Made by a program: the position numbers and the translations under genes. A DNA stretch of 64,000 nucleotides, taken from positions 34,623,159 to 34,687,158 of the forward strand of contig CM049313.1 in assembly GCA_026874595.1 (NCBI GenBank), read 5' to 3'. Below are positions 1-64,000 of the stretch, one piece after another; position 1 is the first letter of the stretch; each line of letters opens with the position of its first letter. Source of the DNA: Sipunculus nudus. Its lineage: Eukaryota; Annelida; Sipuncula; Golfingiida; Sipunculidae. The notes under the pieces are model-generated. The model did not search any database, had not been told where the DNA came from, and was given only the letters and a program-made list of their open reading frames with translations.

Positions 1-3000
1 TAATTGAGCGTGAAGGTTGCCGTTATAAGTCCATCTTTATGCCTTATGTTCCTATAATTGAGACATATCAGATTAGCGAACCTCTACCGCAAATCTTTAT
101 CATATTTTTGCTTAGAAGATCTGACGGGGGGCAAGCTCCATTATTTTTTAATTAATTCATTAATAAATTTATTTATTTATTTATCATGATTATTATATCA
201 TTCTTCTTCTTCTTCTTCTCCTTCTTCTTCTTCTTCTTCTTCTTCTTATTATTATTATTATTATTATTGTTGTTATAATCATCAAAATTGGTCAAACTTT
301 TTTTCTCATTGTTTGTCTAACTTTTTGAACTTTTAATTGTTTGTTTTATTTATTTCCAGGGTAACCATTATTTCTTTCCAAAGCTTAATAAAACAAGGAA
401 TGAAAAGGGACTGATCATAAAGCTTTACTTAGTGTTTTTTTCCTACATTTTTCCTCAGGTACACCTTTATTTGTACAGAAAATACAGGTAAAACTTTGTG
501 TGATTAATTTGGATTTCTAGTCCGACTGGTCGAGCGCTCGCGGAAGGTATGCAATGATTCATGCCAATTAACTGGTGCTTTTATTTGATTTGATTTTTTT
601 TCAAATTAAGAAATAAAGAATCCATTAGGTTACTAGTCTGTGATCTTGATCGCCTGGCCGCAGTTAGTAGATATTCTTGACATATTATCTTAAGATATAT
701 GTGTGATCAAGTTCTCATATCATTTAATAATCATCTAAAAGCACGCTAGCGAATAGTTAAAGGTCGCCATTTTGATATCTGACGTGTATTTAATAGGAGA
801 AAAGGGGGCCTAGCTAACTCTAGCCTGCCACCCAAAAGTTGAATTTTAATTACCTGAAGACATTCGGGTGGTAGTACAAGCTTTTTTGTTCGCATAAATT
901 CTAGTACATACAGATGTGCACACCATTTCAAACAGCACTTTTTCATTTTCACCTGTTTGTCGAACTTTCATTTTCCGGAAGTAAGACATAAAGTGACGTT
1001 TTTCTGTTGGTAAAAATATTACATTCACGGTTGACTTACGTATATTCACGTAGCAGTTATTTATAACAAGGTTGGTTTTACTCGGAAAGTTTGTCTCTGC
1101 GTCCGTCATGATGGCTTAACTTACAGTTTTGTGTTAAACGGTGCCATAGGGGAGAAAGGAGGTAACTTATGTATTTAATTTTTGTGACAACATTTTTTTC
1201 ATCATTATTTAGCAAATATAACACGACCATATAAGCCTCTGATGTCAATACTACCACGCGGCAAATATTTTGATCCGACCATTAGAATGGGTGTTCTATT
1301 AAGACTTGCATCATGACTCACAGGTCCCTACCCGTTGTTTTCGAAGGCCTGAGTGTCATGTTGTCATGGCTAGTGCCCACAAAAATCGGTGTCGATAATT
1401 ATCCAAGCACGCCCAGCATCTAGCACCAGATAACTGAGGTTAACAAATGAAAATAGACGGTGTTGATTCAGATGCTCTAAACAACAAAAACTGATGTACA
1501 TTCAACTGACTCGAGTCATGTTTTTTTTTTTTGGGGGGGGGGGGGAGGGTTGGTCGACTTTGCCACGTGTACTACGTTAACTAACAGCCGGTGGATAAAC
1601 AAGCTCATATATCTATCACTATCACAGGGCATTACATGAACTTCTCTTAACAGGAAATAACTAAATTTAATTCATATGTATACCTAGAGTAGGCAAGAAA
1701 CAAATAAATTCTACCCAAAAAACGCATACATGTGAAAAGTTGGCTTTCACTAAAATACCCAGAAGGGCTTTAGTTCGGCTATTAACATCAATACCACAAC
1801 GTTAACGACAGGAACTTTTTCTTGAAGATAAGATGGCTTTTCATTTTATAGATTAAGGTATAATAATCTGCGTTTTCTTTGAGGAACATTCAGTACCACT
1901 CGTTTGCTACAGGTGTCGCTAGTGTGATGGAAAGGCATTGTCCTCCTCATGCCTGTTATCACGCCGCCTCCTGACACAATATTCCAGGTTGTTTACCACT
2001 CCTAATCATTGTTTTACAGTCGGCTATGGTTTTTTTAACGTTTTAACGCCTTCTCATTGTTTTACAATGGATATAATTAGTTTTAAGACATGGAGGTTTG
2101 TCAGAAATAAAAGAAATGTTACGAAATGAAATTTCTATTAAACTACCGCAGGCCCGTAGATCGCTTGCGTAATAGTTGGAGTGCCTGCTGTATTTATGGA
2201 TATAATTCATCTCCAGCTTTGACTAGTAAAAGTACACGGCGTGATAAAATATTTAATAAATTATAACTGCTCTAATAACACCGACCACGTTGCTTTTTCG
2301 CGTGCTTCCATAGAGACCACATATCAAGGGGCGTCAGGTGTCTGGGAGCGATAACCGCCGCGACACCCGCCTCGTCCATAATCTAACACCAAAATGGCCT
2401 AAGTTTTCCAATAACCATCGTGTATAAATCAACACAATTAGACTCTCCCAAGGCCTTCACATCGTCCATTGAAAACAGAACGAATAATGAACCCCTTAAG
2501 CTGACAAAGCTGTGAAAAAGTGAAAAATTTTCAACAATAACCCTTGCGGGAATTAGTAATATAAAGCTTAGCAACAGGAAAAATACCAGTGTTAGAACAT
2601 AAAGGTTTCACTTGAAATATGAAATAAGGCTGATTATTGTTTTGTAGCCGAGATGGTGGCAGTTGGTTTTAGCGGTATCCCGAAAGGACTGATAAGATAG
2701 CAATAAGAATTGTGTCACCACAAATGATCGAGCATTTTATTGAGTGCCAACAAACCATGCGACAGATGCATCACGGGGAAAATTCAAGCTATATATAAAA
2801 CACGAGGGAAGCGTAAAGAATATGGAGAAACCCCCAGAGAGGGACGGGGACATTATTTAAGTGATCGTGTGACCGTAATCTTTTTACAACTGTCCTGAAA
2901 CAGTGGCAAACTCAATACAATGGGAAACGGCAGAATCTCCGCAAACAGGGACAATTAACGTGTCCATCGTTGAATACAAGAGTGGTCTAAATGGTAACGG

Positions 3001-3894
3001 AGTACACCAGTAGCATGAATATCAGTCTCTGGCGGTGAACAAGCTACATGTTTAGAATCCAAAATCAAAGGCCTACAATAATACAATAGTATTATTTGTC
3101 AGAGGTTGACAGGGTCGTCATTTGGGGGGGGGGGGGGAGAGTGGGGGGGGGGGGGGGTATATATCCTCGCGTTTTTGGCAAGGAGGAATGGTCAATGCAA
3201 ACTCCCCTCCCTCCCCCTATACAGAGAATAATAATAATATATATTGCAGATGAAATATATTAATAAATAAAATTATAGACTTTGGTTCCATTTATATGAA
3301 TTGACGAAATATTATATCTAAACCTGGTTGAGAATTAACTTTTACTAGGAACATAATACCTTATTTTTTTACAACCTCATATATTTAACATATTTGAATT
3401 GTGATTTCGTATATATATTTGAAATGTGTCATAAAGGCACTTTGTCTCATTTTTCCCTGTCCATTTTTCTTACCATCAATTTTTTTTAAAGTTTGCACTA
3501 GAATGAGGCCATTTGAGAAAATTACTGACACATATTGAAGGAGCGTTAAGCCCGTTTCTCCGAATCGTTAGTAATAAAACATATTGTGTCAACAACTACA
3601 GACGCGTTTATCAGTTTGATATTAATTCCTGTAATAAACTCAGTGTTACCAGTCTTGATCAGTCATTTGAGAAATGCCATGTTTTCATCACATTTTGGGA
3701 TGACTTTTTGTCAGCATATAACTACATAAAATAATATTAATAAGATTTTCACCACATTCTGAAACGTAGTCGGAAGGGAAAACATGTCTTGATATCACAA
3801 AAATATAGTAATTGAACAAGTTGACCAAGATCCGTATACCGAATAAGAATAATTTCTTCCGCGAATAGTTTTATTGTCCTGGTCCTTCTCTTTA
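1..3894. other. AT-rich stretch without a recognisable gene
   Basis: No open frame here looks like protein and I see no conserved domain on either strand. The visible structure is low complexity: a pyrimidine (TTC)n tract at about 201-246 followed by ATT repeats, a T-run/G-run near 1520-1550, and two long G-runs at 3124-3158. Single-copy intergenic DNA or very old repeats are both possible. Confidence 0.6.
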
Positions 3895-4400
3895 ATTATT
3901 AAAGGGACCCAATCACATATTAAGCATGTTGAGCTAATACGAAAAATAGCATCTTTCTTTTAATATAAATCTGTACCTGCCAAACTATTGCCTTGAAATT
4001 GTTAGCCTACTCTTGTAAATGAGTGTTAAAACGGTGGACCAGACGCGTTCAAAGTTGTCAACATAAACACAGTGCGTGTAGCCATGTTCAGCGCAGAGCC
4101 ACAACACTTTTCAATCAGGAGATGGCCCAATAAATGTAATACATGTTAATTCCCACTGGCTGAAACACCCCGTTTTGCCCAACACAATCGGACCTCTGGT
4201 CATGCGGCCTTGTTATGGTAAACAGACACACGTGGACTGTGTTGAATAACAATGTGTTAAACAGCCGTATGCGAGGAACTGAGACTGTGTGCTGGTGTGG
4301 ATGAAACCTTTGTATAAAGCAAAACTGAAATGATAGTATGAAAGAATAGGCATAAAATTGCTCCTGCTTATATCCCTTTAAGAATGACCTCTTCATATGT
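3895..4400 (-). repeat. Diverged inverted copy of the FoxQ2 3' flank
   Basis: Read on the minus strand, this stretch aligns by eye with the DNA about 0.5-1.0 kb downstream of the plus-strand FoxQ2 genes (46.39-46.89, 55.9-56.4 and 63.5-64.0 kb). Shared blocks include the repeated pieces around GTATGAAAGAATAG, AACAGCCGTATGCGAG, ACTGAGACTGTGTGCT and TGTCAACATAAACACAG, in the same order. Identity is clearly lower than among the tandem units. No forkhead coding sequence lies beside it, where a complete unit would place one (about 4.9-5.9 kb). It is either an old orphan fragment of the duplicated unit or a dispersed repeat also present there. Confidence 0.65.
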
Positions 4401-5164
4401 TTTTTTTTATTATTATTTTCAATTGTGGCACAGGTTTGGTAACCGATTTTCAATAAACTATCATCATTTGCAGGACTTCGTTTGGCTGCAATAATAGAGG
4501 GCTTATTGCATTTTCTCTGGCTATTTTAGTAAACGGCGTTTTTGGTCTCGGGGAAGAGAACAGGACTTAAAGCCAGGGGCTTGTGAGTTCAAATCTCAGC
4601 CAAGAAGCGGTGAGATTTTCGGTCCCCTGCCAGTATGAGCTTAATGGAGGCCTAATCGGAAGGCTGTGCGACAAAGCCGTGTATAACTCACACACGAGTG
4701 TGTCTTTTTGGGTTTCTTGGTGTTATGACCCAGCAATGGGAATGTGTTTATGCAGTTTATGCAGAACCACTGATTTTCGTATCGTTCCATCGTACCAACC
4801 AATACTCGACCTTCATTATCCCTTCATTGCCCCTGGAGATCAAACATGCATCTTTAAATACTTTTTGCTTTTTTGCAAGGTTTTCCAGAGGGTGCGCCAT
4901 CTGTTCAGGGTGACAGCGAACTGAATCTTGGTCCAATAACTAGTGGCATGCTTAGACATCCTCCTATTCTTGCTGCGACTTCATATTGCTAAGCACTCTT
5001 CCAAGTACTCGTTCATCACCGAATATCCACTGATTTGTTTATTTTAATAGTTCTCTTTAGTTGTTGTGTATTATTAATATTGCTCTCCCTTAACAAGAAC
5101 TTCTTCGTATTCAGCAATCCTTTCATTCAATTCAGTTATTGCCTCTGACAGCGTTCATCCCCGT

Positions 5165-5209
<45 letters not shown>

Positions 5210-5863
5210 TGATTTTGTTCACAACATAATTCAATCAATTATGAACGAAATCTCATCAAATATTCAGGACATTTCGGGAATGGGGCAATAAAGAATCGTA
5301 TAGATTTTGGTGTGGATTCGGAACACGATCCGGATTCAGGATCGTCATCAAGGAATATTCACAAATGTAGAGTCACTTATGCGCGAATGAAATTGGGAAT
5401 ATGCGCCGAGTAAGTGAATGCAAACACGGTTTTTGGAAGAAGCCCACAATGGGGAACACTGACATTTCGGAGGTTTTTCATTCCTTAGAATGCAGATTTC
5501 TAGTTCGTCATATTAAATTATTCCAATCATTCATGCAGCCAGTATAAATCATTTTTAGAGTGGTCATTAGAAACAAGGTCAGGGGAAAAAATCTGAAAAT
5601 TAGTCCCACAAATTAAACATCAGGAGAAACGTTGCAATCTTGTAGGTGAACGATCTCATAATTTCAGTGATTAAAATGATGTACACGTCACGTCAAGGCA
5701 TATTGATTGAATGTTTCTTGGATACCACCGTCCTCGTGTTCGTTTACCTCTGCTACTCGGCCAAAAAAAAGCGTGACTGATGTAGCAATTTATATTGGGA
5801 AATCATTAGATTACTTCATCCTCTGTATTTTCAAGAACATCTATATTGAAGAAAACTTTACCG
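4401..5863. other. Non-coding stretch with a GT microsatellite
   Basis: No gene recognised. A (GT)n microsatellite occupies 5167-5207. Around 4560-4620 there is a weak tRNA-like B box (GAGTTCAAATCTC), which may be an old SINE, but no acceptor stem can be drawn. Confidence 0.5.
5167..5207. repeat. (GT)n microsatellite
   Basis: About 20 uninterrupted GT dinucleotides, visible directly. Confidence 0.95.
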
Positions 5864-6262
5864 CAGGCGCTTGAATTGCTATTAGTATTGATTTGGGTTA
5901 AATATGTTACTTTGTGGGTCATTTCCTTATTATATTTGAGATAGGCAGGCAAGAAGCCTCCGTCGTAAGGTCCGACAGCCATGGCATAGCAACCGATGAC
6001 GCGCTTTCTGATAGGATGAAATGTCTACTTCTGGACTCTTCAGATGGTGACACCGCTGACGTAACAATTAATGGTTCAACAACAGAGTCACAACTGGGTC
6101 TACTTGCCTGCCTATCTCAAATATTAAGTAAATAATAAAGAGGTGGACCATATAGTGCGAAAAACATTAGGAAACTGTCAAGTAAGTAAAAGTTGTAAGG
6201 AAATGACCCAGAAAAGTAACAAATTTAACCGAAATCTGCACTAATAGCAATTCAAGCGCCTG
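5864..6262. mobile_element. MITE-like element with about 23-bp terminal inverted repeats
   Basis: The left end CAGGCGCTTGAATTGCTATT recurs exactly inverted at the right end. The similarity continues more loosely inward for about 90 bp, including the block GGGTCATTTCCTTA. The 399-bp interior has no convincing transposase. No clear target-site duplication is seen, so the superfamily is not assigned. The short open frame inside is most likely chance. Confidence 0.75.
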
Positions 6263-8360
6263 TGACATTACAAACATTATATTCAAACAGGCAGATAGGG
6301 TAAGGGACCGGCCATAAAAATAATCCAACCTGAGTGCAACTAAACTGAAGGTACATGTACACTTTGTTGACTTAACTCAATGTTTATACTGTTGTTGCAG
6401 AGAAGAATTTAAACCAAAACGACAATTAAGAAGCCAAAAATGAGATGAAATACTTCCTCGTGTTGAGCACTTCCTCAGCTGTAGATGTGTCCTCTACGAT
6501 CTGGGCTCTAAACTCGCTGTGCTATAGGGGACCTCTTTTGTGGCCATATTTGTCCACTGGGATGACGTGGCATTGTTCCAGCTCTTTCTATCAATGGCGT
6601 GGGGAGCCGTGTTTTACGCCTTATCACATTTTCTGCACTTTGTTATATTTGGGGGTAACGTCCCCATTACTTACACTTGAGTTAGTCCTCTCATTTTGGT
6701 ACATTCTATTTACGTCTGCTGCCAGAAAATAAACACGCAATGTTTGAGATTGAAAATTGCATCTATACAATAACAAACGAGGACCGTACTGGACTTTTGT
6801 CATGGCCACGCCTCGGGTATGCTCGTTTTTGGTCTTGAACTGTCTTGAATGATATAAAGTGTGTCCTAAGGGGGGTCATTTGAAATATTTCAACCTAAAT
6901 CCTGAGATATTCTACTATATTTTATCAAGGGGTCGAACAACACCAGACCAATCAACCAATCAAGAGAGTATAATGTTTTACCACTAGGAAATACGTAACA
7001 TTATTTATTCATTTATTTAGTCAAAACTTATATTTATTCAGGGTTATAAGTTCAGTGATAAAAACGTTTCTTATACAGGGCCCTGTCATTAAAATGTACC
7101 TCTATTAAATTTGATAAAGGTTTTGGCCTCTTTTGAAAGACTTAAATAGCTGCACTGCCTGCACCTCATTTCATACATTCTGATTTTAACTGACAGATCT
7201 AGATTATAATTGATGGTGGTGACATTACCTCATGCAATACCTCTACTGGTACGCCTTAGAAAAGCATGTTCTGGACCTGTGGGGACATTTTCCTAATGTT
7301 CCCATCAGTCTGCAGGAATTGGACATAATTTCGCGACATGTCTATCGCAGCGCCCTCTACCAGGAACAACACTGTGTACTAAACAAAATTGGCCCATGGT
7401 CTCCCGACGTGTAGCTGTGGACCTGTTCCACCTATCGAAGCACGACAAGGAAAATTGATTAGAATGGGATGTGGAAGATTTGAGGTCCATGTCAAATAAA
7501 TTACGAATCATTGATTCCCGGAAAAAACGGCGTTCTATGAGAGGAGTTATAACCAGTTCGAAACTCTTTCTAATTAATACTATAACCCGCACAAGAACAG
7601 GCTGACCGATTACCGATTAAAATCTAAATACTGATATTTGTTCGACAAGGAAACTGCAAAATTTGTTCATTCGACCTGATCAGCTTCCCCATGGGCGAGC
7701 AAATGGTTTTAGCGGAGGCAGGGCTGGTTAGATATGACAATGACATGCCAAATGACTAAAATAATAAACAAGCTTATGGCTGAGCTCTTTCCCTCTAGCA
7801 AGATTCTATTTGAAAAACAGGTAAAAAGCTCTACAATATTATTTTATGAAGACTGTTCTTACATTTTGTGTCGATTACTGTCCGAGCCACCGAATATCCT
7901 ACTGATCGAACGTTTTGTCGTTACCTAGCTATTGATAAATACGTGAGCTATAAATACAGAGGAGACAATTTAGCTTTATATTACTAACAACAGTATTGTA
8001 AAGATTCCAGTAAACCCGTATCCGTCGGCTAAGGCTAAGATTATAACCAGTATTTACCTTCCTGTGAGGAGAACTGTTCGACATTTTGCTTTACCAACGC
8101 CAACGGAGGTCCGCATCAATGGCCATAGGGTAATTGATAGAGCTTAGTAAAAGAAAGTCAGCTTAGCTGGATACACCCGCACCCGATTACAACAACAGGG
8201 GTCCTTCGAAGATAAAACTAGAGAAAAGCTGAGTGTAATTGGTTCAAGTTGGTAAGTATTACTGGGCGACCAGACGATATTAAGGAAATATTCTACAATT
8301 AAAAATAAGGCGTCGATTGTGAGTTTTCCGGTAGTCAATTAGGCCCAAAAAAAATAACAA
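6263..8360. other. No recognisable feature
   Basis: AT-rich DNA with scattered short open frames that share no family motif, no splice-consistent coding string and no evident repeat. I cannot assign anything here. Confidence 0.45.
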
Positions 8361-8668
8361 GTATGGTTCTCAGGTACCGCCCGCGTCAATTTTAAATCCC
8401 CTCATCAAAAAGTTTTATTTTGATTTTTCAATAGGAACTTACCAATTTAAATCTCCAGCCGCTCGGAGATTTCTTTCAGGAAGATAAAATCATACACTTT
8501 TGATAAAATTTCCTTTTTATGTCGTACTTTTACTTGTTTAGCAAAATAAATTTGTTATTATCATGCTTTCTCTTATCATTTGACATTTTTATGGAAACAT
8601 ACAAAAATAAAAATAAAAAACCGCCCGCCCGCATTGATTTCTGAAAAAAAAGTGCCTGAGAACCATAC
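8361..8668. mobile_element. MITE, family M1, copy 1
   Basis: The ends are GTATGGTTCTCAGG and its exact inverted complement, 308 bp apart. A second copy of the same family, with the same end and shared interior blocks (the GCCCGCGTCAATT start, TTTAGCAAAA, TTTTTAT-GAAACATACAAAA), sits at 30568-30851. Two copies sharing ends and interior support a mobile family rather than a chance inverted repeat. No coding capacity. Confidence 0.8.
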
Positions 8669-10003
8669 CTTTAATTTTTTTTTGGCCTTACCATTGCAAA
8701 ACAACGTAAACAGGAGAATTGGGAAACCATGGAGAATCCGCAATATTATAAAACAGAGAATACTTTTGTAATCTTGGAGCAAGTATCTGCACTTAAACAT
8801 GGTGTTTCGAGGTCGTTCTTGGGTGTATTGTAATATCTGAGGTAACAGTTATAGTGAATAGCTATTTTTTTCTGGTGATGCGCCCGGCCTGGTTGGTCTA
8901 ATAACCCAGGGAAATAAGACACCGCTGAGGGAGCACTTTACCTGAATGTCAAGAGAAGTATAATTAGAAAGAATTATCACAAATCTCCCGCGGTGGTTAT
9001 AGTACTGGAGCGGACAATGCTATTAATCCGCCCACAGTCATGGTTATATAGCACATAACCATGCGTGCAGCAGAAAGACGCTCCTGTCAACCTTGATTAT
9101 CAAACATATATGTGGGGTTACTTGCGGCTCGCATGAAGCCTGTGGCGAATTGGGAGCTAGAATTAAATATAAGAAGGTAAACCAGTTCTGCAGCTTCTGA
9201 TAATGCGATCTTAATATTCCCTAAGGTCACCAGTACTCCAATTTGTTACACGATGAGGGATGACCATGGGTTTCTGGTGAAAAAAAATTAGTTTCGTTCG
9301 GTTATTGATGATTAAATGACTAAATGGACACCCCGACAATGTAGGATGAGGTGAAAGAATTCCATTTTAATAAAAAATATAAAATAAGCTTTTTGACCAG
9401 ACTCTTTGTGAAGGCGGCATTGTCATCATTTTAACAGGGATTCACTCCATGCCAGGCTGTTACAGACTGCAGTCGTTTCAGATCTCCTCTGCCTTAACCG
9501 TTGCTTTGTACAGCAAGGGTCTCAATGTTTCGACACCAGAGATGACACAGAGCCAAGAATTGTTATCAGACCAATGAGCTTTTTGCATCGACAGACACTT
9601 TTCTATTAATTTATTTGCGAGACCAACATCGAGTTTTAATCTGTAATATGCGCATGACATTTTTATGCATGCAATCTGTCCTTATAACTGACAGTGTTAT
9701 CATAAAAATCAACTTCATTTTGGAAAGAATGTTCTGTCAAATACTGAGATATTTTCGCACGACCTAATATTCTACTGGTTTTGGGGCTGGTATTACGCCC
9801 CCCCCCCCTCTTTCTATCCGGTTGAGCAAGTTATAATTGGGATTAACTTTCCCGGCAATTTATGCACAAAATATATATACCCGGAGAAGTTATTTCTGAA
9901 TTTGTCAAAAAATAACTGAGAAATTGGAGAAAATGAATTATGCATTCCAAATAAATGATTAATAAATTATAAAAGATTGTGAGAGTTGATATTTTTTCGT
10001 CCA

Positions 10004-10006
<3 letters not shown>
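8669..10006. other. No recognisable feature
   Basis: No gene recognised. There is a short C-run near 9800. The segment around 9462-9515 shows weak similarity to the minus strand of the FoxQ2 distal 3' flank, which I do not count as established. Confidence 0.4.

Positions 10007-10075
<69 letters not shown>
10007..10075. repeat. (TA)n microsatellite
   Basis: Uninterrupted AT dinucleotides for about 69 bp, ending directly at the pogo-like terminus that follows. TA is also the target of Tc1/mariner/pogo insertion. Confidence 0.95.
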
Positions 10076-10079
<4 letters not shown>

Positions 10080-10083
10080 CATA

Positions 10084-10835
10084 CAGTGAACTCCCGCATG
10101 ACGACCACCCCGTTAACACGACCACCCCTCTAACATGACCACTTTTCTTGGTCCCAGAATTGTCTAATATAAATTATCATATCAAAAACTTCGGTATGAC
10201 AACCACCCCGCTATCACGACCAACGACCACCTTTTTTGGTCCCGACCTTCAGATTAGCCCCCGTATCACGACCACTAGCCCGTGGCGACCGCGGCCCGTT
10301 CAGCAGATGACATGCTCATAGCACAGCTTTGACTTAGATAATAGCCCGTAATTAATTAGCCGTATCACGACCACTGGCCCATGGCCCGTTGAGCAGGTGA
10401 CAGGCTCATCGCCCAGCTTGGACTTAGATAATTGCCGTGATTAGTTAGCCAGGCACGTAGGAAAGCCAACTTGCATCTGCCCAACCATATAGTTAGGCTT
10501 GTTTATAATGCCGCCCAACCTGTTAGCCGAACTATACGCATCACTGGATATTGGACTTCATGGTCCGTTACATTGTTTGCCGAGTAGGCCTTCGGCTGTT
10601 AGATTAGCATTTAGATCAAGCAGGAACCATATAGAAATACATAGAACTTGATGTGCTCATTCTGTTCATTGTTGATAAACTGAAAGCATTCCACCAGGAG
10701 TCCTGTCCTGATTAATGGCAGTCCATGAGTCAACTTGAGGAAAGGCTGCAAACTGAAGCACTGAAAGTAACTGTTAAGTCACAGTCAACTCTGGATGACG
10801 AGTGTAGATTGTACATTTTATACAATGCCCATTGA
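10084..10835 (+). mobile_element. Pogo/Tigger-like DNA transposon remnant, internally deleted
   Basis: It starts with CAGTGAACTCCCG directly after a TA, followed by repeats of the form ACGACCACC (10097-10270). These are characteristic of pogo/Tigger terminal regions. Near the right edge (10671-10812) the plus strand reads as a decayed frame with a stop, containing SQLEERLQTEALK and ending in TLDDE. This resembles the C-terminal tail of pogo-type DDE transposases. The DNA-binding and catalytic parts are missing and no right terminus is found; a non-LTR element abuts the right side. Family assignment comes from end sequence and tail resemblance only. Confidence 0.55.
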
Positions 10836-10837
10836 CT

Positions 10838-13080
10838 AGTAGTAGTAGTAGTAGTTTATTATTAAAGTGCAACATGTACATGTTTTTTTCGTTTTAAACA
10901 TACATACTTACACATCCAGCCTCTAGGGCTTATGAAGCACTATACTTTGAAAACAAAACAAATTAAATATTAAGGTCCGGTTGTGAATGAGATTAACATG
11001 AAATAAATATACATCATGTTATATCAATTAAATAACACAACTTAAATATTAAGGTCCGATTGTGAATGATATTAACATACATTGAATATACATCATGATA
11101 CTTCATAGTCGGTTACATAATGCTTCAGATGCAAATCTTGCAGTAAGGTTGACAACGTCGCCGTTTGACAATGAAAACACCAATTTATCTTTACATGTCA
11201 AATTACTGAAATCAATATTTAGTACACGACTGACTTGTTCCTCGAATTCCTTTCTAATAAATCTGTGTTTATTACAATAGAAGAGAAAGTGTTCCACCGT
11301 TTCTACTTGACCGGAATTACACGAGAGACATACTCGTTCCTCCCGGACCAGACTTCGGGATCGGCCGGTTTCAATCCGTATTGGATATACCCCCATACGT
11401 AGCTTGGCTATTATTGCTATGTTTTTCCTCGAGCTCTTAATAATGTAATCATCAGGGCCGAATAAATCCTTAATTTCTTTGTAAGTATTTAAACGAGAAA
11501 TTCCTGCTAAACTATCCAGCCATTGTTCCACAAAAGAATCTGATAATCTACTCTCTACCAAAACACCCAATTCTTTAGAGGTGAACCGAGACACATCCCT
11601 ACTTAATGTATATATCACTAAGACCACATGTGTTTAAAATATCTTTGACCGAATGACACCAACCCTTATGACCCTCAACACTGTTAAAGTAATCTATATC
11701 AAACACCCTCCGTGTTATTTGATCTGATGGTTAACAACAAAGTCTGTGCCAGAGGCTTACACACTCCACCCTATGACGAATAAACGCGCGGAGGTAACCA
11801 ACCAATGTCTCCATACATGGCCTGTACGGGAGTCACTTTACCTACACCAAGAAAAGTTCGTATTGCACGGTGTTGTATGGTATAACGTTGATCATATTTC
11901 TTCAAGCCCCACATTCCACTACAATAGTCCATAATAGGACACACAAGCGACTTGTACATGGTACAGTACGTCTCATATTTTAACCCATGTAGGGCATGGA
12001 ATCTTATGGTCAAATATCCAAGCGCTCGTCCACTGGATTTACACAAACTATTCACTGAGAAACTAAAGTTAAGGGTCTCATCAAGCTCAAGGCCTAGATA
12101 TCTATAGGAAATTACATACGGAACAACATCAGCGCCATAACTAAACGTATACGAGCACCTTTCCTTCTGAGCGGGACGAAAATTTACCACGTTAGTCTTC
12201 TGAAAGTTAACATTTAAACGCCATTTAGAGCACCATTTATACAAAATATACAGCATTTCTTGTAGTTCTTCAGGGCAGGCAGCTATTAAAGCTATATCAT
12301 CAGCATACATCAATAAATTCTAATCTTACTCCATATCCAGTATCTTTTATCTCCCTGGCTAGGTCGTTAATAAACAAAGTGAATAAAACAGACGCAAGGA
12401 TATCCCCCTGACGAATCCCATACTGAGTCTGAAAAGTTTCTGTGAAATAACATTTACACGCACAGTAACCTTAGTGTGTTGATACATAGCCCTGAGAATC
12501 TTTAAAAATGGACCGTTTATATCAAGACACATTAATTTATACCACAGCAAATCTCTTTGCACAGAATCAAATGCACGGGAAAAATCGACAAAACATACCA
12601 ATGTATCCTGTTTAACTCTTTTCCTGGAACGGATCATAGATGTAAGACAATATATATGATCCATACAACTGCGATTTTTTTCGGTAAGCATTTTGTTCAT
12701 CGCATATCAAATTATAATGTTCAACAAAATTTTGTATTCGACAATACAAAATATTTGTAAATATTTAAGCTGATGCTGATATAAGGCTAATACCCCTAGT
12801 ATTATTTGGAATCCTAGGATCTTTTCCTTTCTTTGGAATTGGATTTAGTAAGACTGTCACCCATTCATTAGGCACAGTAGACGTATTAAATATATAACAA
12901 AATATACGATGTAGTAGACCTGCTAGTCTTGGGCACTGCCACACTTCGGCAGGTATCCCATCCAAACCAAGGGCTTAACCCTGTTTTGCCTCAGTAAGGG
13001 CACGCAGTGTTTCATCAATGACTTGTTTTATATATGGCTTAGTCAATCTATTTGTTTCATTTGTGGGCTTTATTTCTATG
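10838..13080 (-). mobile_element. Decayed non-LTR (LINE) retrotransposon, 5'-truncated
   Basis: Read on the minus strand, pieces of one reverse transcriptase appear in order in shifting frames. The fingers region (GLDGIPAEVW, then IPKKGKDPRIPNN and RGIS) lies at about 12765-13060. The palm motif FVDFSRAFDSVQRDLLWYKL is near 12600. The catalytic box YADDIALIA lies just inside 12313. The thumb and a C-terminal Cys-His cluster of the form CLSC...ETVEHFLFYC follow at 11103-11627. At least three frame breaks and an in-frame stop after EAKQG separate the pieces, so it is dead. The 3' end on this strand is a (CTA)n tail at 10838-10857, as in LINEs ending in short tandem repeats. No endonuclease domain remains. 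I do not assign a clade. Confidence 0.85.
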
Positions 13081-13186
13081 TGAATAAAATCTTTGAATCA
13101 TATTCATGTTTTTTTTTATTTATTTTTCTTTATATTTTGAATTTTAAATTAAACAGGGACAACAACTTAACATTTACTTGAAATAC

Positions 13187-13193
<7 letters not shown>

Positions 13194-13229
<36 letters not shown>
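13194..13229. repeat. (TA)n microsatellite
   Basis: Uninterrupted TA repeat immediately downstream, on the minus strand, of the hammerhead-containing segment. The related segment at 25.2 kb is also followed by a TA array, so the array may belong to the element. Confidence 0.9.
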
Positions 13230-13231
<2 letters not shown>

Positions 13232-13250
13232 GAAGAAAAACAACACTGTT

Positions 13251-13300
13251 AATTCACAACAGTCTGTTTCACGGGATGCGACCCGATCATCAGGTGAATG
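13251..13300 (-). ncRNA. Type I hammerhead ribozyme motif
   Basis: On the minus strand the order is: stem I 5' strand ATTCAC, core CTGATGA, stem II CGGG/CCCG closed by TCGCAT, core GAAA, a 3-bp stem III (ACA/TGT, loop GAC), H17 = U, then stem I 3' strand GTGAAT. The strands of stem I pair exactly over 6 bp, and A15.1-U16.1 is present. The predicted cut is between positions 13258 and 13257. One departure: the 10.1/11.1 pair at the base of stem II, normally G-C, is U/U, so activity may be weak. Type I hammerheads with a very short stem III are known from Penelope-like elements and animal retrozymes. The flank shared with 25.22 kb fits such a repeat. No reverse transcriptase of that type is visible nearby. 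Confidence 0.7.
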
Positions 13301-14671
13301 TGGCTCACATTATCAGTAAACGGGTTATCAGATCCACATCACTTCGCAACATCATATTGTTAGCGCATCATTTTATAAGAAATGACGCTGCATGTAATAA
13401 TATTCGATAAGATATTGGTTAAATGGTACTACAATTTTCTGATAGATGGCAGCACATGACAGCATTGAAGAGGAGGTAAAATATGGTTCCACCATTGTTC
13501 ATTAAATGGTAGAACAAGCCCTCTAATACCATTCAAAGTAATAAAGTAATAACTTACCAGAAAGGTGGGAGGATCTAAAAGCTTACAAACTATAATAACT
13601 GTAAATGACAGAAGAGCGCGGATATCGTCAAAGCCCACATGCTTGGGGGTGAAATCATACAGCATTCTTTAATGGGCCATTGTGAGGTGTGTCATGGTTA
13701 CCCCTCCATGAAATCAACCACTGTTTGCAGTTAAAAGACAGGTAAACATGCACTTCACACAGTAAGAAACAAGTGAACAAACACAATGTAGTAGCATCAT
13801 ATTTATGAGAATAAACAGTGTCTGGTTGTTTTTTATTTTTAAAACAATCACTCACAAAATTGGACATGCAGCTCAAAAATACAATGAAAAAATATATGAC
13901 TTAACAATATTGGAACGACTATGGGAATAGTGCATGTGTGTGTGTGTTGTGTATGTGTAACACTGTACCAAGTGCAAACAGATCTAGATGTACAGATTTC
14001 TTTTTAAATAAATACTAAATCTAATTTTATTTGTAAGTATGAAGGATAAAAACAATACAATATACAGAACTCACATTGATTATACAATAGAGGACAAATA
14101 TCAACCCTTAGCAGCACTTTTAACCAGGGTTCTTTACCAATTATGTTTGTTCATGTGTGTTTGCGATGGAAGACAGTATCTCTTAGAGTAAAACTGGAAT
14201 GCTGTGCAGAAACTCATGATTGTAAAATCTGAAATTAAATATGGTGAACAGGAACTATTATGATAACTGGTTTAATGTGCAGGCACCAGGAACCAATGTT
14301 GTAAAACTGGTATGAAGTAAAGAAACCAATTACTGTAGAACTGGTGTGAAGTACAGAAAACACAGACTATAGAATTAGTATGATGAATAAAAATCACTGA
14401 GTGAAACTGATACCAAATTGTAAAGTTAACTACAACAGTCTGCAAACAAGAATTTTTACATTTTACTTAACAATCTTTTTATTTGTAATAGAAATAAAAA
14501 GTCAGTTTTTCAATATTTTCAGTCTGATGCCTTCATAGGTCAAGAATCCAGTATGGTAAAACACATCACACGGATGAGGGAGCCACCAAGAGTCACAGCA
14601 CATGCACCGACTTAACCACATACAGCCTGCTGACCATCAACACCAACAAGAGTAGCAGTTTCACCGCGTGA
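13301..14671. other. 3' flank of the RIIAD1 gene
   Basis: No independent gene seen. The stretch 14280-14410 holds a loose repetition of an AACTGGTATGAAGTA-like phrase. The part next to 14672 should be the RIIAD1 3' untranslated region. Confidence 0.5.
14478..14483 (-). terminator. Poly(A) signal of the RIIAD1 gene
   Basis: AATAAA on the minus strand about 190 bp after the stop codon. It is the closest canonical signal I find. Confidence 0.5.
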
Positions 14672-17600
14672 TCATGTCATCTTCTTCAGTACTTTGTTTG
14701 TCTTCAGCGCCTGTTGTCGCTCCTGTAGTATGGTCTCCAGTTTGGCTGGCAGTGCAGGATCAGTAAAGTAACCTACAACCGTTATGACAAAGTATATCCA
14801 TCTGCATATAGTCTGTTTTAATTAAACACAATTTTCCCTGAGCTGAACAAGGAATGATGAACATATTTTAAACACACATCAGAAATTTTTGTTTGCCATC
14901 CAATCATTTATCAAATGGACTTCTGCAAAATAATATCTCAATCCACATGTTTGGTCAACTCTATTTCTATCTGGATATTTTTCAAACTCACTTTTTCAGG
15001 ATTTCTAACAGCTTATTCTGCAAAAGTTCCCTGACTATTCCCAGACTTTAAGTTGTTTCCAAGGATAAACTAACATGCCAATTTCAAATTTGATCTTAAA
15101 ACATCATTTTAGAGCCAATTCCAACCAAAACCTAATAAAAAATATGATAAACTAGACGACCATAGGTCAAGCACTTGCCAGAAGTTGAAATGACAGACAG
15201 ACGGACATACAGAACAAACTGTCCGTTTTCTATCAATTGAGAGACTTTCAGAGCAATTGTTGAACAGTTTTGGCCTGTTGAACAACATATATCACACAAA
15301 AGAACATGAAAGCAGACATAGCTGACAACAACAGACAAACGGACAGACATACTGACACTCTGACACATCTGAGATAACAGATGACAAGATTATCATATGG
15401 GAAGGTATTTAGAAACAAAATGAACTAGAATACGGGTAGTCGACAAGCGACTACGTGTATCCGCCAAAATCAGAGAAGGACGGGTGAAGTGAGGCATGGA
15501 TTGAGTGGCAAGGGGATATATAGTTACATGTGTTAAATATTAGAATGGATCTCTGCCACATAAACATGATTGTAGGTGGCGCCACCTGTTATTTGAACGA
15601 GAAACTATCCAGGATATATACACAAGCAAAATTTCATGTGGAAAAGTCAAACCACTGCAGAGATATGAGTGATTTTATCCCACAGCAGACAAACAGATGG
15701 ACGCTGTGCAAAAACAGCTGCAGGTGGCGCCACCATTTTTGTGTATGGTATAAAGCAATCCAAGGGCTACATTTGTGTAAAAATATTTTCCTGATTGGTT
15801 GAATGAGTCGGGAGATATAAGCATGGATGTCTACAGCGTGAACGTGAATGTAGGTGGCGCAACCTGTCATAAAATCAAGAAAGCTATGCGGGATGTATAA
15901 GCATGCTGAATTTCAGGTAATTTGGTCAAACCACTGCAGAGAAATGAGTGATTTTAACAGAAGGCAGACACACAGATGGACGCTGTGCAAAAATGGCTGC
16001 AGGTGGCGCCACCATTTTTGTGTATGTTATAAAGCTATCCAAGGGCTACATTTGTGTAAATGTTTTTTCCTGATTGGTCAAACGGTTCCCGAGATATGAG
16101 CTTGGATGTCTGCAGTGTTAACGTGAATGTAGGTGGCGCCACCTGTCATAAAATCAAGAAAGCTATCCAGGATGTACACGCATGCCGAATTTTAGGTGAA
16201 TTAGTCAAACCATTGCAGAGATATGAGTGATTTTAACCCCAGGCAGATGAACAAATGGACACTGTGCAAACATGGTTGCAAGTGGCGCCACCTTTTGTTG
16301 TGTTTGTTATAATGCTATCCCAGGGCTACATTTGTGTAAAATTTTTTTCCGGATCGGCCAAACTGTTTCTGAGATATATGGGTTTATGTGTGGAGCGTTA
16401 ACGTGAATGTAGGTGGCGCCACCTGTCATAAAATTAAGAAAGCTATCTAGGATGTATATGCATGCTGATATTTAGGTGAATTAGTCAAACCACTGCAGAG
16501 ATATGACTGATTTTAACCCCAGGCAGATGAACAAATGGACACTGTGCAAACATGGTTGCAAGTGGCGCCACCTTTTGTTGTGTATGTTATAAAGCTATCC
16601 AAGGGCTACATTTGTGTAAATGTTTTTTCCTGATTGGTCAAACGGTTCCCGAGATATATGGGTTTATGTGTGGAGCGTTAACGTGAATGTAGGTGGCGCC
16701 ACCTGTCATAAAATGGAGAAAGCTATCTAGGATGTATACGCATGCCGAATTTTAAGTGAATTAGTCAAACCCCTGCAGAGATATGAGTGATTTTAACCCC
16801 AGGCAGATGAACAGATGGACACTGTGCAAACATGGTTGCAGGTGGTGCCACCTTCTGTTGTGTATGTTATAAAGCTATCCCAGGGCTACATTTGTGTAAA
16901 ATTTTTTTCCGGATCGGTCAAACGGTTCCCGAGATATATGGGTTTATGTGTGGAAACAGACGCACAAACGGACGCTGGGCAGAGACGAAAGGTCAGAGGT
17001 CAAGGTCACTTGGTTAGGCACCAGTTCACATGTGACCCGATAATTTGTGTAAGTTTCGGAAAAATCTGTCCAGTAGTCTCAGAGGAGTTCTCCGGAAACG
17101 AACGCGGCGGCGGCGGCGGCGGCGGCGGAACCCGGTCAAAAACATAGTATCCGCAAAACTTCGTTTTGGCGGATACAATTATAGTTTATGCAGTTAAGGT
17201 TCACATTTTCGGAGATATGGACAAAATATGATATGTTGTAGTGGTTCAAGTACAGCACCCCTTAGTGGCCATATCCGGAAAATGAAATATTCATTTCGAG
17301 ATATAAGGGGATGACATAAGATGTACCAGTATCAAACGGATTCCTGCAAAACTGTGGTCTGCACAATGCTGCATGTAAGACGCAAGTACCAGCAAGTAGG
17401 CGAAATTAAGAAAACCTGACAAACAGACAGACATACTGACAAAGTGACACAAGATTGAGACAAATGACTTAACCAGGTTATGGAGAAGACCCATAGGAAG
17501 AAAATAAGCTATAGTTTTATAAAATTAAGTTTATACTTTTGGAGATACGGCTAAAACATTATTTAACGTAGTGGTCCCAATGCAGCGCCTCCTAGGGGCC

Positions 17601-20600
17601 CTCACCTGGAAAATGAAAAATATGTTTCGAGATGTAAGTGTAAGACATAAGATATATCAGTTTCAAGTTGATTCCTGCATACTTGTAGACTCTAGGCTAT
17701 CACTAAGGGATATCCCGAAATATCTCGTTTGACGAGATATCGTACGAGATATTACAAGACTTGTAATATAATCATATAACGCTACCTATATGCTATCTAA
17801 TGCAAAAAACGAGAACTCTACAGCTTTAAAACTGAAAAATAAGACCCCTTATTTTCGAATATCATGACTTTTCCCCAAAATGCGTTACTATATGGTTACA
17901 GCAGATTTCAGGCATATACACATAAGAAAAAGGCCTTGGAATTATGAAGGAAATGAGCTATGAATGAAGAGGATATGACTATTTGTGACAAAGTTATGAC
18001 GAAAATAAACTTTCGACATTTTTCAATGACCTTGACCTTGGACTTTGTCCGATATTAACAAAAATCAATAGGCTTCGGGGACTTGGTTTTCAATCAACTC
18101 TGTAAGTTTGAAAGCGATCGCTGCAAAACTGGGCATTTTAGACTGGAGACAGACAAACATTGTTACAAACAAACAAACAGACATACCAAACTGACCAACA
18201 TGCTTGCCGAAATCAAAGATTTCCGGCAAGCAACAAAAATTGTACATCAGATTCTGTTTCTCAGTGAGAAGATTCAAAGGATATGCTTTAAAGCTATAAG
18301 TTAACTACAGGAGCAATGAAAGTCCTGCCTAACATTCTGCAAGAGGAGGTGAAATGTAAAAACCTTACTCAACACTACAGGGGAAAGCGGTAGGCATACT
18401 GAATAATGCATCTGATAATTGAGACAGGTCTTAGAAATAATTTTTTTCAAACTGTCAACTTTTTTTTTATTTTCTAATGCACTCCTAAATACTGAATATT
18501 TTATGTTCACTAATTTTCAACCTTCTAAACAATATATTCATAAATTACGTTAATCACAAACTGTGCATCATAAAGAATAGTGATCTAATGATAAAATTAA
18601 ATGGCACATGAAGTAGGCTTCATGATAACATTGCAAACAAAATATAAACTTAATATCTTGAATAGTTTATGATTTACACCCTTCAGTATATTTTTTAAGT
18701 CTGATAATGATAACAATACTTTAAATAACACTTATACAGGTACTACACTTAAAAGGTGTTTAGACTGTTTTCAATGCACTAACATTTATCACAAGTAATA
18801 ATATTACCAATATTTCATCACAAATAATAACTAACAGGTTCCATGGATCAGTGTAACAGCACTGAAAACTGCCTTTGTAGTAATCTGTGCAGGTTCATAA
18901 CCTTACCAAGTATAAAATTTTACAAGAAGTATAAGTTGTGTATTCATGCTTAGAAACAAAATTGGCCCCATCAGTTATTGTCGGTTGTGTATGTTTTGTA
19001 CCCATGCTCTGTGCCATTAGCCTAGATTTTTATACATAACTTAAAAGGTAACAAAATTAAATCTGAAGACTAATCACAACTTTACAAGTAATGCCACACC
19101 CTATTAACCTGATAATCAAATGTGATCACCACAGTCATTAAAAATTCCATGATTCCTCGATTATTTATGAAATTCCCTGTCAGACTTTTTATGAAAACCC
19201 TGTGTTTGGTGTAAAAACATTTCATTTGAATTCAGTTATTACGATCCTAATGATATACTTAACCAAACTGGTCATATTTCCTTAATACACTTTTCATACA
19301 ATTAAGAGCAGTATGTATATTGATAATCTGTCATGGCTGACAGATTAAAGTCAGACACAAACAAGAAGCTCCAACAAGAAATCCTCCTTGAAAGAGAAAG
19401 CAGACTGTTTATCACTGAAGATGTAACAAAACATGTTTCTTTCTTGCTGTAATAAAACTTAGCCTCCTGTCATCACTGACGGGTGGTGCTAGTGTAGTGG
19501 AAAGGTGTTGCTAGTGTAGTGTGAAAAGGTTATTAACCATTTCCCAGAATGAATACTCGAACTCTAAAGCCATCAGCTACAAGACAGACCATGATGGATG
19601 ATGGTGCTACAGTGAAACAAATGCTAATTTATTATTTTTTTATGATAACAGAATTACTGAAAGCACAATTTTTTTTAAATAAGCCCATAAATCATATTGG
19701 GTTATGACTTATCAGATTTATGAAAGTCTTAAAGGTTTATATTCATTTGCAATATGTTTATGATCTCGCAATGTTAGCTCATTTTGGCTGAATACAAAAG
19801 TTTCACAGCAAACCAATCTTGGCACACAGGCTTAACATCTCCAGTTCATCTGTTTTATATTTTTTATGGTTCTGTGTTCCAAATGCATTCATTTACCATA
19901 ACAAGACTACATGAAAAGAGGATCTATCTTGCACATGCTTGACAGTTCCAAAGAGAAGAAACATGAAAGAAAAAACATGGAAGAAACCAGTTGGAAGCTT
20001 AACAATCTTGATGGCCACTAGGTTGCATGCACACCAGGTTAATGTTTTGCGTCCAGTGCAAGCTTTTCTCCACTTAAGTGCAGGAGTAAGCAAAAGATAT
20101 AAGAATGAAATATTGACAGAGTTGTAATAATAGTTATACAGTATATTTCATGTATAATTATTATATATGCCCTGGTATGTTAATAGGTACCTTTTAGATA
20201 CATATTATTAGATAGATAATATAAAAAAAACTTACCAGCAGCAAATTCTCTGACATTTTCTGGTCTCTTGATGAGAATCTCACTGAAAAAAATATAATTA
20301 AGATTTTTTAGTTCCAAAATGCCTTTCTTTTATTAAATAATTCAAATAAAATATGGTTAAATGGCCATGTTTTAGTATGTAATATTTTAAAGATAGAATG
20401 ACATCATGAAACTGTAACATAATAAAATTACATATTAATGCAAGTTACATCTTTTACACAATCTTCTAAGGTAAATGCAACCACAAGAATTCAAGAATTA
20501 CAAAAGAAAAGGGAACCTATCATCAATGTGGTAATACACAGATAGTGGTAAAACTGGATCAGTGTAAACACTGGCTTAATTATAAACCTGTATGAAAAAT

Positions 20601-23600
20601 GTTAATAATTGAGGAATTAATACTGAATACTGTGGTGGTAGATGTCACCTTTATTGTTGATGAAGAAATGCCTGGCCCCAGATTCCATTATCTACAGTGC
20701 TCTAGTGCTATCTTTCCTTTCTTTTCTTTATCATGAATAATGCATAATTATATGTAAAGATTTACCCTAGAAAGGCTGCCAATAAACTTTCAACTTCAGG
20801 CTTCTGTCGCAAGTATTTTTCATTTTCCATTCTGGTCTGTATCTGTAAAACAAAATGTAGCAGTGTTAGTATCACTTTTAACAAGTTTGGCTTGGAATAT
20901 TTCATATTGCATAAGTATTATGCACAGATAATATAATGATACAGGTTCATTCTCTCCCATATCTCTCTGGTTTGTTTAATTTATTGAAAGAAAGAATAAA
21001 GACACAAAAATGAATCAGATATGTGAAAGTTCAGCTTGCTGTTTGTCTGATGCAGGATTCCTGGTACAGTAATAAATTCCCATAAGTAACAGGCACCCAC
21101 ACTATGTAATAATATAACAGAGACAGGAATGACTTAGTGACTTGCACTTTATGATAAAATGTATACAGCAGGGCCTGTATTATACAGAAAATGCAGGCCA
21201 AGTTCAAAGGTTATAGGTCATGCATTTAAAGAATTTTGAGATCGAAACTTATTCATTGACAATAACAATATAATGATGATGAATATCTTGTCAAACAATG
21301 AAGCATACATCAATGAAATATTATAAATGACAAAAAAGATGCATTAAAAATAACTTCAGGGATCATTAAGAATTATCAACATTGTCCAAACTGTTCAAAC
21401 TGTATAGATGGGGGCTAAATCTGCCTACTCCAGAGACCAGATGCATGTCAGTTCTCATTCACTTACAATAGCTCTCACAGGTTATTGTTAGGTGTGCACA
21501 GAAGTATACCGATGTAGACAGGGTTGGCAAGTTTTTTTTACACTGATGTTATTTACACCATTAATTCACATCATGTAAAACATAGGTTTTTTATACCCTT
21601 GTATTTTCTCACTTTCAAGTTGGTCACTGAGGGGTTGGGGTGTGGGGGGAGTTTATGAGGCTTATCAGCATCTAGTTCTGGACTATTTAGAAAAGTGTGT
21701 GCATGTGTTGGGGAGGGCCCAGCAAAACATAAACCAGCACGGTGAGGACTCCAAGAGCCAGTGTTGTTACATTACATTTTGCCTGACAGCACACCAGCCT
21801 AGCAACCCGCATGCATAAGCCACATGCTCACACTGAAAGGGCAGGCACAGGGCCCTGTGCACGATGGTTGCCGGCCGGGTATACTGTCAGTCTAAACGTA
21901 AAGATGTAAAAACACTGGCTTCTGGAGGTCCTTGCTGGGCTGGTATCAGTTTTGCTTACGAAGAATACATGGCTACAATAAAATAGTCCTAATTTCAGTA
22001 TAGGTGCATTATATAGGGATAGACTTCAGGGGGCTAAAACAACAGTGAACCCACATTTTTACACAGAAACAAGTGGGTTCAATGCCTAAAGGACATTCAA
22101 CTAGAGAATCCAAATTTATTTTGTGCAAAGTGAACCTACTTTTGGTATTTTTGTTAATGATTTTGTGAAACATGTCCAGAAAAGTAAATCAAGAAGAAAC
22201 ACTTATTTTTACCGCATATTTGTAACATTTAAAATACTATTATATATTATTTATATGAGTATATTGTATAGCTTATTAGGCATTAAACACACATATTTTG
22301 GTGAGACACTGTGGATTCACTTCATGTTCTAGCTGATCAATGTATGTTTATGAACCCACATTTGGTATTTTTGTCAATGATGTTGCGTACACATATCACT
22401 TCAAGATAAATAAGTAATGAAATGACGCTTATTTTCCTATATAACTTATATAATCGATAAAATATTAATATATCCTTCATGTTAAAGTATAGTAGATGCC
22501 TATAAGTAGTCTATTAGGTATTGAACCCACATTTTTTAAAACGTACATGTGGGTTCAGTTGGTGTTTTAACTCCCTGAAATTCATCCCAATATATTGCAC
22601 CTATACTCTTATTTCATTATAGGCCAATGAAGCAGGAACGCAGAGGGAGCAAATACGACATATTATTAAACAGATCTCTCTTGGAGCATGTAAAGAATTC
22701 GACCTTCCTTCTGGAACATGAAAGTATAAATAAGCCTATTTTCATTTCCTTTTTTCCTATGTTTCCCCAGTGCAGATGTCCCTACACTCATTTTACCTAC
22801 TCTTACATGATCTCTTACATGTCACCTGATTTGGGAAACGAACCTACAATCTCAAGACCAGGAGCCCTTCAGCCTACAGTACTGGCCGGGGATATCTGGA
22901 ACAGGGGGCATCCCTGTCACTTTACTTGTAATAGCAGAAACATATACTGTCTTTAATTTTACCTCTGTCACTTTAAATATTCATCCACTTAATTTTTTTC
23001 TTAAAAATTCTAAACTGGTTCTTATTGTTTTCTGTAATTAATGAAATAAAACTCCTAGTGAAGCTCCATCTATCACTTGGTTTTTATTGTTTCTGTAATT
23101 AACCAAAACTACCAAGTAACAGGCTACCAACTGAGCCTGAAGACAACATACCAGTGGAGGCTATTTTTAATCCTTAATAGCTCCGAGTGAAGCGCCATCT
23201 ATCGCTTGGTTCTTTATTGTTTTCTGTAATTAATTAACCAAAAGTACTAGATCTATGTAACAGGCTATCAACTGAGCCTGCATAAGTGATACCAGTGGAA
23301 GCATTTTTTGTTCTTTTATAGCTCTGAGTGAAGCGCCAGCTATCGCATAAATGGGGAACCAAAATGAAATAAAGGAATTTCTCAGGAAAATATGATGTAT
23401 TGATGTATTGCCTCTCCCTCTCTGTTTAATAATAATATTATAGTCCATTTCATCCCCTCATGTCCACCTGTTTTATGCTATGAAAATTATATTATAGTCC
23501 ATTTCACCACCTGCTGTCCACCTGTTTTTTTTAGATGATTTACTTAAAAGTTTATATATTTCAATATTTTCCAAGTAAGCAAGATATGGAAGTGACAACC

Positions 23601-24970
23601 TAATATGGCATGTAGGATTTTACAATAAATCCCCTGTTCATGTTTCACAACATTTTAGTCTCTTTTTCATGATCTGGCAGATATTGTGTGTCCCTCCATA
23701 AGTAGCCATCTTTGTTTTAGCTGGTTATATTTTTTAGAGTGTTTACATGAGATCATCCAATCAGCAGCTTTCAGTTGAGGTTGTTTTTGCATGTGACCAG
23801 TGACCTTGACCGCCATAAGTGCCATGGGTCTGATATATTGTAAAATCTAGACTGATTTCTCATATTTTCAGAAAATTCTGTTTCTCAAATAAGGCGTAAG
23901 TTAGGTATTTAGTTACCTTGTTGAAAATTAGGTTCTTTAATCCTCTGCTCTACACTTTAATTAACGTTTAATACACGTTTCCCTTGAAATGTAAATAATA
24001 AAAATTTTCATAGCAAAAAACAGGTGGACATGAGGGGATGAAACGGACTATAGTTACATTTCAAGGGAAACAATTATAGTGTAGAGCAGAGGAGTAAAGC
24101 CCCTAAGGCAGAACTATAGAAACGGGGCTTCAGCCTACCGCCGGTAAAACGGGTGTCGCATAATAAACTGTTTCCTGGAAAAGGCCGATACATATCATTT
24201 TCCTCAGAATTCCCGTATTTAATTTTGCTCATAGCTGGAGTTTATTATATTAGAGGAGGAGGGGTCCGGGGATCCTTGGTTCCCCGTCTGAACGGGGGTG
24301 TGGGGGCGGAGCCCCTACCTAAAGCTTAATTTTCCTGTTAAAATAGTAAATGGTTTCCCATTTTCGCGATAGATGCCTCTTCAATTGCAGATATAAATGA
24401 ACAAAACTTGCTCCTGCAGGTATCTCGTCTTCACGGCTCAATTAGTAGCGTGTAGGGCTCCTAGTCAAGAGATCGTAGGTTCGATTCCGGATTCAGGCGA
24501 CTTCTGATGCTTAGTAGTTATGTTAGAAGAGTTGAGTGTAGGGACATCTACAGGGAAAAGTAGGAGTTAAAATAGGGAATGAGAGGTGACAATTTTATTC
24601 ATATGTTCCTCAATACAAGCGAAGCCCGCGTTCTATAGTGGCTCCAAACCTAATTTTCAACAAGGTATATAAATACCTACCTTACACCTTATTTAAGAAA
24701 CAGAATTATTTTAAAATATGATTAATGTGGTGAAACGGACTATAATAGATCAGACTCTCTCTCTTTCTCTCTCTCTCTCTGAATGGACACAGGCTAGAAC
24801 CACAAAGGGCAACGTAACTGTTCTGAAAGGATATTTTAACATAAAATAAATATATCATCAACCTTGAATTTGTTTAGTTTTTGTTGCTGTTCGGCACTGA
24901 GCGCCCCCAGTCCGCCCTGGTCGTAGGGTTCCATGCCGTGAGGTGGTTCATGTTTTGGTTGTGCCGCCAT
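14672..24970 (-). CDS. RIIAD1: RIIa-domain protein, RIIAD1 orthologue (four exons)
   Basis: Coding exons on the minus strand are 24863-24970, 20766-20842, 20236-20282 and 14672-14772. They join to 333 bp, 110 residues plus stop. All junctions are GT-AG, in phases 0, 2 and 1. The ATG at 24970-24968 begins MAAQPKHEPPHGM. Residues about 37-83 form the RIIa dimerisation/docking fold of PKA type II regulatory subunits, with NEKYLRQKPEVESLL, then EILIKRPENVREFAAGYFTDP split over exons 2-4. The arrangement and length match vertebrate RIIAD1, where a similar ALSAEQ-like lead precedes the fold. RIIa folds pair and bind amphipathic helices of AKAP-type partners. The small RIIAD1 proteins have no established enzymatic role and a ciliary or sperm role is only an inference. 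Introns of 4,020, 483 and 5,463 bp are full of repeats. The exon 1 donor (AAG/GTTGAT) is weak. Confidence 0.9.
15458..17175. mobile_element. Array-bearing non-autonomous element, family A, copy 1
   Basis: The termini TATCCGCCAAAA and TTTTGGCGGATA are perfect inverted repeats (14 bp with the flanking TG/CA). Just inside the right end is a second inverted pair that can fold as a hairpin, then CATAG, CCGGGT and a (GGC)n tract at 17104-17128. The interior is a tandem array with a 12-bp palindrome. The element in FoxQ2 unit 1 at 47280-49015 has the same design: TATCC ends, a subterminal hairpin ending GGATACTATGTTTT, CCGG, then (CCG)n and an array with the same palindrome. No coding capacity. A non-autonomous DNA transposon or Helitron/Helentron-like origin is possible. 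It lies inside RIIAD1 intron 3. Confidence 0.7.
15572..16960. repeat. Tandem array, about 279-bp period, five units
   Basis: The phrase GTAGGTGGCGCCACCTG, or a close variant, starts at 15572, 15850, 16129, 16409 and 16689, giving spacings of 278, 279, 280 and 280 bp. Each unit carries a second GGTGGCGCCACC-like palindrome about halfway. Units differ by substitutions, and the later units resemble each other most. Confidence 0.9.
17190..17690. repeat. Two diverged copies of a roughly 290-bp segment
   Basis: The blocks GGAGATAT/ACGG...AAAAT, GTAGTGG, CAGC, GGAAAATGAAA and GATTCCTGCA occur in the same order starting near 17205 and near 17535. They continue from the right edge of the array-bearing element. 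No gene is visible. Confidence 0.55.
17700..20235. other. RIIAD1 intron 3, remainder
   Basis: AT-rich intronic DNA. I see no repeat with recognisable ends and no further exon. Confidence 0.5.
21997..22608. mobile_element. MITE-like element in RIIAD1 intron 1
   Basis: The left end AGTATAGGTGCA and its inverted complement bound 612 bp. The inverted similarity continues inward through CTTCAGGG, TTAAAAC and GAACCCACAT. The interior has further copies of the GAACCCACATTT phrase (near 22050, 22352 and 22525). No coding capacity. Confidence 0.7.
22745..22905 (-). mobile_element. tRNA-derived SINE, copy S1-a
   Basis: On the minus strand GGGCTCCTGGTCTTGAGAT is followed by TTGTAGGTTCG (B-box-like) and then GAGTGTAGGGACATCT. 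The same elements occur in the same order at 24430-24600 on the plus strand. A cloverleaf with an acceptor stem cannot be drawn, so this is a SINE and not a tRNA gene. Confidence 0.6.
23020..23345. repeat. Tandem repeat, about 130-143-bp period, 2-3 units
   Basis: The phrase CTCCGAGTGAAGCGCCATCT, with variants, begins near 23052, 23180 and 23322. The phrases TTATTGTTTTCTGTAATTAA, AACAGGCTA, CAACTGAGCCTG and ATACCAGTGGA recur between them. Confidence 0.8.
23439..24744. mobile_element. Interleaved pair of foldback/MITE elements
   Basis: The end TATAGTCCATTTCA occurs directly at 23439 and 23493, and inverted at the ends 24052 and 24744. The first left end pairs best with 24052, sharing TCCCCTCATGTCCACCTG. 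The second pairs with 24744, sharing CACCAC. Inner arms are also inverted: CTCTGCTCTACACT and GTTTCCCTTGAAATGTAA near 23945-24000 against 24055-24095, and the AATTAGGT / GTTTCT blocks near 23880-23935 against 24640-24700. No coding capacity. Confidence 0.65.
24430..24600 (+). mobile_element. tRNA-derived SINE, copy S1-b
   Basis: An A-box-like GGCTCAATTAGTAGCGTG is followed by GGGCTCCTAGTCAAGAGAT and a clear B box, GGTTCGATTCC. The tail shares GAGTGTAGGGACATCT with the copy at 22.75-22.91 kb. It lies within the foldback region of RIIAD1 intron 1. Confidence 0.65.
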
Positions 24971-25221
24971 GTTACTTATTAAATGGTGTTCCTCTGGTAA
25001 CGGTCAAGGTCGCGTCAAGCGACATCGACAAAAAGCGACATCTCCCGGCCATTGGTTTTATTAAATATAACACTGGTCATCAAGAAATGCAAACCTCGGG
25101 TAATTCCCCCAGCATGTGTAAGGGGTGATATAATTTTTATGAAGATGATTGAAACATACCTTGCATTAAATGGTGAGTTTTGGTGATGTAACACACACAT
25201 TTAGATATATATAACAACTTT

Positions 25222-25288
25222 CATCTAAGGATCGGGTCTCCTTGCGTGAAACACTCTGTATTGAATTTACAGTGTTGTTTTTCTTCAT
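25222..25288 (+). repeat. Relic of the hammerhead-bearing repeat
   Basis: It aligns with the minus strand of 13232-13300. Shared blocks are GGATCGGGTC, CGTGAAACA, CTGTAxTGAATT and CAGTGTTGTTTTTCTTCA, and a TA array follows in both places. The CTGATGA core has become CTAAGGA and stem I no longer pairs, so this copy should not cleave. Confidence 0.7.
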
Positions 25289-25301
25289 CGTTATATAGGG
25301 G

Positions 25302-25303
<2 letters not shown>

Positions 25304-25392
<89 letters not shown>
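25304..25392. repeat. (TA)n microsatellite
   Basis: About 89 bp of TA dinucleotides, directly after the hammerhead relic. Confidence 0.95.
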
Positions 25393-25396
<4 letters not shown>

Positions 25397-25865
25397 TATA
25401 TGATGTCTAATGTTAATTATATTGTTATGTATAGTTAGAGCTTCCATAAAGCAGCGCTAGGCAGTACATATAGTTTATGTGTATATATTTAAACGAAATA
25501 CAGTTTTTGTGTACATTTTTTTATCATCAGTCCTCTCAGCTGATAATTACTAATAAAAAAGTAGACTTGTGAATTTACATATTGTTAATGCCACCCTGAT
25601 TTCTCACAACAGTTAGTGTGACGGAAATATATGAAATGTTGGCCGTACTTCGGCAGCATTTTGGTAGATTCTTTCCATAAAGTAATATTTGAAGAATTTT
25701 CAGGCTCGCAGCGTCAGGCAGTCATCACACTTTTAGACAAAAAGAAAGACAGAAATTTCATTTAAAATTGGAGACTAATTTCCTAATTAAATAACGATTA
25801 CAACATTTTTATCCGAAACTATTTAACTTATTAAAATTAAAGATGTAAAGAAGTAAAGCTAAGTC

Positions 25866-25927
25866 CAGGGGCGTAGCCAGGGGGGGGGGGCCGCAGGGGG
25901 CTATGCCCCCCCCCCCCCCCCCCCCCC
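25866..25927. repeat. G/C homopolymer runs with a hAT-like end motif
   Basis: CAGGGGCGTAGCCAGG is followed by a G-run, then CTATGCC and a C-run of about 22 bases. The opening resembles the ends of hAT-type elements common in marine animals, but no second end is found. The homopolymer lengths may be unreliable in sequencing. Confidence 0.35.
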
Positions 25928-25975
25928 GTCGCATCCAGTACTCCCCGTCCTTTCGGAATTTCACTTAATCTAATA

Positions 25976-25978
<3 letters not shown>

Positions 25979-26025
<47 letters not shown>
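25979..26025. repeat. (TA)n microsatellite
   Basis: Uninterrupted AT dinucleotides, visible directly. Confidence 0.95.
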
Positions 26026-26028
<3 letters not shown>

Positions 26029-26605
26029 TAGGTTGCCTTTGCTATAAGTGGCGTGTCAAGCGGGGGCGCCGAAACGCGCGGCCACCCGTTGAGCTGCAAT
26101 ATCTCTCATTTTATCCAATTTTCAAATTTTCGTAATTTATTTTCGTTTTTCATATTTCTTTTTTTTTATTAAATAGCTATTAGATTTGATTAAAGTTATC
26201 TGCAGTTTATTTCTTTCAAATTTATTAGTTGAGTATAAAGATATTTATGAACAGCTGCAGAACACCTGCAGAGCACCAGGCCCTGGATGGGGTCGACCTT
26301 GAACAATCTCACGGTTCCTCTGGTGATACCGGTACTGATCTGCATGTGGTCTTAGCAGTCTTGTGTGCTATCGAGACCACGGAACCCGGTTAAATGAAAA
26401 GTTTAACATAAGACTTCAACCTATCAGTTATTTCACTCCGAGCATTACATTTAAAAGATAACATTTTGCAAGTAAGAAACGTAAATGCGCTTTTGCGCAA
26501 CTGACTTGTTTGAATACGATTTAGAAGAAATATAAATATTAAATATTGAACCTCTCTACAGTTTGACTACATAACGCAAGGACATAAAAGAACAGGTTTT
26601 CAGGC

Positions 26606-26608
<3 letters not shown>

Positions 26609-26670
<62 letters not shown>
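26609..26670. repeat. (TA)n microsatellite
   Basis: Uninterrupted AT dinucleotides just upstream of the MULE transposase remnant. Confidence 0.95.
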
Positions 26671-26672
<2 letters not shown>

Positions 26673-26734
26673 TATATCATATATATGTTATATCATTTAT
26701 ATATTATAAAATATAATTAAATTACTATCCCTTT

Positions 26735-28917
26735 TTGGGATCTTCTGTTCATTCATTTCGTTATATTTTAAGTGCTCCAGATTACCCATGCATCAAATGC
26801 AGTAAGGAAGTGGGTACTCGTCAACAGGCACTACAATGCGAGGACTGCAGTAGGTGGCAACACAGAACATGCGATACAGGGGTTTCGAAGACGCAATACA
26901 GACACGCTTTAAAGAATAAAATGAATATTGATTTGAAGTGCGTCGACTGCAAAGTAGGACTAGTGATACCGTATTCTACAGCTGCCATATCTCCTACGTC
27001 AGTGAGTTCTGCACTTAATCGGACATATACATTACATGCATCAGAGTCACCTGCCTCCGCTTTCATACCAATGTCGTTAACAGCTCTTGAATTTCAAGAA
27101 CCTCCGCCTGTCATCAGCTTTGGAGATTTGTCGCCTCAATCATCAACAACACTTGTTAACATACATCCGCTTGATTACATTAGTGTCCCTGAGTCATTGC
27201 AGCCATCAGCATCTCAAGACCAAACACAGTCATTGAGTACTTTACCAGACTGGTCTGAAACAAATAGACAATCGTTTATGGGTCGTCCCTTTGGCTCATC
27301 AGAAACACAGAAAGAAAGGAAGCCAGGTTTGAGTACTTCACAGGACACACCAGATTTAGAAACAGAAGAGGGTATGAGTACTTTGCTAGGCTCACCTGAT
27401 TTAGAAAGACTACCAGTAAGGTGGGTATAGTCATTTGAGGAACCAGTAGACCTTGAGGAGTCCTACATCAACAGGAAGATCACATCAACATCAACATCAA
27501 CGGTGGAAACAGATTGAGTGCATGAATTCGAGATAGTGGTTGGTGCGTCAAACAGAAGTAGTGATCTGCTTGTCGAGGGGACAAGTTAAACTTTTGTCAG
27601 GGAAGGCAAAACAGGGAAAATGGACGGCAAATGTGGCGGTGTAGCGTCAGAAACAAATACATATATTGTACTCCTTCTATAATCCAAAATAGAGATGAAT
27701 TCAGGAGAGGACCACAGCCCTACAAAAGCTCTGTGAAAGACTGTAAAAATGTTATTGCTAAGGTGAAGGCCCGACTGCATGAAGAGGGGAAAAAAGCGCC
27801 CTTCTGCTTCAGGCTCGACGTTAGTAAAGGAAGCCCTATAGGCCCATTTACCCAGTGACGCACCATGCAGCATCATCCCTAACATCCATGGATGCTTATG
27901 TGAGGTCAGCCAAAAGAAAGCGTGAAAAGAGTCGACCAAACATCAAAAGAACTTGGACTTCCAATGGGTGGACGAAGCAGTGCCAGACATATTTTGTTGG
28001 ACACAACATTCCTCTTCACGCTTTTGGTGCAGGCAAGAACATGGTACGTAAACGCAATGTCAAGGCCGTTCAAGCAATTATAGACACATCATGCGTTCAT
28101 AAAACAGGAAGACTGCACCAAGCAAGTTCCACTATTGTTTGCCCTCATGTCCCGGCGCCTTAAGGATGACTATGTCAAAATCCTAGAGTTCCTTAAAAGG
28201 TGGTACGAGCTACAGTACGCCTCACAGAAGTGCTCATGGATTTTGATGCGGTTGAGTGGAGTGCGTTTAGGAGAATGTTCCCGGAGATTACTTTGCGGGG
28301 CTGTAGTTTCCACTGGGTTCAGACTGTTTGGCGGAAGATTAAAAAGCTGGGCCTCGCACCGACATTCCGACAGAAAAGAAACACCGCCAGAGTCTTAAAG
28401 GAATTAATGTGTTTACGTTTCCTGGCAAAGGTACAGATAGAAACGACGTTTCAAGATTTCCGTGATCTGTTAACACTAAATCCTCCCGAAGTACTACATC
28501 AATAGCTGCCGTACTTCGATGACACATTGTTCAATTGAACAGTGTGAAAACCAGCAAATTGGAGTGTTTTTTGGGGAGCAATCAGAACTAATAATGATCT
28601 AGAGGGATGGCACCGGTACCACGGTTTAAACTTCTAATAAGCAAGTTCCTTTGTGTGAATGTTTACGAACTTTTGGAGGTTTTGCATTCAGAAATTCAGT
28701 TTGTTCCACACAATGTCAACTTGTGATTGAAAATAAATTGAAAAGACACCAGCGACTTACTTTCCTGATATACCAGCAAGAAATATTCAAATTATGGGAT
28801 CTCTACCGAGAAAACAAGCTAACACCAAGGATGCTGCTTAGTGAGCTGTCCAATCATCATCATTCAATGAAGTTGAGCGATCAAACTGCTTCTGCTTCTG
28901 AAGAAAACCAACAGTAG
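26735..28917 (+). pseudogene. Broken PHD-like / FLYWCH / MULE transposase
   Basis: The first frame (26735-27430) carries a C4HC3-type finger, with Cys/His at residues 19, 22, 35, 38, 43, 46, 69 and 72 of that frame. A Ser/Thr/Pro-rich stretch follows. It has no ATG near the start; an AG acceptor just before the SAPDYPC segment (about 26772) would fit an upstream exon. After a stop, a FLYWCH-like piece (WRCSVRNK ... FRRGPQPYKSS, 27631-27740) appears. In shifted frames the MULE DDE-type core follows, with VLMDFDAVEW, then FPEITLRGCSFHWVQTVWRK and LGLAPTFRQ (28200-28500). The final frame ends at 28917. At least four frame breaks make it inactive. Mutator-like transposases with FLYWCH fingers are well known in animals. 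No terminal inverted repeats were found. Confidence 0.8.
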
Positions 28918-29803
28918 CCTATCAACCATGTAATTGACATCGTTCTGTATGTCACTGGATCATGATCCGTGTATAATCTGCAATATGTCGAAACACATGT
29001 AATATAAGGTTTATGTTTATACTTTGATGTTTGTTAGAAACTTCTGTATATACCTTTTATATATATTTAACCTATCGAGCCGTGTCTGATTGTAACATAT
29101 TTCATTTTGAAAATGACCATTTTTTTGTAAAGTTGTCACAGTTGGTTCAGGCACTCTTGATTGATAATATGTAATGTAAATATGACCTATATGGATCAAG
29201 TATTTATGTATACCTGCATGTATTTTTCTCTTTTTGTTGTTGTCTGAACGAAACCTTTTACTTGGACAAAGTTTTAAAAAATATTGAGTGCATGTTTCAC
29301 AGGAAATTTTACTTAAAATCGAACATTGGTTGTGTTTGGTTAATGTTTTGGTGTGATACAGATATTAAACTTATCGTTATCGATATTCAATATGAGGTAT
29401 TTTATTACATGTATTGATATACAGATGTGCTTGAATCAGTGTATAAAATGAGCATTTTTTTAAGTTGTTTTTTCTCTATAAATCAACATTTGACGTGATT
29501 CATTTATATGAATATCAGGAATGTTCTAATATCACTGTATGTACAATTTATGTTAATGATGTGTATAATAAAATATAATTCAAATTGTGTGTGAAGTTAT
29601 ATTATCTATTAGCATTAAAAAAGGATAAACATGCAAATGCATTAATAAAAAATGATTATGTAAGTTATATGAACGAATTTCCATTATTACAATTTACAAT
29701 ATATTCTTATTTTAATATATATGAATATTAAATCAAGCATATTTTGCAGTATTGGTGTCTATAGGCTTATGTGCAATTAATATATAACAATAATATTTTA
29801 CAA
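28918..29803. other. AT-rich stretch, no gene recognised
   Basis: Strongly AT-rich, possibly the 3' part of the MULE copy. I see no coding signal and no repeat ends. Confidence 0.45.
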
Positions 29804-31289
29804 CTAGCAAATACCCGTGCTACGCACGGTTTGGGGCGGAAATCCACGAAAAATCCGGAGATACTGAAAATCACACAAATCGCGTTAATATATATAAATT
29901 ATATATTAATATATAGATCCATTATATCTATGGTGTTGTGGACAAATATCTTTCGGAACAGCGTTCGGCACATGTTTCGGAACAGCGTACAGTCGCACAC
30001 GGTCACCCGAAGCCATAGCCTAACATGTGGTCGGGGTCTTTGACAAATAGTCAGTATTACATATACATAAAAAAAAAGAAACCGTCCACGTAAAAGACCT
30101 AAGAAGAAAATGCAAAAATACCAGTTTTATTTGTGAAAATAGTTACAATAATGGCATGACAAACATGAAATAAGCATACATACTGAATGAAAGAATTAAA
30201 AGTCAAAGATTATAACATTAACATAATTGAAAATCAGATGGCACATGCATGTGAAAGAAACAAATACCAGTACAAACGTATTAAATATACATTCACAGGA
30301 GTTTTACATTTAAAACTGCAGTAGTGAGAAAAAACCTCGATTTCCAAAGCATAATAAGTTAGTTTATGTAAAACTTTGGTAGTGCCACTCCACACGTGTA
30401 CACATCACACTCTACCAAGCACAGCATGAATTGGGTTAACATTTTCTTTATATCTGTTACACAGTAGGCCTACATGTGTTTGTGAATATTTGTCAAGGAC
30501 CCCAATCGCACGCAAGGCCCTGGACTTCGTGCGACCAAGTGCGACTGATAAGACCAAAAAATAAAAGGTATGGTTCTCAGGCACCGCCCGCGTCAATTAT
30601 ACCCCCCCCCCCCCCTTCACCTCCCGCATAAAAAATGTTATTTTGATTTTCATCTTTCAAGAAGATAAAATAATACAATTTTGATCAGATTGCCCTTTGT
30701 TATGTAGTGCTTTTGCGTGTTTAGCAAAACAATTTAGTTATTTCCATGCTTTTGCCCTGATCATATGAAATTTTTATCGAAACATACAAAACAAAGGTAA
30801 AATATCGTCCGGCCTCACAGGTTTGTGAAATACAGTGCCTAAGAACCATACCTTTTTTTTGGCCTATCCATTACGATTTCCTTCGACCCGGTAGATGTGC
30901 AATCAAGCATATCAGGTCATGAAGAGGGCTCCTGCAAAACAATACTTTCCGAGATCCCCCTTTTGAGAAGAGATCGCCGATGTGGATTACTTCTGGCCGG
31001 TCACCGCAAAATGTAAGAAACCCCCAGACAGGGCCCTCGGAGTAAACTCTGTCCCGCCATCACACAGTACGGCCATTGTGTTACCGGCCCGAAGACAAAG
31101 AAAAGAGGCACCCCCGGGGGAGCAAATATTAAAACTATTAATTATGCATGTAATACGCAAATATTGCAAATAAAAGTGGGTGGAATCTCTTCGGACAAAC
31201 CCGAAGCATATGTATTTCGAAAATCACAGCAATCCGTACGGTGGTTTCGGAGGAGATTACAAAAATCGCCTTACGATATTGATATATAG
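29804..31289 (-). mobile_element. Non-autonomous Helitron, copy H1
   Basis: On the minus strand it starts TCTATATAT after an A (31290) and ends in a hairpin CCGTGC-GTA-GCACGG, then 11 nt, then CTAG followed by T. These are the TC start, 3' hairpin, CTRR end and A^T target of Helitrons. The same ends and interior occur at 40514-41773. A 284-bp M1 MITE (30568-30851) is inserted in this copy but not in the other. A second TC-type start lies internally at 29917, so 29804-29917 could be a 114-bp mini-element with the same 3' end. No Rep/helicase coding sequence. Confidence 0.75.
30568..30851. mobile_element. MITE, family M1, copy 2, nested in Helitron H1
   Basis: The left end GTATGGTTCTCAGGCACCG is inverted at the right end with one change. 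The interior matches the copy at 8361-8668. A C-run of about 13 follows the left end. The paralogous Helitron at 40.5-41.8 kb lacks it, which supports insertion after Helitron spread. Confidence 0.8.
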
Positions 31290-32049
31290 ATACAGCAAAT
31301 AACTTTATTAATCTGTTTTCATTTTCACACTTGAAAATTCAACTCGCTCAGAGACTAATTTAGTTTTGACGAAATAAATAATGAACATTATGAACAGGTA
31401 GGATTATAACTAGCCTAAAATGTCACGGGATTGATGAGTCCGCAGGTATGAGCTCTCATGCTACCTGGTGGTCGAATTTGTAATATATAAAATATATACG
31501 TATTTTGAAAGTAACAGATACTCTTTACTATGCCTTGCATGAGAACCTGTGAATTTCTCAAAGCCGGCACATTTAGTTAAAAAATATGATTTTATACATT
31601 TTAATTTTTTAACTGCTCTATCTCTGTCATTAAGTGTTTAAAACATTCAGAGTTGGAAAATATAGGGGCTGTGCTCATAAGAAAAGTTTTCAAAAAACAT
31701 TCTCGACCATGTTAAATTTAATTAAGAGCGTTTTATATAATAACCGTTTTCAAAAAGATGTTCATTCGAGTACATTTCAAATATAAATATCGCATGAAAT
31801 TATAATTTTGAAAGTGAACCCGCATAAAAAAAACCGTTACGGAGGTGTTTCAAATATTCTAGCTCATTCCAGGAGTTGGGTATGTATATGATCATATAGT
31901 GTCTCCAAGAAATATCAACATGTGCCATGCGGTACTATTTGTACCTATTGATCTCTTCAAAGAATTAAAATATGTATATTACGCAGGGACAACAGGATAA
32001 ACTTTGCTTTGTTCATGTGAACCACTTTGTGATTTCAGCGTCTTCTTAA
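31290..32049. other. No gene; weak hammerhead-like string
   Basis: AT-rich. At about 31434-31483, TTGATGAGTCC, a long imperfect hairpin and GGTCGAAT recall a hammerhead core. Core positions C3 and A15.1 are changed and stems I and III do not form, so it is not annotated as a ribozyme. Confidence 0.4.
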
Positions 32050-32541
32050 AGGCGCTGTCACACTCTAGCGTATAGAGCCAGCGTATGAGGAACGTATGGA
32101 CTTTTTGGGCATACGCTGAAACACGCTAGGGGTACGCTGGAATACGTTTCTAGTACGCCGGGGTACGTCGGTGTATGCTGATGTACGCTGACGGCCAAAA
32201 AATTTTTTGAACATACACAAAAATTTTCAGCGTATGCCGACGTATGAATTTTACGCTCCTCATACGTTCCTCATACGCTGAACACGCTAGATGTACGCTG
32301 AAGGTACGTTACTCATACGTCAGTATACGTCCAACTCAAATGCACATCACATCACATACGCTATGCGAACGCTACTCAGACGCTACTCATACGCTGACGG
32401 TACGCTAGGCTCACGTTACTCTAACGGTCATTAACCGAAAATCGACCTCATACGCTGAAAAGTTGTACGTATAAACAATTTTCGAAATATTCGATACGTT
32501 CCTCATACGCTGGCTCTATACGCTAGAGTGTGACAGCGCCT
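32050..32541. mobile_element. Harbinger-like MITE with 48-bp perfect inverted ends
   Basis: The 492-bp element begins AGGCGCTGTCACACTCTAGC and its first 48 bp recur exactly inverted at its right end. It is flanked by TAA on both sides (32047-32049 and 32542-32544), the 3-bp TWA target typical of PIF/Harbinger. The interior holds many copies of TACGCT in both orientations; I count 15 in the element. No transposase. Perfect ends indicate recent activity. Confidence 0.85.
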
Positions 32542-32904
32542 TAACTGTATACTTTCTGCAAGCTTGTATGCATTTGCTCGACCTTATTTAAATGTTTAGA
32601 ACATGTTCACCCTCTCGCTTCTTACTTTGGTCTAAGAATGCGGGAATGATTGATTTTTTTTTCTCTGCCATGGCATTTACTTTATCAACTTAAAATTGCA
32701 CTCAAAACGCGCAGGCCTCCGCCAAGGCAGCTCATTGCCCTCATATGACGTCACTCAATATTGCTAACACACAAACAAACAAACGCTGGCAAAAAAAAAA
32801 AAATAACCCTCGCCCCTTGGCGGAAGTAATAAAAAATATTTTTTTCCAACCTTCCATCCTACACTTTTCGTTTACAGCTTTGGCTTGTATTTCATATGCA
32901 ACCA

Positions 32905-32950
<46 letters not shown>
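32905..32950. repeat. (TC)n microsatellite
   Basis: CT/TC dinucleotides with one interruption, visible directly. Confidence 0.95.
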
Positions 32951-32953
<3 letters not shown>

Positions 32954-33053
32954 AATTACTTAGATCATTACAACATAAAAAAGAGTCATAATTATCTTAT
33001 TAGCGGTATAACTTATAAACAAAACAAAACAAAAAAATCATACATATATATAT

Positions 33054-33059
33054 TTTATT
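33054..33059 (-). terminator. Poly(A) signal of the minus-strand FoxQ2 copy
   Basis: AATAAA on the minus strand, 277 bp after the stop. The plus-strand copies have theirs about 274 bp after their stops, so the spacing is conserved. Confidence 0.65.
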
Positions 33060-33335
33060 GGTTAAAACAACAAAGGAATATAGGGGAAAATTAATTATAA
33101 CAATTAAGGTATGACGAGATATAAAGCATATATATGATAATCACTGATGTACATCGACACATTTTAATTAATTAACTCATAACGGTTAATATTATAGATA
33201 ACAATAATCTTCATTTTGCAAACTCTTGCTTATCACAGTTGCTTGTATTTCTTATATCACAGTACGATGCGCTATTCATTTAGCCATATCACAAAGAAGT
33301 GTTCTTGCTTTGCTTAAAGAACTTTACCAGTCAGT

Positions 33336-35480
33336 CTAAAATGGCACCAGAAAGTCTTGCCATCCATTTTCACGGCAGGCCGCAAGAGGGGGCGACAGTA
33401 ACTGATAACCGTGCGGGTAGGCCACCGTTAAAGGTGACTTGTCGGAAAATTGTGTTGAGGTAAACGTTGCAGGTTCGGACACTGGCGAGGCCAATGACGT
33501 CATATGATTGACAGTTGGTGCGCCAACGGGGTTAACAGCTAAGAAGTACTGACTTAGTTGCTCTTCGCGAGTTAAAATGTTTTCAGCCCCAAACATCTGC
33601 GTTAGGACATGGGTTGGTAAAACTGTGCTGGACATAGGTACATAGCCATTTGGAGTGGCATGCATGCACTCTCCCGGAAGTGACGTAGTGGTCAGATATT
33701 TAGTTTGATGACGTTGCATGTCTTCACTCTTCCGGACGCGTCTGCGCGCTCGGCGTCGGTGGAAATCGCCTTTGCTGAAGTCTTCCAAATTAGCCGGATG
33801 TATTGTCCAGTAGTTACCTTTGCCGTTTTCGCTGCGACCTGACTTGACGAAACATTCATTAAGTGACAGATTATGACGAATGCTGTTTCTCCAGCTTCGA
33901 TCTTTTTGTTTAAAATACAAAAATCTCTCCGAGATCCACTGGTATATCTCAGAAAGGAGCATCTTTTTCTTTGGGGAGCTCATGATGGCCATGGCAATGA
34001 TCCCAATATAAGACAGGACAGGCTTCTTCCCGTCTTTCCTTGGTAGACCGAAAACGTCCTCCTGCGTCATTTCCGGGAACGCCTCATTTGCATCTGAGAA
34101 GCTGAGGTCTTAATCGTCCACGGACATTGGTGACGTTTTCATGTCATAAGCATCGTTTTCTTGAACAGTCATCTCACTGGAATGTGACCTGATGCCTAAT
34201 TCTGGCGACCGTGTTGACACTGAATATAAAATAATACTTTTCTTGTTATTCCCTATTGATGTTAAATTAAAAGAGAGAGTTTTATTTGTGAAAGATGCTT
34301 GCAACATGTTTGAAGTATCGTTTGAAACGTTCTATTTACGCTCCCGAGGCAGCGGAAATCTTGCGCTTCTAAAGAAGCAACCGATTTTCACGCTGCCAGC
34401 TTTGACCGTTTATGATATATTTAGACACCAGATGGCGGTTCGTTTTCCACTGAAATAAACGTGCGTATGATGTGACAAGCAGCCAATCAGATGCCAATAA
34501 ACAAACACTCAACAGGCATCCTGGCTCCGCCCATTGCTGCGCTTCAAGCGCCGCTTATTGAGTTTCCGGTCGAATTTAAATTGCTCCCTCTGCATTCTCG
34601 CATCATCGACCGATTCGATTATGACATTTATATTCAGACATTATGACTGTGTTAGCGTAGCCATGTATCTGTTGTCTGCAGAACTGAAACCAGCAAGCGA
34701 GGTGTGCACGCAGCCTTTGTTGTTACGTTTCGTTTGAATTACAGCTCACCGGCCGAGCATCCTATGTGCCCAAGGTCCTAAGCAAACCACGTCAGGGGCA
34801 ATTCTCTCTGAGCCTGTGGCCTTTTCAGACGGTTTCGCTGAGGGATGAGTTGTCACTCAAAAAGAAATGAATATGATTGGCTCTGTGTATTCCTCGCTTG
34901 GTTTTGTCTTCTAGCACAAGGTCTCATCTGATTGGACAAAATTACAGTGCTCCCCTCTGGTGTTGCAATTCAGGATACGAGGTCATAACAAACAGCGCCT
35001 TACAATATAGGTAGTAGCCCTATAGGTAAAGCGCTGTGTAAAGAGCGTACGTTCTATTTGTCTCTTAAACACCCCGAACTTGTAAACAATAAATAAAGGA
35101 TTTTGCATCGAATGATTGGACTAAATAGTAAAGGAGTATGCTCTCTATAGAAAATACGACAAAAGCTAATATATTTAAGACATAGCGGTTATTGCAGACA
35201 AACCATGAAACGATGGTTATATGTCTATAGCTTTTCTGTGTAAATCTTTCCATTTTGTGTCTTATAGGGCTATGTCGTGTAGTTTATCCAAGTAACAATA
35301 ACTGTTTTTAGATTTTTGCACTGTATTGTCAGCATGTTAGTGAATGTTATATGCTTTCGTATCCTGAAGCGGCATGATACACCTTTTCCATATCAATACA
35401 TTCACCGACGCCCCCCCCCCCCCGAGTATCTCAAGATTTTAAATTTTAAACTACTTACTGTTGTTGTTGTTGTCTGCTAT
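33336..35480 (-). pseudogene. foxq2: FoxQ2-type forkhead gene, damaged N-terminus
   Basis: Exon 1 maps to 35459-35480 and exon 2 to 33336-34219 on the minus strand, with GTAAGTAG and TTCAG splice signals intact. Compared with the three plus-strand copies, the exon 1 start codon is ATA instead of ATG. The Leu codon after MSVDD is TAA (34112-34110). One Ser codon is missing from the late SSLASP segment. Otherwise the frame is open: from the Met at 34070 it encodes 244 residues with the complete forkhead domain ([31 protein letters not shown]) and the basic run [11 protein letters not shown]. Splicing creates a new ATG (A|TG) across the junction, opening a 36-codon frame ending at that TAA. The 1,239-bp intron is unrelated to the others. 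It is either a pseudogene or a source of an N-terminally shortened forkhead protein. Confidence 0.85.
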
Positions 35481-35599
35481 GTTATCTTGTGACTTGCCGT
35501 CAGTCCGTCAATTTCAAAAATGCAAATGTATCCTGCAGTGAGCGATTTTCTTATGGTCAGTGTGTGGACGAATTCCAAAGAGAATTTGATGGCTGGCTG

Positions 35600-35810
35600 A
35601 CATACCACACCTGTATATATAGTCTCATAACGTACAACAGTAAATTAATATTATCAAAGCCTCGGTTGATGATCGGCTTGATTACCGTTTTTCCGTCGGA
35701 CGCGTGCCCGGGCCCGGACAGTTACATTAAGCTAATAAACCCCGCAGTTCAAACATACACAACCATGTATGTAAGTGTTAACCACCAACTCAGACGGCTA
35801 TACAACCTCA
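35600..35810 (-). promoter_or_regulatory. Proximal promoter of the minus-strand FoxQ2 copy
   Basis: TATATATA lies at 35614-35621, in the reversed counterpart of the TATA boxes of the plus copies. Upstream of it the GC-rich block CTGTCCGGGCCCGGGC and the segment TTTATTAGCTTAATGTAA are conserved in order and spacing with the other three promoters. The core promoter therefore looks intact although the coding start is lost. Confidence 0.7.
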
Positions 35811-35889
35811 TACAGACAACCAGCAGGGCTAGCAGGACACGAGCGGTACAAGGCCGGCAATTAATTAAATATGTCCGATGATTGTTATT

Positions 35890-36040
35890 AAATATGTATA
35901 AAGCTAGTCATGTTATGGTGTTTATGACTAGTCAACACTGACCGCTGTCACGCTGTGACCGTCAAAGTAATTACAACTCACGAGTAACAGATTGTGCTTT
36001 GATCGTGGGAATGTACGCGAGACCACTACGGATGTCTGAA
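35890..36040 (-). promoter_or_regulatory. Upstream CSL/TCF module, minus-gene copy
   Basis: On the minus strand ATTCCCACGATCAAAG occupies 36012-35997. It holds CGTGGGAA (CSL/Su(H) consensus, reverse strand) next to ATCAAAG (TCF/LEF core). The surrounding blocks GACATCCGTAGT, GTCTCGCGTACATTCCC and GACGGTCACAGCGTG match the plus-strand modules. It lies about 380-400 bp upstream of the TATA box, the same spacing as module B of the plus genes. Confidence 0.65.
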
Positions 36041-36179
36041 TTCCTGTCGGCACCACTGACGCACTATATTTTACATTATCATTTGAATATACATAAGATA
36101 TTATTAAATTGTTAGAGTCGGAATCATTAAGTTCTTTTAAAATTAATAAGTTTTGTTGGTACTTACGGTTTGACACTAA

Positions 36180-38279
36180 TGATTTACTTAGTATATGATC
36201 TTAAATCTATCAGGAAACAAAAGGCAAAGTTTTTCCATGTAAGCTTAATGTATCAAATGTCTTTAAGAATTCCATAGATTTTAATATATTGTAATATTTA
36301 ATGTTTACAAAAACTTAATGTTTACAAAAACGTGAAATACTCTACGATTTCGCATGTTTTCACACAAAATGCAAAATCTATTACTATAAAAATATACTTA
36401 TAAATAATAGTAAACTACAGGTGGCGCCAGCGGTGATTGCATTTATTTCTGTCAGGTGCAATGTTATTTTTCCACTTCCTATTATCAGCCTTAGTTTTCA
36501 TAATGAAATTAACTGTATCTTAGTGCAAGGAAATCCAGGGCGTATGAGTCGAGTCAATATTCTAATCTCAGTCTCACTAAGAGTGATAATTGAATTTTGT
36601 TGAAGTTTGTGATGACGGTAAAACAATGTTCCAGATCCACAGGACTTCAAACGTGACAATCATCTTTTTAAATGATAGCTCACATTTTTTTTTATTTCAA
36701 TGTTTATTTTTTATTATTGTGCACACAATACAACTGTTATTCAAAAGTTTATGTAAAATCCGTTGCTCGCTTGTTCAAATTTATGCATATTTTATCCCTA
36801 CCGCTCCCAATAAAAATATGTCACAAATGATAATAAAAGGCTATTTGAAGCATGTCTTTACATGCATATATTTTGCATTGAAAAGTAGTACTTACAGAAG
36901 TCTTTTCATGGCATCACTGATGTCATACATTCTTTGTTATGCATGTGGTACGGAATACCATACGAACCTATGTGTGAGGTTTATAACAAAAACTAATAAA
37001 GTACACCATGCCTAAAATACCTAACAAAAATATTACACTTTGAAGACAATCGACATGTAATTACCCTGAACTAAAATTATGCAGAAACATAATGAAATAA
37101 ACTGAATTATTGATGATATTTAAATTGCCAACAGAATTAAAACTGATTTGATTTTGACACAGTTTCTAAACGTGCTCATTTTTCAGCTGATTAAGTGGAT
37201 CACTAGGTCACTTGGTCATTTTGATCGTTCCATCTGACGATTTTACTAGCACGTCATGCTTCAGCACTCTGTGAAGTGATTTGAAGCCAATTTTTTCATG
37301 GACCAATGAAAAAGAGATGTGTGCAGTTACCCAGTTTAAGACGGAGTGGATGTGCCAGTTTGATTTGATGGTTGGATGGAAGCGCAATTTCGGCCCTCCG
37401 ACATTAGAGAATCTACGACCAGCTGACCAGCCAAATGTGAATGCTACGGTGTGGTGTTATCACGACCAGTTGAATAGTTACATGGATAGAATGGAGGATA
37501 CAAGGATAGCTGGATATATTTAAGCTATTATTCTCTTGAACGATAAACTCAGGGGAATTTAAATTTAAATCAGAATTTTCGAAATGAAGATGTCTGAAAT
37601 AGGCCAAAACTTTACATAACACGGGGGAAAATATGATAATGTGATCTCACTAATTATGGGCGATACTGCCCCTGCGCTTTTGTTTTGCTATTAAGGCAGT
37701 GCAACCTTTCGAAAGGCTTTAGAAAATATAGCTGCGAAATTATTATCTCCGAGATGCAAGACTTGTTTTTTCGGTGGTGATATATTCTGGACGAGACCTA
37801 AGGGGCATCCATTTTATTAAGGTGAAAGTCAAAGGATTAGCAGTACTCTTTCATATTAACAATAAATTGCAATTCTTTGATTCTCTTCCAAATCTTACAA
37901 AAGTTTGGCATTATAAAAATATTGTGCAATTCAACAAAATACTTCAAATCCAGGATATTTGAGAAATCCAATTAATACAAAAAGTGTGGGCTTTTTTTTT
38001 TACAAAAAAATGATCGTATTGGTCTTCGGACAACGGTAAAACTGATACATTTAATAGTTGACTGTAAACACGAAGACTATATCAATGTATAGAACAATTC
38101 CATCCGGATTTAAATAATCGGTTAATTTTAATTATTGGATGCACACTCATTTTCGTCTTCATCTCTTATAAACAGGGACAGATACACAAAATTCATGGTC
38201 TTGTAAATACTGTTATTTATATAAAGGAAAGTCACCTCATCTCCAACATTAACATTATTTTCACTTGTTGTAAATAAAT
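36180..38279. other. Spacer between the divergent FoxQ2 genes
   Basis: AT-rich and without a recognised gene. An 80-codon open frame at 37281-37523 has a protein-like composition but matches no family I know. A half palindrome, GGTGGCGCCAGC, lies at 36420, without the rest of the array-bearing element. Confidence 0.45.
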
Positions 38280-38515
38280 GCTGAATCTTAACATCCGATT
38301 TGTAAACATATATCTCTCCAACATAGGAAAAATAGCATTTCTGTAACAATGTAAATACAAAATATCCAAAAAAAATTATCGAGAAAACGGTCCTTAAATT
38401 TAACAGAACTCGTTAACTGGATCCACGCATGGTGAAAACAGAATCAATGACAATGTCAAATTAAGTAAGAAATCAATAACATTAGAGTAAGAAACAAATT
38501 AAGTATATACATACC

Positions 38516-38595
38516 ATACGCTCCGTAATCAGCGGTTACGCTATGCTGAACTATTCGCTACACCAGGAGGTCACGTGCTGTCTTCAGAGCGTAAT
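38516..38595. mobile_element. 80-bp micro-insertion with 7-bp target duplication
   Basis: Present only in unit 1. It is flanked by ACATACC on both sides (38509-38515 and 38596-38602), while units 2 and 3 carry that string once. The ends ATACGCTC and GAGCGTAAT are near-inverted repeats. The interior is too short to code. Confidence 0.75.
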
Positions 38596-39153
38596 ACATA
38601 CCAGTAACTTACATAGCCCCATGAGGAGTAATAATACACATCATAACATATACAATATACATCAATCTTTATAAGATAACTGGGAAATAATACAGTTTTA
38701 ATAGGAAAGGGGAAACTATTCCTCATTCATTTCAAGAGCTGCCAGCATAAACGGTTTTGGGATATTAAAAGGCACAACTGATGCCACACTTGCCTAAAGT
38801 TAAACACATGAGGACTATCTCTAGGCCCTTGTAATTTTTGTTATAAGAGATTTACTTAAAATGTCCACGTATTAATGCAAAGTACCATCTATTCATATGT
38901 TAAAGTATAAAATACATGAGTTGCAGAACTGATTAGAAATGGATATGTTAAAAATCTATATCATTTGGTTCATTTTTTCCTTGATCATGTATGATGGCAA
39001 TATCAGCTCAACGTGAGGTTAAATCTTCGATGATTATAGCCACTTCATAAACAAAATAAATGTATTCTGTCTGCTCGGTTGAAATCCCTGTACCGATCTT
39101 GATATAATCCCAGTTTGTGATTCATTTATACATTTAAATTATTTAAGCATACG

Positions 39154-39171
39154 TATATATATATATATATA
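39154..39171. repeat. Short (TA)n run at the edge of the Helitron block
   Basis: About 18 bp of TA dinucleotides where unit 1 departs from units 2 and 3. Confidence 0.85.
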
Positions 39172-39184
39172 CGTCTTTGCGTTA

Positions 39185-39365
39185 ACCTTGTGTCGGAGTC
39201 TGAATGACCTGGACGAACACGTTCTTGTCCGAATGGTGGAATGTCTTCGGCCAAATCGGAGCATGTGTATGTCAAAAATCACGGCAAACCGTAGTGTCAG
39301 AGGAGACACGTAAATTCACACAAATCGCGTTACGCTATTAATATATAGATCCATTATATGCATGG
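39185..39365 (-). mobile_element. Helitron fragment
   Basis: On the minus strand a TCTATATATTAATAGCG start at 39349 leads into the GATTTGTGTGA and GAGCATGTGTATGTC-like blocks of the H family. The bases beyond the start (CCATTATATGCATGGTGTT) also match a segment internal to H1 and H2. It is therefore a broken piece spanning the internal start of a longer copy. No 3' end. Confidence 0.55.
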
Positions 39366-40089
39366 TGTTATGCATAAAACTCTAATTGAAGCCGGGAGGT
39401 TGGCTGGAGAATTTTCGAAGAAGTTGATATGTTAAATAAAATCATTTTTATATGAAAATATATATTATGCTGAACATCGCCATTTAAAGTTGCCCTTCGA
39501 GCCCATGAATCCGCCAATAAAGGAACCTGTTATCTTGCATGGTATAGTGCAGTATAGTGCTGAGACGTAATCTCGATAATTGCATTCCGGTTATAACGCA
39601 CAAAAACTGAGCACTAACATGGTCGGGCAATCCCGCTGCGCAAAAGTTCGTGGTAGCATTATATTGTGATAGCTCAACTGTTCAATTAAATCTCCCCCAT
39701 TGTGTCCGCACTATTATATTTTCATTTAAAATAATAAATATTATATTTAGTGTGTGACATGAGTGCTATTTTTTTCCTCTTTTAGTCATAAATTAAAAAT
39801 ATGAGCGGTGGTTACTGGGGTCTGTCAAAATTGAACAGTCGGCAAATTCAAGTAAATGAGGTCCGTCTTCATCGAAATATTTTTGTAATTATAAATCTTT
39901 CAGTGAATCGGTCATTTACAAATGTGCAACATTTAGAGACTTTGCTCTGTTCTTACATCAACAATAGTGGTGTTTTTATCGGTGTAAATAATAGAAAATG
40001 AGGAAATAGGTTTATGGGGTCCGGGGACCGTGGGGTTCGGGTTTTACACACTACCCTGCATTCACTACCGCTCAGAAAACTGTCATTCT

Positions 40090-40513
40090 TTGAAAGATCC
40101 CCCTTTTGAGCATTTTCCTCACGCGAGATCTCCTTGTGCACAATAGACCTTTTCGCTGCGCGGAGGTTGCCTTTTGAGAAGGGATCATCAATGGGGATTA
40201 TTTCTTGCCGGTCACCGCAAATTTAAGAAAAGCCCAGATAGGGCCCCCGGAGAAAAACTCTGTCCCGCCATCAAACACTCTATGGCCATTGTGTTACCAG
40301 GCCGAAGACACAAAGAAAAGAGGCGCCCGCGGGGGAGCAAATATTAAAATTATTAATTATGCACGAAATACGCAAATATTGCAAATAAAAGAGGGTGGAA
40401 TTTCTTCGGACAAACCCTGAGCATATGTATGTCGAAAATCACGGCAATCCGTACGGCGGTATCAGAGGAGATACGGAAAATCACAAAAATCGCCTTACGC
40501 TATTAATATATAG
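40090..40513 (-). mobile_element. Helitron copy H3, 3'-truncated
   Basis: The minus-strand 5' end TCTATATATTAATAGCG starts at 40513, directly abutting the CTAG end of H2. Similarity to H2 extends to about 40090 through the GAGCAAATATTAAAA and AGGGCCCCCGG blocks. The 3' hairpin is missing. Confidence 0.7.
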
Positions 40514-41773
40514 ACTAGCAATTACCCGTGCGTGCTACGCACGGTTTGGGGCGAAAACAACAATCCATACGGTGGTATCGGAAATCCACCGGAAATCCGG
40601 AGATACGGAAAATCACAAAAATCGCGTTACGCTTTTAATATATATATATCCATTATATGTATGGTGTTGTGGATAAAAATCTTTTGGAACAGCGTTCGGA
40701 AAATATTTCGGAACAGCGTACAGTCGTTCACCTTCGCCCAAAGCCAGTGCCTAACATGTGATCATGTGACATGAGAAACTGATCAACAATATCACAATTA
40801 CTTACAAAAGAAACCGCCCATGGAATAGACCTAAGAAAAGAATGCAAAAATACCAGTTTTATTTGTGAAAATAATAACAATTATGGCCATGGCTTATACG
40901 CAATAAGCATACATACTGAATGAAAGAATATAAAGTCATTAAAAATAAAGAGTATTACATAAAAATTATTGAATGAGATGTCATATGGATATAAAAGTGA
41001 CAAATACCAGTATAACCGGATTAAATCTACATTTTTTACAGGAATTATACATTCGTGAATGTAGTAATGAGAAAAAATCTCGATATTCAAAACATTTTAA
41101 GTCTATATTATGTTTACAACTTTTACAAATCCACACGTGTACACATCACACTGTACCAACCACGACGTGAATTTGGTTAACATTTTCTTTTCATCTGTTA
41201 CATAGTAGGTCTACATATGCATATGTTTGTGAATATTTGTCAAGCCTCTCAATCGCATGCTAGGACCTGGATTTCGTGCGACCGCGTGTGCGCTCTTTAA
41301 CCATCACGGATTTCGCGACCCGGCTGATGTGCACTCAAGCATATCAGGTCAGGTTGGTCGCAGGTAGGAGTCCTCGTGCGACCCCCCGGTCGCAGGAAGG
41401 CCTGCAAAACAACTCTTTCAAATATCCCCCTTTTGAGACGGGATTGCCGGTTGGGATTATTTCGGGCCGATAACCGCAAATTGTACGAAAACCCCACATA
41501 GGGCCCCCGGAGTGAAACTGTCCCGCCATCACACACTCTATAGCCATTATGTTACCCCACCCGAAAACACAAAGAAAAGAGGCGCCCGCGGGGGAGCAAA
41601 TATTAAAATTATTAATTATGCAAATAATACGCAAATATTGCAAATAAAAGTGGGTGGAATCTCTTCGGACAAACCCGGAGCATATGTATTTCGAAAATCA
41701 CGGCAATCCGTATGGTGGTATCAGAGAAGATACGGAAAATCACAAAAATCGCCTTACGCTATTAATATATAGA
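40514..41773 (-). mobile_element. Non-autonomous Helitron, copy H2
   Basis: It has a TC start at 41773 (preceded by A) and a CTAG end at 40514, with the same 3' hairpin as H1. It is collinear with H1 except that it lacks the M1 MITE. It is absent from FoxQ2 units 2 and 3, so it arrived in unit 1 after or during the duplications. No coding sequence. Confidence 0.75.
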
Positions 41774-41804
41774 TGACATTTATTTGTGACAGGTCAACAT
41801 GGAC

Positions 41805-41805
<1 letters not shown>

Positions 41806-41846
<41 letters not shown>
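41806..41846. repeat. (TA)n microsatellite
   Basis: About 41 bp of TA dinucleotides at the right edge of the insertion block in unit 1. Confidence 0.95.
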
Positions 41847-41848
<2 letters not shown>

Positions 41849-42556
41849 TAAAGATTATACGTGTGTATTATATAATTCATACTGCATATTAAAAATGTTC
41901 TTACAGGGTACATTTTTTCTTAGATATACGCAAAGAATGTCTCCCCGGCAATGTAATTTGCTGAAGGTCAGACAGGTGTAAATCTGTTACGTGAGTATTT
42001 TTGTGACCAAAGGGCATGCAGTCTTGGAAGCAGCCGTATCAAGCCAAAACAGGTTGAGAAGAATAAAAGAAGAAAAGAAACTTGTGCACTCCAGGGACAA
42101 AGACCCCCCCCCCCCCCCCGAAAAACAAATCTTGACTGAAATATTGGTAAAGAAATAATCAACAACTATATTCTATCCGTCCGTTCCATGGGACGCATTA
42201 ATAAAAAATTGTATTGATAAAGAACAAATCATACACCGTACCTAGTAGCAAAGTAATCAGTGGTTCCACTGCTGGGTAGAATGTATATGAATCCATTCTG
42301 CTGTACTTTTGATTAATTTTGAGTACTTTTCCATATACGCCTTGTTTCATTAGCATATTCCATAAAAGTTATGTTGAATGCAGTCAAACGCTTTGGCAAA
42401 AACAATAAATTTGCTATAAAGTCTGCCTTCTCATTATGTTAATATTAGATATCGAACCGTGTTAATCGTCTGCATTGTGTACTTCGCATACCCCAATAGA
42501 AACGTCAATCTGAACATTTTACACGCTGATAAGATTATATACTTATATACTTATTT

Positions 42557-42830
42557 CTATCAAACTACAGGAAACCAGACATTCGTAGTGGTCTCGCGTA
42601 CATTCCCACGATCAGAGCACAATCTATTACCCGTGACTTGTAGTTACTCTGACGGTCACAGCGTCGTGTCGGTCAGTGTTGACCGACGATATATAAAGCG
42701 TTGCTAGCTTTATACATACAAGTATTTAATAAAAATCTTCGCACATATTTCATCGATTGCCGGTCGTGTACCACCTGTAGACCAGCCCCTCGGGGCGTCT
42801 ACATATGAGGTTGTATGGCCGTCTGACTTT
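42557..42830 (+). promoter_or_regulatory. FoxQ2 upstream module A, unit 1
   Basis: This is about 270 bp related to module B downstream. ATTCCCACGATCAGAG at 42602-42617 keeps the CSL-type site but has a changed TCF core (TCAGAG). A TATATAAA lies at 42690-42697. The block ends in the shared GGCGTCT and GTATGGCCGTCTGA strings. Function is inferred from conservation only. Confidence 0.55.
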
Positions 42831-43970
42831 ACAGAACTCTATAATATACATAACGATATATTTTAAAAACAGAAATGAAGTATTTTAAACACAGTTTGAA
42901 TATTCTCTGAATAATGGGAGACGTTATTATTGTAGATTTTTTGCCAATATATTTTAAGCAAAGTTGCTACATTTATTATAATGCAATCTGTCTATTAATT
43001 CAGTTCTAGCGTAACCCCATAAGTCACCGCCATGTAAAATAACGGTTACAACACACTATCAAATACGTATATAGAAGTTGTTCAACAAACACATTTCTGG
43101 CTAAAACTTTTCTTAATACAGATGGATTTGATCCTTGTATGACAGATTACTTCTGAAACAGTCCAAAGATATTTATTATATGAAACTTTGTAATATGAAG
43201 CTTTGAATCTTTTGTTTCCCATGTACTATGCTTTCTGTTTTGAATGCCACCGTTTTATGGAAACCATATAATTTTAATGTTATCCGTTTTATTTATCAAC
43301 CACACTTTGCACACATTATAGTTTTGTTAAGTTGGTTAACTAATATCCTCGTCTATGACATATGTAGAATCTCATCAATCTTGTAGTTTCAATTATTTAG
43401 AATGCAGGAAAATTTATTTACTTGCTAGAAGTCTAAAAGGTATTTAATGATTTCATTCTTTATTTCATAACTTTCAATATTTTCCATTTAAGTGCTTGTT
43501 CATAAGCACATACGATAAAAAATATTTTATATAGTCAAACGCTTTCGAAAAATCAGTTAAAATAAAATCTGCCTCGTCATAGTGTTAAATATTTTGATTT
43601 TAGACCCATATATGGTCCACTGTGCGGTATTAATTAAACCATGACAACACTTCTGACTCTATTTCTTGCTTTTACACGAATTCATATATGTTTTTGCAAA
43701 AATAAAGAATGTGCGCACAGGTGACAAAATACAATATATTTTCGAAAAAAAAGAAACCACTGATCAGTCTCTACTTTTTACTTTTTGATAAGATTTTAAT
43801 GTAACATCTGCTATTGCAGATGAAAGATTTAATCATTTATTATACCTTTAAGGTTTTGAGCGGAACATGGTTTAAACACCAAAACAACAACGAAACCGTC
43901 GTTAGAATTTAAGGAAAGCGGCACTAGACTTACTAATAATGATTAATACATCTATAAATTATATACTTAC

Positions 43971-44240
43971 TTCTATCGAACTAGGAAGCCAGACATCCGT
44001 AGTCGTCTCGTGTAAATTCCCACGATCAAAGCTTAATCTAAAACTCGTGATTTGTAATTACTATGACGGTCACAGGGTGGTCTCGGCCAGCTTTTACCGG
44101 TGATAAACACCGTAATATATCTGGCTATAGGTATATTTAATAAAAATCATCGCATATATTTCATTAATTGCTGGCCGTGTACCGCTCGTGAACCAGCCCC
44201 GTGGGGCGTCTGTGAGAGCTTGTATGGCCGTCTGAGTTGG
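43971..44240 (+). promoter_or_regulatory. FoxQ2 upstream module B, unit 1
   Basis: ATTCCCACGATCAAAG lies at 44016-44031, about 380 bp upstream of the TATA box. Shared flanks are AGACATCCGTAGT, GTCTCGTG, TATGACGGTCACAG and CCAGCCCCGTGGGGCGTCTG. The CSL-type and TCF/LEF-type sites overlap by a base or two, so one factor may exclude or help the other; that is inference. Confidence 0.6.
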
Positions 44241-44261
44241 TGGTTAACACTGGGTTGTATA

Positions 44262-44430
44262 TGTTTGAACTTCGGGGTTTATTAGCTTAATGTAACTGTC
44301 CGGGCCCGGGCTCGTGCCCGACTGAATAACAGTAATCAACTGACCATCAACCGAGGCTGTGATAATTTTAATTTACTGTCGTATGTTATGAGACTATATA
44401 TACAGGTACGGTATGTAAGCAAGCCATCAC
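44262..44430 (+). promoter_or_regulatory. FoxQ2 core promoter, unit 1
   Basis: TATATATA is at 44395-44402. An initiator-like TCAC at 44427-44430 lies about 32 bp downstream, which would give a 5' UTR of about 97 nt. Upstream, TTTATTAGCTTAATGTAACT and GTCCGGGCCCGGGC are conserved in all four genes of the window. Confidence 0.7.
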
Positions 44431-44525
44431 TTTCTCTCTGAAGCTCACACACACTCTGACCATAGTAAAATCACTCACTCATACATTGGAAGTTTTGACA
44501 GACTGACTGCCAGATAAAATATAAC

Positions 44526-45887
44526 ATGGAGGAAAACAGCAGCATCGGTAAGTAGTTTAAGGTATCAGTTCTTTCTGATAAAAAAGGGGCGTGGAGGGGT
44601 GATCGAAAGCTCTATGTTGACCATACCACTTAGAAATATAAAAGCATAAAACTGACAGATAATACAGTGTATTATACACTATTGTTCCTTAAGTAATGAA
44701 TGAGAAAGAAAACGAAACAGAATTTTGCATGGGGATTCGATGAGCTATATCCTTGGCTGCAATAACAATTGATTTTCAGTCATCATTTGTCTCTCCCTGT
44801 TTTCAAGAGCATCCTTAACTATTTGATTATTATATTTTTATTTTATTTTATTACATTTTTATGAAATTATATACGTTTTGTATATAATCTGAGTCACAGG
44901 ACACATCTCCTTTAATATACTCTGATTAAAATAACTGTTCACTTTATGACTGTTTTCTTCACGCTGGACCAGTTTTAACTTGATTATCTTTTGTTTTTAG
45001 CATCTCCACTGTCACCAGTATCAAATATCAGCTCACATTCCAGTGAGATGACTGTTCAAGAAAACGATGGTTATGACATGAAAACGTCACCAATGTCCGT
45101 GGACGATTTAGACCTCAGCTTCTCAGATGCAAATGATGCGTTCCCGGAAATGACGCAGGAGGACGTTACCGGTCTGCCAAGGAAAGGCGGGAAGAAGCCT
45201 GTCCTGTCTTATATAGGGATCATTGCCATGGCCATCATGAGCTCCCCCAAGAAAAAGATGCTCCTGTCTGAGATATACCAGTGGATCTCGGAGAAATTCT
45301 TGTACTTTAAACAAAACGATCGAAGCTGGAGAAACAGCATTCGTCATAATCTGTCACTTAATGAATGTTTCGTGAAGTCAGGTCGCAGCGAAAACGGTAA
45401 AGGTAACTACTGGACAATACATCCGGCTAATTTGGAAGACTTCAGCAAAGGCGATTTCCACCGACGCCGAGCGCGCAGGCGCGTCCGGAAGAGTGAAGAC
45501 ATGCAACGTCATCAAACTAAATATCTGACCACTACGTCACTTCCGGGAGAGTGCATGCATGCCACTCCAAATGGCTATGTACCAATGTCCAGCACAGTTT
45601 TACCAACCCATGTCCTGACGCAGATGTTTGGGGCTGAAAACATTTTAACTCGCGAAGAGCAACTTAGTCAGTACTTCTCAGCTGTTAACCCCGTTGGCGC
45701 ACCAACTGTCAATCATATGACGTCGTCATTGGCATCCCCAGTGTCCGATTCTGCAACGTTTACCTCATCACCATTTTCTGACAAGTCACCTTTAACGATG
45801 GCCTACCCGCACGGTTATCAGTTACTGTCGCCCCCTCTTGCGGCCTGCCGTGAAAATGGTTGGCAAGACTTTTTGGTCCCATTGTAA
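44526..45887 (+). CDS. foxq2: FoxQ2-type forkhead transcription factor, copy 1
   Basis: Exons 44526-44547 and 45001-45887 join across a 453-bp GT-AG intron to give 302 residues starting MEENSSI. Exon 1 is 22 bp and the junction splits an Ala codon. Residues about 72-168 are a forkhead (winged-helix) domain, with recognition helix [15 protein letters not shown] (119-133) and [20 protein letters not shown] after it. A strongly basic tail [11 protein letters not shown] (about 161-171) is a likely nuclear signal and DNA contact. The wing phrase with IHPAN-EDF and the RRRARRRVR tail are typical of FoxQ2, a family expressed in anterior/apical ectoderm and downstream of Wnt in many animals. The usual KPxYSY start is KPVLSY here. 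I see no clear EH1 repressor motif. The N-terminal part is acidic and Ser-rich. Of the three plus copies it is the most diverged. Confidence 0.88.
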
Positions 45888-46160
45888 CCAAGTCGCAACT
45901 CTTAAAACACTTTGTATGTTTTAATTTGCATAACACATGACTTTTCTTAATGTAATATTTGTGAAATGACAATAACTGTGATAATCTTCAGTTTCGAAAA
46001 ACTGAATGTCTGTTATCCTTCTGTTCTTGTTTAAATGAATGTTCATTATGTTAATTATTATGACTCAAATATGATAATTAATATATACAGCTATATGTCG
46101 ACAACATCTGTGATATTCTTAATGTTATATTTGTATTAATTGTTTTTTTTAAACGAATAT

Positions 46161-46166
46161 AATAAA
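46161..46166 (+). terminator. Poly(A) signal, FoxQ2 copy 1
   Basis: AATAAA, about 274 bp after the stop codon, at the same place as in the other copies. Confidence 0.75.
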
Positions 46167-47279
46167 ATAAATGTATATCTTTAAATACGTTTATTAGTTT
46201 TAAATTCGACAGATAATCTCACAGGTACTTGTCCTTCATGGTTTTATAAATTCAAGACATGATCAGCATAAACTGATCTGATGTACTGTCCACCTAATCT
46301 GACTTACTGTCCACTAAGTTCCTCACGTGCTTTACTTACACCGTTTCTGGTACAGGGTCAAGAATCAGCCCAAAGAGAGCGGGTGTCACATGTTTAAAAG
46401 GACATAATCAGGAGCAATATTATGGCTATTCTTTCATACTATCAGTTCAGTTTTGCTTTATACAAAAATATTCCCAGCAAAACAATCCTAGCACACAGTC
46501 TCAGTATCTCGCATACGGCTGTTTTACACCTGGTAATGGCTCTGCGTGTTCATCATAACAAGGTCCCGTTACCGGAGGTCCAATCGTGAACCGCAACACG
46601 CGGTGTTTCAGCAAACGGGAACAGGTATAATTACATTTTCTGGGCCAAGTCATTCAGTCACTCCTGATTGACACGTGAAGTGGCTCCACAATGCACACGG
46701 CCCCACGGGCTGTGTTTATGTTGACACCTGTGATCGTGCACAGTCCAGTTTTTATAACTCGTTTACAGGAGTAAGCATACGGTTTTACGGCAATATTTTG
46801 GCAGGTACAGTTTAATTGAAAGGGAAGAAGCTATTTTTCGTGTTAATTCAACATGCTTTATAGGTGATTGGGCCCTTTATAAAATTTCGAACTGGATGCT
46901 AAATGCGATACCACGTTCTCTTTGGTTTGATTACTATTCTTTATTGTGCCAGCCAAAGCAACGTTAAAACGAGAAAGATTTTGGACGACTGCAGTGTATA
47001 ACCGCCGCTGGAGGAGTGTAGCTGTCCAAGAATTATACACATTTTCTTAATATAGTATTCACCAAGGATGAATCAAGTCAACCTGTTCTTATATATTCGT
47101 GCCCTGGCAGTGACTGCAGTTTTGCCGGATATTTAGAAATATTAATGTCTAAATACCTTTTGCTTCCCTATTCACGATCCGTCCATGCATAAGGTCTTAA
47201 TCCTTTGTTGACTGTAGTATTCTAGGGCCTACCCGAATTCAATCCTGTCCTATTTGAAATATTTAAAGTCCCATCACTG

Positions 47280-49015
47280 TATCCCCAGACAAAGTCGGGG
47301 GATACTATGTTTTCATACCGGTCCCGCCGCCGCCGCATATAAATCTTGTTGGCGCGATAACTCAAAAAATATTTCACGGATCTTTACCAAACTTGGTATA
47401 TGTATAGATATGGGTGAGAGGAAGACGTCTCTGTAAAATGAGGTCATGACCTTCATTAGGAGAGTGTCCCTGACCTTGAATAGGTCCAACTTTGGGGAAA
47501 ATCACAGAAATTCTTTAAATATCTCAAGAAATCTTGCATGAATTGATCCCAAAATCAAGTTGATCGAAGATAATGGATAGGGTTGTCATGTTCAAGAAAC
47601 TGGTGGCGCCACCTATTATTTTTTACTTGTTTTCATGCCTTTTAATACCCCCAAAATTACCACTTGACAGTACTGTGAGCATTATAAGTCAAAAACTAAT
47701 GGACAGATTTCTTTTATATTTTGCATATACATAAATATGGGTTATAGGATGATGTTTATTTAAATTGGGGTCATGGCCTTTCCTATGAGAGTGGCCTTGA
47801 CCTTGAATATTCCCATATTGGGTGAAAATTTACACAAAATGTTTAATATCTCAGTAAGGGATACATGGAATGATCCAAAAATCAAATTAACCGAAGATCT
47901 TGGATAGCTTTGTCTTTTGCAGAAGACAGGTGGCGCCACCTTGTGTCGTTTTCTTGTTAAAATTATGTTAACGCAATTACTTTGTAAAAATTTGAGGTTC
48001 AGTAACCAAACCCACAGGTTTGATGCATCTTATCAACGGCTAGGTCAAGTTTGAACATGGATGACCTTGATGCATTTTTTTCAAGGTCACAGCAGTGATT
48101 ATGCTAAACTGATTTAAGGGCAATAACTAATAAAGAATTAGTGGTACAGTCACCAAACCTACAGTTTAGATGCATCTTATCAAGGGCTAGGCCAAGTTCG
48201 ATTATGGATGACCCTGATGCATTTTTCAAGGTCACAGAGGCGATAACGCTGAAATGATGTCAACTTTAATATCTCACTTAGGGATGCATGGATCGGTCCA
48301 AAAATCAAATTAACCGAAGATCTTGGATAGCTTTGTCTTTTGCAGAAGACAGGTGGCGCCACCTTGTGTTGTTTTCTTTTTAAAATGATGTTAACGCAAT
48401 AAATTTGTAAGAATTTGAGGTACAGTCACCAAACCCACAGGTTTGATGCATCTTATCAACGGCTAGGGCAAGTTCGAACATGGATTACCTTGATACATTT
48501 TTCAAGGTCACAGCAGCAATTATGCTAAAATGATACAAGGGCAATAACTCGAACAGAATTTGTGGTAAAGTCACCAAACCTACAGTTTCGATGCATCTTA
48601 TCAAAGGTTAGGCCAAGATCGAATATGGATGACCTTGATGCATTTTTCAAGATCACAGATGCGATAGCACTGAAATGATGTTAACTTTAATATCTCACTG
48701 AGGGAAGCATGGATTGATCCAAAAATTTAAAATTGATATAAGATCTTTGATAGCATTGTTTTCTGCAGAAGACAGGTGGCGCCACCTTATGTTGTTTTCT
48801 TGCTAAAATGATGTTTAAACTGAATAACTTTGTAAGAATCTGAGGTACAGTCACCAAACCCACAAGTTTGATGCATCTTATCAACGTCTAGGTCAAATTT
48901 GAAAAGAAACCATGGTGGCTTGCCAAGTGTCAGATTCTGCATCTGAATTCAAGATGTGATCCTATTCTTCGAGGCTGGGGGGAGGGGGGGGGGGGGGTTT
49001 AATTGTCTAGGGATA
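47280..49015. mobile_element. Array-bearing non-autonomous element, family A, copy 2
   Basis: The ends TATCCCCAGACAA and TTGTCTAGGGATA are inverted repeats with one mismatch. The left end forms a hairpin with GGGGGATA, followed by CTATGTTTT, CCGG and (CCG)n, mirroring the right end of the element at 15458-17175. Inside, GACAGGTGGCGCCACCTT recurs at 47925, 48348 and 48771 (423-bp period), with a fourth palindrome near 47603. Units 2 and 3 of the FoxQ2 array lack the element; the insertion relative to them spans about 47276-49042, slightly more than the inverted ends. No coding capacity. Confidence 0.75.
47925..48900. repeat. Tandem array, 423-bp period
   Basis: Two full units and part of a third start at 47925, 48348 and 48771. 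Repeated phrases are GATGCATCTTATCAA, TTTTTCAAGGTCACAG and GTCACCAAACC. The motif TCAAGGTCA, on either strand, occurs intact about seven times in the whole element. Confidence 0.85.
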
Positions 49016-49350
49016 CTATGTGCCAAGAAATATCTAGTTAATATGTATTTTATAAACACCAACTTTAATTTCTTTTTCAAGAAATCCTCCTACTTAATTT
49101 GACAAAATATAAATTTGAACTATTCGTGAACCACCTAAATATGAAATTAAGCTCTTCGAGACCTACCATAGGTGTTGTTTCAGGAAGTGCAGGACACCTC
49201 CCAGTTGGGCATAACACGTTATATAAACACACAGCAACCGCGCGCCGAAGAGTTTCAGTGAAATTTAATTAATTATTTTAATGATAAAGAAGGCTTGCAT
49301 TTGAAATTCAAATATTGCGTCATTTACGACGGTACGTTACACACACATAC

Positions 49351-49351
<1 letters not shown>

Positions 49352-49401
<50 letters not shown>
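49352..49401. repeat. (TA)n microsatellite
   Basis: About 50 bp of TA. The same position in the next unit (57061-57071) has only a few repeats, so the array length changed after duplication. Confidence 0.95.
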
Positions 49402-49405
<4 letters not shown>

Positions 49406-49760
49406 CGTGGTGACATAAATGCGGACCAAACTGTCTCAATAGTGAAGCCTGCTTTTCTAGCGAAGCAGTTGGGATGCCGGATATATGCGCCACCGGCATG
49501 GGTTCGAATCCCGGGATTTTTCTTCGCAACTAATGGGGGCTCGTCCGGGATGACGGCAAACTTTCTGGCCAAGGGAATGGTAGTTTGAAGTAATTTTGCA
49601 ATCACCACCACCTAGTTCACCAAAATTGTGACTCCTGGGACAGTTATAAAAGCGGACCGAACTGTATCGCTATTCGAACTTACTATTCTAGCGAAGCGGT
49701 CAGTATGCCGGATATGTGCGCTACCAACATGGGTTCGAATCCCGGATCGGCCCAATATTT
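49402..49760 (+). mobile_element. Paired tRNA-like SINE, unit 1/2 junction
   Basis: Two related segments each have an A-box-like TAGCGAAGC(A/G)GT and a B box GGGTTCGAATCCCGG, near 49459-49513 and 49690-49744. Each is preceded by GCGGACC(A/G)AACTGT. Neither makes a full cloverleaf with an acceptor stem. The pair is repeated in the next unit at 57.07-57.43 kb. Confidence 0.55.
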
Positions 49761-51975
49761 TCCCATGAACAATTTGTCTTCGAAGCAATATATCTCATAA
49801 TTATACCAGGAATTAGGTCCACCTTTGTTTGCAATTTTCCTTGAAACCGCGTTTTGTATGACACTATGCTATACCTCATTTAAAATGTTATCGTTCCCGC
49901 AGTGACCTCGCCGATATGAGAATAAATAACTTTTAATGTGCACATCATTTTGAGTGATTTTTGCTTGTTTTGTGATTTGCGTGGAGGTTACCACAGCAAA
50001 TAGCCGAACTGCCTTCGGCAAAGACTGGATTGCCTGTGTGGTCACCTGGTGATCTGTTCATTTAAGTAATACAAACAACCTGCAACGACTCCAAAACCAG
50101 TAACCAGTCAAAGATCATCGAATGGCCCCGCGTCCTATTCCGCTTCGCAAATGTAAACATCGTGACTGACCAGGTCTTCAAGGTAAACATTACGGTGTAT
50201 GAATTTCTTGTCACGAGCATAGCGCCACAAATTAAATGTAAAAAAAAATATTCATAAATATCTTATTGAGACAGTATCCAGAGGAAAATCTAAATTTTCT
50301 TTTAATTTTTAGAATATAAACAAATGAGACATTAAAGCCAATGACATTAAAATATTAAACTTGGCATCACATTTGTAAATATACACTTTTCCAAAATAGG
50401 AGAAATAGCATTTCTGTAACATAATGTAAATAAAAAATATCCAAAAAAATTATTGAGAAAAAAAGTTTTTCCCTGGAAAACTGCACAGGCATAAAGTTCG
50501 TTCCTAAAATGTAACAGATCTCGTTAACTGGATCTATGCATGGTGAAGTCAGAATCAAGAACAACGTCAAGTTAAGTAAGAAATCAATTAACAGAGTAAG
50601 AAACAAATTAATGTATACATACCAGTAACGTTTAGAGCCCCGTTAGGTGTAATAATACACATCATTACATATACATCTTATGTCAACTTTATTTGAAAAC
50701 TGGGAAATAAAACAGTTTAAACAGGAAAGGGGAAAATATTTCAGAACTACCCCATTTCAAGAGCTGCCAGCATAAACGGTTTTGGGATAACAAAAGGCAT
50801 CACTGATGGCACACTTGCCTATAGTTAAACACATGAGGACTATCTCGAAGCCCTTGTTGTTTTTATTATTAGAGGTTTACTTTAATATTATAACCTTGTA
50901 TAAATGCAAAGTACCATATTTTCATATTTAAAAGTATAAAATACATAATCTGCAAAACTGATTAGAAATGGATATCATCAAAATTAAGTATCTTTTTAAA
51001 ATCGATTTCATCAGGTTCATTTTATATCCTTGATCGTGCATGATGGACATATCAGAGCAACATGAGGTTCAATCTTCGATAATTTATAGCCACTTCGTAA
51101 ACAATAAAAATGTATTCTGTCTTCTCGGCTGATATCCCTGTATCAATCTTGATATACTGCCGGTAAGTGATTTATACATCTTATTTTTTAGCATGCTTAG
51201 AATAATAAAAATTATACGTGTGTAAAGCCAAGGTTTTTTTTTCAATTACGTGTATTACATAATTCCTACTGCATATTATATATTTTCTTCCAGGGTACAT
51301 TTTATCTTACATATATGCAAAGAATGTCTCCCCGGCAACCATCTCGTAATTACCTGAAGGTCAAACATAGATATCAGGTGCAAATCTGTCACGCGAGTAT
51401 TTTTGTGACAAAAGGGCCTGGAGTCTTGGAAGCAGCCTTATCAAGCCGAAACAGGGACAGAAGAATAAAAGAAGAAAAGAAACTTGTGCCCTCCGGAGAA
51501 CAAAGAGCTCTCCCCTTCCCCCTGAAAAAAAATCTGGACTTAAAAATTGGTAGGGAAATAACCAACAACTATATTCCACCCATCCGTTCCGGGGGACGCC
51601 TTAATGAAAATTTTAATTAATAAAGAAATAACCATACACCCTACCTAGCAGCAAAGGAGCAGGTTAAAGTAATCGGTGGTTCCACTGACGGGAAGAATGT
51701 ATATGATTTCATTCTGTTGTACATTGATTAGATGACTTTGAGGACTTTTCCATATATGCCTTGTTTCATTAGCATATCCCATAAAAGTTATGCTGAATGC
51801 AGTCAAATGCTTATGGTAATAAATAAATACACTATAAAGTCTGCCTTTTTTATTATATTAAATATTCGATGTTAAACCTTATAAAACCTCTGTATTGTTT
51901 ACTATGCATACCCCTAAAGAAATGTCAATCTGCACATTTTACACGCTGATAAGATTATATAGCTATATAATTATT

Positions 51976-52246
51976 TCTATCAAACCTACAGGAAACCAGA
52001 CATCCGTAGTAGTCTCGCGTTCATTCCCACGATCAAAGCACAATCTGTTACTCGCGAGTTGTAGTTACTCTGACGGTCACAGCGTGATGTCGGTCAGTGT
52101 TGACCGATGACATATAAACCGTAACTAGCTTTATACATACATGTATTTAATAAAAATCATCGGACATATTTAATCAATTGCCGGCCGTGTACCACCTGTA
52201 GACCAGCCCGGCGGGGCGTCTGTTTGAGGTTGTTTCGCCGTCTACC
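51976..52246 (+). promoter_or_regulatory. FoxQ2 upstream module A, unit 2
   Basis: ATTCCCACGATCAAAG at 52023-52038 has both the CSL-type and TCF/LEF-type sites intact, unlike module A of unit 1. CATATAAACC replaces the TATA-like string of unit 1. Confidence 0.55.
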
Positions 52247-53458
52247 TTGACAAAACTCTGTGATATATATAACGATATATTTTACAAACAGAAATGAACT
52301 ATTTTAAACACAGTACTGAATATCCTCTGAATAATGCAAATCTACCTACGACGGTTACTATTGTAGATTTTTTGCCCCTATATATAAAATATTAAACATT
52401 TATTATTATGCAGTCTGTCTATTCATTAAGTTTTTTGTTTTTCTGGAAACCATATAATTTTAATGTTATTCGTTTTATTTCTCAACAATTTTTTTGCTTA
52501 CTGAAAAAAAATTCTATCAGCAAAGATTATAGTTTTGTTAAGATGGAAAACTAATATCTGCGTCTATGACATATGTAGTATCTCATCAATCTTGCAGTTA
52601 GGGTTATTTAGAATGCAGTAAAATTCACTTACCAACTAGAGCTCAAGGTCAGACCTAAGTATCAGGTGCAAATATGTTACCTGTGAGCATTGCTGTGATC
52701 AAAGAAAAGAATTTTCTCGTCTTTTTACTATCAATGGACCAAAGGAACCCCCCCCCCCCAAATAAAAAAAAATAAATACTAATAATTAATATAAATACTT
52801 GCCCCAAATATCGACATAGCAATAAACTCATCAACAGCAATATTCTTTTCGATGGTGCCTTAAGAAAAAAACTAACCATACAACCCTGTCTTGTATCTTA
52901 CGTAAAATACTGGGTTATTCCACCACCTATATGTAATGGTTTCATTCTTTATTTAATAAATTTCAATATATTTCCATTTAAATTCAGTTTCCTTAGCACA
53001 CACCATATAAAAGATATATTTTATGCAGTCAAATGCTTTGGAAAAATCAGTTAATATGAAATAAAATCTGCCTCCTGTTTGTGTTGACTATTTTTATTTT
53101 AGACCCATTTGGTCAACTGTGCGGTATAAATTAAACCATGACAGCACTTTTGATTCTATTTCTTGCTTTTACATGGATTCATATATAATGCTTTTTGAAA
53201 AAGAATGTGCGCAAAGGTGAAAATATAATATATTTTCGAAAAAAAAAACACTGAGTAGTCTGTACATTTTATTTTTGATAAGATATAAATGTAATATCTG
53301 CTAGCAGATAAAAGATTGAATCATATATTATACCTTTAAGGTTTTGAGCGGCACATGGTTTAAACACCAACACAACAACGAGACCTGTCGTTAGAATTTA
53401 AGGAAAGCGGCACTAGACTTACTAATAATAATAAATACACGTACAAATTATATACTTA

Positions 53459-53728
53459 CTTCTATCCAACTAGGAATCCAGACATCCGTAGTCGTCTCGT
53501 GTACATTCCCACGATCAAAGCATAATCTAAAACTCGTGATTTGTAATTACTATGACGGTCACAGCGTGTTCTCGGCCAGAGTTTACCGGTGATAAACACC
53601 GTAAAATCACTGGCTTAAGGTATATTTAATAAAAATCATCGCACATATTTCATTAATTACTGGCCGTGTACCGCTCGTGAACCAGCCCCGTGGGGCGTCT
53701 GTAAGAGCTTGTATGGCCGTCTGAGTTG
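53459..53728 (+). promoter_or_regulatory. FoxQ2 upstream module B, unit 2
   Basis: ATTCCCACGATCAAAG is at 53505-53520, about 365 bp upstream of the TATA box, with the same flanking blocks as module B of unit 1. Confidence 0.6.
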
Positions 53729-53749
53729 GTGGTTAACACTGGGTTGTAT

Positions 53750-53920
53750 ATGTTTGAACTTCGGGGTTTATTAGCTTAATGTAACTGTCCGGGCCCGGGC
53801 TCGTGCCCGACTGAATATCAGTAATCAACTGACCATCAACCTAGGCTGTGATAATTTTAATTTACTGTCGTATGTTATGAGACTATATATACAGGTACGG
53901 TATGTAAGCAAACCAGCACT
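53750..53920 (+). promoter_or_regulatory. FoxQ2 core promoter, unit 2
   Basis: TATATATA at 53884-53891, with the conserved GTCCGGGCCCGGGC and TTTATTAGCTTAATGTAACT blocks upstream. Confidence 0.7.
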
Positions 53921-54012
53921 TTCTCTCTGGAGCTCGGACACACTGACCATAGGAAAATCACTCACTGATACACTGGAAATTTTGACGGACTAACTGCCAG
54001 ATACAATATTAC

Positions 54013-55373
54013 ATGGAAGAAATCAGCAGCATCGGTAAGTAGTTTAAGGTATCAGTTTTTTCTGTTATAAAAGGGGCGTGGAAGGGTAATCGACAGGTCT
54101 ATGTTGACCATACCACTTTGAAATACAAAGCATAATACTGACAGATAATACAGTGTATTATACACTATTGTTCCTTAAGTAATGAATGAGAAAGAAAACG
54201 AAACAGAATTTTGCATGGGGATTCGATGAGCTATATCCTTGGCTGCAATAACAATTGATTTTCAATCATCATTTGTCTCTCCCTGTTTTCAAGAGCATCC
54301 TTAACTATTTGATTATTATATTTTTATTTTATTTTATTACATTTTTATGAAACTATGTACGTTTTGTATATAATCTGAGTCACAGGACAGATCTGTTTTA
54401 ATATACTCTGATTAAAATAACTGTTCACTTTATGACTGTGTTCTTCACGCTGGACCAGTTTTAACTTGATTATCTTTTGTTTTCAGCGTCTCCGCTGTCA
54501 CCAGTATCAAATATCAGCTCACATTCCAGTGAGATGACTGTTCAAAAAAACGATGCTTATGACATGAAAACGTCACCAATGTCCGTGGACGATTTAGATC
54601 TCAGCTTCTCAGATGCAAATGAGGCGTTCCCGGAAATGACGCAGGGGGACGTTTTCGGTCTGCCAAGGGAAGGCGGGAAGAAGCCTGTCCTGTCTTATAT
54701 TGGGATCATTGCCATGGCCACCATGAGCTCCCCCAAGAAAAAGATGCTCCTGTCTGAGATTTACCAGTGGATCTCGGAGAAATTCTTGTACTTTAAACAA
54801 AAAGATCGAAGCTGGAGAAACAGCATTCGTCATAATCTGTCACTTAATAAATGTTTCGTCAAGTCAGGTCGCAGCGAAAACGGCAAAGGAAACTACTGGA
54901 CAATACATCCGGCTAATTTGGAAGACTTCAGCAAGGGCGATTTCCACCGACGCCGAGCGCGCAGGCGCGTCCGGAAGAGTGAAGACATGCACCTTCATCA
55001 AACTAAATATCTGACCACTACGTCACTTCCGGGAGAGTGCATGCATGCCACTCCAAATGGCTATGTACCAATGTCCAGCACAGTTTTACCAACCAATGTC
55101 CTGACGCAGATGTTTGGGGCTGAAAACATTTTAACTCGCGAAGAGCAACTAAGTCAGTACTTCTCAGCTGTTAACCCCGTTGGCGCACCAACTGTCAATC
55201 ATATGACGTCGTCATTGGCATCACAAGTGTCCGAGCCTGCAACTTTTACCTCATCACCATTTTCCGACAGGTCACCTTTAACGGTGGCCTACTCGCACGG
55301 TTATCAGTTACTGTCGCCCCCTCTTGCGGCCTGCCGTGAAAATGGTTGGCAAGACTTTTTGGTCCCATTGTAA
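54013..55373 (+). CDS. foxq2: FoxQ2-type forkhead transcription factor, copy 2
   Basis: Exons 54013-54034 and 54487-55373 join over a 452-bp intron to 302 residues starting MEEISSI. The domain layout is as in copy 1. This copy has two unusual changes inside the forkhead domain: Ile86 to Thr in the first helix (IAMATMSS) and Glu129 to Lys in the otherwise near-invariant NECF after the recognition helix (LSLNKCFV). Against copy 3, exon 2 differs at 18 bases, 10 of them changing the residue. That fits mild relaxation of constraint, but the reading frame, splice sites and promoter are all intact, so I call it a gene. Confidence 0.87.
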
Positions 55374-55646
55374 CCAAGTGGCATTTCTTTAAACACTTTG
55401 AATGTTTTGATTTGCATAACACATGACTTTTCTTAATGTGATATCTGTGAAATGACAATAACTGTGATAACTTCCCTATGGAAAAACTGAATGTCTGTTA
55501 TCGTTCTCTTCTTGTTTAAATGAATGATCATTATGTTAATTATTATGACTGAAATATGATAATTAGTATATACATTTATATGTCGACAACATCTGTGATA
55601 CTCTTAATGTTATATTTGTATTAATTGTTTTTTTTTAAACGAATAT

Positions 55647-55657
55647 AATAAAATAAA
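55647..55657 (+). terminator. Poly(A) signals, FoxQ2 copy 2
   Basis: Two overlapping AATAAA hexamers about 274 bp after the stop. Confidence 0.75.
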
Positions 55658-57072
55658 TGTATATCTTTAAATACGTTTATTAGTCTTAAATTCGACAGAT
55701 AATCTCACAGGTACTTGTCCTTCATGGTTTTATAAATTCGAGACATGATCAGCATAATCTGATCTGATTTACTGTCCACCTAATCTGACTTACTGTCCCC
55801 TACGTTCCTTACGTGCTTTACTTACACCGGTTCTGGTACAGGGTCAAGAATCAGCCCAAAGAGAGCGGGTGTCACATGTTTAAAAGGGTATAATCAGGAG
55901 CAATATTATGGCTATTCTTTCATACTATCAGTTCAGTTTGCTTTATACAAAATAATTCCCAGCAAGACAATCCCAGCACACAGTCTCAGTATCTCGCATA
56001 CGGCTGTTTTACACATTGTAATGGCTCTGCGTGTTCACCATAACAAGGTCCCGTTACCGGAGGTCCAATCGTTAACCGCAACACGTGGTGTTTCAGCCAG
56101 CGGGAACATGTATACTTAAATTTTCTGGGCCAAGTCAGTCAGTCACTCCTGATTGACATGTGTAATGGCTCCACGCGCTGTGTTTATGTTGACACCTGTG
56201 ATCGCGCACAGTCCAGTTTTTATAACTCGTTTACAGGAGTAAGCATACGGTTTTAAGGCAATATTTTGGCAGGTACAGTTTAATTGAAAGGGAAGAAGCT
56301 ATTTTTCGTGTTAATTCAACATGCTTTATAGGTGATTGGGCCCTTTATAAAATTTCGAACTGGATGCTAAATGCGATACCACGTTCTCTTTGGTCTGATT
56401 ACAATTCTTTATTCCTTGCCAGCCCAAGCAAGGTTAAAAGGAGGAAGATTTTGGACGACTGCAGTGTAAATCAACGCTTTAGGAGTGCAGCTGTCCAAGA
56501 ATTAGACACGTTTCCATAATATAGAATTCACCAAGGATGAATTAAGTCGACCTGTTCTTATATATTCGTGCCCTGGCAGTGACTGCAGTTTTGCCGGATA
56601 TATAGAAATATAAATGTCTAAATACCTTTTGCTTCCCCATTTACGATCCGTCCATGCATAAGGTCTTAATCCTTGGTTGACTGTAGTATTTTCAAGGGCC
56701 TACCCGAATTCAATCCTGTCCTATTTGAAATGTTTAAAGTCCCATCATAAATACGTTTTTTATAAACACCAACTTTGATTTCTTTTTCAAGAAATCCTCT
56801 TACTTATTTTGACAAAATATAAATATGCAACATTCGTGAACCACCTAAATATGAAATTAAGCTCATCGAGACCTACCATGGGTGTTATTTCAGGAAGTGC
56901 AGGACACCACCCAGTTGGGCATGACAGGTTATATATAAACACAACAACCGCGCGCCGGGGAGATTGAGTGAAATTTAATTAAATATTTTAAAGCTATAGA
57001 AGGCTTGCATTTGAAATTTAAATATTGCCTCATTTACGACGGTACGTGACACACACATACGTATATATATAT

Positions 57073-57430
57073 GGTTACGTGGTGACATAAATGCGGACCG
57101 AACTGTCTCGCTAGTAAATCCTGCTTTTCTAGCGAAGCAGTTGGGACGCCGGATATATGCGCCACCGGCATGGGTTCGAATCCCGGGATTTGTCTTCATA
57201 ACAAACGGGGGCGCGTCCGGGATGACGGCAAACTTTGTGGCCCAGGGAATGGTGGTTTGAAGTAATTTTGCAATCACCGCCACCTACTTCACCAAAAGTG
57301 TGACTCCTGGGACAGTTAATAAAAGCGGACCGAACTGTCTCGCTATTGAAACTTACTTTCAAGGGAAGCGGTCAGTATGCCGGACATGTCCGCCGGCGAC
57401 ACGGGCTCGAATCCCGGATCGGTCCAATAT
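57073..57430 (+). mobile_element. Paired tRNA-like SINE, unit 2/3 junction
   Basis: This is the counterpart of 49402-49760. TAGCGAAGCAGT and GGGTTCGAATCCCGG lie near 57131-57185. The second half has GGGAAGCGGTCAGTATGCC and GGGCTCGAATCCCGG (57364-57417), a B box with one change. Confidence 0.55.
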
Positions 57431-59626
57431 TTTCCCATGAACAATTTGTCTTCGAAGCAATATATCTTATAATTATACCAGGAATTAGGTCCACCTTTCT
57501 TTGCAATTTTCTCTGAAACCGCGTTTGGTATGACACTATGCTTTACCTAATTTAAAATGTTATCGTTCCCGCAGTGACCTCGCCGATATGAGAATAAATA
57601 ACTTTTAATGTGCACATCATTTTGAGTGATTTTTGCGTGTTTTGTGATTTGCGTGGAGGTTACAGCAAACAGCCGAACTGCCTTGGGCAAAGACCGGATT
57701 GCCTGTGGTCGCCTGGTGATCTGTTCATTCTAAACAAGCCAAGTAAGACAAACAACCTCCAACGCCTCCAACTACCAGTAACCAGTCAAAGATCATCAAA
57801 AACTTGAATGCCCCCGCGTCCTATTCCGCTTCTCAAATGTAAACATCGTCACTGACCAGGTCTTTAAGGTAAACATTACGGTGTATGAATTTCTTGCCAC
57901 GAGCATAGCGCCACAAAATAAATCTAAAACATATATTTAAAAATTTCTTATTGAGACATTATCCAAAGGAAAATTAATATTTTCTTTTAATGTTTAGAAT
58001 ATTAACAAATGAGCCATTAAAGCCAATGACATTAAAATTTAATCTTAGCATCACCTTTGTAAATATATACCTCTCCAAAATAGGAAAAATAGCATTTCTG
58101 TAACATAATGTAAATAAAAAATATCCAACAAAATTATTGAGAAAAAAAGGTTTTCCCTAGAAAACTGCACAGGCCCAAAGTTCGTTCCTAAAATGTAACA
58201 GACTCGTTAACTGGATCCATGCATTGTGAAATCAGAATCAAGAACAATGTCAAATTAAGTAAGAAATCAATTAACATTAGAGTAAGCAACAAATTAATGT
58301 ATACATACCAGTCACTAATACAGCCCCATGATATAATAACACACATCATTACATATACATCTTATGTCATCTTTATTTGAAAACTGGGAAATAAAACAGT
58401 TTAAACAGGAAAGGGGAAAATATTTCAAAATTCACTCATTTCAAGAGCTGCCAGCATAAAAGGTTTTGGGATATTAAATGGAATCACTGATGCCACACTT
58501 GCGTATAGTTAAACACATGACGATAATCTCTAGGCCCTTGTTGTTTTTATTATTAGAGGTTTACTCAAATAACCTTGTATAAATGCAAAGTACCATCTTT
58601 TCATATTTAAAAGTATAAAATACATAATCTGCAAAACTGATTAAAAATTGGATATCATCAAAATTCAGTATCTTTTTAAAATCGATTTCATCAGGTTCAT
58701 TTTTTATCCTTGATCGTGCATGATGGATATATCAGCGCAACCTGAGATTCAATCTTCGATAATTTATAGCCACTTCGTAAACAATATAAATGTATTCTGT
58801 CTTCTCGGCTGATATCCCTGTATCGATCTTGATATACTGCCGGTTTGTTTTTAGCATGCTTGGAATAATAAAAATTATACGTGTGTAAAGCCAAGGTTTT
58901 TTTTCAATTACACGTATATATAATTCCTACTGCATATTATATATTTTCTTACAGGGTACATTTTACCTTACATTTTTGCAAAGAATGTCTCCCCGACACC
59001 TCGTAATTACCTGAAGGTCAAACATAGATACCAGGTGCAAATCTGTCACGTGAGTATTTTTGTGACATACAGTCTTGGAAGCAGCCGTATCCAGCCGAAA
59101 CAAGGAGAGGAGAATAAAAGAAGAAAAGAAACTTGAGCCCTCCGGGGAACAAAGAGCTCCCCCCCCCCCTTCCCCTGAAAAAAAATCTGGACTTAAAAAT
59201 TGGTAAGGAAATAATCAACAACTATATTCCACCCATCCGTTCCTGGGAACGCCTTAATGAAAATTTTCATAATAAAGAATTAACCAGACACCCTACCTAG
59301 TAGCAAAGGAGCAGGTTAAAGTAATCGGTGGCTCCACTGACGGGTAGAATGTATATGATTTCATTCTGTTGTACATTGATTAGATGACTTTGAGGACTTT
59401 TCCATATATGCGTTGTTTCATTAGCATATATCATAAAAGTTATGTTGAATGCAGTCAAACGCTTTGGGTAATCAATAAATATACTATAAAGTCTGCCTTT
59501 TCATTATATTAAATATTACATGTTAAACCTTATAAAACCTCTGCATTGTTTACTACGCATACCCCTAAAGAAATGTCAATCTGCACATTTAACACGCTGA
59601 TAAGATTATATAGCTATATAATTATT

Positions 59627-59898
59627 TCTATCAAACTACAGGAAACCAGACATCCATAGTAGTCTCGCGTACATTCCCACGATCAAAGCACAATCTATTA
59701 CTCGCGAGTTGTAGTTACTCTGACGGTCACAGCGTGATGTCGGTCAGTGTTGACCGATGACATATAAACCGTAACTAGCTTTATACATACATGTATTTAA
59801 TAAAAATCATCGCACATATTTAATCAATTGCCGGCCGTGTTCCACCTGTAGACCAGCCCGGCGGGGCGTCTGTTTGAGGTTGTTTAGCCGTCTACCTT
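59627..59898 (+). promoter_or_regulatory. FoxQ2 upstream module A, unit 3
   Basis: ATTCCCACGATCAAAG is at 59673-59688. Flanks are almost identical to module A of unit 2. Confidence 0.55.
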
Positions 59899-61064
59899 GA
59901 CAAAACTCTGTAATATATATAACGATATATTTTACAAACAGAAATGAAATATTTTAAACACAGTACTTCATATCCTCTGAAAAATGCAGATCTGCCTACG
60001 ACGGTTACTATTGTAGATTTTTTGCCCCTATATATAAAGTATTAAACATTTATTATTATGCAATGAGTGCCACCTTTTTCTGGAAACCATATATTAACTG
60101 AAAAAAAATTCTATCAGCAAAGATTATAGTTTTGTTAAGTTGGAAAACTAATATCTGCGTCTATGACATATGTAGTATCTCATCAATCTTGCAGTTAGGG
60201 TTATTTAGAATGCAGTAAAATTCATTTACCAACTAGAGCTCAAGGTCAGACCTAAGTATCAGGTGCAAATATGTTACCTGTGAGCATTGCTGTGATCAAA
60301 GAAAAGAATTTTCTCGTCTTTTTACTATCAATGGTCCAAAGGAACACCCCCCCCCCCACCCCCCAAAAAAAAATAAATAAATAAATACTAATAATTAATA
60401 TAAATACTTGCCCCAAATATCGACATAGCAATTAACTCATCAACAGCAATATTCTTTTCGATGGTGCCTTAAGAAAAAAACTAACCATACAACCCTGTCT
60501 TGTATCTTACGTAAAATACTGGGTTATTCCACCACCTATATGTAATGGTTTCATTCTTTATTTCATAAATTTCAATATATTTCCATTTAAATTCAGTTTC
60601 CTTAGCACACACCATATAAAAGATATATTTTATGCAGTCAAATGCTTTGGAAAAATCAGTTAATATGAAATAAAATCTGCCTCATGTTTGTGTATACTAT
60701 TTTTATTTTAGACCCATATGGTCAACTGTGCGGTATAAATTAAACCATGACAGCACTTTTGATTATATTTCTTGCTTTTACATAGATTCATATATAATGC
60801 TTTTTGAAAAAGAATGTGCGCTTAGGTGGAAATATAATCTATTTTCGAACAAAAAACTGATTAGTCTGTACATTTTATTTTTGATAAGATATAAATGTAA
60901 TATCTGCTAGCAGATAAAAGATTGAATCATATATTATACCTTTAAGGTTTTGAGCGGAACATGGTTTAAACACCAACACAACAACGAGACCTGTCGTTAG
61001 AATTTAAGGAAAGCGGCACTAGACTTACTAATAATAATTGATACACGTACAAATTATATACTTA

Positions 61065-61334
61065 CTTCTATCGAACTAGGAATCCAGACATCCGTAGTCG
61101 TCTCGTGTACATTCCCACGATCAAAGCATAATCTAAAACTCGTGATTTGTAATTACTATGACGGTCACAGCGTGGTCTCGGCCAGAGTTTACCAGTGATT
61201 AACACCGTAAAATAACTCGCTTAAGGTATATTTAATAAAAATCATCGCACATGTTTCATTAATTACTGGCCGTGTACCGCTCGTTAACCAGCCCCGTGGG
61301 GCGTCTGTAAGAGCTTGTATGGCCGTCTGAGTTG
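61065..61334 (+). promoter_or_regulatory. FoxQ2 upstream module B, unit 3
   Basis: ATTCCCACGATCAAAG is at 61111-61126, about 365 bp upstream of the TATA box. Confidence 0.6.
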
Positions 61335-61359
61335 GTGGTTAACACTGGGTTGTATATGT

Positions 61360-61525
61360 TTGAACTTCGGGGTTTATTAGCTTAATGTAACTGTCCGGGC
61401 CCGGGCTCGTGCCCGACTGAATATCAGTAATCAACTGACCATCAACCTAGGCTGTGATAATTTTAATTTACTGTCGTATGTTATGAGACTATATATACAG
61501 GTACGGTATGTAAGCAAGCCACCAC
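61360..61525 (+). promoter_or_regulatory. FoxQ2 core promoter, unit 3
   Basis: TATATATA at 61490-61497, with the same GC-rich and TTAGCTTAATG blocks upstream as in the other units. Confidence 0.7.
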
Positions 61526-61620
61526 TTTCTCTCTGAAGCTCGGACACACTCTGACCATGGTAAAATCACTCACTGATACACTGGAAATTTTGACGGACTG
61601 ACTGCCAGATACAATATTAC

Positions 61621-62983
61621 ATGGAAGAAATCAGCAGCATCGGTAAGTAGTTTAAGGTATCAGTTCTTTCTGTTATAAAAGGGGCGTGGAGGGGTGATCG
61701 ACAGTTCTATGTTGACCATACCACTTTGAAATATAAAAGCATAATACTGACAGATAATACAGTGTATTATACACTATTGTTCCTTAAGTAATGAATGAGA
61801 AAGAAAACGAAACCGAATTTTGCATGGGGATTCGATGAGCTATATCCTTGGCTGCAATAACAATTGATTTTCAATAATCATTTGTCTCTCCCCGTTTTCA
61901 AGAGCATCCTTAACTATTTGATTATTATATTTTTATTTTATTTTATTACATTTTTTATGAAACTATGTACGTTTTGTATATAATCTGAGTCACAGGACAG
62001 ATCTGTTTTAATATACTCTGATTAAAATAACTGTTCACTTTATGACTGTTTTCTTCACGCTGGACCAGTTTTAACTTGATTATCTTTTGTTTTCAGCATC
62101 TCCGCTGTCACCAGTATCAAATATCAGCTCACATTCCAGTGAGATGACTGTTCAAGAAAACGATGCTTATGACATGAAAACGTCACAAATGTCCGTGGAC
62201 GATTTAGATCTCAGCTTCTCAGATGCAAATGAGGCGTTCCCGGAAATGACGCAGGAGGACGTTTCCGGTCTGCCAAGGGAAGGCGGGAAGAAGCCTGTCC
62301 TGTCTTATATTGGGATCATTGCCATGGCCATCATGAGCTCCCCAAAGAAAAAGATGCTCCTGTCTGAGATTTACCAGTGGATCTCGGAGAAATTCTTGTA
62401 CTTTAAACAAAAAGATCGAAGCTGGAGAAACAGCATTCGTCATAATCTGTCACTTAATGAATGTTTCGTCAAGTCAGGTCGCAGCGAAAACGGCAAAGGT
62501 AACTACTGGACAATACATCCGGCTAATTTGGAAGACTTCAGCAAGGGCGATTTCCACCGACGCCGAGCGCGCAGGCGCGTCCGGAAGAGTGAAGACATGC
62601 ACCTTCATCAAACTAAATATCTGACCACTACATCACTTCCGGGAGAGTGCATGCATGCCACTCCAAATGGCTATGTACCAATGTCCAGCACAGTTTTACC
62701 AACCAATGTCCTGACGCAGATGTTTGGGGCTGAACACATTTTAACTCGCGAAAAGCAACTAAGTCAGTACTTTTCAGCTGTTAACCCCGTTGGCGCACCA
62801 ACTGTCAATCATATGACGTCATCATTGGCATCACAAGTGTCCGAGCCTGCAACTTTTACCTCATCACCATTTTCTGACAAGTCACCTTTAACGGTGGCCT
62901 ACCCGCACGGTTATCAGTTACTGTCGCCCCCTCTTGCGGCCTGCCGTGAAAATGGATGGCAAGACTTTTTGGTCCCATTGTAA
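61621..62983 (+). CDS. foxq2: FoxQ2-type forkhead transcription factor, copy 3
   Basis: Exons 61621-61642 and 62097-62983 join over a 454-bp GT-AG intron to 302 residues starting MEEISSI. The forkhead domain (about 72-168) keeps the usual residues, including NECFVK and IAMAIMSS. It therefore looks less altered in the domain than copy 2, to which it is closest by sequence. The N-terminal part has [20 protein letters not shown], acidic and hydrophobic. Changes unique to this copy include Gln for Pro (KTSQMS) and His/Lys in the [11 protein letters not shown] stretch. Confidence 0.88.
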
Positions 62984-63256
62984 CCAAGTGGCATTTCTTT
63001 AAACACTTTGAATGTTTTGATTTGCATAACACATGACTTTTCTTAATGTGATATCTGTGAAATGACAATAACTGTGATAACTTCCCTATGGAAAAACTGA
63101 ATGTCTGTTATCGTTCTCTTCTTGTTTAAATGAATGATCATTATGTTAATTATTATGACTGAAATATGATAATTAGTATATACATTTATATGTCGACAAC
63201 ATCTGTGATACTCTTAATGTTATATTTGTATTAATTGTTTTTTTTTAAACGAATAT

Positions 63257-63267
63257 AATAAAATAAA
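63257..63267 (+). terminator. Poly(A) signals, FoxQ2 copy 3
   Basis: Overlapping AATAAA hexamers at the same offset as in copy 2. Confidence 0.75.
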
Positions 63268-64000
63268 TGTATATCTTTAAATACGTTTATTAGTCTTAAA
63301 TTCGACAGATAATCTCACAGGTACTTGTCCTTCATGGTTTTATAAATTCGAGACATGATCAGCATAATCTGATCTGATTTACTGTCCACCTAATCTGACT
63401 TACTGTCCCCTACGTTCCTTACGTGCTTTACTTACACCGGTTCTGGTACAGGGTCAAGAATCAGCCCAAAGAGAGCGGGTGTCACATGTTTAAAAGGGTA
63501 TAATCAGGAGCAATATTATGGCTATTCTTTCATACTATCAGTTCAGTTTGCTTTATACAAAATAATTCCCAGCAAGACAATCCCAGCACACAGTCTCAGT
63601 ATCTCGCATACGGCTGTTTTACACATTGTAATGGCTCTGCGTGTTCACCATAACAAGGTCCCGTTACCGGAGGTCCAATCGTTAACCGCAACACGTGGTG
63701 TTTCAGCCAGCGGGAACATGTATACTTAAATTTTCTGGGCCAAGTCAGTCAGTCACTCCTGATTGACATGTGTAATGGCTCCACGCGCTGTGTTTATGTT
63801 GACACCTGTGATCGCGCACAGTCCAGTTTTTATAACTCGTTTACAGGAGTAAGCATACGGTTTTAAGGCAATATTTTGGCAGGTACAGTTTAATTGAAAG
63901 GGAAGAAGCTATTTTTCGTGTTAATTCAACATGCTTTATAGGTGATTGGGCCCTTTATAAAATTTCGAACTGGATGCTAAATGCGATACCACGTTCTCTT

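Follow-up and report, generated by a model that had tools for sequence, protein, structure and literature searches.

The window, the whole stretch of 64,000 nucleotides analysed here (C8:34623159-34687158 of a 1.43-Gb assembly), contains four open reading frames with a Pfam forkhead domain (PF00250), a domain that gives 62 hits in the genome, nine of them in one tandem array that extends to the right of the window through G4-G8, as far as C8:34731613 (Table 1). The name FoxQ2 is a provisional one, assumed for the array genes from FoxQ2-type residues. In a forkhead tree comprising 27 rows of 30 loci, which was built without a named FoxQ2 reference and which represented five of the nine array genes, eight of the 17 genes of a second array and the one gene at C8:46.6, these three groups clustered together (100/99), separately from the remaining Fox genes in the assembly; about 27 FoxQ2-type domains are present in the genome. 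The original prediction counted four genes in the window, and three of these probably stand; the inverted one, G0, has its exon-1 ATG changed to ATA, an intron and acceptor region that cannot be aligned, and an in-frame TAA at 34110-34112, and is probably a pseudogene or relic, or else an N-terminally truncated gene.

Table 1. Genes, upstream modules and invariant promoter blocks in the window (window coordinates).
Feature	Position	Strand	Basis
G0 inverted FoxQ2-type forkhead ORF, 244 aa from internal Met	33336..34070	-	Pfam Forkhead 116.6 bits
TATATATA of G0	35614..35621	-	
29-bp invariant block of G0	35716..35744	-	invariant-block comparison of nine proximal promoters
G0 promoter module, proximal type; exact word 35997-36012	35787..36050	-	
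G1 distal module; word 42602-42617, one mismatch, TCF half altered (ATCAGAG)	42544..42824	+	
G1 proximal module; exact word 44016-44031	43960..44238	+	
22-bp block GCCGTCTGAGTTGGTGGTTAAC, invariant in nine proximal promoters, G1	44227..44248	+	
29-bp block CGGGGTTTATTAGCTTAATGTAACTGTCC, invariant in nine proximal promoters, G1	44273..44301	+	
23-bp invariant block with TATA box of G1 (TATATATA at 44395)	44385..44407	+	
G1 two-exon FoxQ2-type gene; ATG 44526, exon 2 ends 45887	44526..45887	+	splice sites inferred from sequence
G2 distal module; exact word 52023-52038	51964..52243	+	
G2 proximal module; exact word 53505-53520	53449..53727	+	
29-bp invariant block of G2	53762..53790	+	
G2 FoxQ2-type gene, main exon	54477..55373	+	ORF as listed
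G3 distal module; exact word 59673-59688	59615..59893	+	
G3 proximal module; exact word 61111-61126	61055..61333	+	
G3 FoxQ2-type gene, main exon	62087..62983	+	ORF as listed

The upstream module measures about 280 bp, close to the 270 bp or so first reported, and was found in 16 copies, all within the array of nine FoxQ2-type genes. Each copy surrounds a 16-letter word, which is exact in 13 modules and carries one change in the other three; the seven positions originally given for it in the window are all correct (six exact, one with a single mismatch), and when the window was dinucleotide-shuffled 100 times, no shuffle gave seven or more matches with up to three mismatches. One half of the word, CGTGGGAA, fits YGTGRGAA, which we take to be the CSL/Su(H) consensus, in all 16 modules, in line with the CSL match first proposed for the word. 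The other half, GCTTTGATC (CTTTGAT), fits what is presumably the TCF/LEF consensus, SCTTTGATS, in 13 of the 16, and the proposed TCF match is not strictly kept, given that three of the seven distal modules, those of G1, G6 and G7, have one position of the core altered (CTCTGAT). The two candidate sites abut, as originally described. When one module was shuffled 20,000 times, CSL and TCF consensus matches within 3 bp of each other arose at a frequency of 0.00015, a value obtained for factors picked after the word had been seen; the factor identity likewise rests on consensus sequences chosen post hoc from the word. Across 144 kb, YGTGRGAA occurs 24 times, 16 of them within words. In Notch target genes, the Su(H) paired site consists of two inverted sites about 15–17 bp apart with the high-affinity CSL consensus, which is shared here; each of the 16 modules, in contrast, has a single YGTGRGAA with an abutting TCF-type site and no inverted pair. 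Drosophila TCF uses a helper site, GCCGCCR, near its HMG site, which not all TCF proteins need, and the exact helper site occurs in none of the 16 modules (286 bp each).

The original prediction regarded the word as conserved in seven modules. It is indeed present in all seven, but this is not independent conservation and mostly reflects shared descent, because the array grew via recent duplication and its copies are duplicates. A comparison restricted to the seven copies in the window shows no significant excess of conservation in the word over its own module (P = 0.30 by column permutation for a longest invariant run of 13), and other stretches reach the same best 16-column score; support comes solely from the larger set of copies and from the joint test of four promoter blocks described below. 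The alignment of 16 modules requires 148 Fitch changes over 240 columns, an average of 0.62 per column, and the word shows 2 changes against 9.9 expected (Poisson 0.003 if it is taken as chosen beforehand), with none in its CSL half and none in a 10-column bin covering most of the CSL site. Thirteen adjacent columns of the word are unchanged over the 16 copies, which is the longest unchanged run of the module (permutation P = 0.054). The best 16-column window gives P 0.29, its score being common to three overlapping shifts, and the word is one of the 16-bp stretches with the fewest changes. Along the module, conserved positions cluster, with P values of 0.060, 0.072, 0.064, 0.028 and 0.013 for windows of 5, 8, 10, 16 and 25 columns, respectively.

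The nine proximal promoters share four invariant blocks of at least 17 bp, measuring 29 bp, 23 bp (with the TATA box), 22 bp and 17 bp (with the word). Four such blocks appeared in 0 of 10,000 permutations when all columns were used and in 0.38% when gapped columns were left out; a single block is weak, as a run of at least 16 among the nine promoters has P 0.15 and a run of at least 17 in the three-lineage subset G0, G8 and G2 has P 0.32. From the end of the word to TATATATA, the distance is 363 bp in eight of nine genes and 375 bp in the inverted gene, near the 365–400 bp originally given for all four genes of the window, and this equal spacing is inherited through duplication. The longest block of the promoter, the 29-bp CGGGGTTTATTAGCTTAATGTAACTGTCC, was absent from the original finding.

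Taken as a whole, these features are best explained by a duplicated promoter module that holds a preserved protein-binding footprint for CSL, with or without TCF, an explanation that we consider about evenly poised between right and wrong. The sequences show that the ~280-bp module, in a distal and a proximal copy, was carried along with the FoxQ2-type unit into nine tandem copies; the word would be a preserved protein-binding footprint within it, comparable to the block that holds the TATA box in these promoters. That the word is a functional footprint seems likely. The explanation as a whole is also favoured by the distal modules, which diverge by 5.6%, less than the spacers between modules (8.7%). 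CSL/Su(H) is the most likely binder at CGTGGGAA, with roughly an equal chance of being the actual one, and a TCF/LEF-type HMG protein may occupy the abutting GCTTTGATC in most copies; binding of the word by both CSL and TCF is a tentative and somewhat doubtful proposal, slightly lowered because the helper-site scan found none. Such sites could let Notch and Wnt state adjust the activity of the array side by side; the weakest links in this reading are the TCF step and the direction in which Wnt would act.

The foremost alternative is pure hitch-hiking, in which a functionless word recurs only through recent duplication of the module and its CSL/TCF match is due to chance; this we regard as unlikely, yet it agrees with much of the divergence data. 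For instance, the proximal modules of G1, G2, G3, G5 and G6 differ by 3.9% on average, and introns and 3' flanks by 3.5% and 3.6%, respectively; the G0 module differs by 0.19, 0.21 and 0.13 from those of G2, G1 and G8, compared with dS values of 0.13, 0.12 and 0.13; and the G2–G8 module difference is 0.115, compared with a dS of 0.12. Overall, the divergence of the module is similar to that of introns and synonymous sites, and the module does not evolve more slowly than these neutral proxies. Hitch-hiking also accords with the non-significant single-block permutation tests and with the near-identical units G3 and G4, which inflate the copy count. However, it sits poorly with 13 columns staying unchanged in a module that changes at the average rate given above, with the clustering of conservation along the module, with the word lying, like the TATA box, in one of the four long blocks, and with the rarity of the composite among shuffled modules.

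Alternatively, the footprint may belong to another factor, such as a zinc-finger protein that recognizes TTCCCA or all 16 bp, or a Sox protein instead of TCF at ATCAAAG. The 13-bp invariant run, ATTCCCACGATCA, crosses the CSL/TCF junction and ends at neither consensus, and the altered TCF-core position in three modules points the same way; the fit of CGTGGGAA to the CSL consensus in every module and of CTTTGAT to the TCF consensus in most of them speaks against another factor, which we consider rather improbable.

The recurrence of the word almost certainly originates from duplication. The exact 16-letter word has 13 occurrences in the 1.43-Gb assembly, every one of them within C8:34659155-34728646 (70 kb), and a reversed-pattern control gives 0 matches; when up to two mismatches are allowed, the word matches at 688 places and the reversed pattern at 449. 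Among the 26 places listed for one-mismatch words, three lie in the array and 23 are scattered elsewhere, the latter being about at chance level (an estimated ~32 for the 48 one-letter variants). Distal–proximal identity within a gene, measured in three of seven genes, is 0.783 (G1), 0.794 (G2) and 0.791 (G3), and between genes it is 0.779–0.798; recent distal–proximal gene conversion as the source of the shared block is rejected for G1–G3, since within-gene identity is no higher than identity between genes. Because the two module types group apart, the distal/proximal duplication is inferred to have preceded the multiplication of the genes. Whole units do appear to exchange sequence, as the 1014 bp that follow G2 are identical to those that follow G3, while the modules of these two genes differ by 2–3%. 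The sharp ~280-bp limits of distal–proximal homology would suit a module derived from a dispersed repeat of MITE or SINE-like type that was domesticated and brought the word to each gene separately, but this origin, which the original prediction had named as its own refutation, is highly improbable, as the whole-genome searches, scoring the best candidates outside N stretches, place the exact words only in the array and match the module (E up to 0.001) in 17 pieces for 16 modules, likewise only there. No Rfam match at gathering scores indicates a structured RNA in the window.

Elsewhere in the genome, neither L047-L050 nor 23 loci of 3.2 kb (nine of the second array, one single FoxQ2-type and 13 other forkhead) contained a CSL site with a TCF site at most 60 bp away, in a scan that covered 11 of the 17 second-array genes and the promoter of the first gene in part. 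The composite is missing at the other scanned FoxQ2-type loci and is thus not a general FoxQ2 feature. The motif of the array is ordinary in kind, the binding of CSL and TCF being putative. Titles and abstract openings contained nothing on point, and the wider literature on FoxQ2, Notch, Wnt and cis-regulation may hold something. Conserved non-coding sequences upstream of amphioxus FoxQ2 (PMC12828049) are likewise upstream blocks defined by conservation, with predicted factor sites; they were compared among five amphioxus species, and the factors named for them include Meis, Pou6 and SoxB, whereas the present blocks come from paralogues of one genome and from CSL/TCF consensus matches, and the terms "tcf" and "rbpj" do not occur in the main text of that paper. 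According to the same paper, FoxQ2 is lowered by Wnt, and that biology does not predict a simple activating Wnt input. Similarly, lineage-specific multiplication of FoxQ2 is described for Owenia fusiformis and other spiralians (PMC9539403), where the largest sets named number 10, 11 and 13 paralogues; the present array differs in having nine near-identical tandem copies that share promoter modules.

A further reading, which we consider quite improbable, is that the CSL and TCF sites, overlapping by one base, might act as a single switch through joint or exclusive binding, and that its 16 copies might let nine genes read the same Notch/Wnt state as a dosage-amplified, lineage-private signalling hub. 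If the word is only hitch-hiking, the array would usefully caution against counting the repeated motifs of a tandem array as independent evidence. The near-identical paralogues are usable as a footprinting set in which the TATA box is a built-in positive control. If functional, the composite would represent a natural experiment on how signalling inputs are retained during the multiplication of a developmental regulator gene, with sixteen copies of one module, three of them with an altered TCF half, beside genes that look intact, truncated or decaying.

The 16-bp word, in which a CSL/Su(H) consensus abuts a TCF/LEF core, was correctly placed by the original prediction at seven window positions, comprising six exact ATTCCCACGATCAAAG copies and a single-change copy at 42602; TTCCCACG by itself occurs in the window only at these seven positions. 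The 1.43-Gb assembly (window at C8:34623159-34687158) contains 13 exact copies of the word, all within one array of FoxQ2-type genes, versus 0 for the reversed-pattern control. When up to two mismatches are allowed, 688 genome matches are obtained versus 449 for the control; among the matches listed, the one-mismatch word lies at 26 places, 3 in the array and 23 scattered elsewhere, the latter being near the chance number, estimated at roughly 32. Many two-mismatch matches have ATTCCAACGATCAAAA in common, possibly as part of an unrelated dispersed repeat that may account for some of the excess over the control. An origin of the word itself in a dispersed repeat, named beforehand as the refuting outcome, was looked for genome-wide, and exact words and modules were found only in the array, a one-module query of the whole genome (E ≤ 0.001) returning array modules alone; the word is a real sequence feature, not a dispersed repeat, and its recurrence is explained by duplication.

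The four forkhead ORFs of the window become nine genes (the inverted G0, and G1-G8) once the sequence is read on rightward, and in the gene model inferred from sequence G1-G8 have in common a TATA box, a short exon 1 carrying the ATG, a donor site, and a main exon together with its acceptor site. G0 has ATA for the exon-1 ATG, a first intron that is no longer alignable, and an in-frame TAA, together with a 244-aa open frame, an intact forkhead domain, intact promoter blocks, and a dN/dS of 0.24-0.37 against seven other genes; it is possibly a relic, possibly a truncated gene. In G6, outside the window, a stop directly follows the forkhead domain.

A forkhead family search of the genome gave 62 hits, including 17 in a second array at C8:71.70-71.79 Mb and one at C8:46.61 Mb; the domains fetched from these share 64-67% identity with the array, and other fetched forkhead loci at most 59%. 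In a within-genome tree (27 rows from 30 loci, three near-copies dropped, 14 of the 27 FoxQ2-type domains included), members of the array, the second array, and the C8:46.61 Mb locus form one clade (100/99) apart from the other forkhead genes; L040 and L044, of a further forkhead cluster on C9, lie on a separate long branch. The putative label FoxQ2-type for members of these three loci draws on residues typical of FoxQ2, a fit to the literature, and the within-genome tree. About 27 FoxQ2-type domains (9 + 17 + 1) are thereby counted, compared with the 13 called the record in PMC12828049. Four of the 17 second-array members carry an in-frame stop. The single gene at C8:46.6 Mb (L028) encodes FDVESLLAP C-terminal of its forkhead domain, which resembles an EH-i-like motif. 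None was seen in the array proteins, in agreement with the absence that PMC9539403 proposes for expanded FoxQ2 copies.

Coordinates of the array, its promoter elements, and neighboring features (bare numbers, window positions; the four blocks are invariant in the nine proximal promoters)
Feature	Position	Remark
Word	35997 (minus), 42602, 44016, 52023, 53505, 59673, 61111	
Exact word, genome	C8:34659155-34728646	
29-bp block CGGGGTTTATTAGCTTAATGTAACTGTCC	35716-35744, 44273-44301, 53762-53790, 61368-61396	122 bp before TATA; longer than word
23-bp block		includes TATA box
22-bp block		168 bp before TATA
Block ATTCCCACGATCAAAGC		holds word
G0 in-frame TAA	34110-34112	
Downstream of G2 and G3	55377-56390, 62987-64000	1014 bp, identical
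~480-bp sequence of array genes' 3' region	3900-4381, 46394-46879	inverted relative, 73-75%, 40 kb off
Tandem repeat, five copies	15563-16954	280-bp unit containing GGTGGCGCCACC
423-bp repeat unit	47842-48903	contains 12-mer GGTGGCGCCACC
Reverse transcriptase fragment	11771-12313	Pfam RVT_1
FoxQ2-type domains	C8:34656935-34731613, C8:71704586-71794846, C8:46609558	
Further forkhead cluster	C9:37.56 Mb, C9:39.12-39.18 Mb	
TGTGGGAA/TGTGAGAA	L049 71717276/71717394; L050 71724515/71724633	118 bp apart, 3' side of two second-array genes; no TCF consensus ≤60 bp

The word lies in all 16 copies of a ~280-bp promoter module, nine proximal (one per gene, one of them interrupted by a ~880-bp insertion) and seven distal (G1-G7); 13 copies are exact, and the distal modules of G1, G6, and G7 have ATCAGAG. 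The predicted regular spacing to TATA holds as a distance, the word lying 363 bp from TATATATA in eight genes and 375 bp in G0; it reflects shared descent, because the entire interval is homologous. The module copies are hardly independent: those of G3 and G4 show zero differences, and the proximal modules of G1, G2, G3, G5, and G6 diverge by a mean of 3.9%, compared on the same scale with 3.9% for core promoters, 3.5% for introns, 3.6% for 3' flanks, and 2.9% for exon 2. Between G2 and G8 the module differs by 11.5% (dS 0.12), and the G0 module differs by 0.19 from G2, 0.21 from G1, and 0.13 from G8, with a dS of 0.11-0.14 to seven compared genes (G4 left out). The whole module is therefore not clearly slower than its neutral proxies, except for distal modules (5.6%) versus their spacers (8.7%); this comparison calls for caution, because dS may have been reduced by exchange between units. 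Identity of the stretches downstream of G2 and G3, set against differences of 2-3% in the modules, introns, and exons of these genes, hints at recent exchange between units. The copies amount to four informative contrasts (distal, proximal, G0, and G8) rather than to seven or sixteen.

Within the module, the word is not special on the seven window copies, where 66% of 253 columns are invariant and the longest run, the word's 13, is matched by 30% of column permutations. On 16 copies (148 changes over 240 columns) it is somewhat special, with 2 changes versus 9.9 expected and 0 in the CSL half; 5.4% of permutations give a run of 13, and 29% match the lowest 16-column window. Conservation varies along the module more than in permutations (P = 0.060, 0.072, 0.064, 0.028, and 0.013 for windows of 5, 8, 10, 16, and 25), and the 10-column bin covering most of the CSL site has zero changes. 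Four invariant blocks of at least 17 bp in the nine proximal promoters arose in 0 of 10,000 permutations of all columns (0.38% with gapped columns excluded), and the presence of the TATA box, a known functional element, among them lends credibility to the other three; a single block is not rare (P = 0.15 for ≥16 in nine promoters; 0.32 for ≥17 in the subset G0, G8, and G2). The pre-TATA stretch evolves more slowly than module and leader (10%, 19%, and 21% for G0-G2; 9%, 21%, and 22% for G0-G1; 12%, 13%, and 16% for G0-G8). This convergent evidence suggests, modestly, a functional footprint at the word.

As binding factors, CSL and TCF are plausible: CGTGGGAA and GCTTTGATC match their consensus sequences, which overlap by one base, the final one for TCF and the first one for CSL. 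When one module was shuffled 20,000 times, the CSL consensus appeared in 2.7% of the shuffles, the TCF consensus in 12%, and both within 3 bp in 0.015%, a figure that overstates the case because both factors were picked after the word was seen. The CSL half is unaltered in 16 of 16 modules, and the TCF half is altered in 3 of 7 distal and 0 of 9 proximal ones. No CSL consensus with a TCF consensus within 60 bp was found in 40 kb of sequence taken from the second array and the lone FoxQ2-type gene (five CSL sites) or at 23 further loci of 3.2 kb, scans that cover 11 of the 17 second-array genes; within the sequence covered, the composite is thus confined to this array. An exact GCCGCCR helper site occurs in 0 of 16 modules, because of which our estimates were lowered slightly both for joint binding of CSL and TCF at the word, which appears doubtful, and for the abutting sites forming one switch, bound jointly or exclusively and multiplied to 16 copies across nine genes, which would be distinctly unlikely. 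A search for literature on FoxQ2 with CSL and TCF, or on adjoining CSL/TCF sites, found nothing relevant, which is weak evidence of absence. A simple activating Wnt input would not fit the apparently negative Wnt regulation of FoxQ2I and FoxQ2II described in PMC12828049, but a TCF site could act in repression.
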